Positions 1 through 64,000 of a stretch of 64,000 bases of DNA are shown here, piece after piece; position 1 is the first letter of the stretch; every line of letters begins with the position of its first letter. Origin of the DNA: Bacteroidota bacterium. GTDB lineage: Bacteria; Bacteroidota; Bacteroidia; Bacteroidales; Prolixibacteraceae. The position numbers were made by a program, and so were the translations under genes. Location: assembly GCA_023251455.1 (NCBI GenBank), contig JAHEYT010000045.1, positions 1 to 64,000 on the forward strand, read 5' to 3'. The notes beneath the pieces were generated by a model. That model searched no databases. It had not been told where the DNA came from and saw only the letters and a list, made by a program, of their open reading frames with translations.

Positions 1-141
1 TCCTGCCAGGCTGGTCAAAAAGATGATTCTTTTTATGCGACCACCGACTTTCGTGATTGTACCTGCTTTTGCAACGATCAATAACGATTGATTCTGCATT
101 GTTTCCTGAACATCATTTGGAGTTACTTCTGTACTTTTCAT
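1..141 (-). CDS. N-terminal part of an unidentified small protein (cut by window edge)
   Basis: An ATG at 139-141 on the minus strand opens a reading frame of 47 codons that runs off the window start. It begins MKSTEVTPNDVQETMQ, then has a V/I/A-rich stretch and a basic segment (KVGGRIKR) leading into a hydrophobic segment, which suggests a small membrane-associated protein. I do not recognise the family. A full copy of the regional composite promoter (181-248) lies just upstream, so the gene is probably a member of the same regulon. The start was chosen because it is the only ATG between the promoter and the open frame. Confidence 0.6.
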   Translation of the reverse strand, partial: MKSTEVTPNDVQETMQNQSLLIVAKAGTITKVGGRIKRIIFLTSLAG

Positions 142-180
142 GATAAATTCTTTTGACTGTGAATGAGTTATCACATAATT

Positions 181-248
181 CAAAGTTGGTGACTTTAATT
201 TGTTGAAGCGTTACACAATTTTTATTAAAAGTTACATCATTCGTACAT
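181..248 (-). promoter_or_regulatory. Regulon promoter copy 1
   Basis: On the + strand: CAAAGTTG (181-188), 22 bp, TTACACAA (211-218), 13 bp, then TTACATCATTCGTACAT (232-248). Read on the minus strand the activator half-sites come first and the CAACTTTG box sits next to the start of the CDS ending at 141. It matches the other copies in spacing exactly. Confidence 0.8.
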
Positions 249-304
249 CAACTGGGTTTCAACGATTAGTTGGATACAGTTTTGGTAAAAAATGGCGCCA
301 GCAG

Positions 305-1639
305 TTATGTCTTATTTGCGTATGGAATTGTGAAAATAAAACTTGAACCAATGCCAAGCTCCGAATCAACATGAATGGTACCGCCCAGCTTTTCGACCAG
401 GGCTTTTGAAATTGACAATCCCAAACCATTTCCACTATTTAATACTCCGTTTGCTGCTTTGGCCTGAGTAAAATGTTCAAAAACAATTACCTGGTCTTTC
501 TGAGCAATACCAATACCATGATCTTTTACATAGAATTCAATAAAATTTGCTTTCGTTTTATATCCAAATTCAATTTCACCTTCTTTGGTAAATTTTATGG
601 CATTATTCAGCAGGTTACAGAATATTTGCTTGATCCGGTTTCCGTCTGTTTTAATTTGAGCCAAATTATCTGGGCGATCGGTAAACAATCTCAATTTCAG
701 TTTTTTAGTACCACCAATTTTTTTGTAGATTAATAATAATTCATTCATTAAATTGTTGATGTCAACGTTTTCTTTAATAATTGAAAATTGGCCTGCTTCG
801 ATTTTTGAAATATCAACGATGTCGCTTATAATTGACAAAAGCTGTTGACTGCTTGCACGGATAATTTGAATATATCTGTCAAACTCTTTTTGTGATAATC
901 CAGGTTGCAAAAGAAAATCTGAAAATCCAATAATTGCATTCATAGGAGTACGAATTTCGTGGCTCATATTTGCCAGAAAAGCCGATTTAAGCTGGTCCGA
1001 CTCTTCAGCCTTAACCTTGGCGATAATCAAATCATTATTGATATGCTGAATTCGATTTATGCTGTTGCTCAATTCGTCGTTGAGAACTGCATATTCTTTA
1101 TTCAGATTGCTGTAATTCGAGTTTTGTTCTTTTAGGTTTTGTTCGCTTTGGATCAATGCATTCTCAGCTTTCTTTCGTTTGGTAATATCCCTGATATTGC
1201 ATTGAATGACTTTAGACTCGTTTTCCAGGTAAACATTACTTATAAATTCAACTTCCACGATGTGCCCGTTTCGTCGTTTTATGGGCATGTCTTCAAAACG
1301 GATATATCCGTTTATTTTCAGTTCGATAAACGCCTGTTCCGATTCTTCTTTATTACTGAAAAGTCCGATTTCCCATAGCTTTTTTCCTATGACTTCATTC
1401 AATGGATGATCTATGATATTTACAATAAACGGGTTCGCTTCCAGGATGTTCCCGGTTTCGAAATCGAGTATCAGTATGCCGTCTTTAGCTGTCTCGAATA
1501 ATCGGCGATATCGTATCTCCGATTCTTTTAGCTTTTTGTCAAGTTGTATAGCTGTATTTTTGTCTGATGTTTTTTTTGTACTGATATCTCCCGAAGATAC
1601 TGTAACTTGTTTATTATTTTTTGAAGCTGAGTTGTCCAT
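305..1639 (-). CDS. PAS-domain sensor histidine kinase
   Basis: A 444-aa cytoplasmic sensor kinase with no membrane segment visible. Residues ~40-155 are a PAS domain (RYRRLFETAKDGILILD, ending with the PAC-type DITKRKKAE). Residues ~160-215 form a coiled coil. The HisKA motif FLANMSHEIRTPMNAIIGF contains the phospho-acceptor His227, and the HATPase_c domain occupies ~320-440 (NNAIKF N-box, GIGIA, GNGLGLS). No receiver domain is attached, so it must phosphorylate a separate regulator; none is adjacent. It lies 20 bp downstream of a CsbD-like gene, so the two are probably co-transcribed. The sensed signal is unknown; a soluble PAS domain suggests an internal redox, ligand or energy cue. Confidence 0.93.
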   Translation of the reverse strand: MDNSASKNNKQVTVSSGDISTKKTSDKNTAIQLDKKLKESEIRYRRLFETAKDGILILDFETGNILEANPFIVNIIDHPLNEVIGKKLWEIGLFSNKEESEQAFIELKINGYIRFEDMPIKRRNGHIVEVEFISNVYLENESKVIQCNIRDITKRKKAENALIQSEQNLKEQNSNYSNLNKEYAVLNDELSNSINRIQHINNDLIIAKVKAEESDQLKSAFLANMSHEIRTPMNAIIGFSDFLLQPGLSQKEFDRYIQIIRASSQQLLSIISDIVDISKIEAGQFSIIKENVDINNLMNELLLIYKKIGGTKKLKLRLFTDRPDNLAQIKTDGNRIKQIFCNLLNNAIKFTKEGEIEFGYKTKANFIEFYVKDHGIGIAQKDQVIVFEHFTQAKAANGVLNSGNGLGLSISKALVEKLGGTIHVDSELGIGSSFIFTIPYANKT

Positions 1640-1659
1640 ACCATTGAATGTTAATTCGG

Positions 1660-1842
1660 TTAAAGTGCCTCTATTATCTTGGCAAGTTCTAGTTTGGATA
1701 CTCCCAGTTTATATTCCAAAGCTTCCATCATTTCTTTTTCCTTGCCTTCATAGAAGTTTAAGTCCTGATCGGTAATACTTGCATATTTTTGTTTGATTTT
1801 TTCTTTCTTCTCATTCCAGTATCCCAAGACGATTGTTTCCAT
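1660..1842 (-). CDS. CsbD-like stress protein 1
   Basis: A 60-aa charged protein (METIVLGYWNEKKEKIKQKY...) with the CsbD-like pattern W-N-x-K-K-x-K-I/L-K-Q-K-[YF]-A, D-L-x-F/Y-x-E-G-K, and a C-terminal K-L-G helix. CsbD proteins are abundant general-stress proteins of unknown biochemical role. A start at 1869 is possible but adds nine residues absent from the paralogues at 10719 and 11220, so the internal ATG at 1842 is preferred. It leads a likely two-gene unit with the PAS kinase. A degenerate copy of the regional promoter lies upstream. Confidence 0.85.
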   Translation of the reverse strand: METIVLGYWNEKKEKIKQKYASITDQDLNFYEGKEKEMMEALEYKLGVSKLELAKIIEAL

Positions 1843-1879
1843 GGCGATATTTTTATGGTTAGGGAACATTTACTATGAA

Positions 1880-1947
1880 TGCAATAAACTGAATTTTAAT
1901 TTTTTAGGGTTATATAATTCTTTGAAAAATTTACATAATTCCTGCAT
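1880..1947 (-). promoter_or_regulatory. Regulon promoter copy 2 (degenerate)
   Basis: Half-sites are TTATATAA (1910-1917) and TTACATAATTCCTGCAT (1931-1947), with the same 21-bp offset and the ATTCC-T-CAT ending seen in copies 4 and 6. The -7 box expected at 1880-1887 is not recognisable. It stands between the DUF6496 relic and CsbD 1. Confidence 0.5.
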
Positions 1948-1987
1948 TTTGATGGATTTAATTCTCATTTGTTTTATGCCTCTCCGA

Positions 1988-2174
1988 TTAAGTTTTTTCC
2001 TTCGGAACCTTTAGTCCTGTTTCGCGCGCTTCGCTTATACCAATGGCTATAGCCTGTTCGTGGCTTTTTACAATTCCACCTTTACCGCCTTTGCCTGATC
2101 TTAATTTTCAATGCTTGAATTCATGCATGACCTCTTCAATTTTATCCTGTACTTTTTTTTGAATATTTTGCCAT
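1988..2174 (-). pseudogene. DUF6496-type gene with two disabling lesions
   Basis: Translated with one frame correction, the minus strand reads MAKYSKK / VQDKIEEVMHEFKH stop KLRSGKGGKGGIVKSHEQ, then an AIAIGISEAR-type segment ending KVPKEKT. This is the usual full extent of the short DUF6496 family (conserved VMHEFK, LKSGKGGKVK and AIAIGLSEARKKG motifs). Two lesions are visible. A run of eight A (2153-2160 on the minus strand) puts the start codon out of frame by one base. A TGA stands where the family normally has the glycine of HGKL, consistent with GGA to TGA. The gene begins 2 bp after the stop of the 81-aa ORF, so it was once in that operon. A sequencing error could explain the homopolymer lesion but not easily the TGA. 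Confidence 0.8.
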
Positions 2175-2176
2175 AA

Positions 2177-2422
2177 TCAGTAGTCATTAAAAATTGGTTG
2201 TTCTTCATCAATCCGGGTTGGATCATTTATTCCCGGTTCATTTATCCCCGGTTCTGGGCTGTTGTGGTCGGGATTTTCATCAGGTGGTTCCGGAATAGTT
2301 GGATCGTCAGGAATCGGTTTCCCCGGTCCTTTTTGTGGATCTTCACTTTGTTTTCCTGCAAGAGGTTGATTTGATTCATTCTCAGATTGCTGCCTGAACT
2401 GGTATTTTTGATTCGTATTCAT
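2177..2422 (-). CDS. Hypothetical proline-rich acidic protein
   Basis: An 81-aa hydrophilic protein rich in Pro, Glu, Asp and Asn, with no signal peptide or membrane segment. The middle carries P-E/D-x repeats (PDDPTIPEPPDENPDHN, then twice EPGINEPGIND-like), so it is likely disordered. I do not recognise the family. A regulon promoter copy (2462-2529) is 40 bp upstream of its ATG. The DUF6496 relic follows almost immediately, which supports it being a real, transcribed gene rather than a chance ORF. Confidence 0.6.
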   Translation of the reverse strand: MNTNQKYQFRQQSENESNQPLAGKQSEDPQKGPGKPIPDDPTIPEPPDENPDHNSPEPGINEPGINDPTRIDEEQPIFNDY

Positions 2423-2461
2423 CTTTCGTTCTTTTTGAAGTTAAGTTTGAAAACTACCAGA

Positions 2462-2529
2462 TAAAGTTGAATCAATATATAACGATAAGTATTACACGAT
2501 TTTAGGAATAAATTGTATGATTCACACAT
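2462..2529 (-). promoter_or_regulatory. Regulon promoter copy 3
   Basis: TAAAGTTG (2462-2469), 22 bp, TTACACGA (2492-2499), 13 bp, TTGTATGATTCACACAT (2513-2529). Spacing is identical to the consensus. It serves the 81-aa ORF and the DUF6496 relic. Confidence 0.72.
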
Positions 2530-2566
2530 TTTCGAAAGAGACGGAAGACAGGAGACGGAAGCATCG

Positions 2567-2595
2567 CTCCCTGAGCGCGAAGCAGTCGAAGGGAG
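2567..2595. repeat. Short GC-rich interspersed-type hairpin
   Basis: CTCCCT at 2567-2572 pairs with AGGGAG at 2590-2595 around GAGCGCGAAGCAGTCGA. The CCCTGAGCG...GTCGAAGGG pattern resembles small extragenic repeats found in many genomes. It stands out from the AT-rich flanks. No function can be assigned. Confidence 0.4.
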
Positions 2596-2642
2596 GTGGA
2601 ACAAATGTCCGTTTTTTATCGGCTATTAATAAAATGGTATTT

Positions 2643-2779
2643 AAGCCCATCCCGAAAAGTCTGAATTCAGTTTTTCAACCGGGATTTTTTAGCGACGTAG
2701 GGAAGTAACGTTGAATTTTGCTGAATTATAGAAGACTCCTTAAGTAGATTAAGGGGTTCAGACTTTTCGTTATGGGCTT
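2643..2779. repeat. 137-bp element with 23-bp inverted ends
   Basis: Positions 2643-2665 (AAGCCCATcccGAAAAGTCTGAA) are the inverted complement of 2757-2779 except for two bases in the middle. The ~90 bp between them code for nothing recognisable. It lies 25 bp beyond the stop of the GH100-like gene, so it may be a non-autonomous mobile element that now also works as a transcription end. No clear target duplication was seen. Confidence 0.55.
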
Positions 2780-2803
2780 TTGGTATTTTAAATATTATAT
2801 CGA

Positions 2804-3988
2804 CTATTCCTCAGATTTAGTGATTCGAATTTCATCAAAGTATGGTGTCCTCTTTTCTTCAACGCATTTCGCGGCATACAGAAAAAGTGCGGCGCTCCAT
2901 GTTTGCCAATCCTGTCCTTTAGGCTTTCCGTCCTGTGCTTTTATCCATTCATTAAAACCAAAATCGATGGTTCCTGAGCTTGAATTTTTTACAAGTTGCG
3001 TAAGCGCTGCAAGCTTTTCCTCTGCGAGTTTAAACCTTTTTGCTGCCACAAGTGCCGCCACATAAAATCCACAGATAAATGGCCAGATTCCGCCATTGTG
3101 GTATTCTCCGGGGTTATTAAATAATTCATAACGAGGTAGCCAATCTGAATCTTCAGGTTTTACATACGGAAAGAAATTGGGTGGCAAATTAACTGCCAAT
3201 TCTCCTTTTTTCATCATGGCTGCGCACTCTTCTTCGATCCATGAAACCATTTCGTCGGCGCGTGAAGGAGAGGCTATTCCGGAGAGAATAGCCAAGCTAT
3301 TGCCAAGCAGGTCGAAGCTTTCATTGCTATAAACTTTATAGGCCCAGAATGCATAATAGGGTTTATGTTTTACCACAAACCCTTCAGGCACATGACGGTG
3401 TGCTGTTCCGGGAACAATGGTAAACCGACTCATCTCCTGACGAACCTTGTCGGCCCGCTCGTGTTTGCCCAATATCCGGAGATAACTATAAACCAATGTA
3501 TTTACAAACAATCCGTAACCGATAACCCATTGCTCGTCGCGCCAGTCGCTGGTGGGTTGTTGCGCTACCAGGTAACGGTCCGAAGGGCTTTGGTATTCCA
3601 TCCAGAGAAGGCCTTTTTCAACTGCTTCCTGAAGAAAATCAGGTTCATTGGCTACTTTCCTAAAAATGCCAACACCCAGCAAAAAGAGTGGGGTAGTGTC
3701 ACTGGCTCCGCGATCGTTTTTATCGTGAACCAACGATGGAATATGCCCGTGTTCAGTCTGATTTTTTGCCAACGTTTCCAATACTTTTCGGATACTATCG
3801 ATCAACTTTTGGTTTCCGGAAACAGCAATTCCAAGAATGGAAAACATCAGGTCGCGGGTATATGGTTCGGGATATCCCCATCCGGCAGTTCGTGGCAGCC
3901 CGTGAAATGGGCCGCGTGCATTGTGTAGTAAGACTTCAAGAGCGGCCTTTTTTGCTTCTTCAATATCCGGTGAGTTTACAGTATGCAT
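2804..3988 (-). CDS. Glycoside hydrolase of the GH100 / amylo-alpha-1,6-glucosidase type
   Basis: A 394-aa soluble protein without a signal peptide. It has the features of clan GH-G (alpha/alpha)6-barrel enzymes: the RTAGWGYPEPYTRDL motif near residue 35, HGHIPSLVHD, the ASDTTPLFL block that carries the likely acid aspartate, and the late HNGGIWPFICGFYVAAL segment. Related families act on sucrose (GH100 invertase), on alpha-1,6 branches, or on mannosyl/glucosyl-glycerate type solutes. The substrate cannot be read from sequence. It is the last gene of the minus-strand series eRF1-like, PIG-L, GT4, hydrolase, with an 83-bp gap from the GT4, so it probably trims or turns over the glycan built by that set. 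Confidence 0.75.
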   Translation of the reverse strand: MHTVNSPDIEEAKKAALEVLLHNARGPFHGLPRTAGWGYPEPYTRDLMFSILGIAVSGNQKLIDSIRKVLETLAKNQTEHGHIPSLVHDKNDRGASDTTPLFLLGVGIFRKVANEPDFLQEAVEKGLLWMEYQSPSDRYLVAQQPTSDWRDEQWVIGYGLFVNTLVYSYLRILGKHERADKVRQEMSRFTIVPGTAHRHVPEGFVVKHKPYYAFWAYKVYSNESFDLLGNSLAILSGIASPSRADEMVSWIEEECAAMMKKGELAVNLPPNFFPYVKPEDSDWLPRYELFNNPGEYHNGGIWPFICGFYVAALVAAKRFKLAEEKLAALTQLVKNSSSGTIDFGFNEWIKAQDGKPKGQDWQTWSAALFLYAAKCVEEKRTPYFDEIRITKSEE

Positions 3989-4071
3989 GGCATTAATTTG
4001 TCAATTAGTTAATTAGTCAATTTACCAATTGATTTTTCATTATCGAATTGGCACATTGGCACATTTCCAAA

Positions 4072-5214
4072 TCAGTTTATTCCCAATTTTTCGTTAATGA
4101 TCTGTACAAACTTTTTGGCAACGATTCGATAGTCAAAATTTGCGACAACACGTTCCCTGCCGGCTTTGCCCATTTTTTCGCGCAGCGGCTGGTCCGTCAT
4201 CAGGGTCATCAGGTATTTGGCAATGTCGTGTACACTTGCCCGATAATCAACAGTGCGGGGTACATTAAAAATCACTTTATGCTGATCTTCAAAGCCTGAT
4301 TCGCCACCAAGCATTACTTCGTTAACTACAATCTTTTTGGCAACTTCGGCCAAAAGCGCAGTTTCACCATGAATAAGTGTATCCAACATTCCCATGGCTT
4401 TTATACTTATAACAGGTTTTCCGCAGGCACCAGCTTCAACTTGTGGCATTCCGAATCCTTCGAGCCGCGAAGGAGCTGCATAAATATCGCAGGCTCCAAC
4501 CAGGTACGGCATAAATGCCCGGGAAATGGTGTTGGTTTCGTACATCACATTCTTATCGATTCCCAAATCTGAGGCCATTTGCTGATCGGCCAGATTTTGT
4601 TTTTTCGTGCGTGGTTGCGGCCATACTTTGCATACATATTTCCAGTCGGGAGCTTTGGAATCGATGATGGCAAGCGCCTGCATCACTTCCTGTGCACCTT
4701 TCGATGCGGCATCGCCACCAACAGTAAGAATCATCAACTGGTCGGGAGAAATACCCAGCGCTTCGCGCACTGCCAGTATTTTTGGGTCATTCTTGTCAAA
4801 AGGAATAAACGAATCGGTGTCGCAACCAACGGGCAATACTTCAATTTTATCGCCATTAATGCCATCCCGGACATACATTTCCTTCACCCAATTTGAGGTG
4901 ACCAATATCAGCGGCAAGTCATTTAAAACTTCCTGGTAATTGGCAATGTAACCATCGGCAACTAACCAGGGAACAGGCTGAATACCATATCGCTGAGGAT
5001 GAAGTACAAGCTGTGGTGTGTGACCCCAATAACCTACGCCAACCACCACATCAGGTTTGAACCAGCGGTAATACCATTCTTTTTCCTGTGCCGATTCGAA
5101 ATGAGCGGCGTGGGCATCAACTCCCATTTCCAGAAGTCCTCTGTAGAGAAGATCTCCTTGAGTTGCCAGCCCGCCCGGTTGAGGTGGATAATCATACAAT
5201 ACCAATACTTTCAT
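4072..5214 (-). CDS. GT4-family glycosyltransferase
   Basis: A 380-aa cytoplasmic GT-B enzyme. The N-terminal Rossmann half starts MKVLVLYDYPPQPGG with the glycine-rich acceptor loop. The C-terminal donor half has the GT4 E-x7-E signature in SRLEGFGMPQVEAGACGKPV, with two spaced glutamates that hold the sugar nucleotide. Donor and acceptor are unknown. Its ATG overlaps the stop of the PIG-L gene by 4 bp (5211-5214), implying translational coupling. With the PIG-L deacetylase, the pattern resembles glycosyltransferase/deacetylase pairs that make amino-sugar-containing small molecules or glycans. Confidence 0.88.
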   Translation of the reverse strand: MKVLVLYDYPPQPGGLATQGDLLYRGLLEMGVDAHAAHFESAQEKEWYYRWFKPDVVVGVGYWGHTPQLVLHPQRYGIQPVPWLVADGYIANYQEVLNDLPLILVTSNWVKEMYVRDGINGDKIEVLPVGCDTDSFIPFDKNDPKILAVREALGISPDQLMILTVGGDAASKGAQEVMQALAIIDSKAPDWKYVCKVWPQPRTKKQNLADQQMASDLGIDKNVMYETNTISRAFMPYLVGACDIYAAPSRLEGFGMPQVEAGACGKPVISIKAMGMLDTLIHGETALLAEVAKKIVVNEVMLGGESGFEDQHKVIFNVPRTVDYRASVHDIAKYLMTLMTDQPLREKMGKAGRERVVANFDYRIVAKKFVQIINEKLGIN

Positions 5215-5867
5215 AATACAGCTCCTTTAATATTTATCCTTCTTTTTATTTCAGAAGGGTCAGTAAATTTCCAGAATGCTTCAGCAACTGGTGTGGTTTT
5301 GGCCTCCCAACTATCTTTTTCGAAGCCATAGATTTCTGTTATTATTCTATATTTCATTTGCCAGATCGGCTGGGTAAGAGTTGTATAAACTGACGCACTT
5401 TTGACCGCTAACGGATAGTATTTTTTATTTCCATCCTCATAAGCAAATGTCCAAAGTTCACTTGCTGTTAACCGACCGGTTTGCCACAGATTCAATACTG
5501 CGCGGCTGGTCTCTTCGTGTCGCAGGTGTTTTGTATATTCTCCGCATTCGCTGTGAGTAATGATCAGATCAAATTTTCCGGAAGGCAATAAATTAAGTAT
5601 CTCTTGTTCAATAGTTTTTGTATCCAAAGGATTTTGATCAGGTCCGTCATCAAGGTCGCCCATAATTCCTTCGGCATCGTATATCTTTAAAGCTTGAAAA
5701 AACTTTGTTGAACGGTCGGTATCGTTTTTTCGGCAAAGCGAAACCACAAAAACCTTCCACGAAGGGTTGCTTAATAGTTTGCCTCCAACCCATAATGTTT
5801 CATCATCGGGATGAGCTACGATAATAGCAACTGTTTTCGTTTCTTTTTCGATCATTTTACCTGACAA
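5211..5867 (-). CDS. PIG-L / LmbE-like deacetylase
   Basis: A 218-aa protein with the PIG-L zinc-binding motif AHPDDE at ~18-23 (IIVAHPDDETLWVGGKLL) and the later metal-ligand segment ITHSECGEYTKHLRHEE near residues 105-120. The family removes the N-acetyl group from GlcNAc-type sugars (GlcNAc-PI, the mycothiol and bacillithiol precursors, chito-oligosaccharides). Here it overlaps both neighbours (11 bp with the gene upstream, 4 bp with the GT4), so all three are made together. Bacillithiol synthesis (BshA/B/C) was considered, but no BshC is present and the GT4 lacks obvious BshA features; the substrate is left open. Confidence 0.88.
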   Translation of the reverse strand: MSGKMIEKETKTVAIIVAHPDDETLWVGGKLLSNPSWKVFVVSLCRKNDTDRSTKFFQALKIYDAEGIMGDLDDGPDQNPLDTKTIEQEILNLLPSGKFDLIITHSECGEYTKHLRHEETSRAVLNLWQTGRLTASELWTFAYEDGNKKYYPLAVKSASVYTTLTQPIWQMKYRIITEIYGFEKDSWEAKTTPVAEAFWKFTDPSEIKRRINIKGAVL

Positions 5868-6267
5868 CTCTGAGGTGATTGGCAGATGGATTGGTGAATT
5901 CTTTTAAAAATTCATGTTGCTCGCTTTCTGTCATTTTATCGGCAGGCTGAACTACGATTTTAATTTTTTCAAAGAGGTGGTTGCCCTTCAGGCTATTTAC
6001 CAATTCTTCTTTGGCCTCAGTAGGCCCAAAAAGAATCACTTCCTCGTAATTTAAAATTGCATCGCTCAGTTTCTTGTAATAGGTAGCGAGTTGACTACGC
6101 TCTTTATTGAGTCTATGACTTTCATCTTTATAATACAAATCTTCTTCTTTTACATGAAGTTTAGGCTTTGATTCGATCGTTTCCGTCATGAAATTCCCAT
6201 TTGAAAATTCAGACAATTGGGCTTTTGAATGATCCATCCAAATGCCAAGTATTCTTTTTGTTTTCAT
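5857..6267 (-). CDS. Conserved hypothetical protein, possible eRF1 domain-3/baeRF-like fold
   Basis: A 136-aa protein beginning MKTKRILGIWMDHSKAQL, with a central KERSQLATYYKKLSDAI helix and the strand-loop EVILFGPTEAKEELVNSL. It closes with a helix containing DKMTESEQHEFLKEF. The order (actin-like first strand, then a helix before an ILFGP strand) resembles the eRF1 domain-3/baeRF families; this is an inference from pattern only. It is the first gene after regulon promoter copy 4 and overlaps the PIG-L start by 11 bp. Similar small proteins in Bacteroidota stress loci are uncharacterised as far as I know. Confidence 0.75.
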   Translation of the reverse strand: MKTKRILGIWMDHSKAQLSEFSNGNFMTETIESKPKLHVKEEDLYYKDESHRLNKERSQLATYYKKLSDAILNYEEVILFGPTEAKEELVNSLKGNHLFEKIKIVVQPADKMTESEQHEFLKEFTNPSANHLRVVR

Positions 6268-6347
6268 TTTGTATCTGTTTAGTATTACTACTTTTAATCC
6301 ATTCTCAGTGATTTTTCGTATTGCCTTATGTCATGGAAATGAAGTTG

Positions 6348-6415
6348 AAAAGATAAAAACTGACCAATAAAGAAGCCTTACACAATTTTTTGAAAAATTT
6401 ATATAATTCCTACAT
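6348..6415 (-). promoter_or_regulatory. Regulon promoter copy 4
   Basis: TTACACAA at 6378-6385 and TTATATAATTCCTACAT at 6399-6415, offset 21 bp. At the expected -7 position (6348-6355) the minus strand reads TATCTTTT, close to the TAnnTTTG consensus. It drives the eRF1-like/PIG-L/GT4/hydrolase series. Confidence 0.72.
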
Positions 6416-6438
6416 TGAAAATGTTCAGGTTTATTGTC

Positions 6439-8913
6439 TTAATCTTTATTCTCAGGCAATGAGATATAATTCGAGTTGTAATATTGATTGACCTTTATAT
6501 TAGAAATAATGTTGTTTTTTTGTCGGGAATGTAACCTGTTTGGATTTTTATATTGCGTTTTTTCAAGGATATTTACTCCGATGTATTTCTCAATAGTCAA
6601 CCTGGCCATTAGGTAACTTACCGTTGATTCGGCTCCCTGGTTCAGGTTTACATTCGATTCTTCCAGTCCGTCGTAACATCCACCGGTACATGGGTTGTAA
6701 ATAATCTGATTTAAGCGGTTTTTCCCCAGGAACCAGTTAAAGGCGATGACCATTTTCTGATGATATTCTTCGTTTTTAAATGCATCGTAGAATTTACTCA
6801 AAGTCATAATAGTATAAGCAACATCAATAGCTTGTTCTCCAAAACGACCGGGTTTTTGTCCTTTTTTGAACCAGTTTTTGTTCGATATCACTTCAATCCC
6901 ATTTTCGTTAAACGTATGCGACAATAAGAAATTAAACGATGAGATGGCAATGTTTTTATAAATCGGTTCTCCGGTTGCGAGCCATGCATTTAGCATAGCT
7001 TCAGGCAATATACTGTTGGCGTAAGTCATGTAACCTTCAAACCATTCCCATTCTTTTTCCGATTCATGTTCATACATCCGAACCATCCGATTTGCCAGTG
7101 ATTCGATCAGAATTATATTTTCAGGTGATTTTATGGTGCTGTGATAATAGTAGATTCCTTTTATCGCGAAAGCCATGGCTCGTGTCGATTTCATTGTACC
7201 TAGACGGAGGAGCGATTTTTCGATGATTTTATCGGCGCTTGCTATAATTTCTGGAGGCAACACTCCAATTAATGATATGAGATAACCCAATGCCCAAAGA
7301 GCCCTTCCGTTTGAATCGTCTAAATTAACTTCCTGGTTTTGTTCGGTAAAATGGTGATCTTTATCAACGTAGTTAAGGAAATTTCCTTCGGGTTGCTGGC
7401 ATTGTTTAATGAAGCGAAGGTATTTTTTAATGTACGGCAAGCTCGATTTATCGCCTGTTGATTTGAAATACATACACATGGCAATCATTGCCCTGGCGTT
7501 ATCATCCAATGTGTAACCCGATTCAATATCAGGCTGGTTTATTTTCGAAAACTGAATCATGCCAGTGTTGGTAGACATCTGTTTCACATGTTCGAGATTA
7601 ATTTCGGGCAGGTTATATTGTAAATTGATTTTATTTTCAGCAATTTCTTCGAATAAGTTTGCATGAGCAATTGCCGAATTTTCCCAAGCTGTCGAGACTA
7701 TTTTCTGAAGTGTATTCACACTCAAATGCAGGCGTAACTCATCATCACAAAACAGGCGGATAACGGCATCGGCCAGTTGCTGTGAATTGCGGAAATCGAA
7801 AATGATTCCGGTATCCTCGGTTAATATTTCTTTTGCGTGAGGGATAGGCGTTGAAATAATAGGGCAGGAGCAACTCATGGCATAGGCAAAAGTACCCGAT
7901 ACTGCCTGATTGGGATCGTTGGTGGTAAACAAATAGATATCGGTCAGTTGCAGGTATTCGAGCAATTCGGGCAGTGCCAGGTATTTGTTAATGAACCTGA
8001 CATGATCCTGAAGATCGAGTTGTTTTACCTTTGTTTCGAGCATTTCACGATATTTTTCACCCTCATTTTTCACAACTTCCGGATGGGTTTTTCCCATAAC
8101 CAGAAATAAAACTTCGGGGCATTGCTTAACAATGGCCGGCAAAGCTTCAATCGTGGTTTCAATACTTTTTCCGGAACTGAGTAAGCCAAAGGTGGTAAGC
8201 ACTTTTCGACCCGATAACCTATATTTTTCTTTCAGGAATTTTTCGCTTAAATGCGGAACTAAATGGGTACCGTGGGCAATTACCGATATTTTGGATTTCG
8301 ACAAACCATAATCGTTCATTAATATATCAGCCGAAGTATGGGTCATTACAATAATTGACCTGCAAACGGAAGCGATATTCTTAATTTTTGATTTCAATTT
8401 TTCGTCGGGATGGGGCAGTACCGTGTGAAATACGGTTATAACCGGCTTAATAAGCATAAACAGAAATTCCTCAAATGCATGTTGTTGCCCATGATAAAAG
8501 CCAAATTCGTGCTGAATCAGAACGATTTCAATGTGAGGATCGTTATTGATGTTTAAAGCCAACTTTTCGTATTCACCAGCAATTGATGTTTTTAGGATAT
8601 ATTTTACTTCTTCAGGATAGGTATAATTGGTATCGCCCGATTCCAATGCACAAACCTTTATGGATATGGAATTGCTGAATTTATTATTCAACGCCTTGAT
8701 CAAATCCTGCGAATAGGTTGCAATACCGCATTCTCTTGGCGGATATGAAGTAATGACCAGGATTTCAGGAAGGTTGGTGTGTTCATCCAGATGTTCTTTT
8801 TGTTTTTTATTTTTGGGATCGATGATTGAATGAATGGTGTTTTCGAGATTGGAAAACTGCAACTGATGCCTGTTTGCATCGTCAGATCTATGAGAAATAG
8901 TTCTATTTTTCAT
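6439..8913 (-). CDS. GT4 glycosyltransferase fused to a helical glycosidase-like domain
   Basis: An 824-aa two-domain protein. Residues ~50-415 are a GT-B glycosyltransferase (ILVITSYPPRECGIATYSQ; LTTFGLLSSGKSIETTIEALP, the usual donor-domain entry). The expected GT4 E-x7-E is missing at SGTFAYAMSCSCPIIS. Residues ~455-790 are an alpha-helical barrel with glycosidase-like motifs (YTLDDNARAMIAM, LDDSNGRALWALGYL, WEWFEGYMTYANSILPEA, RFGEQAIDVAYTI). Such fusions occur beside GH130 genes in several phyla, and a GH130 gene is 3 kb away. It is the last gene of the seven-gene series starting at CsbD 2. The product may be a mannose- or glucose-containing reserve or protectant; this is inference. Confidence 0.85.
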   Translation of the reverse strand: MKNRTISHRSDDANRHQLQFSNLENTIHSIIDPKNKKQKEHLDEHTNLPEILVITSYPPRECGIATYSQDLIKALNNKFSNSISIKVCALESGDTNYTYPEEVKYILKTSIAGEYEKLALNINNDPHIEIVLIQHEFGFYHGQQHAFEEFLFMLIKPVITVFHTVLPHPDEKLKSKIKNIASVCRSIIVMTHTSADILMNDYGLSKSKISVIAHGTHLVPHLSEKFLKEKYRLSGRKVLTTFGLLSSGKSIETTIEALPAIVKQCPEVLFLVMGKTHPEVVKNEGEKYREMLETKVKQLDLQDHVRFINKYLALPELLEYLQLTDIYLFTTNDPNQAVSGTFAYAMSCSCPIISTPIPHAKEILTEDTGIIFDFRNSQQLADAVIRLFCDDELRLHLSVNTLQKIVSTAWENSAIAHANLFEEIAENKINLQYNLPEINLEHVKQMSTNTGMIQFSKINQPDIESGYTLDDNARAMIAMCMYFKSTGDKSSLPYIKKYLRFIKQCQQPEGNFLNYVDKDHHFTEQNQEVNLDDSNGRALWALGYLISLIGVLPPEIIASADKIIEKSLLRLGTMKSTRAMAFAIKGIYYYHSTIKSPENIILIESLANRMVRMYEHESEKEWEWFEGYMTYANSILPEAMLNAWLATGEPIYKNIAISSFNFLLSHTFNENGIEVISNKNWFKKGQKPGRFGEQAIDVAYTIMTLSKFYDAFKNEEYHQKMVIAFNWFLGKNRLNQIIYNPCTGGCYDGLEESNVNLNQGAESTVSYLMARLTIEKYIGVNILEKTQYKNPNRLHSRQKNNIISNIKVNQYYNSNYISLPENKD

Positions 8914-8942
8914 CGGGATAAAGCTTTAAATTGGTGAATATC

Positions 8943-9305
8943 TTAGGGTTGTATATGTTCATTGTTGTAATTTTTATTTTTGAGCAAATTCCTGGCTACA
9001 ACGTTTGTAACTCCGAACTGTAGAATGGTGCCCAACAGGTTTCGAACAAAATTTTTGGATTTACCTGTAGCTATTTTTTTTGTGAAGTACCCTGAAATTA
9101 AACCGACTACGGTACTTAAAGTATTTTCGACCAAATGTGGCGATGATGTTATTTCGTGTAATGTACTCCTGATCAGATTTACTGGTTTTAAACTTTCGAT
9201 GGTAAGAAAGACTTGTTCTTTTAGTTGCTGCTCTCTTATCTGTTGATCAAATTCTAAAATTTGAATGGCATTTTTAAGTTCGTCACTTGTGGTTATCGAT
9301 TCCAT
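8943..9305 (-). CDS. Conserved hypothetical small membrane-associated protein
   Basis: A 120-aa protein. The first ~45 residues are a charged helix (LEFDQQIREQQLKEQVFLTIESLKP). Two moderately hydrophobic stretches follow (LSTVVGLISGYFTKKIA and LLGTILQFGVTNVVARNLL). It is not identified. Position argues for function: it starts 5 bp after the stop of the holin-like gene and ends 29 bp before the GT4 fusion, inside the CsbD 2 operon. A peripheral partner of the holin-like and YtxH proteins is plausible but not shown. Confidence 0.65.
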   Translation of the reverse strand: MESITTSDELKNAIQILEFDQQIREQQLKEQVFLTIESLKPVNLIRSTLHEITSSPHLVENTLSTVVGLISGYFTKKIATGKSKNFVRNLLGTILQFGVTNVVARNLLKNKNYNNEHIQP

Positions 9306-9310
9306 GGAGT

Positions 9311-9652
9311 TTATTTTAGCACCTGTTTAATGATAGCATTGCCAACCTGTTTCTTTATCCATTTATGCATAAAAAAATAAGTGAAAATTGCTGCAATGCA
9401 ATAGAATCCGGCTACTGCAAAGAATCCGAAATAAATTTCTCCCAGAATTTTGCCAATCCAAAGAGCTATTCCCAAATTGAGGAAAAGCATTAGAGCAAAC
9501 AGAATGACAATGACAACTGAATGAGCTAAAAGGGATGAGACAACATCTGATATTTTATCAAGGGCTTTCAGTTTTGCTAATTCAAGGCTCGATTTTCCAT
9601 ATTCAACAGTCTTTTCAATTAGCTCTTCAATTAAATTAGTTTCGGATTCCAT
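9311..9652 (-). CDS. Phage-holin-3_6-like (holin superfamily) membrane protein
   Basis: A 113-aa protein with an amphipathic N-terminal helix (ETNLIEELIEKTVEYGKSSLELAKLKALDKI) and two strong membrane segments (VVIVILFALMLFLNLGIALWI and FFAVAGFYCIAAIFTYFFM) ending in a basic tail. This is the layout of the putative Actinobacteria holin-X / phage holin 3_6 family, common next to YtxH and CsbD genes and not phage-derived. The ATG at 9652 gives the canonical N-terminus; an upstream ATG at 9715 would add 21 unrelated residues. Confidence 0.82.
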   Translation of the reverse strand: MESETNLIEELIEKTVEYGKSSLELAKLKALDKISDVVSSLLAHSVVIVILFALMLFLNLGIALWIGKILGEIYFGFFAVAGFYCIAAIFTYFFMHKWIKKQVGNAIIKQVLK

Positions 9653-9764
9653 AATTTCTGAGGCTGCTTTTAAGTGGGTAAAAAATATTGAGCCACTCCG
9701 AATAATATCTTTCAATAATTCCGAAGTGGACTCAAGTGTTGTAATATCCGGTGAAATCTCAATC

Positions 9765-10037
9765 CTAAGTCGTTTTCACTTCTTTTTTCACTTCACCATT
9801 TTTGTGCATTTTTTGATCGGCAAATTCAGTTACATCTTCTTTTACCTTTTCAAATTTTTCAGTGATGTCGTCCAGTAATTCGTTGATTTTTTCTTTTACC
9901 CCATCGGCATAGCTTCCAGTTGTTCTGGATATTTTCTTGCGGGTAACCGAACCTTTGTGGGGTGCGAATAATACGCCTAACAATGCACCGGTAGCTGCGC
10001 CAGCCAATACACCTAATAATACTTTTCCTGTACTCAT
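9765..10037 (-). CDS. YtxH domain protein
   Basis: A 90-aa protein with the YtxH hallmark: an N-terminal glycine-rich membrane segment (VLLGVLAGAATGALLGVLFAP) followed by HKGSVTRKKI and a long charged helix (KEKINELLDDITEKFEKVKEDV). The family is a general-stress membrane protein of unknown mechanism. It sits between the lmo0937-type peptide and the holin-like gene in the CsbD 2 operon. Confidence 0.93.
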   Translation of the reverse strand: MSTGKVLLGVLAGAATGALLGVLFAPHKGSVTRKKISRTTGSYADGVKEKINELLDDITEKFEKVKEDVTEFADQKMHKNGEVKKEVKTT

Positions 10038-10073
10038 GATTTCTGTTTTAATGATTGTTATTAATGCAATTGT

Positions 10074-10229
10074 TTAAAGAATGTTTCTTCCTTGTATAAC
10101 TCTAAATATTACTGCGATAATTGCAATAACAAGAAGAATATGTATGATACCTCCAACGTTGTAGCCAACAAACCCGACCGCCCATGCGATAACTAATATT
10201 ACTGCGATTAAATAAAGTAGATTGCTCAT
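10074..10229 (-). CDS. lmo0937-family small membrane protein 1
   Basis: A 51-aa protein of two hydrophobic segments (MSNLLYLIAVILVIAWAVGF and IIHILLVIAIIAVIF) around a GYNVGG turn, ending RVIQGRNIL. It matches its paralogue at 22072-22227 in length and in most positions. The ATG at 10229 was preferred over the upstream one at 10289 because it gives the same 51-residue size as the paralogue. The family is a stress-linked integral membrane peptide of unknown role. Confidence 0.88.
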   Translation of the reverse strand: MSNLLYLIAVILVIAWAVGFVGYNVGGIIHILLVIAIIAVIFRVIQGRNIL

Positions 10230-10254
10230 GTTATATATATTTAAATGATTGATT

Positions 10255-10698
10255 CTAAAATTTACTGGTCGATAATACAAGTTCTCCATCTGGATATTGA
10301 CGGCTTGGATCGTCCTCAGCTGTAATAAATATTTTCTCAGGTTTAAGCGAGGTTACTGTCTCGAATGTTGCTTTCAGCTTTTTCGAGAGAAATCCGGTAG
10401 TACTATTAATTTTTCCCATGTTCATGGTTGTTTCATCCTCGGTTACCATCCAAACGATGTAAGTTAGTTTTGATGGTTCAAGCCGGTAAGCTTCGGCCAG
10501 ATTGGAAATGTTAATACTGATAACGTAGTTTAGGTTTTTATCGCGGTTAATTTTTGCATTACCACGCGCTGCCGGAACAACCGATGATTTTAGAAATTTT
10601 ACTTTTTTTGCCGATACGTCAAAAGAACAGAGAATTAGAAGGGCAAAAGCTCCGATGAATATTTTATTCGTCAGGGTATTCAGTTTTATTATTCCCAT
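10255..10698 (-). CDS. Secreted protein with an RskA C-terminal-like (anti-sigma-K) fold
   Basis: A 147-aa protein with an N-terminal signal peptide (IFIGAFALLILCSFDVSA). The rest has the pattern of the periplasmic anti-sigma-K domain: YIVWMVTEDETTMNMGKI, LKATFETV, EKIFITAEDD, and a final P-D-G-E-L-V-L-S-T strand. No sigma-binding or membrane part is present, so it cannot act as an anti-sigma factor in the usual way. It is likely a free periplasmic beta-sandwich. It follows CsbD 2 by 20 bp and precedes the lmo0937 peptide by 25 bp. The fold assignment is by pattern recognition only. Confidence 0.62.
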   Translation of the reverse strand: MGIIKLNTLTNKIFIGAFALLILCSFDVSAKKVKFLKSSVVPAARGNAKINRDKNLNYVISINISNLAEAYRLEPSKLTYIVWMVTEDETTMNMGKINSTTGFLSKKLKATFETVTSLKPEKIFITAEDDPSRQYPDGELVLSTSKF

Positions 10699-10718
10699 TT
10701 TACATTTGGTTTTAAAGA

Positions 10719-10904
10719 TTAAAGCCCTTCAATTATTTTTTGCATTTCTTCTTTTGTTTTGCCAAGTTTGATCTGGAGTCGTCTGATCATTGCATCTTTT
10801 TTGCCTTCGGCAAACATCAGGTCATTTTCTGTCAGTTCGGCAAATTTCTGTTTGAGTTTGCCTTTGGTTTTGTTCCAGTTTCCGGTAACTTCTGTATTAT
10901 TCAT
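10719..10904 (-). CDS. CsbD-like stress protein 2
   Basis: A 61-aa protein, the most typical CsbD member of the three (NWNKTKGKLKQKFAELTENDL, EGKKDAMIRRLQIKLGKT). It is the first gene behind promoter copy 5 and leads a seven-gene minus-strand series (CsbD, RskA-like, lmo0937, YtxH, holin-like, 120-aa, GT4 fusion) with gaps of 5-112 bp. Confidence 0.93.
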   Translation of the reverse strand: MNNTEVTGNWNKTKGKLKQKFAELTENDLMFAEGKKDAMIRRLQIKLGKTKEEMQKIIEGL

Positions 10905-10945
10905 TGCATTTATTTTAAACAGTTTGTGAATGAATTTTCACTATT

Positions 10946-11013
10946 CAAAGGTCACCCATCTATTGTCTGAAAGCATTACACAATTCCGGCTAAGAGTTAC
11001 ATCTTTCACACAT
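10946..11013 (-). promoter_or_regulatory. Regulon promoter copy 5
   Basis: CAAAGGTC (10946-10953), 22 bp, TTACACAA (10976-10983), 13 bp, TTACATCTTTCACACAT (10997-11013). It drives the long CsbD 2 operon. Confidence 0.82.
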
Positions 11014-11127
11014 TTAAGTCCGTAATACACAATTTGTATATGTTTTTATTGACTCTGAATTGTTGTGAACCAGCGATTTATGGCTCTGAAATCTGTCGCG
11101 AGGGTAGTGCTCCCAATAATTTGAAAT

Positions 11128-11160
11128 TAAAAAAGGGATATCGAAATGATCCCTTTTTTA
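11128..11160 (-). terminator. Rho-independent terminator behind CsbD 3
   Basis: TAAAAAAGGGAT (11128-11139) pairs perfectly with ATCCCTTTTTTA (11149-11160) over 12 bp with a 9-nt loop. U-rich ends are present on both strands. It lies 59 bp after the CsbD 3 stop. Confidence 0.82.
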
Positions 11161-11219
11161 ATTATTTCAATCGATTTAAATGACCTGAAATATATTTCCC
11201 GGTTCATTTCTGTACTTGA

Positions 11220-11405
11220 TTAAAACGTTGATATAATATTCTCAAGTTCATCTTCGGTTTGGCCAATTCTGAATTGATGTCGGCCAAACATTTCTTCTCT
11301 TTTGCCCTCTTCAAACAACAGATCGTCATTGGTCAGGCTTGCAAATTTTTGTTTGAGTCTGCCCTTTTCCTCGTATAAATTTACTTTTAGTTCTAAAGTT
11401 TCCAT
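11220..11405 (-). CDS. CsbD-like stress protein 3
   Basis: A 61-aa protein (METLELKVNLYEEKGRLKQKFASLT) with the CsbD pattern but with the usual W-N pair replaced by L-Y. The conserved D-D-L-L-F-E-E-G-K-R block is kept. The ATG at 11405 was chosen because it aligns with the other two CsbD starts; the upstream ATG at 11444 lies inside the -7 box of promoter copy 6 and is unlikely to be used. It is monocistronic, with its own promoter and terminator. Confidence 0.85.
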   Translation of the reverse strand: METLELKVNLYEEKGRLKQKFASLTNDDLLFEEGKREEMFGRHQFRIGQTEDELENIISTF

Positions 11406-11441
11406 TTGATTTGTATTAATGGTAAAAGCATTTTTACGATA

Positions 11442-11509
11442 CAAAGTTGAGGCTTCTGGTACAACTATTTGTTACACAATTTTGAAGGAAATTTATATTA
11501 TTCCTGCAT
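11442..11509 (-). promoter_or_regulatory. Regulon promoter copy 6
   Basis: CAAAGTTG (11442-11449), 22 bp, TTACACAA (11472-11479), 13 bp, TTATATTATTCCTGCAT (11493-11509). It drives CsbD 3. Confidence 0.8.
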
Positions 11510-11552
11510 TGTTGGTGAAACACAACAATCAGGTAATTGGGTTGTAGAGGAA

Positions 11553-11720
11553 GAGGTTGTCTAAAAAGTCACTAGTACAGTCATCCTGAACGTTCGATTG
11601 AACCTTTGGCGTGAGCTTAGTCGAAGGCTTGTTTCAGGATCCAATAGTTTTGTATGTCATACCCCGAATTAAATTCGGGGAGACGCAAGTTTCGTGTATT
11701 TTGACTTTTAAGACAACCTC
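11553..11720. mobile_element. 168-bp MITE-like element
   Basis: Terminal inverted repeats GAGGTTGTCTAAAAAGTCA (11553-11571) and its complement at 11702-11720 match at 18 of 19 positions. Inside are a GTCATCCTGAAC...GTTTCAGGATC inverted pair and a CCCCGAAT/ATTCGGGG hairpin. There is no ORF. The ends look like those of DDE transposon families, so this is probably a non-autonomous derivative; no clear target duplication was seen. It sits between promoter copy 6 and the end of the GH130 gene. Confidence 0.7.
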
Positions 11721-11734
11721 ACCATTAAAGTAGT

Positions 11735-13336
11735 TTAATTTGAAGTCGATTGTTTCCCTGAATCTTTTAAAACATCCAGCAATTTTTTTAAATTAACTGT
11801 GGCATAAGTTGATGAATGGTCTGACATGGCATAAGGGATAATCAAGTCGTTATTATGAATGATTGAACCACATGAATAGATCACATTCGGAACATAACCT
11901 TCTCTTTCTAATTCATTTGGCATCATCAAGGGGCGATTTAGCCTGCCAATTTCAATTTCCGGATTTTCCAGATCAAATAAGGAGGCTCCCAGCGTATATT
12001 CCCTCATGGGGCCAACCGCATGGGTAATTACCAGCCAGCCGCTTTCGGTCTCAATTGGTGAGCCTGCATTGCCAATTTGAACCAGTTCCCACGGGTAGGT
12101 TGGTTGTTGTATCATTTTTGCTTCGCGCCAGATATTGATACTATCAGAATACGCGATGTAATTATTTACGCCATCTATGCGGCACAACATAGCGTATTTA
12201 CCTTTAATCTTTCGGGGAAACAAGGCCATTCCTTTATTTCGCGCAAGCTCGCCATTAATTGGTAAAATCTTAAAATTATAGAAGTCGGTTGTTTTAATTA
12301 ATTTAGGTAAAATGGCTATTCCATCGTAGGCGGTGTAGGTGGCATAATATGTAATTTCACCATTGTCATCGGTGAATTTCACAAAACGGGCGTCTTCGAT
12401 ACCTTTTTGCTCGGTTGCCGAAACAGGGAAAATGACCCTCTCGGAAATGGCAGAATCGATTGAGAAGTTAATCTCGTAGTGCGATGAAGCCAGCCACATC
12501 AACTGATTTAAGATTTTAATCTGATCGGCTGTGATACCTGGGTTTTTTATTGCCAGTGCCAGATTTTTCATCAATTCGCCATAGGTAAAATTGTCGCCAA
12601 GCTGATCCATAATGAAATCAGAAGAAACAATATTTTTAGGCTTCTGTTTTTCGGTAGGTTGATCAATAATAACAGGAGGCATCACCTCTGCCTGATCATG
12701 TATTTCTTCGTGTTTATCAAGAATAGCAGGCAAAATAATATTTTCTGCTTCATTCATTTCAACCAATTTTTCACGAAAGGTCTTTTTATCGTAAAAGTTC
12801 CGTTTAATCACGTCAGCTTCAGCCAGCATTTTACCAACAGGCTCAATGCTCAGGTTATTATGCCGGTCGAGAATTCCGGTTCGAAAAACAATTGATGAAA
12901 TGTGCCCTTCGCCAGTTGCACGGAAACTAAAAATGACCCTTTTCTCATCCGGTCCAATTTCCGATTGATCAGGGTCTTCTACTACCGAAGGATTAAAGAA
13001 TGCAGCCGACTCAATGGAATATTCCATGGTGAAGTATGAGCCAATTAAGGCTTTCTGGGCAATGCTCAGGTCCTCTTCGTTCACTTCAATCTTGTCAAAA
13101 ATTGGAGCAAGCCGGGCAAAATGTTTTTCGAATATTCTAGAAATATTTCGGTGTCGTCTCGAATATCCTCTCAGCAACTGGCTGATTGCAATATTTACTT
13201 GCTTTTCGGGCATGGCCAGCACTTTCCTGATAATATTAGCTGACCTTTCATCGTCTAAATATAAAAACCGGGCAATTATCCGGGAAGGATCCGGGGAAAA
13301 TATTAAATTTTTTCGTGTGACTGCTACTAGTTGCAT
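11735..13336 (-). CDS. GH130-family beta-mannoside hydrolase/phosphorylase
   Basis: A 533-aa cytoplasmic protein. The first ~240 residues are an uncharacterised helical extension. The C-terminal ~270 residues are a five-bladed GH130 propeller, with IEDARFVKF, the YTAYDGIAIL strand, NKGMALFPRKIKGKYAMLCRIDG, GNAGSPIETESGWLVITHAVGPMR and GYVPNVIYSCG. GH130 enzymes cleave or phosphorolyse beta-mannosides (beta-1,2-mannobiose, beta-1,4-Man-Glc, mannosyl-glucosyl-glycerate). Whether this is hydrolase or phosphorylase depends on phosphate-binding residues I cannot place without an alignment. The absence of a signal peptide fits turnover of an internal mannoside, matching the two nearby GT4 genes. 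Confidence 0.85.
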   Translation of the reverse strand: MQLVAVTRKNLIFSPDPSRIIARFLYLDDERSANIIRKVLAMPEKQVNIAISQLLRGYSRRHRNISRIFEKHFARLAPIFDKIEVNEEDLSIAQKALIGSYFTMEYSIESAAFFNPSVVEDPDQSEIGPDEKRVIFSFRATGEGHISSIVFRTGILDRHNNLSIEPVGKMLAEADVIKRNFYDKKTFREKLVEMNEAENIILPAILDKHEEIHDQAEVMPPVIIDQPTEKQKPKNIVSSDFIMDQLGDNFTYGELMKNLALAIKNPGITADQIKILNQLMWLASSHYEINFSIDSAISERVIFPVSATEQKGIEDARFVKFTDDNGEITYYATYTAYDGIAILPKLIKTTDFYNFKILPINGELARNKGMALFPRKIKGKYAMLCRIDGVNNYIAYSDSINIWREAKMIQQPTYPWELVQIGNAGSPIETESGWLVITHAVGPMREYTLGASLFDLENPEIEIGRLNRPLMMPNELEREGYVPNVIYSCGSIIHNNDLIIPYAMSDHSSTYATVNLKKLLDVLKDSGKQSTSN

Positions 13337-13453
13337 GGGTTTCAGTTTAAATTAAAAAATTCTCGTGTACTTTTTTTTCGAAGGTACTGTTTTCGGAGTT
13401 GCGAGCAGGTCTTTTCGTAAGGTATAAAAAGCCCAGACCACTTCTTTGTCGCA

Positions 13454-13487
13454 CAAAAGTCTGTTCCGGGATTGGAGCAGACTTTTG
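13454..13487 (-). terminator. Hairpin between the small membrane genes and the GH130 gene
   Basis: CAAAAGTCTG (13454-13463) pairs with CAGACTTTTG (13478-13487), and the inner bases TTCC/GGAG extend the stem. There is no long T-run. It probably ends or attenuates the small-membrane-protein transcript before GH130. Confidence 0.5.
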
Positions 13488-13547
13488 CACTTGATTAGAG
13501 TTGCAGATTCAACTCCCCAATGTTTAATAATGAGTTTAGTCTTAAAT

Positions 13548-13742
13548 TTATGCGGCATCTTTTGTTGTACGTATCAGGTTGATCCCTGCAATAAAGAATA
13601 CAAACCCAAGAATGCCGTAAATAATAAGTGCTTTCGTATCATTGTTACCCGTCGATTCGTTTACGAACAATACGGCAGCATAAATAAGTCCAGCTGTTCC
13701 GAGTAAAGTAAGTAAACCGCCAAAAATTCTTTTCAGATTCAT
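13548..13742 (-). CDS. Small two-helix membrane protein
   Basis: A 64-aa protein starting MNLKRIFGGLLTLLG, with two membrane segments (GLLTLLGTAGLIYAAVLFV and ALIIYGILGFVFFIAGINLI) and a short polar loop (NESTGNNDTK). The family is not named by me. The ATG at 13742 is preferred over 13808, which would overlap the previous gene. It follows the Thivi_2564-type gene by 11 bp. Confidence 0.75.
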   Translation of the reverse strand: MNLKRIFGGLLTLLGTAGLIYAAVLFVNESTGNNDTKALIIYGILGFVFFIAGINLIRTTKDAA

Positions 13743-13753
13743 ATTGTATGTGT

Positions 13754-13939
13754 TTAGATGTGTATGTCCATTAGGCTGCTGAAAATTCCGAACACCTTGA
13801 GAAGCCATACGATTAGAATAATTACAACCACAACATTCAAAATTGATTTGATTTTGCTGTCCATCGGGATAAATGAGTTGATCAACCAGAGTAAAACTCC
13901 AACAACAATTATTACAAGTAAAATAGTTAATAGTGGCAT
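13754..13939 (-). CDS. Thivi_2564-family membrane protein
   Basis: A 61-aa protein: MPLLTILLVIIVVGVLLWLI, then NSFIPMDSKIKSILNVVVVI and a second membrane helix. The central N-x-[FY]-I-P-M-D-x-K-I-K motif is diagnostic of this small family, widespread beside stress genes. Function is unknown. It is followed closely by the 64-aa membrane gene and preceded by the 127-aa secreted protein gene. Confidence 0.85.
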   Translation of the reverse strand: MPLLTILLVIIVVGVLLWLINSFIPMDSKIKSILNVVVVIILIVWLLKVFGIFSSLMDIHI

Positions 13940-14004
13940 TTTTATAAGTTTAAAATGAGATTTTAATTTTTGCTAATTATAGCAGTATGTTAATTTTAAA
14001 ATGA

Positions 14005-14388
14005 TTAAAGAACAAGAATCAGGATCAGTATAAGAACTAAAACTCCACCAACCCCAATGTAAGTTCCGTTGTGATTATGCCTGTAACCTTGATCTGTTTT
14101 GAGTGTTAAGTCAAGATCTCTATTACGTCGATTGTTAAATCGGCCTTTGTGCCGACCCTGATCATTCACAAGTGGGTTTGCTTCTTTTAATTTTTCTTTA
14201 TTATCGGAAGTACTTAATGCAGTTAATTCAATCGGTTTAATTTCGTTTAATTGGTCAGTGCTACTAACTATTTCGGCCGATGTTGTTGCCGTTTGAACTG
14301 CCTCAGCATTTGTGGCGGCTTTAATTTGGCTGGGAATAGCCGACAACATAAAGCATGTTGCTAAAATAAAAGGAGATAATCTTTTCAT
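14005..14388 (-). CDS. Hypothetical exported protein with a C-terminal membrane anchor
   Basis: A 127-aa protein: signal peptide (LSPFILATCFMLSAIPSQIKA), a Thr/Ser/Glu-rich middle, a basic segment around RHKGRFNNRRNRD, and a very hydrophobic C-terminal tail (YIGVGGVLVLILILILVL). The family was not recognised. The ATG at 14388 gives a standard signal peptide; one at 14421 would add a polar leader and lie next to the -7 box. It is first behind promoter copy 7 and likely leads the unit with the two small membrane proteins. Confidence 0.72.
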   Translation of the reverse strand: MKRLSPFILATCFMLSAIPSQIKAATNAEAVQTATTSAEIVSSTDQLNEIKPIELTALSTSDNKEKLKEANPLVNDQGRHKGRFNNRRNRDLDLTLKTDQGYRHNHNGTYIGVGGVLVLILILILVL

Positions 14389-14425
14389 GAGGAGATTTTT
14401 GTTTGGTGAAACTATTTTCACTATT

Positions 14426-14493
14426 TAAAGATCGCAAACCCGCCACTTGTTTGCGTTACAGAATTTATGAAAAAAGTTACATCATTCACACAT
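14426..14493 (-). promoter_or_regulatory. Regulon promoter copy 7
   Basis: TAAAGATC (14426-14433), 22 bp, TTACAGAA (14456-14463), 13 bp, TTACATCATTCACACAT (14477-14493). It drives the exported protein and the two small membrane genes. Confidence 0.8.
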
Positions 14494-14507
14494 CAGAAAA
14501 CACGAAA

Positions 14508-14618
14508 AAGCCCTGCCATTTTTGAATTAAGCAGGGCTTGAAAATAGAACTAAACCAAAAAACTATTTGTCCACACGTTTTATAATATCTGTTCCTGAAA
14601 TAATTGCATACAATATTC
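14508..14618 (-). ncRNA. Candidate ~110-nt regulon small RNA
   Basis: Promoter copy 8 (14625-14692) has no protein gene downstream. From the expected start near 14618 the minus strand runs ~80 nt of AU-rich sequence and then a perfect GC-rich stem, AAGCCCTGC (14531-14539, + strand GCAGGGCTT) with GCAGGGCTT (14508-14516), followed by TTTTTC: a standard terminator. The next promoter (copy 7) starts only 15 bp later. The only ORF inside is about 9 codons. The size, own promoter and own terminator are those of a trans-acting small RNA. The evidence is structural only; no known RNA family was recognised. Confidence 0.6.
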
Positions 14619-14624
14619 ACACAT

Positions 14625-14692
14625 CAAAGGTGAGTTAATTTTTTGCTGATAACCTTACACAATTCTAACCCTGATTTACATCATTCCTACAT
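14625..14692 (-). promoter_or_regulatory. Regulon promoter copy 8 (no protein gene behind it)
   Basis: CAAAGGTG (14625-14632), 22 bp, TTACACAA (14655-14662), 13 bp, TTACATCATTCCTACAT (14676-14692): a complete consensus copy. It is followed on the minus strand only by the candidate small RNA. Confidence 0.8.
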
Positions 14693-14960
14693 TAACGCAT
14701 TCGATTTCAGATTTTTATTGGTTTTAAAATGCGCTGTTAGTCCATAAATAAGGTTCTATCACGAATAGAGTAGACGGTATAAGGCAATTTTAAATAAACC
14801 TCATTGGTTTTGGCTTTTAAATAAGGTAATAAAGATTTGGTTTTATGTTGATTATTTCTCTTATGTATCTACAATTTTCAATTCGAATTCAATTCCGTCC
14901 GAATGAGGCTTTTGCCCTGAAAAAGGCTTTCCAGCGGACATTTTCATTATCAACAATCTA

Positions 14961-15054
14961 ACCGTTGGCTGAAGCCAATGGCAAAGGATATTGCTGCGAA
15001 TGAGAAGTTTCGCTGGTTAGAATATTATCCTTTGCCGTCACATTCATGTGACGG
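14961..15054. repeat. Intergenic inverted-repeat cluster
   Basis: Between the candidate RNA promoter and the ice-binding gene lies a GC-richer stretch. GGCAAAGGATA (14980-14990) is inverted at 15026-15036. CCGTCACAT/ATGTGACGG forms a perfect 9-bp hairpin at 15035-15054. A GTTGGCT/AGCCAAT pair lies at 14964-14979. It has no convincing ORF. It looks like a small palindromic or MITE-like repeat. The remaining 14700-14960 part of this gap is AT-rich with nothing recognised. Confidence 0.5.
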
Positions 15055-15127
15055 ATAGGATTGGCACAACTATAGAGTGCCGCAAAAGATATAGGCGGCG
15101 TATAACCTGCAACCCGGCAGTAAACGA

Positions 15128-15160
15128 AAGAAGAGGCTAACCTCAAGGCAGCCTCTTCTT
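15128..15160 (-). terminator. Terminator of ice-binding gene 1
   Basis: AAGAAGAGGCT (15128-15138) pairs with AGCCTCTTCTT (15150-15160) over 11 bp, 24 bp beyond the stop codon. The same loop sequence (taacctca) occurs in the terminator of the paralogue at 16162. Confidence 0.78.
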
Positions 15161-15183
15161 CGATGTATAATTTTCTTGTGCGT

Positions 15184-15987
15184 TTATGGTTGTGTAACCG
15201 CATTCTGCTGAAGAGTTACTGCTGTTTGTGCCAGCATTCTTCCGTTTATTGATGCGCCAGTCTGCAAGTTAATTCCAGTTTGACTCAAGATGTTTCCTTC
15301 AAAATGACTGGTTGTTCCCAGGGTTACAGCACCAGAAGTTTGCCAGAAAATATTTTTCGCCAATGCCCCACCTGCAAGCGTAATTCTTACTGCTGAACTC
15401 ATTTTAAGTGTACCGGCAATCTGGAATATCCAAACATCGGTTGAACTACCCGAAATGGTAATATTTGTTGGGATTATAACAGCAGTAGTAAATTTATAAA
15501 GGCCTGCTTTAAGCGTTTTGCCTCCAATATTACCAGCACCTAAATTCATGAAGTTAGGGTTTGATCGTCCAGCTGCATCGGTATATGCAGTTTGCATATT
15601 TTTTACAGCGGTTGTTAACCTGCTTGCGTTTGTTACCTTACATGCAGGACCGGCAGCATCGACAGAGTATATTGTTCCGGTTACTTCATCACATTTCAAC
15701 AGAATTGCGGCACCAGTTATCGGACTTGATCCAACATCGCCTTTCACTGTAGATTTATAAACATCGGTGATTCCCGTTTTTGACAAAATCACAAATTCAC
15801 CTGCAAGGCCCATATTTACGGTTTTCAATACAGAACCTTTGGGTAATTTAGCTGCTTTTAAAGCAGCAGCATCTGTAGTCGGAGTCATCATCTCCGGTGA
15901 ATTATACGCATCCATACTTTTACTGCAACCGGAAACTAATCCGGCCAATAAGATTGCAACCACTGGGATAATTCTAAAAAGTTTCAT
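15184..15987 (-). CDS. DUF3494 ice-binding lipoprotein 1
   Basis: A 267-aa protein. Lipoprotein signal MKLFRIIPVVAILLAGLVSGC gives Cys21. The mature part is a DUF3494 beta-solenoid (GDVGSSPITGAA; NLGAGNIGGKTLKAGLYKF; DVWIFQIAGTLKMSS; KNIFWQTSGAVTLGTTSHFEGNILS; QTGASINGRMLAQTAVTL). The family binds ice crystals or adheres to ice; as a lipoprotein it would face the cell surface or periplasm. The ATG at 15987 was chosen over 16020, which lies by the -7 box. Promoter copy 9 is upstream, so it belongs to the stress regulon. DUF3494 genes are often spread by horizontal transfer; ice activity is not proved by sequence. Confidence 0.93.
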   Translation of the reverse strand: MKLFRIIPVVAILLAGLVSGCSKSMDAYNSPEMMTPTTDAAALKAAKLPKGSVLKTVNMGLAGEFVILSKTGITDVYKSTVKGDVGSSPITGAAILLKCDEVTGTIYSVDAAGPACKVTNASRLTTAVKNMQTAYTDAAGRSNPNFMNLGAGNIGGKTLKAGLYKFTTAVIIPTNITISGSSTDVWIFQIAGTLKMSSAVRITLAGGALAKNIFWQTSGAVTLGTTSHFEGNILSQTGINLQTGASINGRMLAQTAVTLQQNAVTQP

Positions 15988-16024
15988 CGTAATAAGTATT
16001 AAGTGTGACAACAATGTCACGAAT

Positions 16025-16092
16025 CAAAGGTGAGGCCTTTAATTCGTGACATTGTTGCATAACTCTGTGTAAGAATTGCATCATTCACACAT
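16025..16092 (-). promoter_or_regulatory. Regulon promoter copy 9 (TTGCA subtype)
   Basis: CAAAGGTG (16025-16032), 22 bp, TTGCATAA (16055-16062), 13 bp, TTGCATCATTCACACAT (16076-16092). Both half-sites have G where other copies have A. It drives ice-binding gene 1. Confidence 0.78.
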
Positions 16093-16161
16093 TCGCCAAA
16101 CCCGGCGGGCTTGCATGTGGTTAGAAAAGCCCATAAATAAGCATATGATTCTGAAGTAAAC

Positions 16162-16193
16162 AAAAAAAGAGGCTAACCTCACGGTTGCCTCTT
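16162..16193 (-). terminator. Terminator of ice-binding gene 2
   Basis: AAGAGGC (16167-16173) pairs with GCCTCTT (16187-16193). On the minus strand the stem is followed by a run of seven T. It lies 26 bp after the stop of the gene at 16219. Confidence 0.82.
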
Positions 16194-16218
16194 CCTGAAT
16201 TTTGAATTTTTTGGATGT

Positions 16219-17283
16219 TTATGGTTGAGTAACCGTATTCATTTGCAAAATTACGGCAGTCTGAGCCAAGGCCCGTCCATTCAGCGAAGCACCTGTGTTA
16301 AGAGTAATGCTGGTTTTCGACAGAATAATTCCTTCGAAATGAGAAGTTGAACCTAGACTCACGTTCCCGGCAACCTGCCAGAAAATATTCTTGGCCTGTG
16401 CTCCCCCGATTAGGGTAACTTTTGCAGCAGAACTCACCGTTAGATTTCCGGCGATCTGGAAAATCCAAACATCGTTTGCTCCGCCATTCAGAACTAGATC
16501 TGAGGGTATTGTAACGTTGTTTGTCCATTTATAAAGTCCGGAGGCAAGTGTTTTTCCACCAATATTTCCGGTGCCCAGTTCAATGTAGTCTGGTGAAGTG
16601 CGTCCGGCAGCATCGTTGTAGCCTGTATTCATATTATTTACTGCAGTAGTCAGGTTAACTGGAGTTGGAGCCACCATGTCAGCAGCAAAAATTTTCCCGG
16701 TAACTTGTGCAGCGATAGCATATCCGGTTGCATTTGTCAAGGCAAAACCTGTGATATAAGATGTAGCGGCAGGACTCAGGCCCAAATCGCCGGTAACGAC
16801 AGATGTTGCCGTATTGTTGATTGCTGTTTTAGCCAAAATCACATAATTTGCGGCTGTTCCAAGTTGTACCGCTGCCAGGGTTGATGCAGTACCTCCGGTT
16901 GTGAAACTCCAGACAGCATTAGAGGCAAGCGAACTGCCGGCTAAGGTCTTTGCGCCAGTAGTCAAAGTAGCAACGTAAACAGTGCCAGCACTTAGGCTAC
17001 CTAAAGGCGTAAATGTTGCTGTTTTGTCGGCATAAGATACTGTACCCGGAACTGCTGTTGTTCCATTCATTAAGGTAAATGTCAAAGTGTTTACAGTTAA
17101 TGGATCCATTGCTTCATTGAAGGTAAATGAAACCCCATTATTACGCGAAACATCTGTAGCATTGTTTGTCGGGTTCGAGGAAGTTCCTGTTGGATAGGTA
17201 AAGGTTTCTTCATCCTTTTTACATCCGGAAACAAATACAGCCAATAGCACTGCCATGACTGGAATTATATTTACTAGTTTCAT
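16219..17283 (-). CDS. Ig-like plus DUF3494 ice-binding lipoprotein 2
   Basis: A 354-aa protein. Lipoprotein signal MKLVNIIPVMAVLLAVFVSGC gives Cys21, almost identical to the paralogue. Residues ~32-130 are a bacterial Ig-like (SbsA/Big_5) domain (NNATDVSRNNGVSFTFNEAMD, VWSFTT). Residues ~140-354 are DUF3494 (GDLGLSPAATSYITGF, DVWIFQIAGNLTVSS, KNIFWQVAGNVSLGSTSHFEG). The Ig module probably lifts the ice-binding solenoid from the membrane. The gene and its promoter share layout and flanking sequence with gene 1, so they look like a tandem duplication with domain gain or loss. Confidence 0.93.
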   Translation of the reverse strand: MKLVNIIPVMAVLLAVFVSGCKKDEETFTYPTGTSSNPTNNATDVSRNNGVSFTFNEAMDPLTVNTLTFTLMNGTTAVPGTVSYADKTATFTPLGSLSAGTVYVATLTTGAKTLAGSSLASNAVWSFTTGGTASTLAAVQLGTAANYVILAKTAINNTATSVVTGDLGLSPAATSYITGFALTNATGYAIAAQVTGKIFAADMVAPTPVNLTTAVNNMNTGYNDAAGRTSPDYIELGTGNIGGKTLASGLYKWTNNVTIPSDLVLNGGANDVWIFQIAGNLTVSSAAKVTLIGGAQAKNIFWQVAGNVSLGSTSHFEGIILSKTSITLNTGASLNGRALAQTAVILQMNTVTQP

Positions 17284-17320
17284 TGTATTCATATTTAGTT
17301 GTGACTTCATTGTCACGAAT

Positions 17321-17388
17321 CAAAGGTGAGGCCTTTAATTCAGGGAAAAGTTGCAAAACTATGTGAAAGAGTTGCAACTTTCACACAT
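17321..17388 (-). promoter_or_regulatory. Regulon promoter copy 10 (TTGCA subtype)
   Basis: CAAAGGTG (17321-17328), 22 bp, TTGCAAAA (17351-17358), 13 bp, TTGCAACTTTCACACAT (17372-17388). It drives ice-binding gene 2. The next ~20 bp (CGCCAAACCCGGCGGGCTT) recur behind copy 9. Confidence 0.78.
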
Positions 17389-17419
17389 TCGCCAAACCCG
17401 GCGGGCTTCTAAACAACTG

Positions 17420-17640
17420 AAGTTTTTGTCGAGGAGTGGGGGCTCAGAGCAGGACATCCCCAGCTCCGAGTGAGAAAAAGGGCTCTCAGGGCGACAAATT
17501 CCTCACTCTGAATGGGGGCCCACCCAGCTCTTAGAACCAAATTCCTCGCTCGGAGCCTCTAGCTTGACTCTTTGAGCGACAAATTCCTCGCTCGGGATAG
17601 GGGTCTCCCTGCTCTGAGAGGGGTGTTTGAGTCTTTTAGC
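17420..17640. repeat. GC-rich degenerate repeat tract
   Basis: A ~220-bp non-coding tract much richer in G+C than its surroundings. Loose units recur every ~35-50 bp: GGGGGCTCAGAGCAGG, CCCCAGCTCCGAGTGAG, AAATTCCTCACTCTGAATGG, AAATTCCTCGCTCGGAGCC, AAATTCCTCGCTCGGGATAG. The units pair with each other (CTCNGAG), so the RNA would be strongly folded. No ORF and no family recognised. Confidence 0.5.
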
Positions 17641-17700
17641 CGGGTATTTTTCACTTTGAACAGGGTACTTGTCGTACCAAACGATCCGTTTTATAGCTAA

Positions 17701-17735
17701 TACTGACGGGCTGACTTCGAGTCACCCCGTCAGTA
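17701..17735 (-). terminator. Hairpin behind the response-regulator gene
   Basis: TACTGACGGG (17701-17710) pairs perfectly with CCCGTCAGTA (17726-17735), and inner TGAC/GTCA extend the stem. It lies 49 bp after the stop of the response regulator and probably ends the AraC 1/kinase/regulator operon, although the T-run is weak. Confidence 0.6.
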
Positions 17736-17783
17736 AAACGCTTTCCCAATTAGAATTGACTTTTTCCTGTTAATTAAGGGTAT

Positions 17784-18215
17784 TTACATCCGCTCCATGT
17801 ACCAGTTCAATTGTTTTTCGAGGATTTGGGTTTCCAGAATGGTGGTAATGATTTTTTTCAGGCGCATAAAGGCAGTCTCGCTTTTTACCACATAGTCAAA
17901 AGCCTTGTGGTGCATACAGTTGATAGCCACATCAATTTTATCCTGAGATGATAGCATGACCACCGGGATTTCGGGATTGAAAGCTTTGATCTGATCCAGA
18001 GTGTCAATTCCGTTGATTGCATCGCGGTCGACGCCATCGAGGTAATAATCCAGTACAATTACATCAGGTTGGTGCGATAAATTTTCGATGCACAGTTCAC
18101 CGGTTGAAAAGGTTTCAATATCAAAATCAGCATGTTCCATAAATTCGATTTCCAATAGTTTCAGAAATACAGCATCGTCGTCTACCAGGAATAGTTTTAT
18201 TTTTTCGTTGTTCAT
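17784..18215 (-). CDS. Single-domain response regulator
   Basis: A 143-aa protein (MNNEKIKLFLVDDDAVFLKLL). The receiver domain has the acidic pair DDD near the N-terminus, the phospho-acceptor Asp in VIVLDYYLDG, the Ser in VVMLSSQD and the Lys in YVVKSE. There is no DNA-binding or enzyme output domain; the last ~20 residues are a helical tail. The ATG overlaps the kinase stop by 4 bp (TCAT on the + strand), so it is translationally coupled to the hybrid kinase and is probably its partner. Such stand-alone receivers relay phosphate or act by protein contact. Confidence 0.92.
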   Translation of the reverse strand: MNNEKIKLFLVDDDAVFLKLLEIEFMEHADFDIETFSTGELCIENLSHQPDVIVLDYYLDGVDRDAINGIDTLDQIKAFNPEIPVVMLSSQDKIDVAINCMHHKAFDYVVKSETAFMRLKKIITTILETQILEKQLNWYMERM

Positions 18216-20989
18216 GAGATCGTTTTTTTTATCCGGTTTAATTCTACTCTTAATTCGTCGCAAGCCTGCGTGCAAATGTTTTCGAGTTGCAATACCATTT
18301 CCGATATTCCTTCTGTTTGTTTTTGCATACTTGCGTATTCCTGAATTTTTTTGGCCATGTTTTCAAAATCGATGTTCATTCCCATGATTGAGAACGATGG
18401 GATCATTTTATGCACGGAAGCATGCAATTGATTCCAATCCTGGTCGATCAGGCTCTGTTTCATGGTCGAAATTAGTGGCGGGGTTTGCTCCAGGTAAGCT
18501 GAAATCATTTCCATCATTAGTTTCGGATGCGATTTGGTACGTTGATTTAAATAATTCAAATCGATGCAACTATTTATGGTTATTTCATCAACTTCTTCCA
18601 TTTCCGTAACACTTAGATTCCTGAGTTCAGTTTTTTTCACAAACCCAACTATTTTACTGTATAAAACGTCTTCGTCAACTGGTTTGGCGATGTAGTCATT
18701 CATTCCAACAGCCTTACATTTGGCTAAATCAACTGTAGTTACATCGGCAGTTAAAGCGATGATCGGAACATCCAGCTTCATGATGTTACGGATGTAATCG
18801 GTGGCTTCAAACCCATTCATTTCGGGCATTTGCAAATCCATTAAAACAACATCATACGTTTTAAGCCGAAGCTTTTCGATGGCAATTTTCCCATTATCGG
18901 CAATATCGCGTTCAAACCCAAAATCATCGAGCAGAGTTTTCATCAGTAACTGGTTCAGGATTATATCTTCAACAACCAATACTTTTATGTTTGCAAGTTC
19001 AGAGTCCAATTCAATAATTTCTGATTCCAATTCGGCATCAGCAGTGGTTTTCAGAAAACTTAGTTCAAAGCTAAAGGTTGAACCTTCATCAACTACACTC
19101 TTTACATGTATGGTTCCTCCCTGCGATTCGACTAATTGTTTAACGATGGCCAATCCTAGTCCGGTTCCTCCGTATAAGCGTGAAGTTCCGCTCGATGCCT
19201 GCTGAAAGTTCTCAAATATCTTGCTGATTTTAGTTTCGGGTATTCCGATTCCGGTATCTGTAACCGAAAATTGAATGGTTGCTTTCTTCTCGTCTTCGCT
19301 CAGCAAACTTACGTTGACAATAATCTTCCCTTTGGCCGTAAATTTTACCGCATTGCTCATCAGGTTTAAAATAATCTGGTGCAAGCGCACCGGGTCGCCA
19401 ACCAAAACGTCAGGAATATTGGTGTCGTATTGCTTCACAAGCTTTAAATTTTTTTCCTGAATTTTTGTTTCGAACAGGTGAAGCATGGCTGCAATGGAGG
19501 CTGAAAGTTTGAATGGTGTCTTTTCGAAAATCATTTTTCCGGCATCCACTTTGGCCAAATCGAGTATGTCGTTGATGAGCACAATTAATGCATCGCCACT
19601 CATCTTAATGGCTTGTAAATATTCTTTTTGCTTGGCAGTAAATTCGGTTTTTAGCAAAACCTTTGTGAATCCGACGATCGCATTCATTGGAGTACGAATC
19701 TCATGACTCATGTTCGACAGAAATTGCTGTTTGGCTTTCACTGCATTTTCGGCAGTCACAGTTGCTTTTTCAGCTTTTACTTTGGCCTCTTCGGCAATAT
19801 CAACCGCCAGTTCGGCAAATACAATGGCTTCAGTCAATTCGGTTGCAATACGTTTCTGTTCAGTTACATCACGGGCCACAATCACCACTCCTAATACATT
19901 CTCCTGATCGTCTTTGTAAACCGATCCATTAAATAATACATCTGTCAGTTTTCCATCGGCATGGCGAAGGGTCAGCGGCGAATCTGCAACCGATCCTTTG
20001 GCAAACACTTCCAAATAAACTTCACGTGCTTTTTGCGGTTCGGTAAAATAGTCGAGGAAGTTGGTTCCTTTCAGCTTCTGGCGTGCAATTCCGGTAATGT
20101 TTACCAAAGCCTCATTCATGTCGGTAATTTTGCCTAAAGGACTTATCACAATTAGCGGATCGCGACTTGCTTCAATTAAACTGAGCGAATACTGAGAGGC
20201 TAATTTTAACGACTCGCTGATTGCTTCAAGTTCAATATTGGCGATTTCGCCTTTTTCTTTTTCCCTGGTTTGATAAACAAGTTCGTTGTCAGACAGGATT
20301 AATTCTTTAGCCCGTTTCCCTTTTTCATGGTTCTGAAAAGCCAGTTCTTTGTCGGCTATGATTAACTCGTCGGCCCTTTTTTTCTTTTCCCTGTTTTGGA
20401 ATGCCAGTTCTTTATTGGCAATTTGCAACTCGTTTGCCCGTTTTTCTTTTTCTTCGTTCTGAAACCGTAATTCTTTATTGGCTACGATCAGTTCGGCTGC
20501 ACGCTTCTCTTTCTCCTTGTTCTGAAATACCAGTTCTTTGTTGGCAAGGATCAACTCTTTGGCCCGCTTTTCCTTTTCATCGTTTTGAAAAGCAAGCTCT
20601 TTGTTGGCAATTTGTAATTCGAGCGCCCATTTTTGATTGGCGATGTTTCGGGCAACTAAAACGGCACCAAGTGCATTCCCATTCGTGTCTTTATAAACCG
20701 ATCCGTTGAATAATACGTCGGTCAGCTTGCCGTCCAGATGACGAAACGTTAGCGGAAAATCAGTTATCGATCCATATTTAAAGACTTCCAGATATATTTC
20801 GCGGGCCTTCTGCGGCTCGGTGAAATAATCGTAGAAATTTGTTCCTAAAAGCTCACTGCGTCCGATCCCGGTAATGTTTACCTTGGCCTGATTCATATCC
20901 GTTATTTTACCTTCAGTACTGATGGTAATTAAGGGATCCAGGCTGGCTTCCATTAAACTGCTGGCGTATTGATTATTGTGCGACTTCAT
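18212..20989 (-). CDS. Hybrid sensor kinase with two PAS domains, a repeat coiled coil, REC and Hpt
   Basis: A 925-aa soluble protein. PAS 1 ~8-120; six 21-residue coiled-coil repeats 125-250; PAS 2 ~263-382, very close in sequence to PAS 1 (NITGI, DYFTEPQKARE and VLFNGSVYKD recur); helical linker; HisKA with His429 (SHEIRTPMNAI); HATPase_c ~535-645 (NAVKF, DTGIGIP, GGTGLGLAI); receiver ~668-785 with Asp718 (VVLMDLQMPEMNG); Hpt ~810-920 with His860. All phosphorelay parts are present in one chain, and the separate receiver downstream is a natural last step. It starts 15 bp after the AraC 1 stop, so promoter copy 11 should drive all three genes. Confidence 0.95.
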   Translation of the reverse strand: MKSHNNQYASSLMEASLDPLITISTEGKITDMNQAKVNITGIGRSELLGTNFYDYFTEPQKAREIYLEVFKYGSITDFPLTFRHLDGKLTDVLFNGSVYKDTNGNALGAVLVARNIANQKWALELQIANKELAFQNDEKEKRAKELILANKELVFQNKEKEKRAAELIVANKELRFQNEEKEKRANELQIANKELAFQNREKKKRADELIIADKELAFQNHEKGKRAKELILSDNELVYQTREKEKGEIANIELEAISESLKLASQYSLSLIEASRDPLIVISPLGKITDMNEALVNITGIARQKLKGTNFLDYFTEPQKAREVYLEVFAKGSVADSPLTLRHADGKLTDVLFNGSVYKDDQENVLGVVIVARDVTEQKRIATELTEAIVFAELAVDIAEEAKVKAEKATVTAENAVKAKQQFLSNMSHEIRTPMNAIVGFTKVLLKTEFTAKQKEYLQAIKMSGDALIVLINDILDLAKVDAGKMIFEKTPFKLSASIAAMLHLFETKIQEKNLKLVKQYDTNIPDVLVGDPVRLHQIILNLMSNAVKFTAKGKIIVNVSLLSEDEKKATIQFSVTDTGIGIPETKISKIFENFQQASSGTSRLYGGTGLGLAIVKQLVESQGGTIHVKSVVDEGSTFSFELSFLKTTADAELESEIIELDSELANIKVLVVEDIILNQLLMKTLLDDFGFERDIADNGKIAIEKLRLKTYDVVLMDLQMPEMNGFEATDYIRNIMKLDVPIIALTADVTTVDLAKCKAVGMNDYIAKPVDEDVLYSKIVGFVKKTELRNLSVTEMEEVDEITINSCIDLNYLNQRTKSHPKLMMEMISAYLEQTPPLISTMKQSLIDQDWNQLHASVHKMIPSFSIMGMNIDFENMAKKIQEYASMQKQTEGISEMVLQLENICTQACDELRVELNRIKKTIS
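20240..20617 (-). repeat. Six coding repeats of 63 bp in the hybrid kinase
   Basis: Residues 125-250 are six copies of a 21-residue unit of the form L-x-x-A-N-K-E-L-x-F-Q-N-x-E-K-x-K-R-A-x-E. Twenty-one residues are three heptads, so the helix phase stays in register whatever the copy number. The last copy is the most diverged. The segment separates the two PAS domains. Confidence 0.93.
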
Positions 20990-21004
20990 TGGTTTTTTCT
21001 GTTT

Positions 21005-21604
21005 TTATTTTTTTACGCCATTGTTATTCTCTACAATTAAGCTTCCTATATCTTCAATCGGACTTCTCCTTTTGTCTTTCAATTGCTTAAAATGAGAAGG
21101 CGAAAGCCCTGTTGCTTTTTTAAACTGATTGGATAAGTGGGCAACGCTGCTGTAGTTCATCCGCCATGCGATTTCTGTAATATTTTCTTCGCCATAGATA
21201 ATCAGCTCTTTTATCCGCTCAATTTTATGAGAGATAATGAACTGCTCAATGGTCGTTCCTTGTACTTCAGAAAATAAGTTGGCCAGGTAAGTATAGTCGT
21301 GGTTCAGTTTTTCGCTTAGAAACACCGAGAAGTTTGTCTTGATTAGCCCATCTGTATGATGCACCATTTCGATAATGGTGTTCTTAATTCGTTCAATTAA
21401 AACGGCCCGCTTGTCGTCCATTAACTCAAATCCGGCATCAAATAAGGCTGTTTTTACCAGGTCTCGCCTGTCGGGAGAGAGGCTCTCCATGATTTCAACT
21501 TCACCTAAATCAACCAGGATAAAATGTAAGCCAAGTTTTTTCAACTCCTCTTTCACCGCAATTTTGCAGCGGTTGCTTACCATGTATTTGATGTATAGTT
21601 TCAA
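21005..21604 (-). CDS. AraC-type regulator 1 with an HMA-like N-terminal domain
   Basis: A 199-aa protein. Residues 1-~75 look like a ferredoxin-fold, heavy-metal-associated-like domain (KLYIKYMVSNRCKIAVKEELKKLGLH, then VDLGEVEIME), but the usual C-x-x-C is S10-x-x-C13. Residues ~85-185 are the AraC double helix-turn-helix (TIEQFIISHKIERIKELII; ITEIAWRMNYSSVAHLSNQFKKATGLSPSHFK). Promoter copy 11 is directly upstream, so it is likely autoregulated. It is first in an operon with the hybrid kinase and response regulator. The repeated promoter with 21-bp half-site spacing is the kind of site AraC proteins bind, so this protein or its paralogue is the best candidate regulator. Confidence 0.92.
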   Translation of the reverse strand: MKLYIKYMVSNRCKIAVKEELKKLGLHFILVDLGEVEIMESLSPDRRDLVKTALFDAGFELMDDKRAVLIERIKNTIIEMVHHTDGLIKTNFSVFLSEKLNHDYTYLANLFSEVQGTTIEQFIISHKIERIKELIIYGEENITEIAWRMNYSSVAHLSNQFKKATGLSPSHFKQLKDKRRSPIEDIGSLIVENNNGVKK

Positions 21605-21633
21605 TTATTTCAATTATTTATAACAAGTAGGTT

Positions 21634-21700
21634 CAAAGGTGCACTTAATTCTAACCTGAATGTTACACAACTCTGTGAATAAGTTACACAATTCACACAT
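21634..21700 (-). promoter_or_regulatory. Regulon promoter copy 11 (before AraC 1)
   Basis: CAAAGGTG (21634-21641), 21 bp, TTACACAA (21663-21670), 13 bp, TTACACAATTCACACAT (21684-21700). The two half-sites are a perfect direct repeat of TTACACAA. The -7 box is one base closer than in other copies. Confidence 0.8.
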
Positions 21701-21720
21701 TTCTGCATAAATTGAGCATT

Positions 21721-21942
21721 TCAGGCTTTAGCTTTTTTGTCGCTTAGCACAATCACGATACCTCCAACGAGCAACACGATGCCAACAATAGGCGACCATT
21801 GCACAGGGTGATTCTTTTCTGCATTAATTTTAATCGGGCCTAAATCAACTACTTTTTCAGTTGTCACATAATTGAATCCGGTGTAAATGATCATTACTAT
21901 ACCGATTATACTCAGAGCAATACCTAATGTTTTTAATCGCAT
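21721..21942 (-). CDS. Small two-helix membrane protein
   Basis: A 73-aa protein with two membrane segments (TLGIALSIIGIVMIIYTGFNYV and WSPIVGIVLLVGGIVIVL) joined by a polar loop (TTEKVVDLGPIKINAEKNHPVQ) and ending in a lysine-rich tail. It resembles small DUF3185-like stress membrane proteins; the family is not certain. It follows the second lmo0937 peptide by 129 bp containing a 16-bp perfect hairpin, so the two may share promoter copy 12. Confidence 0.8.
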   Translation of the reverse strand: MRLKTLGIALSIIGIVMIIYTGFNYVTTEKVVDLGPIKINAEKNHPVQWSPIVGIVLLVGGIVIVLSDKKAKA

Positions 21943-22008
21943 GTTTTTAATTTTATGAATGTGTTTATTGAAAAGAAATGGTTTTTCTCAGGCGAATAGA
22001 GATATCGC

Positions 22009-22044
22009 GAATTTCCTGTTGGTGTTTTCACCAACAGGAAATTC
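22009..22044 (-). terminator. Perfect 16-bp hairpin between two small membrane genes
   Basis: GAATTTCCTGTTGGTG (22009-22024), loop TTTT, then its exact complement (22029-22044). No T-run follows on the minus strand, so it may be an RNA-stabilising or processing hairpin rather than a full terminator. Confidence 0.55.
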
Positions 22045-22071
22045 GGGCGGAATATTGGAAAGCGATGACAT

Positions 22072-22227
22072 TTAGAGCACTCTTCTGCCCTGGATTATTT
22101 GAAAGATGACTGCAATGACAGCGATGACCAAAAGAATATGAATAATTCCTCCGGTACCGTAACCCACAAAACCAACTAACCAGGCAATAACCAAAATTAC
22201 TGCAACCAAATAAAGTAAATTTCCCAT
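22072..22227 (-). CDS. lmo0937-family small membrane protein 2
   Basis: A 51-aa protein (MGNLLYLVAVILVIAWLVGF, GYGTGG turn, a second helix, QIIQGRRVL). It is nearly identical to the one at 10074-10229 and has the same length. It is too short for common ORF cut-offs. Promoter copy 12 lies 32 bp upstream of its ATG. Two copies in one regulon point to a dose effect or to partner-specific forms. Confidence 0.9.
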   Translation of the reverse strand: MGNLLYLVAVILVIAWLVGFVGYGTGGIIHILLVIAVIAVIFQIIQGRRVL

Positions 22228-22258
22228 GATCGTTAATTTTAAATGTATTTTAACTAAT

Positions 22259-22326
22259 CAAAGGTTGTCACATTTAAGCTTGCTGGTGTTACACAATTTT
22301 CGGAAAGACTTACATTATTCACACAT
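22259..22326 (-). promoter_or_regulatory. Regulon promoter copy 12 (overlaps the end of AraC 2)
   Basis: CAAAGGTT (22259-22266), 22 bp, TTACACAA (22289-22296), 13 bp, TTACATTATTCACACAT (22310-22326). The outer half-site covers the last codons of AraC 2. It drives the lmo0937 2 gene. It is the last copy seen in the window. Confidence 0.8.
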
Positions 22327-22897
22327 CGTTGAGTGCGGTTAATCTTTTATTTTTGAGGTGTTTAAAGAAGGTGGGTGTTAAGCCGGTTACCTTTTTAAAT
22401 TGATTGGACAGATGAGCAACGCTGCTGTAATTTAATTTATATGATATTTCGGTCAAATTGAGTTCATCATAGAGCAGCAATTCTTTAACCCTCTCAATTT
22501 TATGCGCAATAATAAAATGTTCGATAGTTACTCCGGTAACTTCCGAGAAAAGATTGGCGAGGTATGTATAGTCGTGCCTGAGGTGATCGCTAAGATGATC
22601 AGAAAAATTAACTTTTGGCAGTTCGTCATTATAATGCACCATTTCTATGATGGTATCTTTAATCCTTTCAATCAGAATGGATTTTTGATCGTCCATTAGC
22701 TCAAGTCCAGATTGTAATAATCCAAATTTCAATTGATTCTGCTGTTCTTCGGTAATATCCTCCATGATCTCCACTTCGCCCAATTCGACCTTGGTATAAT
22801 GGAGGCCCAATTTATCCAACTCCAATTTTACTGCCATTTTGCAGCGCATTGAGACCATATATTTGATGAAGAGTTTCACTTTAGCCTTTTTTACCAA
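22319..22897 (-). CDS. AraC-type regulator 2 with an HMA-like N-terminal domain
   Basis: A 192-aa paralogue of the regulator at 21005 with the same plan: HMA-like domain (VKLFIKYMVSMRCKMAVKLELDKLGLHYTKVELGEVEIME, again S-x-x-C for C-x-x-C), linker helix, and AraC double HTH (LTEISYKLNYSSVAHLSNQFKKVTGLTPTFFK). The start is ATG at 22897, six codons before the aligned VKLF position. Unlike its paralogue it has no regulon promoter copy upstream, so it may be made independently and act as the primary regulator. It stands at the edge of the regulon, with housekeeping genes beyond. Confidence 0.9.
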   Translation of the reverse strand: MVKKAKVKLFIKYMVSMRCKMAVKLELDKLGLHYTKVELGEVEIMEDITEEQQNQLKFGLLQSGLELMDDQKSILIERIKDTIIEMVHYNDELPKVNFSDHLSDHLRHDYTYLANLFSEVTGVTIEHFIIAHKIERVKELLLYDELNLTEISYKLNYSSVAHLSNQFKKVTGLTPTFFKHLKNKRLTALNDV

Positions 22898-23165
22898 ATA
22901 ATACTCAATCTATGGGTAAAGGTTCGGTATTGATAAACCTTAATTGAGTAAATATACCAAATGCGAATGACTTTATGTCTAACGATATCAAACCAAAATT
23001 TAATTAGTAACGGCTAATTGAATTTTGGTAGATTTTAAGGATTCTGCTGATTGTGTGTTGTGATCTGCGATTGATGCCAGTCAATAGCTATTTGCACGAT
23101 GAAGAAAATATACTCAAATAATCCTATTTTATCTTTTATTTTGCTCAGTTTGAATTCGGTTACGT

Positions 23166-23450
23166 TCAATTTTCTTTCGCGCTTTCTATTAATCTTCGTT
23201 CGTATTCCTCCACTTTCTGACGAATTTCTCCGATCTTGTTTTTATCCCTTTGATAATAGAAAACATCTTCTAGTAAATTGAGATTTGCCAGATTAATCCC
23301 ATTGGTCGATTTAATATAGTGGTATTTCAGGTCATTATCTTTTAGTTGGCTGTTCCTGGTTAATTTCCAAATATTACCGCTAAATGAAGATAGAAAGAGT
23401 AAAGCCAAGGTGATATTGGTATTAGCAGCCTTGCTATTTCGAAAATCCAC
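23166..23450 (-). CDS. Unidentified ORF directly behind mnmE, no ATG start
   Basis: The open frame continues from the mnmE stop codon (23550) in the same frame to 23166, about 127 codons, with no in-frame ATG. A GTG at 23448-23450 is the first common alternative start and gives 94 aa. Translation of the whole stretch looks protein-like: VITPIDEKIPLLKFPQ, then a hydrophobic LALLFLSSFSG and a charged C-terminal helix (KIGEIRQKVEEYERRLIE). The family is not recognised. It could be a gene with a non-standard start, the tail of a larger gene left by recombination, or a decayed gene. The 3' end of mnmE is a known integration site for islands in other bacteria. Confidence 0.45.
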   Translation of the reverse strand: MDFRNSKAANTNITLALLFLSSFSGNIWKLTRNSQLKDNDLKYHYIKSTNGINLANLNLLEDVFYYQRDKNKIGEIRQKVEEYERRLIESAKEN

Positions 23451-23549
23451 ACTGAAAAAATGATCATTGCGGATAGCTATATTTTGAGGGAACTTCAGCA
23501 GGGGGATCTTTTCATCAATCGGGGTAATTACCGCTTTTATTTCAGTAAA

Positions 23550-24944
23550 TTATTTTCCGATGCAGAAATTCTTAAAGATATGCCCTAAAATCTCATCATT
23601 CGAGATCTCACCAGTGATTTCTCCCAGAAAGTAAAGGCATTCACGAATGTCTTGAGCAAGGAAGTCGCCAGAAATTAAATTTTCAAGTCCAACTTGCACG
23701 CGTTCAATGGATTCATGTGCGCGGGTTAATGCTTCGAAGTGACGCACATTGGTTACAATAACAGCATCTTCGCTGATGGAATCAATCGAAATGGCATGTT
23801 GCATTTCTGAAATTAATAAATCAAGATTAGTTTTCTGCTTGGCAGCAATAAATACCAGTTTTTCATTGGTGAGCAATGGCATTTCTTTCAGTCCTGAAAT
23901 GGTGTCAGGTAATCCACGATCCATTTTATTGGCAGCAATAATTAAATGTTGATCGGCCAAACGCTCTCTGATTTTTACGATTCTACTGGCAATTATTTCT
24001 AATTCATTCTGAGTATCAACTACCAGAATTACCACTGTTGCCTGATCAAGTTTGCTGTAACTCCGCTCGATTCCCAAGGTTTCGATTTCGTCAGTTGTTT
24101 CGCGGATTCCGGCAGTATCGAAAAATCGGAAAGCCGTTCCGTGAATATTTACCACATCTTCAATCACATCGCGGGTGGTGCCATGAATATCTGATACGAT
24201 GGCCTTTTCCTCATTTAGCAAGGCATTGAGTAGGGTAGACTTGCCCACATTGGTATCACCAACAATTGCAACAGGAATACCATTTTTGATCACGTTTCCG
24301 AGCTGAAACGAATCTTTTAACTTCCGGAGAATTGCTTCAATTTTTGAAACCAGTTTCTTTAGTTGGTCACGGTCAGCAAACTCAACATCTTCTTCGCTGA
24401 AATCGAGTTCCAGCTCAATCATGGCAATGAAATGCAGCAATTCGCCACGTAAACTGGTTAGTTCAGAAGAGAAACCACCACGCATTTGATTGATAGCTAC
24501 TTTTTGGGCAGCACGATTGGTTGAAGCGATCAGATCTGCAACTGCTTCAGCTTGCGAAAGATCCATCTTTCCATTCAGGAAAGCACGTTGGGTAAATTCG
24601 CCGGGAAGTGCCATTCTTGCACCTTTTGTAATCAGTAGTTGGAGAATTCGCTGTTGAATATATACTGAACCGTGACAGGTTATTTCGATCACATCTTCAC
24701 CGGTAAACGAATGTGGTGTTCTGAAAATGGAAACGACAACTTCATCAATCAACTCACTTCCGTCAGTAATGCTTCCAAAATGAAGGGTATTTGGCTTTTG
24801 GTCAGCCAGCTTTTTATCAGATTTTGGCGACTGGAATACAGAATCCGCGATTTCAAACGCTTTTTCTCCGGATAAACGAATAGTCGCAATGGCACCCATT
24901 CCGGGAGAAGTTGCAATGGCACAGATGGTTAACTGATCGAGCAT
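23550..24944 (-). CDS. mnmE: tRNA modification GTPase MnmE (TrmE)
   Basis: A 464-aa protein of normal length. The N-terminal folate-binding domain starts TICAIATSPGMGAIATIRLSG and includes the GEFTQRAFLNGKMDL motif. The inserted Ras-like GTPase has P-loop GDTNVGKSTLLN, the DIHGTTRD switch and DTAGIRET. It closes with the obligatory C-terminal FCIGK, whose cysteine is needed for modification. MnmE with MnmG forms (carboxymethyl)aminomethyl-U34 in tRNAs; MnmG is not in the window. Two glycosyltransferase genes lie upstream on the same strand with a 57-bp gap. Confidence 0.98.
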   Translation of the reverse strand: MLDQLTICAIATSPGMGAIATIRLSGEKAFEIADSVFQSPKSDKKLADQKPNTLHFGSITDGSELIDEVVVSIFRTPHSFTGEDVIEITCHGSVYIQQRILQLLITKGARMALPGEFTQRAFLNGKMDLSQAEAVADLIASTNRAAQKVAINQMRGGFSSELTSLRGELLHFIAMIELELDFSEEDVEFADRDQLKKLVSKIEAILRKLKDSFQLGNVIKNGIPVAIVGDTNVGKSTLLNALLNEEKAIVSDIHGTTRDVIEDVVNIHGTAFRFFDTAGIRETTDEIETLGIERSYSKLDQATVVILVVDTQNELEIIASRIVKIRERLADQHLIIAANKMDRGLPDTISGLKEMPLLTNEKLVFIAAKQKTNLDLLISEMQHAISIDSISEDAVIVTNVRHFEALTRAHESIERVQVGLENLISGDFLAQDIRECLYFLGEITGEISNDEILGHIFKNFCIGK

Positions 24945-25001
24945 GAATCAATGATTTAATGCCACAAAAATACACTATTTGAAGGGATTAGCTACCTTTT
25001 G

Positions 25002-25814
25002 TTATTCAAACTTGAACTGCTTGAAATAGATAACTGGTAATTCAATGCAATTCAATTGATGTTTCTTAAACCAGATATTTAGCAAGCGTTCTGCCATGAA
25101 ACCAAGAATTCGCTTTTGATAATCAGTATATTGATCCAAATCGATCCTTCTTTCAAATTCAAAAAGCACATCAAACCACCAGCTCATAAATTCCTGAAAA
25201 TGTTGATCTTTCAGGACAAACATGTTGTTGGCATATAGTCTTTTCCCCTGAAGTACATCGTGAAAGGCATTCAAATATTCAGGATATTTTTCAGTTAAAA
25301 TCGTTTCAAGCAGGTTCAGATCGTTAATATCATGATAGCGCCGATAGTGTGTTTCGACAGTATATTTTAATTTTCGGGCTTGTGGTAAAATAGCATCATA
25401 TTTATCCATTAAATCGTTCAACTCTTGTTGATTGAGAATTCTGGACGCAAAGAGGCCTGTATTTTCAGTATATATGAGTCCGTGCCGCTTTTTGTATAAT
25501 CCTGCCGGAAAGTAAAGCAGTCGTTTAAGTTTGTACCGAAATGGTTCAGGCCGAGCAGTAAAAAAACGTCGGTAATGGCAAGTTCCGGTTACGTCTTGTT
25601 GTGTATTTTTCCATACCCAATAAATGCCGGTCAATTCGCTGTAGAAAGGGTTTTTTTCTGATATATTTTCACCAGTATCATCTCCCGGAATGGTTTGATT
25701 TCCTGATAAAAGCGCATTTCCAGCCATGATTGGCTGATAGATTGAATCTGTTTTAAGAATAGATCCATTTTTGTAATGAAAAATATAAATTTTTGATTTT
25801 GAATACTCTGGCAT
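25002..25814 (-). CDS. DUF4422-type glycosyltransferase
   Basis: A 270-aa protein with DUF4422 features: an ENPFYSELTGIYWVWKN-like segment (here EKNPFYSELTGIYWVWKN), TGTCHYRRFF, YDAILPQARKL, and a C-terminal FMAERLLNIWFKKH. The family is found in capsule and LPS clusters, where members transfer hexoses such as galactose. It is probably cytoplasmic. It follows the RgpF-like gene by 45 bp, so the two may finish the same surface glycan. Confidence 0.88.
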   Translation of the reverse strand: MPEYSKSKIYIFHYKNGSILKTDSIYQPIMAGNALLSGNQTIPGDDTGENISEKNPFYSELTGIYWVWKNTQQDVTGTCHYRRFFTARPEPFRYKLKRLLYFPAGLYKKRHGLIYTENTGLFASRILNQQELNDLMDKYDAILPQARKLKYTVETHYRRYHDINDLNLLETILTEKYPEYLNAFHDVLQGKRLYANNMFVLKDQHFQEFMSWWFDVLFEFERRIDLDQYTDYQKRILGFMAERLLNIWFKKHQLNCIELPVIYFKQFKFE

Positions 25815-25859
25815 TCGGAATGTATTTTGGCGTAAAAATAATGGTTTTTGAATGGACGC

Positions 25860-26777
25860 TTATGCAATATCCGTTTTTTGTAGAAAATCGTAACCATTCC
25901 AGAGCTTCTTTTTCATCTTATTAAGCGATTGATTTTCTGACTCATTTTTAATCTGAATTAATTCCTCAATCAGCGCCTCAATTTCCCAATTTTGGTTTCC
26001 ATATTGCCTGATCATACTCTTCCAATGAGTGCCTGAACGAAAAATATCCTTCCAATTGCCATTGGTAATTATCTTCTTCTTGATAAGTGGAAAGCCGGAT
26101 TGAATTAATTCAGGATATAATTTGTGCCCAATATTAGCTAATTTTCCAGAAAGGTGTAAATATGAATAGGAACGACTATCGATGTAACTACCATTTGACA
26201 AACCTTCATTAATGAAAAATTGGGAAAGTCCGATTTCCCATTTATTAATGACCATTTGACGTAATTTTGCAGCGTCTTTTTCATCGTAAAGTTCCTGAAT
26301 CTGGAGTGCATTAAAAAAAGCGGGCAGCTGTTCAATAGCTTTCCGGTTGAAAACAATAAAGTGACTTTGAATGTGATAGTTATTAGTATGTGTTGAAAAC
26401 CAGGGTTTTTCATGAGAATCAATCAATCCCCAAAAATCGTATTCCGACATTCTACTCCATGAGAAAATGGGGTGCAATTGATTAAAAAGGATATTCGAAT
26501 CGTTAATACAGGCAATTTGACTATATTCAGTAGGATCAATACTATGAAAAACTTTAAAAAACATACCCAAATCGTAACCTTCATTTTGAACCTGAAGAGT
26601 TGACACATTTTGTCTTAAATTCAGCAAATCGGGTTTCAATAAACTCTGATTAGTAACCAGAATAACCCGATCAAAGTAATTGGAAAGTTCATTGACATAT
26701 ATACTTACGTATAATGGCAGGTATGTTTGTTGGCTATAGTGAATAAAAACGCAGAGACTTTTTCGAATGACTTTCAT
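25860..26777 (-). CDS. RgpF-type (rhamnan synthesis protein F) glycosyltransferase
   Basis: A 305-aa protein with the RgpF pattern: CVFIHYSQQTYLPLYVSIYVNELSNYFDRVILVTN, NEGYDLGMFFK, CINDSNILFN, the DFWGLIDS motif and SHFIVFNRKAI. In streptococci RgpF extends rhamnose-glucose polysaccharide; in Bacteroidota such genes sit in O-antigen or capsule loci. Here it is one of only two glycan genes and is not within a large cluster. Specificity is unknown. Confidence 0.85.
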   Translation of the reverse strand: MKVIRKSLCVFIHYSQQTYLPLYVSIYVNELSNYFDRVILVTNQSLLKPDLLNLRQNVSTLQVQNEGYDLGMFFKVFHSIDPTEYSQIACINDSNILFNQLHPIFSWSRMSEYDFWGLIDSHEKPWFSTHTNNYHIQSHFIVFNRKAIEQLPAFFNALQIQELYDEKDAAKLRQMVINKWEIGLSQFFINEGLSNGSYIDSRSYSYLHLSGKLANIGHKLYPELIQSGFPLIKKKIITNGNWKDIFRSGTHWKSMIRQYGNQNWEIEALIEELIQIKNESENQSLNKMKKKLWNGYDFLQKTDIA

Positions 26778-27026
26778 TAATAATAATTTTCAAGGACTAT
26801 TTACTTGCGTCAGGTCCGAAATTGGGTTTAGGAAAGTCAGTAACAAAGAGATGGCAAAAGTAATATTTTTTGTAAACTTTATATATTGACTAATTTAACA
26901 ACGAATATTTTTAGTTTATGTTTTGGTATTTTGAAAAAGCCAGTTAAAAATTCAATTTTGTTTGGCTTGTTTGTGTTGAAAAAGCTGATAAAAGTTACGT
27001 AAAACTATCAGTTCCGCATATTTTAT

Positions 27027-27034
27027 TACTTTTG
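27027..27034 (+). promoter_or_regulatory. Probable -7 box before fabG
   Basis: TACTTTTG matches the Bacteroidota TAnnTTTG box 37 bp before the fabG ATG. No clear -33 TTG is seen at the usual spacing. Confidence 0.45.
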
Positions 27035-27071
27035 CCGGTAATTTGAAAATTCATAAATCAAATATTTTAAT

Positions 27072-27818
27072 ATGAAACTTCTTGAAGGAAAAACGGCCAT
27101 AATTACTGGCGCATCCAGGGGCATTGGAAAAGCAATTGCCATCAAATTTGCTGAAGAAGGTTGCAACATTGCCTTCACTGATCTTTTTGAAGATGAGAAC
27201 ATGAAAAACACAGAAGCTGAATTGATTGCTCTTGGTGTGAAGGCCAAAGGATATGCATCGAATGCAGCTAACTTTGAAGATACTGATCGTGTTGTGAATG
27301 AAATTGTTGCCGATTTCGGTGCAATAGATGCATTGGTAAACAATGCTGGCATCACCAAAGATACTTTGCTGATGCGTATGACTGAAGAGCAATGGGATGC
27401 AGTTATTAACGTGAACCTGAAATCTGTTTTCAACTTCACTAAAGCAGCCCAGAAGATTATGCTGAAGCAAAAATCAGGCTCTATCGTTAATTTGAGCTCT
27501 GTTGTTGGTGTCAGCGGAAATGCCGGACAGTCAAACTATTCTGCGTCAAAAGCCGGAATCATTGGGTTCACCAAATCGATTGCAAAAGAACTTGGTTCAC
27601 GCGGAATTCGTTCAAATGCAATTGCACCGGGTTTCATTATTACCGAAATGACGGCTAAAATTCCGGAAGATGCACGTAAACAATGGGAAGCAAACATTCC
27701 GATGAAACGCGGTGGCACACCTGAAGAGGTTGCAAAAGTTGCACTATTTCTGGCATCCGACCTTTCTTCGTATGTAAGCGGACAAGTTATTAATGTTTGT
27801 GGTGCTATGAATACATAA
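27072..27818 (+). CDS. fabG: 3-oxoacyl-[ACP] reductase FabG
   Basis: A 248-aa short-chain dehydrogenase of the standard FabG length. It has TGASRGIG (cofactor loop), NNAG, the catalytic Ser in NLSSVVG, the Y-x-x-x-K pair in YSASKAG, and the C-terminal SYVSGQVINVCGAM. It reduces 3-oxoacyl-ACP with NADPH in fatty acid elongation. It is monocistronic, with a terminator 23 bp downstream. Other SDR enzymes are possible in principle, but the match over the full length is strong. Confidence 0.95.
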   Translation: MKLLEGKTAIITGASRGIGKAIAIKFAEEGCNIAFTDLFEDENMKNTEAELIALGVKAKGYASNAANFEDTDRVVNEIVADFGAIDALVNNAGITKDTLLMRMTEEQWDAVINVNLKSVFNFTKAAQKIMLKQKSGSIVNLSSVVGVSGNAGQSNYSASKAGIIGFTKSIAKELGSRGIRSNAIAPGFIITEMTAKIPEDARKQWEANIPMKRGGTPEEVAKVALFLASDLSSYVSGQVINVCGAMNT

Positions 27819-27840
27819 GATGTTAAAATAAAATAAGTTA

Positions 27841-27870
27841 AAGCCGGATGTTTATACTCCGGCTTTTTTT
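27841..27870 (+). terminator. fabG terminator
   Basis: AAGCCGGA (27841-27848) pairs with TCCGGCTT (27858-27865), followed by a T-run. Confidence 0.85.
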
Positions 27871-27974
27871 ATTGACGTTCAGGAATAAAAATTCTCATCT
27901 TAACTTTTTTTAGATTTTGACTCGACCATATTCAACTAACTTTTTACTATATTAGGTTAGTAAATAAATCATCG

Positions 27975-29879
27975 ATGAACCAAAAAGGCATCTCCTTTCG
28001 TTTGAATTCACACATAACTTCCATCGCGATCGTTATTATCGCAGCAATTGTGTATTTCAATTATTACTTCAGTAAGGAGGTATTGGTCGAAAAAATTGAA
28101 GATGGCGCTGTTAATCAGAGTAATATGGTGATTTCAAGAATTGCTAGAATTACTGTTGGAACTGAGGAGATTGCCAAAAACGTATCAGTTCAGGCATTGT
28201 ATTATTTTAAGAACAACGACCTTGGGGTTTTCCTCCAGCAGGTTCTGAAATCAAATAATACCATTGAAAGTATTCATGTTGAACTAATTGGTACAAAGCA
28301 GCAACATTTATTAAAGTTTTCTTCAAACAAACAAGGTCAGAATATTTGCAATCCAGATAGCTTAGCCGCTGAAAAATTTATTTTTGATCTTCGATCTGGC
28401 CGTACCAAGTTAGCTCACGGCATTTGGTCCGCTCCATTTTTTTGCAGGTATGATAACTCACATTTGTTTGTTTCTTATAAAATGCCAATATATTATCCTG
28501 ATTCAGATAATGTTGCAGGTGTTGTTTCGTGTGAGGTTTCGTTAAAGATCATGCAGCAAATGCTCTCCAAAATTCGGTTTGGGGAGAATGGTTATGCTTT
28601 TATTGTGGATCGTGCCGGAGATCTCATTTCTCATCCTCAAAAGGAATGGATTCTTAAGCGCAACCTTTATGAGAAATCTCCAACTATTTTTAAAGAGAAC
28701 AGTCAGGATGTAGTATCCCGGATAAAACAGGGTAAAAGTGGCGCTGGTTTGGGCAATTCTGAATATCTGAATAACGAGGCGGCGTGGTACTATTATGCTC
28801 CCATTACCAATTCAGGTTGGAGCGTAATAATCGTAATTCCTGAAAAGGAGCTGTTTCGTGAGCTTCATGGAATATTTCAAAAAATAATTGTTGTCTCAGT
28901 TTTTGGAGTCCTCATACTATTTCTGGTTAATATATTTGTTTTCAGAAGGATGCTTGATCCCTTGGTCAGGATTACTCATGCGATTCAACGGTTTAGTTCT
29001 TCACCGGGGAAAGTACGAAAATCGAAGAATGAAATTAAGATGCTTGTTGAAAGTCTGGAGGATTGGCAGGAAAAATATGGATTACTAATTAAGGATCAAT
29101 CGAAAACTGCCAGTGATAAAATCAAATTTGACAAAGACTTGAAATCGGCTCAGGAAATACAACTAAACATTGTTCCTTCAGGAAAACCTGCCTTTCTGGA
29201 ATATCCTGAAATAGATCTTTATGCTATGCTAAAGCCGGCCGAAACTATTGGTGGAGATTTATATGACTATTTTTTCATCGATAAAAATCATTTGTTGGTT
29301 GCTATTGGTGATGTCTCCGGAAAAGGCATTCCTGCATCGCTTTTTATGGCAATTACAAGCACATTGATAAAGACACATGCAAAAATATTGTCATCCAAAG
29401 ATATTGTCAGACGTGTCAATAAAGAATTGAGCGATCGAAATTCAAACCAATATTTCGTTACGCTTTTTCTTGGGATATTCGATATTCGTACTGGAGTACT
29501 TGATTATTGTAATGCTGCACATAATTTTCCCTACATTCTTCATGCCGATGGCACTTTGCAAACGCTATCAAAAAGTCATGGGTTACCTTTGGGAATCTAT
29601 AAGGATAAGACCTATAAAAGCAGTGCCGTAGAGCTTCAGTTGAATGATATGATGATCTTATATACTGACGGTGTAATTAATTCAAGAGACACGGGGAAAC
29701 ATCATTACGGAACCGACAGGTTGGAAAAAAATATTCAGAACCTAAATGATTTAACTGCGGAGGAATCGGTTATGAAATTAGTAAAAAGCATTATGATATT
29801 TGAAGGACAAGGTCATCAAGCCGATGATATTTCAATTTTAGCCTTAAAGTACCTGAATAAAACAGAAAACCAGGCTTAA
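27975..29879 (+). CDS. Membrane Cache-sensor SpoIIE/RsbU-type PP2C phosphatase
   Basis: A 634-aa protein. Membrane segment 1 at ~15-30; a periplasmic double-Cache domain ~35-290 (GYAFIVDRAGDLISHPQ, WYYYAPITNSGWSVIIVIPE); membrane segment 2 at ~300-320 (IIVVSVFGVLILFLVNIFVF); a HAMP-like stretch; then a SpoIIE PP2C domain ~375-630 with the entry helix DLKSAQEIQLNIVP, GGDLYDYFFID, AIGDVSGKGIPASLFMA and the late ADDISILAL. Such enzymes dephosphorylate anti-sigma-factor antagonists in partner-switching stress control. No antagonist or anti-sigma gene is adjacent, so its partner is elsewhere. Confidence 0.93.
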   Translation: MNQKGISFRLNSHITSIAIVIIAAIVYFNYYFSKEVLVEKIEDGAVNQSNMVISRIARITVGTEEIAKNVSVQALYYFKNNDLGVFLQQVLKSNNTIESIHVELIGTKQQHLLKFSSNKQGQNICNPDSLAAEKFIFDLRSGRTKLAHGIWSAPFFCRYDNSHLFVSYKMPIYYPDSDNVAGVVSCEVSLKIMQQMLSKIRFGENGYAFIVDRAGDLISHPQKEWILKRNLYEKSPTIFKENSQDVVSRIKQGKSGAGLGNSEYLNNEAAWYYYAPITNSGWSVIIVIPEKELFRELHGIFQKIIVVSVFGVLILFLVNIFVFRRMLDPLVRITHAIQRFSSSPGKVRKSKNEIKMLVESLEDWQEKYGLLIKDQSKTASDKIKFDKDLKSAQEIQLNIVPSGKPAFLEYPEIDLYAMLKPAETIGGDLYDYFFIDKNHLLVAIGDVSGKGIPASLFMAITSTLIKTHAKILSSKDIVRRVNKELSDRNSNQYFVTLFLGIFDIRTGVLDYCNAAHNFPYILHADGTLQTLSKSHGLPLGIYKDKTYKSSAVELQLNDMMILYTDGVINSRDTGKHHYGTDRLEKNIQNLNDLTAEESVMKLVKSIMIFEGQGHQADDISILALKYLNKTENQA

Positions 29880-29896
29880 ACCTGGTTTTCTGTTTT
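29859..29896. terminator. Bidirectional terminator between the phosphatase gene and clpC
   Basis: AAAACAGAAAACCAGG (29859-29874), 6-nt loop, exact complement (29881-29896): a 16-bp perfect stem with A- and T-rich flanks. It contains the stop codon region of the upstream gene and serves the converging clpC as well. Confidence 0.88.
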
Positions 29897-29899
29897 ATT

Positions 29900-32422
29900 C
29901 TATTTCTTTTGTAGTGTAGATAAAATCTTAATTTTTATCTTTTCAGTCTTCTTGTCAAAACCTACGGAAATGGTATCTCCTTCAACAACAGAAGCTCTGA
30001 TAATAACTTCAGCCATTTCGTCTTCCAGATATTTTTGAATCGCCCGTTTCAATGGTCTTGCTCCAAATTGTGGATCATACCCTTTCTCAGCAATGAAATC
30101 TTTAGCTGCTGTGGATATTTTTAGCTTGTAATTTAGTGAGTTAACACGTTCATACAACCCCTTTAATTCAATATCAATAATCTGATGGATATGTTCCTTG
30201 TTCAATGCATTAAACATGATTACATCATCAATACGATTTAGGAATTCGGGAGCAAAAGCTTTCTTTAGGGCTTTTTCAATAATATATTTTGAGTTTTCGC
30301 CATCATCAACATTTTTATTCTGGGTGGTAAATCCTACTCCACGACCGAACTCTGATAATTGGCGCGAACCAATGTTAGAAGTCATTATAATTATGGTATT
30401 CTTAAAGTCAATACTGCGCCCCAAACTGTCAGTCAAACGTCCTTCGTCTAAAACCTGAAGTAATAAGTGGAAAACGTCCGGATGAGCTTTTTCAATTTCA
30501 TCCAAAAGAACAACGCAATAAGGTTTTCTCCGCACTTTTTCAGTTAGCTGTCCGCCTTCTTCATAACCTACATATCCCGGAGGTGCACCGACCAACCTGG
30601 AAACTGAAAATTTCTCCATGTATTCACTCATATCAACTCTGATTAGAGAATCGATACTATCAAATAAATATCTTGCTAATACTTTGGCCAATTGAGTTTT
30701 ACCAACTCCGGTAGGTCCAAGGAAAACAAATGAACCAATCGGTTTATTTGGGTCTTTAAGTCCAGCACGGTTTCGTTGGATAGCTTTAACAATCTTAACG
30801 ATAGCATCATCCTGACCAACAACACTGCCTTTAATCATCTTGCCCATGTCCATCAATCGTTTTCCTTCAGCCTGGGCAATGCGTTGAATTGGCACTCCTG
30901 ACATCATAGAAACCACTTCTGCAACCTTTTCTTCAGTTACTGTTTCGCGATGGCTAACAAGTTCCTTTTCCCAATCTTCTTTTTCCTGTTCAAGCAACTG
31001 CAAAAGGCTTTTTTCCTTATCGCGGTGATTGGCAGCTAATTCAAAATTTTGACTTTTAACCGCTTTAATTTTTTCCTCTTTGGTTTTTTCAATCTTCTCT
31101 TCCAGTTTTACAATTCGATCCGGAACATTGATGTTCGAAATGTGTACACGAGAACCTGATTCGTCGAGAGCATCAATCGCTTTGTCAGGTAAAAAGCGGT
31201 CAGGAATATACCTGGCTGTCAATTTAACACAAGCTTCAATTGCTTCAGGAGTATAAATTACATTGTGATGATCTTCATATCTGGATTTAATATTATTCAG
31301 AATTTCAATTGTCTCATCAACAGAAGTCGGCTCAACCATTATTTTCTGAAATCTTCTTTCCAAAGCACCATCTTTTTCAATCTGCTGGCGGTATTCGTCG
31401 AGGGTAGTAGCTCCAATACATTGAATTTCGCCACGTGCCAAGGCAGGTTTTAGCATATTTGCAGCATCAAGCGAGCCTGTTGCACCTCCGGCACCAACAA
31501 TGGTATGAATTTCGTCGATAAAAAGAATAACATTGCTGACTTTAGATAATTCGTTCAGAATAGCCTTCATCCGTTCCTCAAACTGCCCACGGTATTTGGT
31601 TCCGGCAACAATAGAGGCGATATCCAAGCTTACCACTCGTTTGTCAAAAAGTATTCTTGATACTTTTTTCTGAACTATTCGCAATGCAAGTCCCTCTGCA
31701 ATAGCCGATTTACCAACACCTGGCTCGCCAATCAGAATCGGATTATTTTTCTTTCGTCTTGATAATATTTGAGCCAATCGTTCAATTTCCTTTTCCCGAC
31801 CAACAATCGGATCCAGATTATTTTCTTCAGCTGCTTTGGTAATGTCAACACCAAAATTATCAAGCACCGGGGTGTCTGATTTTGGATTAACTGGCTTTTT
31901 GGCAGAAGATGATGAAGAGGAACCTCCAGCTGATTTTGAGAAACTATCATCATCCGAATCTTCATCATCAAAGTCAGATTTTGCTTCCGGATTTTTATAA
32001 TCTTCCAATCTAGATTTCAAGATGTAATAATTTATATGGTATTCGCTAAGAATGTTACTGATCATGCTATCCTTATCCTTAATTAATGCAAGAAGCAGAT
32101 GACCTGTATTAATAGTCGGGCTGTTGAATGCCCGTGCTTCCAAATAAACAAGCTTTAACGCTTTTTCGGCTGATTTCAATAATTGCACAGAGGCCTGTGA
32201 ATCAATATCCTTGCCAGTCCTTAGTTTTTCTTCGATCGATTGTTTTATTTCGGACAAATTGACACTAAGATTAGTGAGAATCTCAATCGCTACGCCTTCT
32301 CCATCTCTAAGGATTCCGAGGAAAATATGTTCTAATCCAATGCTCTCATTTCCTAGTCGGATAGCTTCCTCCCGGCTGTATGAAAGAACATCTTTAATTC
32401 GTGGTGAAAATTGTGAATCCAT
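29900..32422 (-). CDS. clpC: ATP-dependent Clp protease ATP-binding subunit ClpC
   Basis: An 840-aa HSP100 unfoldase. A Clp_N repeat domain ~1-140 ([36 protein letters not shown]); an acidic/Ser-rich linker; AAA-1 with [15 protein letters not shown]; a middle coiled coil with a UVR-like motif ([18 protein letters not shown]); AAA-2 with [15 protein letters not shown]; a C-terminal D2-small domain. It feeds substrates to ClpP (not in the window). The ATG at 32422 ([13 protein letters not shown]) aligns with family starts, so it is preferred over 32452. Convergent with the PP2C gene. Confidence 0.97.
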
Positions 32423-32623
32423 ATGCTTCGTCACATTAATAAAGTTACGCATTCAAAATAACAAAAAGTATTCCTAAAAGTTGGTGTTGTCATACTCAAT
32501 ATCATTTTCTTTATTCAAAAATACGCAATTAAAGTAAAGCATCACTTATAATTTGTTGATTTTACGAACATTACAATGTTAAAATCTTATTCTTAATTTA
32601 CCCACGAAAAGCGCAATAATCGC

Positions 32624-32652
32624 TTGATTCATAAAGTATTTTTGTATTTTTG
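32624..32652 (+). promoter_or_regulatory. gyrA promoter
   Basis: A -33 TTG at 32624-32626 and a -7 TATTTTTG (TAnnTTTG) at 32645-32652, 18 bp apart: the standard Bacteroidota arrangement. Transcription would start about 38 bp before the ATG. Confidence 0.65.
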
Positions 32653-32696
32653 TCAATCAAAATTTTTTAAGCAAAAATCATTTAGAGGAGGAGTAA

Positions 32697-35222
32697 ATGT
32701 CTGAAGGCGAAAAAATTATCAAGATTAATATTGAAGAGCAAATGAAATCTGCTTACATCGATTATTCGATGTCAGTTATTGTTTCGAGGGCACTTCCGGA
32801 TGTAAGAGATGGTTTAAAGCCTGTACATCGTCGCGTTTTATTTGGAATGAGTGAATTGGGAACCTTTTCGAATAAGGCATATAAAAAATCAGCGAGGATT
32901 GTTGGGGAAGTATTGGGTAAGTTTCACCCTCATGGTGATTCATCGGTGTATTTTACCATGGTTCGTATGGCCCAGGATTGGTCGTTGCGTTATCCGCTAG
33001 TCGATGGACAGGGTAACTTTGGATCAGTTGATGGTGATAGCCCGGCCGCTATGCGTTATACCGAGGCCAGATTATCAAAAATAGCAGAAGAAACACTTGC
33101 TGATTTGGAAAAAAATACGGTAGATTTTCAACCTAACTTTGACGAGTCGTTGAAAGAACCTACGGTTTTACCTACCCGTATTCCCAATCTGTTAGTTAAT
33201 GGAGCTTCTGGTATTGCAGTTGGGATGGCAACAAATATGCCTCCCCACAATTTGTCTGACACCATTGATGCTATCATTGCCTACATCGAGAATCCGGAAA
33301 TTGATATTCAGGATTTAATTCCGATTATTAAAGCTCCTGATTTTCCTACTGGAGGTATAATTTATGGATATAGAGGTGTTCAGGAGGCATTTGAAACTGG
33401 ACGAGGCCGTATTGTTATCAGGGGAAAAGCTCACATCGAAGTAACTCCGAATGGACGCGAAAAGATTGTCGTTACAGAAATTCCATACATGGTAAATATA
33501 GCAGAACTTATTATAAAGACTGCCGAGTTGATCAATGAAAAGAAGATTGAAGGAATTTCTAATGTGAACGATGAATCAGACCGCGAAGGAATGCGTATCG
33601 TTTTTGATATCAAACGAGATGAGATTTCGAATGTTGTTCTGAATAAATTGTACAAATACACTCAGCTACAGAATAGTTTCAGTGTAAACAATATTGCCTT
33701 GGTAAATGGCAGACCTAAAATGCTTAACCTGAAAGATTTAATTCATTATTTTGTTGAACACCGCCATGACGTAGTCATCCGGAGAACACAATTCGAATTG
33801 GATCAGGCAGAAAAGCGTGCCCATATTTTAGAAGGATTAATTATTGCCAGTGATAATATAGAGGAAGTAATCGCCATTATCCGTGCTGCAAAAAATCCGG
33901 ATGAAGCAAGAATGAACCTGATGGAACGGTTTAGCTTATCTGATATTCAATCCAGAGCAATTGTTGAAATGCGTTTACGTCAGTTGACAGGTCTGGAACA
34001 AGATAAATTACATGCTGAGTACGAGGAAATACTGAAACAAATTGAATATTTGAGAAGTGTTCTTGCCGACATTAATTTGCGCATGGAAATAATTAAGAAT
34101 GAGCTTATTGAGATTAAAGCAAAATATGGTGATGGCCGTAAAACGGAGATTGTACCTAATGCTGAAGAGTTCAATCCAGAAGATTTTTATGCCGATGAAG
34201 AAATGGTAATTACTATTTCTCATTTGGGATATTTGAAACGTACTCCATTAACTGATTTTAAAACTCAGGGTAGGGGTGGAATTGGCTCAAAAGGCAGCAC
34301 AACACGTGATTCGGACTTCCTTGAGCATATGTTCAATGCTTCAATGCACAATACTTTACTTTTGTTTTCAGAAAAAGGTAAATGTTTTTGGCTGAAAGTT
34401 TATGAAATACCCGAAGGAACAAAGACTTCCAAAGGAAGGGCTATTCAGAACGTGATTAATATTGAACAGGATGATAAAATTTTGGCCTATATTAATGTAA
34501 ACAACCTGACCGATCCGGAATATATCAATAACAACTATATTATTCTTTGTACCAAGAAAGGTATCATTAAGAAAACTTCGCTTGAAGCTTATTCGCGCCC
34601 AAGACAAAATGGGGTAAATGCAATTACCATCAGGGAAGACGATCAACTTTTTGAAGCAAGAATGACCAATGGAAGTCATCACATCATGATGGCTGTTCGT
34701 TCAGGCAAAGCGGTTCGTTTTGAGGATAGTAGCGTTCGACCAATCGGAAGGACAGCTTCCGGAGTTCGCGGGATAACCCTTGGGCACGAACTAGATGAAG
34801 TAGTTGGCATGGTTTGTGTTGAAAACGAAAATGAAGATATTTTAGTTGTTTCTGAAAATGGTTATGGAAAACGCTCAAAAATTGGCGACTACCGATTGAC
34901 CAACCGAGGTGGAAAAGGTGTTAAAACCATTAATGTCACTGAAAAAACTGGTCAGGTAATTTCGATTAAAAGTGTTAACGATACAACCGACTTGATGATT
35001 ATTACACAATCAGGGCTTACGATCAGAATGTCGATTTCAGCACTTAGGATTTTGGGAAGAACAGCACAAGGTGTTCGTTTGATAAATCTTAAAGAAGGAG
35101 ATCAAATTGCATCAATAACCATTGTTCCAACATCAGAAGATGTAGATGAAGTTCCTGAAATTTTGGATGAAAACATAGAATTATCTGATGATAATACTAA
35201 TCCTTCTCAACCAGAAGAATAA
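32697..35222 (+). CDS. gyrA: DNA gyrase subunit A
   Basis: An 841-aa protein. The breakage-reunion domain is at ~1-500 with the catalytic tyrosine in [10 protein letters not shown]. The C-terminal beta-pinwheel contains a modified GyrA box (QGRGGIG) and an acidic tail ([12 protein letters not shown]...). The strong ribosome site GAGGAGGAG at 32685-32693 is unusual in this phylum and fixes the start. In the quinolone-binding helix ([17 protein letters not shown]) the serine equivalent to E. coli Ser83 is kept, but the place of Asp87 is Phe; this may be lineage-typical. GyrA pairs with GyrB, not in the window, to supercoil DNA. Confidence 0.98.
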
Positions 35223-35280
35223 AGAATAATTTTAATCTTTTAATTTAATATAATAGCGTAACAACAAACTTTTTATCACA

Positions 35281-36462
35281 ATGAAGAGAACGACAATTTT
35301 ATTTGTTTTACTTTTTGCCATATCAAGCGTATTCGCTCAGAAAGGCAAAGTAACCAGTGCTTTAAGTTATAAAGAAGCTGGTAAGCTCGACAAGGCAGTT
35401 GAAGCAATAGAAGAAACTATTGATGCTACAAACCCGAAAACAGAGGGTTCTGTTACCTGGCCCAGGACTTGGGAAGTACGTGGTGAAATCTACCAGGCTG
35501 TATTTCAATCGAAAGATGAAAACTACAAAAAGCTAAGTAGTGATCCATTAACTGTGGCATATGATTCTTATATGAAAGCCTTACAACTTGACGACAAAGA
35601 TCGTTTTTCAAAGAGCGTAAAGATTAAACTTACTCTTTTGATTGGCGACCTTACAAATCAGGCAGTTGCTGGTTTTAATGAAGAAGCTTATGAAAAAGCA
35701 ATGAAATCTTTTGAACAGATTATGGCCATTGAGCAGACTCCTGTGTATAAAGCAGAAGATCCAAACGCAGTGGATACTGTAATCATTTTTAATGCTGGAT
35801 TGGCTGCATACAATGCTAAGCAATACGACAAAGCTATTGAATATTACAAACAAGCAGCAAAGTATAAATACAATGGTGCAAAAACTTATTCGTTAATAGC
35901 CAACAGTTATTTCCAGAAAAAGGATACTGCAGGTGCATTAAATGTACTTCAGGAAGGTTTAAAAGAGTATTCTGATAACGGAATCCTTTTAGTTGAAGTA
36001 ATTAACGTTTATTTGAATGCTAACAAAATTGATGCTGCGATGAAGTATTTGGACATTGCTATTGCCCAGGATCCAAAAAATGCTTCATATTTCTTTGCTC
36101 AAGGTACATTGTATGATAAACTCCAGAAACCAGAAGAAGCTGCAACCAGTTACCTGAAAGCAATTGAATACAAAGAGGATTATTTTGATGCTTATTATAA
36201 TTTAGGAGCTTTATATTATAATAAAGGTGTAAAACAAGTTGACGTTGCGAATCTTGTTCCAAGCAGCCAGCCTGATAAATATGAAATAGAAAAAGATAAA
36301 GCTGATATTGAGTTCAAAAAAGCAATTCCATATATGGAAAAAGCTCATGAAATTAATCCAACAGACAAGTTTACTTTAGAATCTTTAAAGACATTATATT
36401 ATCGTTTAAAGATGTTAGACAAACATGCTGAGGTTATCGAAAAAATGAAAAGCATTCAATAA
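35281..36462 (+). CDS. Exported tetratricopeptide-repeat protein
   Basis: A 393-aa protein with a signal peptide (TILFVLLFAISSVFAQ). At least four TPR units follow, clearest at AGLAAYNAKQYDKAIEYYKQAAKY, IANSYFQKKDTAGALNVLQEGLKEY, YFFAQGTLYDKLQKPEEAATSYLKAI and YYNLGALYYNKG. It probably acts as a periplasmic scaffold. It follows gyrA by 58 bp, so read-through is likely, and ends at a clear terminator. Its partner is unknown. Confidence 0.9.
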   Translation: MKRTTILFVLLFAISSVFAQKGKVTSALSYKEAGKLDKAVEAIEETIDATNPKTEGSVTWPRTWEVRGEIYQAVFQSKDENYKKLSSDPLTVAYDSYMKALQLDDKDRFSKSVKIKLTLLIGDLTNQAVAGFNEEAYEKAMKSFEQIMAIEQTPVYKAEDPNAVDTVIIFNAGLAAYNAKQYDKAIEYYKQAAKYKYNGAKTYSLIANSYFQKKDTAGALNVLQEGLKEYSDNGILLVEVINVYLNANKIDAAMKYLDIAIAQDPKNASYFFAQGTLYDKLQKPEEAATSYLKAIEYKEDYFDAYYNLGALYYNKGVKQVDVANLVPSSQPDKYEIEKDKADIEFKKAIPYMEKAHEINPTDKFTLESLKTLYYRLKMLDKHAEVIEKMKSIQ

Positions 36463-36473
36463 TCTATAATTTT

Positions 36474-36501
36474 AAAGAAGGAGTTTTTGCTCCTTCTTTT
36501 T
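36474..36501 (+). terminator. Terminator of the TPR gene
   Basis: AAAGAAGGAG (36474-36483) pairs with CTCCTTCTTT (36490-36499), followed by T residues. Confidence 0.88.
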
Positions 36502-36716
36502 AGTTGTATAAAAATAACATAATATTAATTCTAAGACAAACATATGAATTTTGTTCTTGATGAATATTATCATAATTAAGTCGAAATCCTTAGCCTGCTT
36601 TTAGGCTTTTTGAGTTGGGTCTACAAATATTGAATTCTAATAAACAGTGTAATTTCTCAACTATAGACTAAATAACTTTAAGGTATTTGTAAGAAAATGA
36701 GTAAAAGGAATTTGTT

Positions 36717-36935
36717 CAATACTTTAAAAGTAATACCAGTATTGCCCGCTTACCATTTAATATTTTCATAAAATCAGAGACTGATATCCTGGGAGGAATC
36801 GAGCAAACTAGATGAACATGATCCACCAAATGCATTAAGCTCCAGAACCTCAACTTCCATATAATAGAATTTGTGTTGGTTACATTTGTAATTCATATCA
36901 AGAAATATAATTCTAACAGTCATATCATTAGTAAC
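36717..36935 (-). pseudogene. IS200/IS605-family transposase (TnpA, Y1) relic
   Basis: On the minus strand one frame gives MNYKCNQHKFYYMEVEVLELN. After a +1 shift at ~36838 the next frame gives HLVDHVHLVCSIPPRISVSD, then FMKILNGKRAILVLL and a stop. D-H-V-H-L is the HUH metal-binding motif of TnpA, and C-S-I-P-P-R-I-S-V-S-D-F-M is its usual continuation. The N-terminal part and the region holding the catalytic Tyr are missing or unreadable. The copy is therefore dead. The surrounding 36504-37090 stretch has no intact gene; a short AGCCT/AGGCT hairpin at 36592-36607 could be a remnant of an element end. Confidence 0.8.
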
Positions 36936-37090
36936 TTACGTGTATTTACATATGTCAACAGTGTCTTTTTCCTGTTAATAATTTACAAATCATGATATTC
37001 ATATTTCAGTGTTTTCCTACGCTTTCCGGGTATTTATGTCAATATTAAGCTGAACAAATTGTTTCGGCATATGACCTAACTTAAACGAAA

Positions 37091-37129
37091 ACGATGATAT
37101 ACCATTTGTAATTTTTGGTATATCATCGT
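37091..37129 (-). terminator. Perfect 14-bp hairpin behind the 59-aa gene
   Basis: ACGATGATATACCA (37091-37104), 11-nt loop, exact complement (37116-37129). On the minus strand it is followed by TTTTCGTTT, 48 bp after the stop of the 59-aa gene, so a terminator is likely. Confidence 0.7.
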
Positions 37130-37176
37130 AGAATCTAAAAATCTTGTGCTCTATTTTCCGAATCACAAGATAATCT

Positions 37177-37356
37177 CTAGCTTACTCTCAGAGAATAAAA
37201 CTCTTCGAGGCTCCGGTCGATAATGTCATCAACTTCTGTCAGAACTTTAGATTTTGGCTTAAATCTAAACGCTTTGTCATCTTCTTGCTTCTGTCTTAAA
37301 ACTTCACGAAGAAGATACATTGTTTTAATCATCTTTTTCAATCTGTCTTCCATCAT
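37177..37356 (-). CDS. Overlooked 59-aa hypothetical protein
   Basis: An open frame MMEDRLKKMIKTMYLLREVL, then a charged middle (RQKQEDDKAFRFKPKSK) and a final helix EVDDIIDRSLEEFYSLR. It is strongly amphipathic and well balanced in charge, with good codon usage, its own terminator and an isolated position. It is just under a 60-residue cut-off, which would explain it being missed. The start may be either of two adjacent ATG codons (37356 or 37353). The family was not recognised. Confidence 0.65.
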   Translation of the reverse strand: MMEDRLKKMIKTMYLLREVLRQKQEDDKAFRFKPKSKVLTEVDDIIDRSLEEFYSLRVS

Positions 37357-37444
37357 GGCTTCATTGTTTGTTTACCCAAAGCTATGAAGACCAATCGCCA
37401 AACACAACTGAAGAAGCTTACTATTCCATTAAAAAACAGTTAAT

Positions 37445-37921
37445 TTATTGGTTAAAATCAACGTCTCTCTTAATATAAGTGCTGTAATCCTTCAAAATTG
37501 GCTCATATTCCTGGTGGAAAAGCTTCGATGAAATGATAAAATCTGCAGTTGAACGGTTTGTTGCAGTTGGAATATTATACAATGTTGAAATGCGCAGCAA
37601 AGCTTTAACGTCAACATCATGTGGTTGTGGTTGCATTGGATCCCAGAAAAATATAAGCATATCAACCTTTCCTTCACAAATCAAAGCACCCAATTGCTGA
37701 TCACCACCCAGTGGACCAGATTTTAACCGAGTAATTTCTGGAGGAATGACGTCATTTTCCTGGCATTTTTCAACGAGTTTGGCTTCAACGAGGCTTCCGG
37801 TTGTTCCAGTGCACACAAGGCTGTGGTGAACGAATTCTTTCCAATTCCAAGATACCCATTCAATCATATCTTTCTTGCGATTATCGTGGGCTACAATTGC
37901 TATTACTTTTTTCTTTTTCAT
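37445..37921 (-). CDS. mgsA: Methylglyoxal synthase
   Basis: A 158-aa protein of the standard size. It has AHDNRKKDMIEW, TGTTG (phosphate loop), KSGPLGGDQQLG with the catalytic Asp, FFWDPMQPQPHDVDVKALLR and NRSTADF. It converts glycerone phosphate to methylglyoxal and phosphate, a bypass of lower glycolysis used when phosphorylated sugars build up. It is monocistronic. Confidence 0.97.
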   Translation of the reverse strand: MKKKKVIAIVAHDNRKKDMIEWVSWNWKEFVHHSLVCTGTTGSLVEAKLVEKCQENDVIPPEITRLKSGPLGGDQQLGALICEGKVDMLIFFWDPMQPQPHDVDVKALLRISTLYNIPTATNRSTADFIISSKLFHQEYEPILKDYSTYIKRDVDFNQ

Positions 37922-38080
37922 ATCTCTGCAATTTGTTTTCTACAAGTGTTCAATTTATACAGTAAATCGGTGTGTCTATATACAGCTCCGATAAACTAGT
38001 TGACACAAATATAAACTTATTTATGCCTATCAAGATTGCTTATCTTCCAATTCACAATAATGAATTCCACCCAGATAGCA

Positions 38081-38117
38081 AAAAAATAAGGGCATGATAT
38101 TCATAATCATGTCCTTA
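38081..38117 (-). terminator. Terminator of the flavodoxin/E1/E2 series
   Basis: TAAGGgCATGAT (38087-38098) pairs with ATCATGtCCTTA (38106-38117) with one G-U/mismatch position. On the minus strand it is followed by a T-run of six. Confidence 0.8.
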
Positions 38118-38139
38118 CGCTTAGGTTAAATAATGTTTA

Positions 38140-38649
38140 TCAACTAAACTGCGATTTCAAATCAGTCACCCATTTCTCAATTCGTTCCTTCGATAACCGT
38201 GGCTGAGTCTCCTGATCGAGAAGTAATCCCATAAACTTACCATCAATCAATGCTCTCGAAGATTCATAACTGTAACCTTCAGCAGAAGTAAAACCAACCA
38301 GCTTAGCTCCTCTTTCCTGAACCAACTCACCCATTATTCCAATTGCATCGCCAAAATTTTCAGGGTATTCAATCTGGTTTCCAAGGCCATAAATTGCAAT
38401 TGTTTTACCTTCGAGATTTAAATCTTCCAATGCCGGAACAAACTCGTCCCAATAGTTTGGTAATTCACCATCAAACCAGGTAGGAACACCAAGGATCAGG
38501 TTTGTAAATGAAAGAAACAACTCTTCAGTTAATTCTTCTGCATTCACTTGTACAATATTAAAATCAGGACCAAAAGCTTCTTTGATTTTCTCAGCAGCTT
38601 TGGCTGTTTTTGTTGAATTAAAACTATAAACTATTCCTGTTTTATTCAT
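38140..38649 (-). CDS. Flavodoxin
   Basis: A 169-aa long-chain flavodoxin: first strand GIVYSF, FMN-ring loop GVPTWFDGELPNYWDEFVP, GLGNQIEYPENFGDAIG, and the C-terminal DQETQPRLSKERIEKWV. The phosphate loop is SFNSTKTAK rather than the common S/T-x-T-G-N-T, an unusual variant. Flavodoxins carry single electrons for, among others, pyruvate:flavodoxin oxidoreductase and nitrogen or radical-SAM enzymes. It starts 13 bp after the E1 stop, so it is co-transcribed with the 2-oxoacid dehydrogenase genes. Confidence 0.95.
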   Translation of the reverse strand: MNKTGIVYSFNSTKTAKAAEKIKEAFGPDFNIVQVNAEELTEELFLSFTNLILGVPTWFDGELPNYWDEFVPALEDLNLEGKTIAIYGLGNQIEYPENFGDAIGIMGELVQERGAKLVGFTSAEGYSYESSRALIDGKFMGLLLDQETQPRLSKERIEKWVTDLKSQFS

Positions 38650-38662
38650 GATTTATATGTTT

Positions 38663-40705
38663 TTAGTAGGCCAAAATCTCTTTGGCTGTCGTGTATATCT
38701 TTTCTGTATTTGGTAGTATCATTCGCTCGAATGAACGGTGAAATCCTACTGGTGTGAATGATGATCCAACGCGTTTAACGGGTCCGTCGAGGTATTCAAA
38801 AGCTTCTTCCATGATCATAGAAGTTACTTCGGCACCAAATCCGGAGTGTACTTTATCCTCATGAACGACCATTACTTTTCCGATTCTTTTAACTGAATTC
38901 AGAATTGTTTCTTTATCAAGCGGAATCAACGAACGAAGGTCTATTACTTCAACAGAGGCTCCCTCTTTCGATAGCCGTTCTGCTGCTTCAAGACACATAT
39001 GTGTAGTATTTCCATATGTAATCATCACTAAATCTTCTCCATCACGGCGAATTCTTGCTTTACCAAATGGAACTTCGAAATCATCAGGAATTACGGTGGC
39101 AGCTTTGGGGTCATTGTAAAGCGCTTTTGGTTCCATGAACATGGTCAAACCTTTTGATCTGATGGCAGTTCGTAATAGTCCTGCAGCATCGTCGGCAAAC
39201 GATGGGTACACAATCCGTACTCCCGGAATGGACGTTAAAGCGCCTTCAATATTCTGCGAATGGTATAGACCTCCGCCGATATAACCGCCCGACGCAAGTC
39301 GAATGGTTACATTTGGCGTAAACTTTCCATTGGACCTCCAATAGTCATGACTGGAATCGACGTATTGCTCCATTGCCGGCCAAAAGTAATCGGCAAACTC
39401 AGCGCCTTCAATTACGATACGGATTTTTTCGTCGTATCGCGACATTCCATTTGCAGTTCCTACGATGAAGTCTTCGGCAATCGGGGCATTAAATACCCTT
39501 TTGGGGCCAAATTCCTGCTGCAATCCTTTCGAAACATTAAAGATACCACCCTTATCTTTATTGGCCATATCCTGTCCCCAAATGAAGGTATCCGGATTGA
39601 GCCTGAACTCTGCTTTTATAGTTTCATTTAATGCTGTTATCAATTTTTTCTTTTCACCAGCTTCCTGATGTGTTCCTTCAGGATATTTTTGAGAAATATA
39701 CGGTTCAGGAAGAACAAAGTCCATATAGGTATTCGGATCAGGATCCGGAGCCTTCAATGCTAATTTATGAGCCTCTTTCAGTTCAATTTTAGCCTCATTT
39801 TCGATGGCTTCAAGTTCTTCAGGAGTAAATCGCTCGTAACGAATGAGCATCCGTTTATACTTAAATAAAGGGTCATATTCCTGAACATAGTTTCGTTCAT
39901 CTTCCGACCGGTATAATTCGTGACGGTCAGAATTGGAATGGGAATGAATTCGGATACAGTTTGCCTGAACCATAACGGGCATACCAGTTTCAAGTGCATG
40001 TTTTTTTGCTTCATGCATTGCGTTCATCGAATCAAATACATCTTTCCCGTTACAATGAATAATCCGGAGATTCTTGAACCCGGTGAAATTATTGGCAACT
40101 TTCCGGTTTGCAGTCTGATCTTTCTTGGGAACCGAAATTCCAAAACCATTGTCCTGAATAGTAAAGATTACTGGCAATTTTTCTTTTGAAGCTCCATTGA
40201 TGGCTTCATAAACATATCCTTCAGACAAAGAAGATTCGCCCTGCACACTAATGGCAACAGCCTTTTCGCCGTAATACTTAATCGCACGGGCGACTCCAAC
40301 AGCATGTAAAGTATGATTTCCGGTCAGGGACGAAACGTTGTGGATGTTCCATGCCGGTTTGGCGAAGTGATTTGACATGTGTCGGCCACCGCTGGTTGGA
40401 TCTGTTGCTTTTGAAATTCCATTCAGGATAATTTCTTCAGCCGACATTCCACATGACAAGGCTGTCAGCAAGTCACGATAATATAAAAAGATGTGGTCAA
40501 CTTCTTTCTCAAACGTTTGTCCGATTGCCAACTGAATGCCATCGTGACCAGCATAAGGAGCATGATACGACCAACCGATAGCTTGTTTCAGGTAGTTCGG
40601 AGCTTTTTCATCAATGGCGCGGCCAAGAGTCATTAACCGGAACCATTTTTCAAGTATTTCTTTTGGGGTTGTTTTTACCGAAAATACTTTTGGAACTGTT
40701 GTCAT
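38663..40705 (-). CDS. Fused E1 alpha-beta subunit of a 2-oxoacid dehydrogenase
   Basis: A 680-aa fusion. Residues ~1-320 are E1 alpha (TPP-binding VQGESSLSEGYVYEAINGASKEKLP...QDNGFGISVP; substrate loop RHMSNHF). Residues ~345-680 are E1 beta (ETIKAEFRLNPDTFIWGQDMA, GTANGMSRYDEKI, GGGLYHSQNIEGALTSIPG). It decarboxylates pyruvate or branched-chain 2-oxoacids and passes the acyl group to E2. The fused form is common in Bacteroidota and often annotated as branched-chain. E2 is 24 bp upstream; E3 is not in the window, so it is shared or elsewhere. Confidence 0.95.
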   Translation of the reverse strand: MTTVPKVFSVKTTPKEILEKWFRLMTLGRAIDEKAPNYLKQAIGWSYHAPYAGHDGIQLAIGQTFEKEVDHIFLYYRDLLTALSCGMSAEEIILNGISKATDPTSGGRHMSNHFAKPAWNIHNVSSLTGNHTLHAVGVARAIKYYGEKAVAISVQGESSLSEGYVYEAINGASKEKLPVIFTIQDNGFGISVPKKDQTANRKVANNFTGFKNLRIIHCNGKDVFDSMNAMHEAKKHALETGMPVMVQANCIRIHSHSNSDRHELYRSEDERNYVQEYDPLFKYKRMLIRYERFTPEELEAIENEAKIELKEAHKLALKAPDPDPNTYMDFVLPEPYISQKYPEGTHQEAGEKKKLITALNETIKAEFRLNPDTFIWGQDMANKDKGGIFNVSKGLQQEFGPKRVFNAPIAEDFIVGTANGMSRYDEKIRIVIEGAEFADYFWPAMEQYVDSSHDYWRSNGKFTPNVTIRLASGGYIGGGLYHSQNIEGALTSIPGVRIVYPSFADDAAGLLRTAIRSKGLTMFMEPKALYNDPKAATVIPDDFEVPFGKARIRRDGEDLVMITYGNTTHMCLEAAERLSKEGASVEVIDLRSLIPLDKETILNSVKRIGKVMVVHEDKVHSGFGAEVTSMIMEEAFEYLDGPVKRVGSSFTPVGFHRSFERMILPNTEKIYTTAKEILAY

Positions 40706-40729
40706 ATATCTTATTTTATTTTTTTGAAT

Positions 40730-42064
40730 TTACACTTCGCGATCAATACTAAATTCTTCAAGAATATCTGCTATTCGCCGCAGGAATGCCCCACCCAATG
40801 CGCCGTCTATGATTCTGTGATCATATGATAAAGAAAGGAACATTTTATGGCGGACAACTATTGCATCGCCAGTTGGAGTCTCCATTACGGCTGGCTTTTT
40901 CTCGATACTTCCGGTTGCAAGAATGGCAACTTGTGGTTGATTGATAATTGGTGTGCCAATTAAATTACGGAATGTCCCAAAATTGGTGATTGTAAATGTT
41001 CCTCCCTGATAATCTTCTACACTCAGTTTATTTTTGCGTGCCCCTTCAGCCAACTGATTCATGTTTTTAGTCAATCCGACCAGATTTTTCTGTTCGGCAT
41101 TTTTTATGACAGGAACAACAAGGTTGCCATCGGGTTTGGCAACAGCAACAGCAATGTTTACATCTTTATGCATGATGATTTTGTAACCGTCAACTGAAGA
41201 ATTCAGTAATGGAAATTCAGTAATGGCACGAGCTACAGCCTCAATAAATACAGGCATGTAGGTAATTTTATCACCATATTTTGCAGTAAAATCATCCTTC
41301 ACTTTGGTTCTCCACAAAACGAGGTTGGTAACATCGGCTTCAACCACTGCAGTAACATGCGGCGATACTTGTTTCGACATCACCATGTGATCGGCAATAA
41401 TTTTACGAACCCGATCCATTTCGATGATCTGATCGCCTGATCCCAATGAAGCAGAAGCTTTTGCAGGTGCAGGAGCTTCTTTAGCCTGAACGGTTGGAAC
41501 AGAAGGAGTTTTCACAATATTTCCAGTTTTTCTGGCTTCAATATAGTCCAGAATATCTTTTTTCTGAAGTCGATTATTTAAGCCTGAACCCTGAATTGAT
41601 TCAAGTTCGGATAAACTTACTTGTTCTGAATTAGCAATTGATAGAACAAGTGGAGAATAAAACCTTGTAGCTTTTGTTTCATTACTCTTTTCAACAGTTT
41701 TTATTTCAACAGCTTGAACAGTTGAACTAACTGTTACTGGTTCTGATTTTGCTTTCTGCTCCTGAACTTTAGGCTTTTCAGGTTCCGAAACAACTTCAGT
41801 ATTTGGTTCCGACGAGTCGTCATCTTCAGTAGTAATAATGGCAACGATTTCGCCTACCGGAACCAAGGCATTCAGCTGAAAAAATATCTTTTTTATAACA
41901 CCATCAACAGGCGATGGAATTTCAGAGTCAACTTTATCCGTAGCAACCTCAAAAAGCGGCTCGTCTTCTTCAATTCGATCGCCCTCTTTTACAAACCATT
42001 TTGTAATGGTTGCTTCCTGGACACTTTCACCCAATTTAGGCATCTGGATTTTAAATTCTGACAT
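40730..42064 (-). CDS. Dihydrolipoyl acyltransferase (E2) of the 2-oxoacid dehydrogenase
   Basis: A 444-aa protein. Lipoyl domain 1-~78 with Lys44 in EVATDKVDSEIPSP; a Pro/Ala/Glu-rich linker; a peripheral-subunit-binding domain ~135-178 (YSPLVLSIANSEQVSLSELESI); a catalytic domain ~210-444 (IAVAVAKPDGNLVVPVI, FTITNFGTFRNLIGTPIINQPQVAILATG, the DHRIIDG active-site His). It forms the core of the complex with the E1 fusion downstream. Substrate (branched-chain vs pyruvate) is unsettled. Confidence 0.96.
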   Translation of the reverse strand: MSEFKIQMPKLGESVQEATITKWFVKEGDRIEEDEPLFEVATDKVDSEIPSPVDGVIKKIFFQLNALVPVGEIVAIITTEDDDSSEPNTEVVSEPEKPKVQEQKAKSEPVTVSSTVQAVEIKTVEKSNETKATRFYSPLVLSIANSEQVSLSELESIQGSGLNNRLQKKDILDYIEARKTGNIVKTPSVPTVQAKEAPAPAKASASLGSGDQIIEMDRVRKIIADHMVMSKQVSPHVTAVVEADVTNLVLWRTKVKDDFTAKYGDKITYMPVFIEAVARAITEFPLLNSSVDGYKIIMHKDVNIAVAVAKPDGNLVVPVIKNAEQKNLVGLTKNMNQLAEGARKNKLSVEDYQGGTFTITNFGTFRNLIGTPIINQPQVAILATGSIEKKPAVMETPTGDAIVVRHKMFLSLSYDHRIIDGALGGAFLRRIADILEEFSIDREV

Positions 42065-42302
42065 ACTTTGTTATATTATTTATCATTTATAAATTCAGCT
42101 TTTCACACAAACTAACAAGATACAGATTGAAAAGTTCAACCTTAAAAAGCTAAACGATCTACTCTGAAAATGTATTTTGCTCTTTGAATGATACTTAGTT
42201 ACAGTTTAAATGATAAATAAAAAGATATTGCTATCCTTTTTTTTCTTGCATTAAATCAGAAATCTGGTAATCAATTTTTAACGACGTTTAATTAAATGCA
42301 AA

Positions 42303-42334
42303 AAAGGATGAACCAACTGCTTGATTCATCCTTT
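42303..42334 (-). terminator. Terminator of the pyrK-pyrD-serine hydrolase operon
   Basis: AAAGGATGAA (42303-42312) pairs with TTCATCCTTT (42325-42334). On the minus strand a T-run follows. It lies 24 bp after the serine hydrolase stop. Confidence 0.85.
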
Positions 42335-42357
42335 CAGACCCCCAAAATATATTGACC

Positions 42358-43674
42358 TTATAACCTTTTTGGCTCAAATTTAAACAGATCGTTTTTCGGC
42401 CAACTGGTGATTTTTTTCTCGATCTTTCCCATCATGTAATTTACATAGGCAGGTAATCTTGGACCTTTCCAACTGCTTGAGTTTATGATGACTACCCAGC
42501 AAAATCCATTACTCTGGCGTTTCATAATAGCTGAAGTTCCAGCCATACTTCCAGTACGAATCCAATCTCCGTTATCTTTTACGACTTTCCATCCAAGAGG
42601 TCCTCTAAAGTCTTTATTTTCAGCCATCTGATTAATCAAATTATGCGGTATCATGTCTGGCACACTCCTGAATCCATCGATTAATACCATGAATTTGGCT
42701 AATTCTATTGAAGATGAAATCCATCCACCGGCAGAACTAAGTAATTCAATTGGGTTTCCTCCGTAAGGTTTGGGAACCATTCTGCCCGATCCATCAAAAG
42801 CAGAAATCATTGGACTTTCTTCTGATTCATAATATTTTACCTCATTTAGACGCCGATCAGCCAGATAACTTCTGCCAATATGCATATCAAAAATTCCATG
42901 AGGTTTAAGCACATCATTAATAATAAAATCCTCCTGTTTTTTGCCTGATGCAGCTTCAATTACCTTTCCAAGAAACATATATCCCATGTTGGAGTATGAA
43001 GAGCGAGTGCCAGGATCAAAATGTAATCGTCGTGAAGCGACAAAGCGACAATAGGAATCCATTGTTGCAGCACCGGTTTCACCTGTCTTCTCCAGTACAA
43101 CTAAAGAATTAAAGGCGGGGTCTCCATATGACAATGACCATCCGCCTGAATGAGCAAGTAAATGCCTGACCGTCACCTTATACAGACGTTTGTCAGCTAC
43201 TGAATTAAAAATGGAATCTTTAAGAATAGCTTTGGGTCCAAATACTTTAGAATCAAGTGAGATCGCTTTTTTTTCGACCAATTTCATAATAGCAACAGCT
43301 GTAACGAGCTTACTTACACTTGCTATCCTGAACAAACTACCCGGATTAACCGGAAGTTTAGCTTCAATATCCGAATATCCATAACCATGTGCAAAAACCA
43401 GTTTGCCATCTTTTATTACAGACATTGTCATTCCGGCCAGATTCCATTGCTGAAGGAAATCGTTAGCTTCTTTTGCAATAAACTTACTGCCGGAAAATTC
43501 TGAAAGCTCATTGGTAATCTTGAAGTTTAAACCATTTGTATCCAATTCCTGAAAATGATTGGGAAGCTCATGGCGTTCAAAATCAATTGTACATTGGGTT
43601 ATTACCAACAAGAAAACTAAAGTAAACTTGAAAAATTTTATGGTATAGATATGTATCTTTGAGAAATTCAACAT
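42358..43674 (-). CDS. Beta-lactamase-fold serine hydrolase, probably a lipoprotein
   Basis: A 438-aa protein. An N-terminal hydrophobic segment ([15 protein letters not shown]) looks like a signal with a possible lipobox cysteine. The class C beta-lactamase/PBP domain has SxxK ([12 protein letters not shown]), the YxN motif ([16 protein letters not shown]), and a late R-T-G-S-M-A-G in the K-T-G/H-x-G position. Members are D-amino-acid or cell-wall peptidases, esterases or beta-lactamases. It overlaps the end of pyrD by 7 bp, so it is translationally coupled to pyrimidine synthesis genes, an odd pairing. Confidence 0.88.
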
Positions 43675-44579
43675 TGTAAACTACCTATTAATTCGTTAAC
43701 AGACTGAATTTTATGTCGTTCCATGTATTGCGAAATCCCATCAATAATTTGCACAGGTATTGTTGGATCAATAAAAAGTGCAGTACCAACCTGAATGGCT
43801 GAAGCTCCTGCAATCATAAATTCGATTGCATCAGTTGCATTCATGATACCTCCCATTCCGATCACAGGAATTTTTACCGCATTATAAACCTGCCAAACCA
43901 TTCGGATAGCAATTGGTTTTATCGCTGGTCCAGATAAACCTCCGGTAATAGTTGATAATACAGGCTTCCTGGTTTCGGCATTTACGGCCATTCCAAGTAA
44001 AGTATTAATCAGCGAAATACTATCAGCCCCTTGTCCTTCAACAGCTTTGGCAATTTCGGCAATGCTGGTAACATTGGGTGATAGTTTCACAATCAAAGTT
44101 TTGCTATAAACCCTTCTGACGGCTTTTACAACAGCTTCGGCAGAAGGACAACTGATTCCAAATGCCATTCCACCTTCTTTTACATTCGGGCAGCTGATAT
44201 TTAATTCAATTGCGGGTATATTATCTAATTCATTTAATCGTTCAGTTAATTCAACGTAATCTTCAATAGTTGAACCATTTACATTTACAATTATATGTGT
44301 GTTTAAATCTTTTATTCTGGGATAAATATTGTTTATAAAATTATCGACACCTTTATTTTGCAGGCCGACAGCGTTCAACATACCTGAAGAAGTTTCGGCC
44401 ATTCGGGGATATGCATTTCCTTCGCGGTGTTTCAAGGTAGTTCCTTTGACAACAATTCCGCCAAGAAGCGACAAATCAAAAAAATCGGCAATTTCTTCAC
44501 CAAATCCACAAGTTCCTGAAGCTGTCATCACCGGATTTTTAAAATCCAGGTTATGAATCGTTATTCCTAAATCTACCAT
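43668..44579 (-). CDS. pyrD: Dihydroorotate dehydrogenase, class 1B catalytic subunit
   Basis: A 303-aa FMN barrel. It has [38 protein letters not shown] with the class 1 catalytic Cys130, [16 protein letters not shown] and the [15 protein letters not shown] phosphate site. It oxidises dihydroorotate to orotate and passes electrons to PyrK and NAD+. It overlaps pyrK by 7 bp and the serine hydrolase by 7 bp, forming a tight operon. Confidence 0.97.
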
Positions 44580-45346
44580 TTCAGATCATTTACATTAAAT
44601 ACAGGTCCGTCAGTACAAACACATTTATGACCAGCTTTGGTATCTTCAACACAACACAAACACACCCCAAAACCACATGCCATCATATTTTCGAGCGAAA
44701 CTTCGCAGAATATATTCTTTTCAATTGCCGTTCGACCAATTGATTTCATCATTAAATCAGGTCCACAGGTATATATTTTATTGAACTGAGCCAATTGTTC
44801 TGTAAAAACCGGATGATTGGTTACATAACCTTTTTCACCAAGCGAACCATCTTCTGTAGTGAAGAAAAAATTGCCATAATCTTGATAGGCAGATATATCA
44901 ATGTGATCAGATGACGACTTGGCTCCAATAAGTACGGTTACGTTATCCGGATCTAATCCACAGATTTTGGAAAGGAACAACATTGGAGCAACACCGCTTC
45001 CACCACCTATCAACAAAATCCGATCTTTTTTATCGGGTAAAGTGAATGATTTTCCAAGTGGAAATATTGCACTGATTATTTGTCCCACGCTAGCTTCAGT
45101 TAGTTTTCGGGATCCTCGTCCCAATATTTTAACCAATAAAGAGATGGTCCGCTTTTCGTGGTCAACATCTAAAATTGAAAAAGGTCGGCGTAGAAAAATT
45201 TCAGTCGCTTCCTTTATTTCAACATTGATAAACTGACCCGGAAAAATATCAAAAACCGGAATGGGAGATTGAAGTATAAGAAGAAAATTATCTTTATTAA
45301 GTTGCTTATTTTCAAGCAACAAGAAATCAATTACCGTCTTTTTCAT
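44573..45346 (-). CDS. pyrK: Dihydroorotate dehydrogenase electron-transfer subunit PyrK
   Basis: A 257-aa FAD/2Fe-2S protein. FAD site in [15 protein letters not shown] pocket in [14 protein letters not shown], and the C-terminal iron-sulphur motif C-GFGV-C-L-C-C...C in [17 protein letters not shown]. It couples PyrD to NAD+. Starts at 45352 and 45346 are both possible; the inner one gives the family-like [10 protein letters not shown]. Confidence 0.95.
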
Positions 45347-45382
45347 GCACATGAATTTGCCGGCAAAGATAGTCTAAAAATC

Positions 45383-45859
45383 TTACAGGGATGGATAATA
45401 AACCTTAAATGTTTGGTCTTTAAAGAAAACAATCAGCCGTTCCACTGGCTTTTCAGGACTAAAAAATTGATCCTGAACAACATTCTCAACTGTCTTTTTC
45501 TCGATAGGTGGAGGAGCTGCAATTATTTCTTTAGTTTCAACTTGTGCAGGTTCACTAATCTGAGGTTTTGCTTCTTGTTTCTCAGGGGTAGGACTTTGAA
45601 CGGCTATTGGTTCTGTTAACTGGTCAAAAAGAGTTCTGCTTTTAGCAGGAGACTCAACCATAGGACCAGTTCCGAGTAGGAGCCATTTTGCATTGAGATC
45701 AGGATATACCTGAAGCATTTTTTCTATAAACTGAAAACTTGGTTTATTTCTGCTTTTCAGAACATGAGTTACATTCGACCGCTGTACACCAATCGTATCG
45801 GCAAGTTCAGAAGGAGAAATTCCTTTGTATTCCATGAATTTTCTGATTCGATCTTCCAT
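45383..45859 (-). CDS. XRE-family helix-turn-helix protein
   Basis: A 158-aa protein. Residues ~1-70 are an XRE HTH (RKFMEYKGISPSELADTIGVQRSNVTHVLKSRNKPS) followed by the Bacteroidota-typical NAKWLLLGTGPM. The rest is a long Pro/Glu/Gln-rich, probably disordered tail ending in a short strand-like VFFKDQTFKVYYPSL. It is probably a DNA-binding regulator with a cofactor-binding tail; targets unknown. It starts 36 bp before pyrK and may be transcribed with it. Confidence 0.9.
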   Translation of the reverse strand: MEDRIRKFMEYKGISPSELADTIGVQRSNVTHVLKSRNKPSFQFIEKMLQVYPDLNAKWLLLGTGPMVESPAKSRTLFDQLTEPIAVQSPTPEKQEAKPQISEPAQVETKEIIAAPPPIEKKTVENVVQDQFFSPEKPVERLIVFFKDQTFKVYYPSL

Positions 45860-46782
45860 ATAAATGTGAATTTACTAATATACAAATGTAATGTATAATT
45901 TTTGAATTTTGATTCATAATTGTCAATTGAGTAAAGTTACATTTGTGTTTTATTAATTTGCAAATTCCTAAAATATTATTTAATTAGTTGATAAAAAACT
46001 TTAGTTAATACTTATAAATAACTGATATATAGGTATTATAATATTATAAATTAATGCTTAAACAACTATAATTAACACTCGTAAACATATACTTAAATAT
46101 AAAATTGAGTAAATAGTATATATTTATCTGTTTTAAAGTACTTTATGTAATGATATGTTTTAATATAAATGCATGATTTTCTATGTTAATATTGGCAATT
46201 ATTGTTGAATTAATTTTAAAGTATTAAGTAAATTCGACCTATTTACATTTGATTATATTTTTTATTTCGTAGATATGTGAATGACATTTATTGATATTTC
46301 ATGATTGTCATTTGTGAATAGTGAAGAATTTAGACTACAAAATACTATTTACACTTGCGGGCATTTTTTGGACCAATACTGCAATCACAGATTTTAGGTG
46401 AAGTGGCACCCACCCTTCTCATCCCCAGAATTGGAAATAATAAGTTTTTTAGTTGAAGCTTCTGTCCAAAGTATGATGCTTGCGAATTCAGTAGTAAATC
46501 GAAAATGAGATTGAATTTTTGCTTAAGTGATATTTCGTGAGTAAATTCCCCTACTCCGGCTAAATTTAATCAAAATACTGAATTCTAAAGACGTTTAAAA
46601 TTGAGTTATTCGATTATAATATTCACATTATCAAAATAATGCAACGAAATAACTGTGCTGAAAATAAGTTCTATTATTGAATAGAATAGGTTATTTGAAT
46701 ATTAAAAGTGTTAAAATGGACTTTCATCCTTAAAAGTTGGCCATAAAATGGTAATTTTCTATTCTGAATAAAATCTGAATTT
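45860..46782. other. 923-bp gene-poor gap
   Basis: The first ~440 bp are extremely AT-rich (long runs of A/T with short ATAA/TATA words), with no ORF. The stretch 46350-46570 is richer in G+C. Its minus strand is open for about 70 codons without a start, reading LAGVGEFTHEISLKQKFNLI, then FDLLLNSQ and MRRVGATSPKICDCSIGP. It may be decayed coding sequence; I could not identify it. The last ~200 bp are AT-rich and must hold the promoter of the phosphoesterase gene. Confidence 0.5.
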
Positions 46783-48003
46783 ATGAGAGGTATTCCTTCT
46801 TCAATGTTAGTTTTCTTTTTCGCTTTTGTTTTCCTGATTGAACTGATCTCCTATTTAGGATTCAGGCAGTTGATTTATAATGCATCAAAGAAAATGCAAA
46901 GATATTTGGGGATATCCTACCTCTTGATTAGTATTGCTGCAATCGGTATTCTTTTTTATGCTTTTTCAAATCCGGAAATGATTAGGCACAGCAGAGATTA
47001 TACTTTTTTTTATATTGTTGTTTTAGTCTCTGTCTTAAATCTGTTGCCCAAAACTTTTTTTGCCTTGATGACTATTCTCTCCTATCTTTTTCGATGGTTT
47101 GTTGGTTACCGTTGGCATATTATTACTTTAACAGGTTCATTTCTTATTGGTTCAGGTATTTTTGTCGTAATTGCTTATGGTATTTTTATTGGGCGTTATC
47201 AGGTATTTGTTGAGAAGCAGAATTTATACTTCGACAATTTACCTAGCCAACTCGATGGTTTTAAAATCGTTCAGATCTCTGATATTCATCTGGGTAGTTT
47301 TGGGAAAGACCCCGATGTGTTAAAGAAAACCATTAAAATAATTGAAGAGCTTCAGCCTGATTTGTTGCTATTTACAGGCGATATCGTGAATAACTTCAGT
47401 GAAGAAATGAACAGTTTTGAATCCTACTTGACTCAGGTTTCTGCAAAATATGGGAAGTATGCCATTCAAGGTAATCACGATTACGGCGACTATTATGAGT
47501 GGCCTGATTCTGTAAGCAAAAGAATAAATCTTGAACAAATCGAAAGTAGATTGACTAATACTGGATTCAAATGGCTTCAAAATCAATGGGAAACAATTGC
47601 GGTAAAAGATACCTCATTTTCATTGATTGGTGTTGAAAACTGGGGACACCGGCCATTTCCTCAATATGCTGATCTGGATGTAGCAATGAAGGGAATTCCT
47701 GCGAATTCGTTTAGAATACTAATGTCACACGATCCGGCTCATTGGGATGCCATTGTAATTCCTCAAACCGATATTCCTTTAACGCTTGCTGGACATACGC
47801 ATGGCGGACAGTTTGGATTTAAAATTTCCGGGATTGAATTCAGTCCGATTTATTTTATCCAGAAGAATTGGGGAGGACTCTATGAGGCAGATAACCAGTA
47901 CCTTTATGTGAACCGAGGACTTGGAACAATTGGATTTTCAGGACGTGTAGAAATGAGGCCTGAGATAACTTTGCTGATTTTGCACCGAACTAAAACCCAT
48001 TAA
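46783..48003 (+). CDS. Membrane-bound metallophosphoesterase
   Basis: A 406-aa protein. Four membrane segments lie within residues ~5-145. The calcineurin-like domain ~160-400 has the metal-binding series DIHLG, GDIVNN, GNHD, SHDP and GHTHGGQ. The family includes UDP-2,3-diacylglucosamine pyrophosphatase-like and cyclic-nucleotide enzymes; the membrane-linked form is typically annotated as a YkuE-like phosphoesterase. Its last 14 bp overlap the convergent gene. Substrate unknown. Confidence 0.92.
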   Translation: MRGIPSSMLVFFFAFVFLIELISYLGFRQLIYNASKKMQRYLGISYLLISIAAIGILFYAFSNPEMIRHSRDYTFFYIVVLVSVLNLLPKTFFALMTILSYLFRWFVGYRWHIITLTGSFLIGSGIFVVIAYGIFIGRYQVFVEKQNLYFDNLPSQLDGFKIVQISDIHLGSFGKDPDVLKKTIKIIEELQPDLLLFTGDIVNNFSEEMNSFESYLTQVSAKYGKYAIQGNHDYGDYYEWPDSVSKRINLEQIESRLTNTGFKWLQNQWETIAVKDTSFSLIGVENWGHRPFPQYADLDVAMKGIPANSFRILMSHDPAHWDAIVIPQTDIPLTLAGHTHGGQFGFKISGIEFSPIYFIQKNWGGLYEADNQYLYVNRGLGTIGFSGRVEMRPEITLLILHRTKTH

Positions 48004-50899
48004 AATTAATCGAAAACAATAGATTCACTTGGAAATCCTGATAGTCTGGCCGGTAAACTGATCTGAACCCAATTTCGATTGGAGCGAAAAAACGTAGAAC
48101 ATGCAGATCTGATGTTAATTCCAACCCTACAGATTTCATTTTCATTTCATGACTATTTGGATATATTGTCCCATTTTTATCCTGCGTTGGCATCGATAGC
48201 CAGGCATAGTCGTAGAAAAACGATGATTTTACCCGTTTAATGTAGGCTAACTTTCCGATACTGAAATCAGGATAAAAAACCGGGAATTTATAGTCGGCAG
48301 CTAACGAATACATTTTGTTATTCTGATACCCATAAAAACCTCTCGGCACACGAACAACGTTTGAAAAATTATAGCTGCTACTCGTAAAGCTCTTGTCCTG
48401 AAAGCCTTGGTATATCTTGAATCCGTCATTATTAGAAAATCCGGGAAAATACAAAACGGACTGAATTCCGGAAAGCGATCCTAAATCGGAACCGGAAAAT
48501 GGCGTGTGCCTGTATATTACATCAAATTGCTGTCCCCATTTGGGCATAATACTTTGGTTCGATTGATGCAACAAATTGTAGAAGTAAATTCGATACGACA
48601 AAGCGTGATAACTACCTGGATATAAATTTTTTAAATTTGAATCTGGGTTTGATACGTTTACCATTGAATATTTCATTTCAGGATAAAATATTCTGGAATA
48701 TTTACCTTTCGAAAGATTGAGCGGCAATCGAACATTCAAATCAGCTGTTATTTCCCTCCAACTTAGTCGTTGGGTTGTTGTATCGCGGTGAATAATCTGA
48801 CCATTTTTATCAACTGTATTTGTAATCAGATAATAGTTTGAAGCTTCTTTCCCAACTGATAATTCAGTCGTAATCTCAGGAAACCACCCTAAATAGTTAA
48901 ATCCTAATTTGTATCTACCGGTGTGATCGGCCACATTGTAATCGTAACCCAGTCTTGTTTCGGCAGTACCCAGTTTATTTTGCGAGAACAACGAAACGCC
49001 TGGCCTGATTTCATAACTGTTTACATCGATATAGGCAGGAGCCCAACTGTGAAAATTAAACAAATGCCCCAATTTTGAATATTTTGTCGTTGAGTAAACT
49101 GTCGAATCAGAATTCGAAAAGTTTGGTATTCCTTTTTCCTGCACAGCAAGATTTTCAGCAAGATGATTAGTTGTTAATTGAATATCCTTAATTTCCTTAT
49201 GCCTCTTTTTATCCGGAATCGGAATGCTAGCCAACTGATAACCAGCCGAATTGTAATTGCTGAAAACCACTTGATTGCCAGATTGAAATACCGAAGGATA
49301 ATCGGCTCCAAAGGGGACCGATGCAATTTGAGTAATTATTTTGCTTTTAAGTTCCAACGAATACAAGTTGTCAATTCCGGAGAAATCGGCTGAAAAAATG
49401 ATCTTTCCTTTTGAATAAACCGGATTTTTAATGTTAGCAAAGGTTTTGTCGCTCAACTCCTGAAGTTTCCTGTTTTTCAGATCGAAAGAAGCCAGATATT
49501 TTCCTTTCGACGACAAACACACAACATACAAATTTTCCCCCTTTTCGTCCCAGCTTGGTGTAAAAAAGTATTGATTATCAATAGTTTTAAACTTGTCAAT
49601 CATTTCACCAGTTTCCAGATCGAAAACCGAAAGGAAGAAATTATTTTCAGGATCAACTTCAATGGCTGCAAACGATTTTAAATCGGGAGAAATGACCGGA
49701 CTGAATAATTTGTTGGAATTTTTGATTTCGTGATTAGCTTTGTTCTCAATGTTATATATTTGAATTACAGAACGATCGGAATGTGTCCAGCGCAAATCAG
49801 CTCGTCTTTCAGCCCAAATAATAAGGTTGCCGGTCATCGAAACTGATTCCTCGAAAATCGATCCGGGTGTATAAATGACACGTTCTGTTTTATCCGGATT
49901 GATCAGTACAAACCTGCCAATATCATTAATGGAAGTCCGATAGGCAAACAGGATTGAGTCGTGATAAACCTCTGGATATAAATATTCGGTGTACGCCTTT
50001 TTGGTAGGCGAAACAACTGAAAAAGGATCAATTGTCCTGGATAACAAGTTCTGTTTCCATTCTTCAGCAAGGCTATCAAAAATGCCGGAATACAATTGTT
50101 TATTCGTTTTTTTAGTCGATGATTTAATGGAGGTGTTTAGTGGAGTTACCGAAAACGGTTGTTCTCCAATTCGTTGCAGGGCTTTTTCCCAGATTTCAGA
50201 TCCATATTTTTCACGATTTTTACCAACCATCCAATAACCCAATTTGTAATGATCGGTTACAAAATCCTTATACGATCCCAGGTATGCTTTATCAAACGAA
50301 TATTTTCCTTTTTCAATTAATTGAGCCCGGTATTCCATGCTGAATGAAGCCATTCGTCCTCGCCCGCTATTCGAAAGTGAGGTTTCAGTTACTACGGCAT
50401 CACCTTCCAGAAACCAGAAAGGTAGATAAGCTCCGGTAACAATTGCTGTGGCCTGTTCGCCTAAAATTGCTTTGGCCAGTACTGGCAGTTCACTCTGAAT
50501 TTTATCCATTTGAACCAGATGCCTGAATTCGTGCAAGGCGAGTTGTTCCAGCCAATCCTGAGCATAAATTTGTTGATGCGGTGTGGTAAAAAGTTCAATA
50601 CGTTTGGGCGCCCAGGCCAATAATCCATTCGAATTCACTGTACGAGTATGTAAAATGACGGAAACTTTGTGCGGATTAAAATCAAGTGATTTGGATCCGT
50701 AATTGTACACTCTTTCTAATACGAACGAAACTCTTTGTGCTTGTTTTTCAAACTCTTCCGGATAAATTATTTGAAAATTAGTGGTGTTAATCTGTCTCCA
50801 TCTGATCGACGAAGGGTCTTGTCCTGTTTGAAAATACTGGGCATTCGCAGATTCGATTAATAAAAAAGCGAGTATAGTTAGAATTAGAATTTTCTTCAT
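47990..50899 (-). CDS. Outer-membrane peptidase-propeller-barrel protein
   Basis: A 969-aa exported protein (signal KILILTILAFLLIESANAQ). Residues ~40-270 are a gluzincin-type peptidase domain: H123-E-F-R-H127 and a downstream WFLEGDAVVTE that supplies the likely third zinc ligand. The middle (~290-600) has repeated TolB/DPP-like beta-propeller blades (SPVISPDLKSFAAIEVDPENNFF, TPSWDEKGENLYVVCLSSKGKYL). The C-terminal ~330 residues alternate aromatic strands ending in SINFNGF, typical of an outer-membrane barrel. The start at 50899 gives a clean signal peptide; 50932 adds 11 residues. Function is unknown; the mix suggests a surface peptidase or assembly factor. Confidence 0.8.
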   Translation of the reverse strand: MKKILILTILAFLLIESANAQYFQTGQDPSSIRWRQINTTNFQIIYPEEFEKQAQRVSFVLERVYNYGSKSLDFNPHKVSVILHTRTVNSNGLLAWAPKRIELFTTPHQQIYAQDWLEQLALHEFRHLVQMDKIQSELPVLAKAILGEQATAIVTGAYLPFWFLEGDAVVTETSLSNSGRGRMASFSMEYRAQLIEKGKYSFDKAYLGSYKDFVTDHYKLGYWMVGKNREKYGSEIWEKALQRIGEQPFSVTPLNTSIKSSTKKTNKQLYSGIFDSLAEEWKQNLLSRTIDPFSVVSPTKKAYTEYLYPEVYHDSILFAYRTSINDIGRFVLINPDKTERVIYTPGSIFEESVSMTGNLIIWAERRADLRWTHSDRSVIQIYNIENKANHEIKNSNKLFSPVISPDLKSFAAIEVDPENNFFLSVFDLETGEMIDKFKTIDNQYFFTPSWDEKGENLYVVCLSSKGKYLASFDLKNRKLQELSDKTFANIKNPVYSKGKIIFSADFSGIDNLYSLELKSKIITQIASVPFGADYPSVFQSGNQVVFSNYNSAGYQLASIPIPDKKRHKEIKDIQLTTNHLAENLAVQEKGIPNFSNSDSTVYSTTKYSKLGHLFNFHSWAPAYIDVNSYEIRPGVSLFSQNKLGTAETRLGYDYNVADHTGRYKLGFNYLGWFPEITTELSVGKEASNYYLITNTVDKNGQIIHRDTTTQRLSWREITADLNVRLPLNLSKGKYSRIFYPEMKYSMVNVSNPDSNLKNLYPGSYHALSYRIYFYNLLHQSNQSIMPKWGQQFDVIYRHTPFSGSDLGSLSGIQSVLYFPGFSNNDGFKIYQGFQDKSFTSSSYNFSNVVRVPRGFYGYQNNKMYSLAADYKFPVFYPDFSIGKLAYIKRVKSSFFYDYAWLSMPTQDKNGTIYPNSHEMKMKSVGLELTSDLHVLRFFAPIEIGFRSVYRPDYQDFQVNLLFSINFNGF

Positions 50900-51161
50900 G
50901 CATTCAATTTGACAAAATAACTTGGTATTCACTCTCCTGCCCTAGCCTCAAACAAATCAGCTTTGGCAGCGTGCCGTCATTCAGGTTAAAGTGAAAATTT
51001 AAAACTAATCAATTTATTTTATAAACGTGGCAAATTGGGAAAGTGTATAAAAGCCTGAGCAGGTAGTAATAATTCGTGAAATTTGTTGACGGATAGATTG
51101 CTTGGAAATCGTGATTTATTGAACAGAAAATGGTCAGGAAGAAGGCCTTGTTAGCCCAAGT

Positions 51162-53267
51162 TTGTTAATTTTGGATCGTTCTAAAAACAGAAGCACTTTG
51201 GAAATCAATTTTGAACCTAATTATTCAGGACTATTAGTTTTGTTGTCCATCATTCTGGCTGCCGGTATCAGTTATTTTCTGTATTTCAGAAATACTGATA
51301 GTGCGAGTCTTACCACCATGCAAAAGGTATTTTTGGCTTTTCTGCGTTGTTTTTCCCTTTTTCTGATCTTCCTGTTTTTGTTATCGCCTTTGATCGAAAG
51401 AACGAAGAAAATCAAGCAATTGCCCATAATTGCCGTAGCTTTTGATAATTCACAATCTGTACAATCCTACGCAGACTCCTATAAGCAATTATCCCAGACA
51501 TTAAAAGATCGATTTACTGACGATTATCAGTTGGAATTCTGGTCGTTTGGTGGAAAGGTTGAAAATACTGAATCTTTTACCGGGACTGATCGCCGATCGG
51601 ATTATGGACAGATGTTAAAGACATTGAAAAACAATTATTTAAATAAGAATATTGGTGCATTAATTTTATTTGGTGACGGTATTTATAATCAGGGACAGGA
51701 TCCAGAAAATCTGGCTTCCGGGCTAAAATTTCCGGTTTATTCGATTGGTGTTGGCGATACAACCCGCAAAACTGATGCAATAATCCGAAATGTAAAGACA
51801 AACAAAGTTGCTTTTCTGAAAAATAAATTTCCGGTTGAAATCGAACTGAAGTTCTCGAAACTTAAAAATAAGATTGCATACATTGATATCGAAAACAATC
51901 AAAAATTAGTTTATTCAAGTACCATTTCAATAACCTCGGAAGATGATTTTAAGCTCGAATTTGTCAATCTGGAGGCGTCTGAAGTCGGAATGCAGCATTT
52001 CAAAATCAAGATTCGACCTTTTGAGGGTGAAGTAAATCTGAAGAACAACGAGTATGAATTTGTTATTCAAATACTGGAGAATAAACAAAAAATCTTAATG
52101 CTCAGCGATGGTCCTCATCCTGATTTAGGTGCCATTCGCACCAGCCTGAAAGAACTTCAAAACTATGAAGTTAAGCTACTTACAGGAAATGATGTTCCGG
52201 ATAGCCTTTCGTCGTACAGTCTTGTAATTTTGAACCAACTTCCTTCGGTAAAAAATGTCGCAAGTAAGCTTTTGACCACAATTAAGGATAGCCGGATTCC
52301 GGTTTTATTTCTTGTCGGACCAAACTCGATGCTTGCGCAACTGAATTCGCTGGACATGGGTTTAAAAATTTCGGCAAGTAAAAATACTGAAGAGGTACAG
52401 TCAGCTTTCGACAGTAATTTTTCATTATTTGTGTTATCTGATGCGACCAAAGAAATCATTGAATCTGCTCCTCCTTTACTTTCTCCATTTGGAAATACAG
52501 AATTGACTCCGGTGCTTCAGAATTTGTCTTTACAAAACATCAGGAATATTAAAACCAATAAAACGATGATGGCGTTTGGAGCTGACAAAGGCCGAAAAGT
52601 AGGATTCATTGTTGGTGAAGGACTTTGGCGCTGGCGTTTGTACGATTACCAGGTAAACGGTAACCATGAGGCTTTTGACGAATTGGTTCAGAAAACCATA
52701 CAATATCTGGCGCTCAAAGAAAACGAAGACAACTTTAATGTTTACCATCCGGCACTTTTTCAGGAAACTGACAATATTGAATTAACAGCAGAGTTGTACA
52801 ACGACAGTTACCAATTGGTAAACTCACCTGATGTTTCTATCCGGATCAAAAACGAGAGCCTGAAGGAATTCAGTTACCTGTTTGACCGAACTGATGATTA
52901 TTACCGGCTGAATGCTGGAAATTTAGAACCTGGTGATTATACTTTTGAGGCTGAAACGCAGCTTGGTAATCAGCATTTTACTGAAAATGGAAACTTCAGT
53001 ATCGTAAAAAATGAAATTGAGGTACAAAATAACCAGGCCGATTTTGGCGTTTTGTTTCAATTGGCTCAACAAACTGGTGGTCAGTTTTACCCGTTCGAAA
53101 ATTATGGCACATTAGTTGATGACATCAAAGCAAACAAACAGATTACGGTTCAACAACATAAACAAACAATCCAAACCGAATGGATTAATTTGAAATTGTT
53201 GTTTTTCCTGCTGATCCTTGTGTTTGGTATTGAATGGTTTTACCGGAAATATTGGGGAATATACTAA
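51162..53267 (+). CDS. VWA-domain membrane protein
   Basis: A 701-aa protein. Membrane segments at ~20-40 and ~50-72, then a von Willebrand A-type domain (~80-220) with a DxSxS MIDAS-like motif (AFDNSQSV) and VYSIGVGD. A long beta-rich periplasmic middle follows (glutamine-amidotransferase-like: LMLSDGPHPDLGAI), and a C-terminal membrane helix (LLFFLLILVFGIEWFY). There is no ATG in frame before the first membrane helix; a TTG at 51162 or 51171 must start it, or the sequence has an error. It precedes the three DUF6340 genes by 20 bp, so they probably act together. Confidence 0.85.
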   Translation: MLILDRSKNRSTLEINFEPNYSGLLVLLSIILAAGISYFLYFRNTDSASLTTMQKVFLAFLRCFSLFLIFLFLLSPLIERTKKIKQLPIIAVAFDNSQSVQSYADSYKQLSQTLKDRFTDDYQLEFWSFGGKVENTESFTGTDRRSDYGQMLKTLKNNYLNKNIGALILFGDGIYNQGQDPENLASGLKFPVYSIGVGDTTRKTDAIIRNVKTNKVAFLKNKFPVEIELKFSKLKNKIAYIDIENNQKLVYSSTISITSEDDFKLEFVNLEASEVGMQHFKIKIRPFEGEVNLKNNEYEFVIQILENKQKILMLSDGPHPDLGAIRTSLKELQNYEVKLLTGNDVPDSLSSYSLVILNQLPSVKNVASKLLTTIKDSRIPVLFLVGPNSMLAQLNSLDMGLKISASKNTEEVQSAFDSNFSLFVLSDATKEIIESAPPLLSPFGNTELTPVLQNLSLQNIRNIKTNKTMMAFGADKGRKVGFIVGEGLWRWRLYDYQVNGNHEAFDELVQKTIQYLALKENEDNFNVYHPALFQETDNIELTAELYNDSYQLVNSPDVSIRIKNESLKEFSYLFDRTDDYYRLNAGNLEPGDYTFEAETQLGNQHFTENGNFSIVKNEIEVQNNQADFGVLFQLAQQTGGQFYPFENYGTLVDDIKANKQITVQQHKQTIQTEWINLKLLFFLLILVFGIEWFYRKYWGIY

Positions 53268-53287
53268 CTAAGTAATTGATAATTTAG

Positions 53288-54346
53288 ATGATGCTGTTTT
53301 TCAGAAAGATCGTAACCTATAAAACAATTCTATTTATCCTGATTGGAATTACTATGATTTCGTGTAAAAGCAAATATGCGATCGTTACAATCGAAAATAT
53401 GCAACATGCAAAAGAAGAATTATCTCCTGATATCCAGAGCATAACATTAATGAATCGCAGCATGAGCAGTCAGTTTCAGAATCATCGGGAAGATTCGCTT
53501 CAAATGTATTTTTACCGCAAAGGATTTCAATTGTCGAACATTGTTCTCGACAGTACAGCTGCCGATACCACCATCAGGGCATTGGCCGAATTGATGTTCG
53601 AATCGGGCCGGTACGATGTGGTTGTTCCGCTTGAACGAAATTTTAAAAGAAGCCTGTCTTATGAAATTCTTCCGGATACGCTGAGTCCGTCTCAGGTTAG
53701 CGAAATCTGCACCAATTTCAAAACTGATGCATTGATGGTTCTTGAACGCTTCTCAACCAAAACGATGGCGGATTATTCAGCAGAAAGGTATTTCGATGGT
53801 AATAGCGGAAACGTTTATTCTTACAATGCAACCCTTGATTTGAAATATGATGCCTTTTTCAGGATTTATAAGCCTGGGATTAAAACTTTGGTAAAGGAAA
53901 TTGCAGTGCGCGACACCATTTATTGGGAGAGTGTTGATAATACGCATGAAGGGCTTTTCCGTAAATTACCAACAGTAAAACAGGCTCTGATTAATGCTGG
54001 CATTAAGGTTGCCCTTGACGTTGACAGCAAGCTCTCTCCTACCTGGTCTCCTGAGAAAAGAGGCTATTTTTTATTCAAAACGAAGGATGATCGTGGGCAA
54101 AAATTTATGAATGAAAATAACTACGAAGAAGCGGGTAAGTATTGGGCGGAAATGGCGCGGTCAACGAACAAAAAGGTAAGAAGTAAAGCAGAATACAACC
54201 TCGCGCTGATCAATGAATTAAATGGTGATATGGATAAGGCCATTGAATATGGATTAAAATCATTCTATTCGTTTTACAGGTATCAGACACAGACGTATTT
54301 GAAAAAACTGGAAGCCAGAAAGATTGAATTACAACAGACAAAATAA
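53288..54346 (+). CDS. DUF6340-family lipoprotein 1
   Basis: A 352-aa lipoprotein (signal FILIGITMISC). A conserved N-terminal core: I-x-S-I-T-L-M-N-R-S, LSNIVLDSTAADTTIRALAE, then SQVSEICTNFKTDALMVLERF. The C-terminal ~80 residues form TPR-like helices (EEAGKYWAEMARSTNKKVRSKAEYNLALINELNGDMDKAIEY). Function is unknown. It is the first of three tandem paralogues behind the VWA gene. Confidence 0.85.
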   Translation: MMLFFRKIVTYKTILFILIGITMISCKSKYAIVTIENMQHAKEELSPDIQSITLMNRSMSSQFQNHREDSLQMYFYRKGFQLSNIVLDSTAADTTIRALAELMFESGRYDVVVPLERNFKRSLSYEILPDTLSPSQVSEICTNFKTDALMVLERFSTKTMADYSAERYFDGNSGNVYSYNATLDLKYDAFFRIYKPGIKTLVKEIAVRDTIYWESVDNTHEGLFRKLPTVKQALINAGIKVALDVDSKLSPTWSPEKRGYFLFKTKDDRGQKFMNENNYEEAGKYWAEMARSTNKKVRSKAEYNLALINELNGDMDKAIEYGLKSFYSFYRYQTQTYLKKLEARKIELQQTK

Positions 54347-54419
54347 CCGTTGCGTTTTAGTGTGAAAAATAAATTTTTATACAAAAATTGCAGAACTCAA
54401 CATGGATAAAAATGAATGT

Positions 54420-55448
54420 ATGAAACGTAAGTCAGGATTACTTTGGTTTATTTTTTTGTTGATCATGAGCTCGTGTGTGAGCTTCGAAAAATTCTCAATT
54501 GAAGTATATAAACCATCGGAGCTAAACCTGGCGCCCAACATTAAAAAAGTAGCCCTTGTTTCGCGTAACCTGAAATACCAGAATGACACGCTTCAAAATT
54601 ATCAGGTCAGAAACCACCATCTGATCAAGGATAAAATCAGGTTTAATACCGATAGTCTGGCCATTGTAACCTGTCTCGATAGTTTGTCTGGCCAATTGCT
54701 GGCAAAAAATAAATTTGACAATATTGTAATTTTGCCAGTCAATACTTTTCCCAAAAATCGGACAAAAGAAATAAGGCCAGCCGCCATCGAATGGTATAAA
54801 ACTATTTCTGAAAAAACAGGCAGCGACGTGCTGATTTTACTTGATATGTTTTCGTGTTTTTACAGCCTGAATAACGATGATTCAAATCCAACCGCAAATG
54901 TTGTAACTTCAAATATATGGTCAGTTTACAGCGCCAAAGAACAAAAAATTATCAATCGTTTTACTCAAGTTGATACCCTTTTTTGGGACGAATACGATGA
55001 GAATGGACAATATAAGAAATTGCGGATACCCGATAAAAAGAATGCCATATCGCTTGCTGCCGGTGTAATTGGCGAAAACTACGCGAAGCATATTTTACCT
55101 TCATGGGCCAAGGTCGACCGGACTATCATGAAGACTGGCGATTCGGAATTTCAAAAGGCAGCAAAATTGGCTCAAAATACTGAATGGGAAGAAGCTGTTG
55201 GCATTTGGCAGAATTATGCTGACAGCAAAAGTAAACAGAAAAGAGTAACGGCATTGTACAATCTGGCGTTGGCTGGCGAAATGAACGGAAATATTGATCA
55301 GGCCATTGCTTTGACTGACAAGGCTGCAAAGGTGAGTTCAGGATTATTTATGTCGTCTGAAAATGAAGCCGTCAGAAAATATTCGGCTGTTTTATACCAA
55401 CGAAAAAATGAGATTAACAAGCTAACCCAACAACATGAAACCCGCTAG
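54420..55448 (+). CDS. DUF6340-family lipoprotein 2
   Basis: A 342-aa paralogue: signal FIFLLIMSSC, ALVSRNLKYQNDTL, then KTGSDVLILLDMFS and the TPR-like end (EWEEAVGIWQNYADSKSKQKRVTALYNLALAGEMNGNIDQAI). Low overall identity to copy 1 but the same order of motifs. ATG 54420 is preferred (clean signal peptide); 54402 is possible. The last 14 bp overlap copy 3, so the two are translationally coupled. Confidence 0.83.
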   Translation: MKRKSGLLWFIFLLIMSSCVSFEKFSIEVYKPSELNLAPNIKKVALVSRNLKYQNDTLQNYQVRNHHLIKDKIRFNTDSLAIVTCLDSLSGQLLAKNKFDNIVILPVNTFPKNRTKEIRPAAIEWYKTISEKTGSDVLILLDMFSCFYSLNNDDSNPTANVVTSNIWSVYSAKEQKIINRFTQVDTLFWDEYDENGQYKKLRIPDKKNAISLAAGVIGENYAKHILPSWAKVDRTIMKTGDSEFQKAAKLAQNTEWEEAVGIWQNYADSKSKQKRVTALYNLALAGEMNGNIDQAIALTDKAAKVSSGLFMSSENEAVRKYSAVLYQRKNEINKLTQQHETR

Positions 55449-56442
55449 AACTCTTCTAACGCTATTAGTATTTGCTTTAAATCTAACCTCCTGCCTGATA
55501 ATTGATAGTGCCCGAACTACTCAGATTGAAATTATGAAGCCGGGAGTATTTAATTTGCCTGACGAGATTAACACGGTGGCAATAATCAATCGTACTCCTT
55601 ATCAGCTTGACAGTGTTCCATTTCAATATATGAATGGGACAAAGATAGAGACAGATACGCTGGTTAAATACCGGACGCTGACGAATAATTGTGTAGATGC
55701 ATTAAGCGGCTTTTTCGGAAAAGAAGGCTATTTCAGTAAAGTGAATAATTATCGTGATAGTCTGTCGGTCATCTATTCTTCAAACGAGACTGGCACAATC
55801 ACTCCGGAAGAATTGTTTCAAAAGACAAAATCAGACATTTGTATTTTTCTCGATCGTTTCAATTTTAATGTGGTAGCCATGTATGGCTTTAACGATGTTG
55901 TTGCAAATGGTGCGTCACTTTCGTGGGGAATTGCCATTAAAACCGACACTTTATCTTATTTGTACAATCAAATGGATACCTTGATTTATGAAGCCTCTGA
56001 TTTTCCGCTGATTTTAAGTGATCATGCGAAACTCAATTTGCTTGCCACCAATTCTGCTGAATACCTCGGACGATCTTTTGGCTCCAAAATTATTCCGACC
56101 TGGCTAACGGTCGAACGTCTTTACTACAAATCGCATAATCAGAATATGCTTTTGGCTGAAAAATATGCACTAAACAACGAATGGCTTAAAGCTGCCGAAA
56201 TCTGGAACAAGCAAACAAAGAATAAAAATCCGAAGATGGCCGCTAAGGCCAGCTACAACATGGCGCTGGCCTGTGAAATGGAGGGCAAACTTGATGCTGC
56301 CATTGACTGGCTTGTCCAATCCTATTCCATCCTGAAGGAAAATAATGAGGAACATAAAGAGAATTGTCAGCGTTACATCGCAGTTCTGGCTACACGAAAA
56401 AAGGAAATCGAGAAATTAGCACATCAAGTCAGGAATAATTAA
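55435..56442 (+). CDS. DUF6340-family lipoprotein 3
   Basis: A 335-aa paralogue: signal LLVFALNLTSC, TVAIINRTPYQLDSVPF, KSDICIFLDRFNF and TPR-like end (EWLKAAEIWNKQTKNKNPKMAAKASYNMALACEMEGKLDAAI). Start overlaps the previous gene by 14 bp. The stop overlaps the convergent GTPase gene by 4 bp. Three diverged copies in a row suggest a hetero-oligomer rather than simple dosage. Confidence 0.85.
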   Translation: MKPARTLLTLLVFALNLTSCLIIDSARTTQIEIMKPGVFNLPDEINTVAIINRTPYQLDSVPFQYMNGTKIETDTLVKYRTLTNNCVDALSGFFGKEGYFSKVNNYRDSLSVIYSSNETGTITPEELFQKTKSDICIFLDRFNFNVVAMYGFNDVVANGASLSWGIAIKTDTLSYLYNQMDTLIYEASDFPLILSDHAKLNLLATNSAEYLGRSFGSKIIPTWLTVERLYYKSHNQNMLLAEKYALNNEWLKAAEIWNKQTKNKNPKMAAKASYNMALACEMEGKLDAAIDWLVQSYSILKENNEEHKENCQRYIAVLATRKKEIEKLAHQVRNN

Positions 56443-57539
56443 AATACAGGGATAACCTGATCAAACCGGAAAGTTGGTTTTGGCCGGCCAGGACTCAGGC
56501 AACGAAGAGCTACAATTTTTTTTCTGAGGTTTTTTCCTTTGGTTGCATCCAGTGTTTTGCGAACAATCTCTTCCAGAGCTTCCGGGCTCATTTCCACACG
56601 GGCATTTAAGGTCAGGCGGGCTTCGGAACTTGTTCCGGCTGAATTTCTAAAACTCAAGGTCTCATTCAGGCCGGTAAGATTGCCAATCAAATAATTTTCG
56701 CCCGATTCAATCAATATTTTGACATGCCCAACCGATGCTTTCATCGAATCAAATTGGTGACTCAGGTTTTGCATCAGCTCACGGGCAAAAGCGTCCCAAT
56801 CGGTTTTCCTGCCTGAGAGTTCAATGGTGGTATTCAGCCAACCCAACACAGCTTCGCCTTCGGCATATACATCATAATCCACTTCTACCAGGCGTTTTCC
56901 TGCATCTGTTCGGGTAAGCACTTCATTTAGCCATTCATCTATTCCTTCTCCTGAAAGTGAACTTACAACCATCACCTCCGAATCAGGAAAATGCAATTTT
57001 GCTTTTTCTTTCAGAAGAACCAATTCTTCCGGAGAAACCCGATCGGATTTACTGATCAGGATCAGGTCACTTTCTTCCAACTGTTTGCGGAAAATATAGG
57101 CTGCGCTTGGATGTAAACCAGCTGTTTCACCATTAAGAATATCATTAAGTCGAATCGGATCGGCCAATACCGACAATGGACTGACGATCAGTTCTCCGCG
57201 CAGGTTTTGCTTGAGCGGCTGTATGATAGTCGCTGAAAGATCGGTGCAGCTGCCAACCGGTTCGGCAATAATGACATCGGCGTTGGCTTCATCGCGAACG
57301 TTCTTCAAGGCATCGATCAATCCGTTGAAATTGCAGCAAAAACAACTTCCGCTCACTTCCGCCACTTTCACATCGTTTCGCGAAAGGATTGCAGTATCAA
57401 CCAACTCTGGAGCCTGGTCGTTGGTAATCAGCCCAATTCGTTTTCCGCTTTCAGTGATTCGACGGGCAGCTTCCCATAACAAGGTTGTTTTTCCGGCTCC
57501 GAGGAATCCTCCTACCAATATTAGTCGTGTTGTAGTCAT
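56439..57539 (-). CDS. COG0523 (CobW-like) metal-chaperone GTPase
   Basis: A 366-aa P-loop GTPase: GGFLGAGKTTLL (Walker A), the C-x-C-C metal motif in GSCFCCNFNGL, EPVGSCTDL, and ISKSDR in the guanine-specificity position. COG0523 proteins deliver or sense Zn, Co, Ni or Fe. This one has a divergent C-terminal half (residues ~215-366), not the usual CobW_C, so the client is uncertain. It is transcribed against the DUF6340 genes. Confidence 0.85.
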   Translation of the reverse strand: MTTTRLILVGGFLGAGKTTLLWEAARRITESGKRIGLITNDQAPELVDTAILSRNDVKVAEVSGSCFCCNFNGLIDALKNVRDEANADVIIAEPVGSCTDLSATIIQPLKQNLRGELIVSPLSVLADPIRLNDILNGETAGLHPSAAYIFRKQLEESDLILISKSDRVSPEELVLLKEKAKLHFPDSEVMVVSSLSGEGIDEWLNEVLTRTDAGKRLVEVDYDVYAEGEAVLGWLNTTIELSGRKTDWDAFARELMQNLSHQFDSMKASVGHVKILIESGENYLIGNLTGLNETLSFRNSAGTSSEARLTLNARVEMSPEALEEIVRKTLDATKGKNLRKKIVALRCLSPGRPKPTFRFDQVIPVF

Positions 57540-57674
57540 TTATCTTAGTTTTTGCATAGAGCTTAGGGCAAAAGTCATGGGAAATTACCTGATTCAGTTG
57601 ATTTTCAGTTTCAGGCACCAAATATATCAAAATCAGAAAGCTAGCCGATTGGATTTAAAATCGTTAACAAATAA

Positions 57675-57720
57675 AAAGCCTTGAAATCATTAGCAGTCTG
57701 GCTAACGATTTCAAGGCTTT
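57675..57720 (-). terminator. lgt terminator
   Basis: AAAGCCTTGAAATC-TTAGC (57674-57694) pairs with its complement (57701-57720) with one mismatch over ~20 bp. It lies 19 bp after the lgt stop, before the GTPase promoter region. Confidence 0.85.
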
Positions 57721-57738
57721 CAATGCTATTTTGAATTT

Positions 57739-58569
57739 TTATTTTTTGCCGTGCACAACTTGATTTTTGTAAATCACAGGACCTTTTTTCACCGCTTGCA
57801 CAATCAGGAATATACCTGTTAAAACAAACGGAATACTCAGCAATTGTCCCATGTTCAGGCTCATTCCTTTTTCAAAAGCCTCCTGTTCTTCCTTGATAAA
57901 CTCAATGAAAAACCGCGCAGAAAAGACCATTATAAAGAATACTCCTACAATTAAACCCTGGTAATCTTTGGCTTTGGTTTTCCAGTACATGTAGAGCATC
58001 ACGCCAAAAGTGACCAGATAGCTTAGCGCTTCATAGATTTGGGTTGGATGTTTGGCAACTGTTTCGTGGTTTCGTTCAAAAATGAATCCCCATGGAAGCG
58101 CTGTTTGCACACCGTAAATTTCTGAATTCATCAGGTTTCCAAAACGAATTAAAGCCCCAACAAAAATACTTGGAACCACTACCCGATCTAAAACCCATAA
58201 AATTGAACGTTTAGATACGTTTTTACTCCAGATAAACATGGCAATGATAATCCCCAGAATACCACCATGACTGGCCAGTCCGCCTTGCCAAACGTACAAA
58301 ATTTCAATGGGGTGCTGCGAATAATAATCCCAGCCATAAAAAAGAACATGTCCCAAACGGGCACCAATAATTGTGGCAACAATCAAATAAATAAACAAAC
58401 TTTCGAGCCATTTCAGGTCAATATTTTCATATTTGAACATTCTCTCGCCATGGCTGTACCCGAAAAGGAAACCAATGGCAAAAAATAGTCCATACCAGCG
58501 GACATGAATTGGCCCCAACGAAAAAATTTCAGGGCTAACGTTCCAATGAATAAATGCCAGAATGTCCAT
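57739..58569 (-). CDS. lgt: Prolipoprotein diacylglyceryl transferase
   Basis: A 276-aa protein with about seven membrane helices. Family signature: IRFGNLMNSEIYG (the G-R-x-G-N-F-x-N-x-E block), SHGGILG, the H-P-T-Q-I-Y-E motif and RWYGLFFAIGFLFGY. It moves diacylglyceryl from phosphatidylglycerol to the lipobox cysteine of prolipoproteins, so it is needed for the ice-binding and DUF6340 lipoproteins in this window. A 35-bp palindrome separates it from secA. Confidence 0.97.
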   Translation of the reverse strand: MDILAFIHWNVSPEIFSLGPIHVRWYGLFFAIGFLFGYSHGERMFKYENIDLKWLESLFIYLIVATIIGARLGHVLFYGWDYYSQHPIEILYVWQGGLASHGGILGIIIAMFIWSKNVSKRSILWVLDRVVVPSIFVGALIRFGNLMNSEIYGVQTALPWGFIFERNHETVAKHPTQIYEALSYLVTFGVMLYMYWKTKAKDYQGLIVGVFFIMVFSARFFIEFIKEEQEAFEKGMSLNMGQLLSIPFVLTGIFLIVQAVKKGPVIYKNQVVHGKK

Positions 58570-58603
58570 GTAGTTGATTTGTTGGATTGTTAAAATAAAA
58601 GAT

Positions 58604-58638
58604 TAGCCCTGTCAGGGTTTTAAACCCTGACAGGGCTA
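58604..58638. repeat. 35-bp perfect palindrome between secA and lgt
   Basis: TAGCCCTGTCAGGGTTT (58604-58620), one central T, and its exact complement (58622-58638). It lies 10 bp after the secA stop. It may act as the secA terminator, but its form (CCCTGTCAGGG inside a larger palindrome) also resembles extragenic palindromic repeats. Confidence 0.75.
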
Positions 58639-58648
58639 TGAAATTTTG

Positions 58649-61600
58649 TTAGTCTACTAAATCTTTACCGTGGCACGATTTGAATTTTTTACCACTTCCG
58701 CAAGGACAAGGATCATTCCGTCCTACCCGTTTTTCAACCCTGATTGGTTGTACATGCTGGGGTTCGCGAGGAGCTTCCGGACGGTTCGATGAACTTTCGG
58801 ATGCATCCGATTTAGAAGTTGACAGCTTGCTCATGTCCAATCCTCTGCGCTCATGTCCTTCGCGAATTTGTTCAGGTTCGCTAATTGGAATATGACCTTT
58901 AGCTAATGTTGAAACAATCTGTTTATTCACCTTGCTGATCATGATCTTAAACAAATTGAACGATTCAAATTTGTAGATGAGCAGCGGATCTTTTTGTTCG
59001 TATGTGGCATTCTGAACTGACTGTTTCAAGTCGTCCATTTCGCGGAGTTGTTCTTTCCATGCCTCGTCGATGGTTGCCAGTACGGTTTGTTTCTGGTACG
59101 ATTTGACAAGCTCTTTTCCTTGATTTTTATAGGCTTTTTCAAGATTGGTGATAATCTGGAAAATATGGATTCCATCGGAAATTGGCACTACAATATTTTG
59201 ATACAGATGCGCTTTTTGCTCGTAAACTTCGCGAATGACCGGATAAGCCTGTTTGCTTATGGCTTCCATTTTTCGGGTGTATGTGGCAACCATTTCGTGA
59301 TAGGTTTTGTCAACCAGTTCATCCGATTTTATCCGCATGAATTCCTGTTCAGAAACAGGCGATTCCATCGACATTAAACGAATCAATTCAAGGTTAAAAT
59401 CTTCGAACGCACCATTGGCCTGACTTTCGGTCACCAGGTTATCAATTACATCGTACATGGTATTCAGGATGTCAACTTCTACCCGCTCGCCAAACAAAGC
59501 GTGACGGCGTTTTTTGTAGATGACTTCACGTTGTGAGTTCATTACGTCGTCGTATTCCAACAAACGTTTACGAATACCGAAGTTATTTTCTTCAACTTTC
59601 TTCTGAGCACGCTCAATTGACTTGGTAATCATCGAATGCTGAATCATTTCGCCTTCTTTCAAACCAATCTTGTCCATGATTCCGGTAATACGGTCAGAAC
59701 CAAACAGACGCATTAAATCGTCTTCCAGAGAAACAAAGAATTGAGAAGAACCCGGATCTCCCTGACGACCGGCACGTCCGCGTAACTGGCGGTCGACACG
59801 GCGCGACTCGTGGCGTTCGGTACCAATAATGGCCAAGCCACCCAATGCTTTCACTTCGGCAGTTAATTTGATGTCGGTACCACGACCTGCCATGTTAGTA
59901 GCAATGGTAACCATGCCTTTCACACCGGCATCTGCTACAATTTCAGCTTCACGTGCATGTAATTTAGCATTCAGTACATTATGCTTGATGCCGCGCATTT
60001 TGAGGTAACGGCTTAACAATTCGGAAATTTCAACCGAAGTTGTACCAACCAGAGCTGGCCTTCCGATTTTATTCAGTTCAACAATTTCTTCAACAACTGC
60101 ATTGTATTTTTCGCGTTTGGTTTTGTACACCAAATCCTCACGGTCGTCGCGAATCACTTTCCGGTTGGTTGGAATAACCACCACATCAAGTTTATAGATG
60201 TCCCACAACTCACCTGCTTCTGTTTCGGCAGTACCGGTCATACCGGCCAGTTTGTGGTACATCCTGAAATAATTCTGAAGGGTAATGGTCGCGAAAGTTT
60301 GGGTAGCTGCTTCCACTTTAACATGTTCTTTGGCCTCAATCGCCTGGTGCAATCCGTCGGAATAACGACGACCTTCCATGATACGACCGGTTTGCTCGTC
60401 CACAATCTTCACCTTGTTTTCGATGACCACATATTCCACGTCTTTTTCAAACATGGCGTATGCTTTCAGCAATTGGTTAATGGTATGAACACGTTCCGAT
60501 TTGATGGCATAATTGGTAAGCAAATCATCCTTCTTCTCCAGAACCTGTTCTTTGGTTAGCGCTTTATTATTTTCAATTTCAGCGATTTCAGAACCAACGT
60601 CAGGTAAAATAAAGAATGTTGGATCGTCAACGTCATCCGAAATCAGGTCAACGCCCTTATCAGTTAATTCTACTGAATTTTGTTTTTCTTCAATCACAAA
60701 AAACAGAGGATCGGTAATGATATGCATCAACTTGTTGTTGTCCTGCATATAGTTGTTCTCTGTTTTGGTCATCATGGCCTTAATTCCTTCTTCACTCAGG
60801 AATTTGATGAGTGCTTTGCTTTTGGGCAATCCTTTGTGGGCACGGAGAAGTAAAACCGAACCTTCTTCTTTTTCGTCCTTGGTTGCATTCGGATTGTTCA
60901 GAATGCGTTTGGCATCCGACAAACACTGATTGGCCAGATTTCGCTGAGCAGCATATAATTTTTCAACTTTGGGTTTCAGTTCTTCAAATTTCTGGTTTTC
61001 ACCTTTTGGTACCGGACCTGAAATGATTAATGGAGTACGGGCATCGTCTATCAACACCGAGTCAACCTCATCCACAATCGAATAATGGTGTTTCCGCTGA
61101 ACCAGATCGCGCTGGCTGATTGCCATGTTATCGCGCAAATAGTCGAAACCGAATTCGTTATTTGTTCCATAGGTAATATCAGAAAGGTACGCTTTGCGGC
61201 GGCCGTCGGAGTTTGGCTGATGTTTATCGATACAATCAACGCTCAAGCCGTGAAATTCGAAGATTGGTCCCATCCATTCCGAGTCACGTTTCGACAGGTA
61301 GTCGTTTACGGTAACCAGATGGACACCACGTCCTGTCAAGGCATTCAGGAATACGGCCAATGTAGCAACCAGTGTTTTTCCTTCACCGGTTCCCATTTCA
61401 GCAACTTTTCCCTGATGCAATACAATACCCCCAATGAGCTGAACATCGTAATGAACCATTGCCCAGGTAATCTCGCTGCCGCCAGCCATCCATTTGTTCA
61501 GCCAGACTGCGTTTTCACCTTCTATCATAATACTGTTGCGGGTTGTAGCCAAATCACGGTCGAAATCGCTGGCTTGAACAACAACACGTTCATTTTCAGT

Positions 61601-61966
61601 AAATAACCTGGCAGTTGCTTTTACAACGGAGAATGCGATTGGAAGAATTTCGTTCAGAACTTCTTCTAATTTATCATCAATTTTTTCCTCCAGTTTGTCT
61701 ATTTCCTGATAGATTTTTTCGCTTTCCTGAATATCGACAGTATCAACAAGCTCTTTTAACTCGGCGATCCGGTCTTCTTCCGGTTTAATGCGATCTTTAA
61801 TCAGTTCTTTTAAACGGGTCGATTCGGCTCTCAATTCGTTGTTCGACAACAAACTGATGCGTTCGTATTCTTTTTTGATGAGTTCGAGCAGGGGAGCAAT
61901 CTCAGTCATGTCTTTATCAGCTTTTGAGCCGAGAAATTTGCCTAGAATTTTGTTTATGAATGCCAT
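58649..61966 (-). CDS. secA: Protein translocase ATPase SecA
   Basis: A 1105-aa protein, longer than the ~900 aa of E. coli SecA, as usual in Bacteroidota (extra helical insertions in the first half). Walker [56 protein letters not shown]. The C-terminal zinc tail is intact ([17 protein letters not shown]), which binds SecB or ribosomes in other species. It drives preprotein export through SecYEG. Confidence 0.98.
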
Positions 61967-62317
61967 TATCTGGGTTTTAATTGATCAAAATTTGAAAGTC
62001 ACAAATGTAGTTATAATGTTTAAATCTTGAATTGGTTTTTACGATTATCGTGCCATCGGAAAAAACGATGAAAGATCGGTCATAATTGCCTTTTCAGTGG
62101 AAATAACTGCCAATAAATCAGTAAAAAAGTATTAAATCTAATCCGAAGCGTGACATTATGGAGCTGAGATGGAATTTTTAATGCGGATTTATTCGCTTAT
62201 TTTTGTACTGTAATACAAAAAGATGCTTCAAATAATGGCTGATTTTAATAACCGATGTTTTGTCAACGGTTGTATTTAATTAGGATTTACCTTGTTCATA
62301 AAACTAACCTGTTAATT
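61967..62317. other. Divergent intergenic region secA / nitroreductase
   Basis: No ORF. A TATTTTTG (TAnnTTTG) -7 box at 62198-62205 points to the nitroreductase, without a clear -33 TTG. Nothing else recognised. Confidence 0.4.
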
Positions 62318-62839
62318 ATGGAATTTGATGACGTAATAAGGCACAGATATTCGGTGAGATCGTTTACCAGCGAAAAGGTGGATCGAAGTTTTATTCTTGA
62401 AATTTTGGAAGCTGCCCGAATGGCGCCATCGGCAGTAAATTATCAGCCTTGGCATTTCATTGTCATTACTGAGCCCGAAAACCTTACAGATCTTCAGGAA
62501 GTATACCCAAGAAAATGGTTTACTGAAGCGCCTGCTTGTATTGTAGTCTGTTCAGATCACAACCAATCGTGGAAAAGGAGATCGGATGGAAAAGACTTTG
62601 CCGATGTGGATGCGGCCATTGCCATCGACCATTTGGTTTTAAAAGCTACCGATTTAGGGCTCGGTACCTGCTGGGTCTGTAATTTTGATACCGAAATGAC
62701 CCGCAAGAAGTTGCATTTACCCGAAAATATTGAACCTATTGCAATTATTCCATTTGGATACACAACATCTGAAGCTCCTCCAAAATCACGGAAATCTTTA
62801 TCAGAACTGGTGCATTGGGAGAAGTTTACAAGCCTTTGA
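62318..62839 (+). CDS. Nitroreductase-family flavoprotein
   Basis: A 173-aa FMN-dependent protein: RHRYSVRSFTSEKV, AARMAPSAVNYQPWHFIVI (FMN-phosphate contacts), DVDAAIAIDHLVLKATDLGLGTCWVCNF and PFGYTTSEAP. It is in the small, single-domain group of NAD(P)H oxidoreductases with a very broad substrate range. The ATG at 62318 (MEFDDVIRHRYS) matches family starts; an upstream ATG at 62255 would add 21 odd residues. Its end overlaps the convergent aminotransferase by 14 bp. Confidence 0.93.
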   Translation: MEFDDVIRHRYSVRSFTSEKVDRSFILEILEAARMAPSAVNYQPWHFIVITEPENLTDLQEVYPRKWFTEAPACIVVCSDHNQSWKRRSDGKDFADVDAAIAIDHLVLKATDLGLGTCWVCNFDTEMTRKKLHLPENIEPIAIIPFGYTTSEAPPKSRKSLSELVHWEKFTSL

Positions 62840-63974
62840 ATTCCTGAATATATCTCTCAAGCCTGTTCAAGCCTTCAATGATATTTTCGAGCGAATTGGC
62901 ATACGAAAAGCGCAGATAACCTTCGCCATTTTCACCAAAATCGATTCCTGGAGTAACTCCGACATGTGCTTTCTCAAGAATATCGAAAGCAAGTTTGTAA
63001 GAATCTGAAGAAAGATGCCGCGCATCCACAAAAATATAGAATGCCCCTGTTGGCTCAACCATTATCCTGAAGCCTAACTCGCGCAAACGACTAATCATGA
63101 ATTTTCGCCGCTCATTGTAAATGTTTTTCATGTGCTCAACATCGGAATCCGCTTCACGCAGAGCGGCGATACCGGCACGTTGTGCGACGGAACTGGCGCA
63201 AATAAACAGGTTTTGCTGGAGTTTTTGGATTGGACGGACAAATTCTTCCGGAATAATCACGTACCCCAACCGAAGTCCGGTCATGGCATAAAGTTTCGAA
63301 AATCCATTCAGCACAAAAGCATGTTTGGTATACTCCAGAATGGAATGTGCCTGATCTTCGTAAACCAGTCCGTGGTAAATTTCGTCTGAAATAATATACT
63401 GTGAAAATCCGGCAATTGACTTTAACGTTTCCGGCGAAAGCAGGTTTCCGGTTGGATTCATCGGACTGTTGATCATGATGGCTTTGGTTCGATCTGTAAT
63501 TGCAGAACAAATATTTTCAGGTCGGTACTGAAATCCATCTTCTTCGTAAACAGGTACTTTCACCATTTTTGCTCCCGAAAGGCTGATGAAATTCGGATAG
63601 CAGGCATATCCCGGATCAGAAAGAATAATTTCGTCATCAGGATTACAAAGAGCGAAAAGTACCATTAAAATGGCAGGAGAAGTTCCGGAAGTAACAATAA
63701 CCTGTTCAGGAGAAATATGAACGCCGTAGTTCTTAAGGTAACTGTTGCAGATTTCTTGTCGTAATTCCGGATCGCCCAAACTATGAGTATAATGTGTCCG
63801 GCCTTGCTTCATGGCTGTTTCGCTAGCTTTTAACACGCACGAAGGAACATCAAAATCGGGCTCTCCAACCTCTAAATGAATGATGCTTTTACCCTCTTTT
63901 TCCAATACTGAAGCTCTTTCGAGAACTTCCATCACGATAAAAGGAGTTATATTTTGGGCCTTTTCAGAAATCAT
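62826..63974 (-). CDS. Class I/II PLP-dependent aminotransferase
   Basis: A 382-aa fold-type I aminotransferase of the aspartate/alanine group: HLEVGEPDFDVP, SPMNPTGNLLS, SDEIYHGLVYE, and the PLP lysine in NGFSKLYAMTGLRLGY; FYIFVDARH and LRFSYANS near the end. It interconverts an amino acid and its 2-oxo acid; the substrate cannot be fixed from sequence. The start ATG is 26 bp inside the window end. Confidence 0.93.
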   Translation of the reverse strand: MISEKAQNITPFIVMEVLERASVLEKEGKSIIHLEVGEPDFDVPSCVLKASETAMKQGRTHYTHSLGDPELRQEICNSYLKNYGVHISPEQVIVTSGTSPAILMVLFALCNPDDEIILSDPGYACYPNFISLSGAKMVKVPVYEEDGFQYRPENICSAITDRTKAIMINSPMNPTGNLLSPETLKSIAGFSQYIISDEIYHGLVYEDQAHSILEYTKHAFVLNGFSKLYAMTGLRLGYVIIPEEFVRPIQKLQQNLFICASSVAQRAGIAALREADSDVEHMKNIYNERRKFMISRLRELGFRIMVEPTGAFYIFVDARHLSSDSYKLAFDILEKAHVGVTPGIDFGENGEGYLRFSYANSLENIIEGLNRLERYIQEFKGL

Positions 63975-64000
63975 TTCGGTTTTTTATTTGGGAATTCGAA

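Follow-up and report, generated by a model that had tools for sequence, protein, structure and literature searches.

A 21-bp direct-repeat promoter site shared by about 30 promoters of a Bacteroidota genome, with AraC-type proteins as its likely regulators

Twelve copies of one composite promoter site lie in the window, by which we mean the whole 64,000-nt stretch of DNA analysed here, and to judge from their sequence they belong to a set of about 30 promoters in the genome. Each site consists of two direct repeats with an exact period of 21 bp, which is two helical turns, followed by a spacer of 21-22 bp to a Bacteroidota -7 box. The half-sites are RAATNNTRTAA-like, and the upstream half-site is extended to ATGTGTGAATGATGTAA. 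We consider it very probable that these sites are local members of a regulon with about 30 promoters in all, in which the HMA-like/AraC proteins encoded nearby would activate transcription at sigma-A promoters. The sites are as follows.

211..248, minus strand: regulator site 1, before a gene that runs off the contig start; -7 box CAACTTTG at 188-181
1910..1947, minus strand: regulator site 2, before small ORF 1660-1869; no recognisable -7 box
2492..2529, minus strand: regulator site 3, before ORF 2177-2422 (unknown)
6378..6415, minus strand: regulator site 4, before ORF 5857-6267 and following ORFs; box TATCTTTT
10976..11013, minus strand: regulator site 5, before CsbD gene 10719-10904
11472..11509, minus strand: regulator site 6, before CsbD-like gene 11220-11399
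14456..14493, minus strand: regulator site 7, before ORF 14005-14421
14655..14692, minus strand: regulator site 8, before a short stretch without convincing ORF
16055..16092, minus strand: regulator site 9, before ice-binding-like gene 15184-16020
17351..17388, minus strand: regulator site 10, before ice-binding-like gene 16219-17316
21663..21700, minus strand: regulator site 11, before AraC-type gene 21005-21604 (putative autoregulation)
22289..22326, minus strand: regulator site 12, before DUF5670 gene 22072-22227 and beside the end of AraC-type gene 22319-22897

An earlier note on this DNA had placed twelve sites at these positions, all on the minus strand, and a direct re-check of each bears this out, including the start of the second element exactly 21 bp on from the first half-site in 12/12 copies. 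Its distances to the -7-like box also hold: nine clear copies have a spacer of 22 bp and the copy at 21663 one of 21 bp, with the box weak at 6378 and absent at 1910. Whichever threshold between 8 and 20 was tried, scanning the window with a weight matrix gives 12 minus-strand and 0 plus-strand matches, and therefore no site is present in the remaining 41 kb, where the earlier note had noticed none. The matrix has 38 positions and was built from 24 own-genome sites, which score 35-54; the 12 window sites are included in this training set.

Many same-strand copies in one contig could also point to chance or to a spreading repeat element. Across the whole genome, however, a degenerate pattern with at most 3 mismatches finds 31 matches (25 + 6), against 2 (1 + 1) for the same pattern reversed. 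Among the 29 own-genome matrix matches, which come from the fetched genome stretches with C90 left out, 24 lie between genes, and for 26 a gene on the same strand starts no more than 250 bp away; for 17,600 random positions the corresponding values are 12.4% and 13.3%. Placement at random or inside genes, which the earlier note named as what would refute its proposal, is thus not what we find. A chance origin of the sites is excluded, and a repeat element, to which we give next to no weight, is rejected on the placement, the reversed controls and the spacing conserved in relatives.

The position of the sites relative to the core promoter is nearly fixed. The box A..TTT[GA] stands at one offset in 21/29 own-genome sites and at offset 22-23 in 124/135 sites across 80 loci of relatives; the reversed box has no such peak. 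With this near-fixed spacing, one half-site spans about -45 to -35 and the other about -66 to -56, which supports the earlier suggestion of TAnnTTTG promoters with activator sites around -40 and -60. The whole repeat region lies at about -72 to -35, the downstream half-site ending 21-22 bp before the -7 box. In two papers, the Bacteroidota housekeeping promoter is described as a TAnnTTTG box with a -33 TTTG (PMC7366714, PMC9723704), the -7 box spanning -12 to -5 (PMC9723704). The window promoters have a -7 box of the same type, whereas a regulator half-site stands in place of the -33 element. A class II activator promoter is marked by a half-site directly next to the -35 region whose distance to the -7/-10 box is fixed, and the sites have this mark; dependence on an activator is inferred.

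Long conserved elements at a fixed spacing would also suit sites that an alternative (ECF) sigma factor recognises, and an ORF 287 bp behind the C100 site resembles an ECF sigma gene, by eye and without a family search result. We find this very improbable. The conserved elements stand too far upstream and are too long for a sigma -35 element, and an alternative sigma factor would call for a non-housekeeping core promoter; we reject it, since the -7 box belongs to the housekeeping type.

We turn now to the genes around the sites. The regulator was left unnamed in the earlier note; two AraC-type regulators are encoded in the window itself.

21005..21604, minus strand: AraC-type regulator 1, proposed activator; HMA-like N-domain (SxxC) and AraC DNA-binding domain (Pfam HTH_18 4.2e-16)
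22319..22897, minus strand: AraC-type regulator 2, paralogue (SxxC); Pfam HTH_18 1.2e-15
18212..20989, minus strand: hybrid PAS histidine kinase (Pfam), directly after regulator 1
17784..18275, minus strand: stand-alone response-regulator receiver (Pfam Response_reg)
22072..22227, minus strand: DUF5670 target (Pfam 4e-13)
10719..10904, minus strand: CsbD target (Pfam 6.6e-13)
15184..16020, minus strand: ice-binding-like (PF11999) target, by family search
16219..17316, minus strand: ice-binding-like (PF11999) + Big_5 target, by family search

The two regulators are 64% identical, and both have the two-HTH DNA-binding domain expected of AraC-type proteins (Pfam HTH_18; Foldseek AraT, MarA, AraC). 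In the AlphaFold2 model of regulator 1 (mean pLDDT 85), the N-domain has the order beta-alpha-beta-beta-alpha-beta, which satisfies the HMA ferredoxin-like fold, and the C-domain is AraC/MarA-like by Foldseek. The N-domain matches Atx1 (TMt 0.76, E 0.018) and GolB (TMt 0.75, E 0.064), both with weak E-values. Pfam HMA is absent from both window proteins at E<=0.001, the best value being E 0.12 in a paralogue, so the HMA assignment is a match of predicted fold only. The CxxC metal ligand pair is not present in the window proteins, which read MVSNRC and MVSMRC. Among 140 family rows, 115 are SxxC and 25 CxxC; the search expression covered these two only, and other residues would not be caught.

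AraC-type proteins with this copper-chaperone-fold N-domain are the likely regulators, strongly indicated by the comparison of genomes, with binding and activation inferred. In a set of 295 genomes of the order, at least 3 motif matches occur in 48/60 genomes with an AraC match at E<=1e-80, against 10/235 of the rest (p 9e-34). This line was chosen after the data had been seen; at the search's own 1e-20 cut-off the counts are 55/145 against 3/150 (p 1.7e-16). Where a family has both kinds of genome, the AraC-strong members (<=1e-75) are richer in sites in 31/32 families, with 1 tie (f104 has one surplus zero row in the table, and the sign is unaffected). At least 2 motif matches are present in 25/25 AraC-strong genomes among 61 relatives, against 2/36 others. 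The number of motifs tracks AraC presence across genomes, also within families. The correspondence is not complete: 12/60 AraC-strong genomes of the order set have fewer than 3 motif matches, and a relaxed 32-bp pattern is uninformative for these, its reversed controls having matched nearly as often. Nine genomes with at least 3 motif matches have an AraC match weaker than 1e-75. In the phylum set (n=247, at most 1 mismatch), a motif match is found in 8/18 AraC-strong genomes against 7/229 others, and therefore, outside the order, drift or absence of the strict motif is frequent.

The sites also accompany the AraC genes locally. In 44/80 AraC loci a site (score 14) lies upstream of AraC at a distance of at most 350 bp, at -84 to -98 in 29 of the 44; the other 36/80 lack a scored site there. 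At score 20 the AraC loci hold 124 matches on the AraC strand and 11 on the opposite one, while reversed and complemented controls give 0 and 0. Upstream of 110 SxxC AraC genes the period is 21 in 59 and each other period from 17 to 25 occurs in 1-7, with spacers of 21-22; the 21-bp period is seen in the sequence, without binding data.

CxxC paralogues adjoin copA, and 11/11 of the AraC-copA gaps contain the 21-bp repeat, a 22-bp spacer and TAnnTTTG, with a score never reached in 300 shuffles of each gap. The half-site rule used for these gaps and for the 110 SxxC upstream regions was set after the data had been seen, and 5/20 paralogue stretches were left out of the examination for copA, their AraC ORF not having been found (L186, L189, L190, L193, L197). 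Seven CxxC rows have a full-type site just downstream as well. In G025, G027 and G036, where the sole AraC match is CxxC with a downstream site, there are 2, 8 and 2 motif matches; loss of the cysteine is therefore not required for the motif. Since CxxC paralogues stand beside copA with the same promoter architecture, the family looks derived from copper-responsive regulators, though the copper response and the direction of evolution are inferred. As in CueR, CsoR and CopY systems, a regulator gene lies beside copA and the copA-linked paralogue has CxxC; the DNA-binding domain here is AraC-type, however, and the window's branch is SxxC. Among the literature matches listed, with subscription journals and preprints outside the scope, no AraC-type copA regulator of Bacteroidota was found.

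Co-occurrence alone cannot separate a regulator from a regulated gene, and AraC genes count among the targets. The sites could therefore be bound by some other transcription factor, such as a response regulator or a protein of the CRP/FNR type, with the AraC genes in its regulon. In favour of this, AraC is linked to a histidine kinase and to a receiver, and G081, G174 and G249 have at least 3 motif matches and no AraC match at all, second search included. We nevertheless think this improbable: the architecture is common to the SxxC and CxxC branches, so another factor would have to follow both; in the linked receiver protein Pfam showed no domain but the receiver; and direct repeats with a 21-bp period are what AraC-type proteins use.

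With the AraC-type proteins as activators, the HMA-like/AraC proteins would bind both repeats on one DNA face and recruit the ordinary sigma-A polymerase, the downstream half-site at about -35 substituting for the -33 element. This resembles class II AraC/XylS activators (araBAD I1-I2, XylS-Pm), which combine an AraC-type DNA-binding domain with a pair of direct half-sites spaced by about 21 bp, the proximal half-site adjoining or overlapping the -35 region. It differs in the protein, of 190-200 aa with an HMA-like ferredoxin-fold N-domain, and in the targets, about 30 promoters of the Bacteroidota sigma-A type. As gene 21005-21604 has its own site, the autoregulatory loop would probably be self-amplifying. 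Which paralogue binds which site is unresolved in this regulon model.

A kinase, recognised by motif, comes next after the SxxC AraC gene in 60/76 cases. Given SxxC and the PAS histidine kinase that follows, the window branch probably takes its signal through the linked kinase rather than from metal, a route that is inferred.

The copies stand before CsbD, lmo0937-like (DUF5670), ice-binding-like and regulator genes, as first reported and now supported by Pfam. The lmo0937-like name of gene 22072..22227 comes from the earlier note; lmo0937 is the Listeria gene that gave the DUF5670-type protein its name. In a sample of 125 target ORFs, ice-binding-like genes are the commonest family (15), followed by CsbD (11), DUF5670 (5), OmpA (5), ferritin (3) and YtxH (3); targets are also named as ferritin/Dps. 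A general stress regulon is likely on this gene content, but induction, like the "stress" and "strongly activated" of the earlier note, is inferred, with no expression data. The regulator may be right and the regulon serve metal, cold, envelope or surface-growth control instead; the copA-linked paralogues and the rank of the ice-binding-like genes lean that way. We hold this to be possible though unlikely, considering the other families in the sample and the negative values of lmo0937 in tables of a sigB-mutant study (PMC7690807). The kinds of target in a general stress regulon would overlap those of SigB in Bacillus and Listeria and RpoS in E. coli (CsbD, Dps/ferritin, YtxH, lmo0937-like), but with an apparent activator on housekeeping promoters rather than an alternative sigma factor.

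Bacteroidota are not known to have a well-described general stress response on a par with those of RpoS or SigB, and the literature matches listed contained nothing on this regulon (subscription journals and preprints again outside the scope). Opinion could go either way on the broadest reading: a widespread, positively autoregulated Bacteroidota counterpart of the general stress regulons of RpoS/SigB, whose AraC-type activator came from a copper sensor, then lost a metal-binding cysteine and became coupled to a PAS histidine kinase. In this family a likely metal sensor would have come to sense something of another kind with its promoter geometry kept. A promoter code, a likely regulator, a probable kinase partner and about 30 target promoters have all been derived from sequence alone, and the weight matrix can be used to annotate many genomes. 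The locus is also present in cultured relatives, among them Sunxiuqinia indica and Flavobacterium terrigena.

Several of the first genes after the sites are poorly characterised. ORF 1660-1869 has no Pfam match and resembles CsbD only below cut-offs (NCBIfam PRK10428, E 6.9e-5, short of its cut-off); CsbD-like gene 11220-11399 reaches 36.2 bits against a Pfam cut-off of 40; and family searches, Pfam for the second, gave no match for ORFs 5857-6267 and 14005-14421. Rfam at gathering thresholds has no match in positions 1-24000. The 14655 promoter was also considered as the source of a conserved small RNA, a reading that is rejected: 4/23 genus genomes match, own genome included, and in the three others only a terminator-like part of 44-47 bases is found. 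In the window this stretch closes with a hairpin resembling an intrinsic terminator.

We consider the composite site, whose order in the direction of the promoter is ATGTGTGAATGATGTAA, 13 bp, TTGTGTAA, 22 bp and a box resembling CACCTTTG. When aligned by content, the half-sites are GAATGATGTAA and RAATTGTGTAA, 21 bp apart. All 12 sites of the earlier note are found in the window at the positions it gave, each with the 21-bp offset, and the spacing to the -7-like box agrees as well: 22 bp in nine clear copies, 21 bp in 21663 (sites are named by the start of the first half-site), a weak box (TATCTTTT) in 6378 and none at 1910. A weight matrix trained on 24 sites of the same genome (which score 35-54) gives 12 minus-strand and no plus-strand matches over the window at every threshold tried, 8 to 20. 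These are the 12 sites only, in accord with the claim that the rest of the window contains none; because the 12 are within the training set, the scan bears on the absence of others and not on their own presence. The window starts with base 1 of its contig, which cuts off the gene behind site 211 (positions 1-248). In the whole genome (5.56 Mb), a degenerate pattern with up to three mismatches gives 31 matches versus 2 for the reversed pattern; those beyond the window are on contigs C82, C44 and C68, and singly or in pairs on C89, C100, C9, C102 and C90.

The location of the box is nearly fixed. A..TTT[GA] is observed at a single offset in 21 of 29 own-genome sites; of the 135 sites from 80 AraC loci, 124 have it at offset 22 or 23. 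The reversed box has no comparable offset peak. Taking the box at -12 to -5, as PMC9723704 places it, the composite site spans about -72 to -35, and therefore the proximal half-site stands in for the -33 element.

Placement at random or inside genes had been set beforehand as the outcome that would refute a promoter, and it is excluded. Using simple longest-ORF calls as gene models, 24 of the 29 matrix matches in the fetched own-genome stretches are observed to be intergenic, and for 26 a gene begins on the same strand no more than 250 bp away, versus 12.4% and 13.3% of 17,600 random positions. Around the 80 AraC loci in named genomes the counts are 115 and 123 of 135. One divergent promoter pair, formed by two sites on opposite strands with starts exactly 44 bp apart, is conserved in four genomes:

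C82:8782 and C82:8826, own genome, opposite strands, between OmpA-like and CsbD-like ORFs
G011:C1:220694/220738, G009:C16:1703/1747 and G019:C32:5473/5517, three compared genomes, opposite strands

We turn to the candidate regulators and their neighbor:

21005-21604 and 22319-22897, window, two related AraC-type proteins
18212-20989, window, hybrid kinase, the ORF after the AraC gene 21005-21604, followed by a receiver

Beyond the window the genome has three further AraC matches, of which C44 carries two and C9 the third. In the AlphaFold2 model (mean pLDDT 85, pTM 0.73), a beta-alpha-beta-beta-alpha-beta domain at the N-terminus is followed by a long helix and an AraC DNA-binding domain. In Foldseek the C-terminal part matches AraT, MarA and AraC. 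Matches of the N-terminal part are weaker (E from 0.018 upward) and comprise Atx1, a copper chaperone, together with GolB and a Cu(I) metallochaperone; the Pfam HMA threshold is not reached (best E 0.12, from a paralogue). The window proteins carry the SxxC variant of a cysteine motif in this domain, and some other family members carry CxxC. A histidine kinase (by motif) is the next ORF after the SxxC gene in 60 of 76 cases, these being the downstream ORFs, 89 overall, other than another AraC gene. This synteny is observed; the kinase as the source of the signal is inferred. By eye, the AraC-kinase pairing recurs at both C44 paralogues, which adjoin ORFs resembling PAS/CheB-CheR or histidine kinase proteins (L031 4365-8621, 10903-12380).

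Candidate stretches around AraC loci numbered 518, of which the best 80 were used (record titles Bacteroidales, Flavobacterium, Lutibacter, Mucilaginibacter, Emticicia, Niastella and others). In 44 of these, at score 14, a site lies upstream of the matched AraC gene at a distance of at most 350 bp, 29 of them at -84 to -98; the other 36 have none in that range. At score 20 the AraC strand has 124 matches and the opposite strand 11, with none in reversed or complemented sequence. A generalized test (two RAATNNTRTAA-like half-sites plus the -7 box; SxxC genes that have 250 bp or more of upstream sequence) is positive for 59 of 110 genes versus 1.2% of shuffles, peaking sharply at a period of 21 and a spacer of 21-22. 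Of the 54 genes that lack a matrix match, 10 show the architecture, six of them from Flavobacterium- or Flavobacteriaceae-titled records, with the distal element drifted.

Motif and regulator are also observed to co-occur across genomes. Among 61 relatives, at least two motif matches occur in 25 of 25 genomes with an AraC match at E<=1e-80 (range 2 to 46) versus 2 of 36 others. In 295 genomes of the order, a set overlapping the first, at least three occur in 48 of 60 such genomes versus 10 of 235; the 1e-80 line was chosen after the data had been seen, and at the search's own cut-off of 1e-20 the counts are 55 of 145 versus 3 of 150. As a control for relatedness, in the 32 families with both kinds of genome, AraC-strong (<=1e-75) and other, the former have more sites in 31 and equal numbers in one. 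In the phylum set (247 genomes, at most one mismatch) a match occurs in 8 of 18 AraC-strong genomes versus 7 of 229 others. The exceptions in the order are 12 of the 60 with fewer than three matches, and nine genomes with at least three matches and an AraC match weaker than 1e-75 or absent; of these nine, G081, G174 and G249 have no AraC match even in a second search. G342 and G347, outside the class but in the same phylum, have 3 and 4 strict motif matches and best AraC E-values of about 1e-41 to 1e-42.

The CxxC paralogues (MVCNRC etc.) directly precede copA, identified from the ORF start by reading without a family search, in 10 of 20 further paralogue stretches and in the own genome:

C9:81320-81889 (L037), AraC paralogue of the CxxC type, immediately upstream of an ORF resembling a copper ATPase, promoter architecture shared

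In all 11 AraC-copA gaps we observe a pair of half-sites at a 21-bp period, a spacer of 22 bp and TANNTTTG. The half-site rule was devised after the gaps had been seen; in 300 shuffles per gap the observed score is never attained, and self-similarity peaks at lag 21 (0.50), with lag 23 (0.44) next. This parallel connects the architecture with the AraC family, beyond stress genes alone, and CxxC AraC with copA appears to be a copper regulator family of Bacteroidota that has not been described. For the 140 AraC proteins placed in a quick tree, one change explains the CxxC/SxxC label, on a branch of low support (56) and with several long branches flagged; from HMA biochemistry we infer that CxxC is ancestral and SxxC later. 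Contrary to a simple story, a full-type site lies just downstream in seven CxxC rows, and three genomes whose sole AraC match is such a row have 2, 8 and 2 motif matches, so the motif does not require cysteine loss.

Most likely, then, a kinase-linked AraC-type activator would bind the paired repeats and, once bound, recruit the housekeeping polymerase, while a site at its own promoter may provide positive feedback; binding and activation are inferred. AraC activators at -35 are of a known kind. As far as our literature searches reach, there is no description of the HMA-AraC family, of its kinase-linked SxxC branch or of a stress-like regulon across Bacteroidota.

In other phyla, stress genes include CsbD, Dps and YtxH; that stress is the inducer here is an inference. 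The targets, counted with AraC genes excluded, are 125 ORFs behind sites, 26 of them own-genome and 99 from the 80 loci; some are spurious because the first and longest were taken. Among the 25 listed of 61 Pfam families are ice-binding-like (15), CsbD (11), OmpA, response regulator and DUF5670 (5 each), ferritin and YtxH (3 each) and MlaE (2). By eye, own-genome ORFs behind sites also include a patatin-like one and an ECF-sigma-like one at 287 bp. Of the small window ORFs described as CsbD-like, two fall below the Pfam cut-off or have no Pfam match. For lmo0937, a Listeria sigB-mutant study (PMC7690807) tabulates negative values. On the minus strand at 14500-14630, the 14655 promoter is followed by about 110 nt that contain no convincing ORF and end in a GCCCTGC/GCAGGGC hairpin and T-run before the next promoter; this candidate small RNA is not conserved within the genus. 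At 15184-17388, two adjacent ice-binding-like genes, possibly a tandem duplication, have near-identical promoters with terminator-like sequences upstream.
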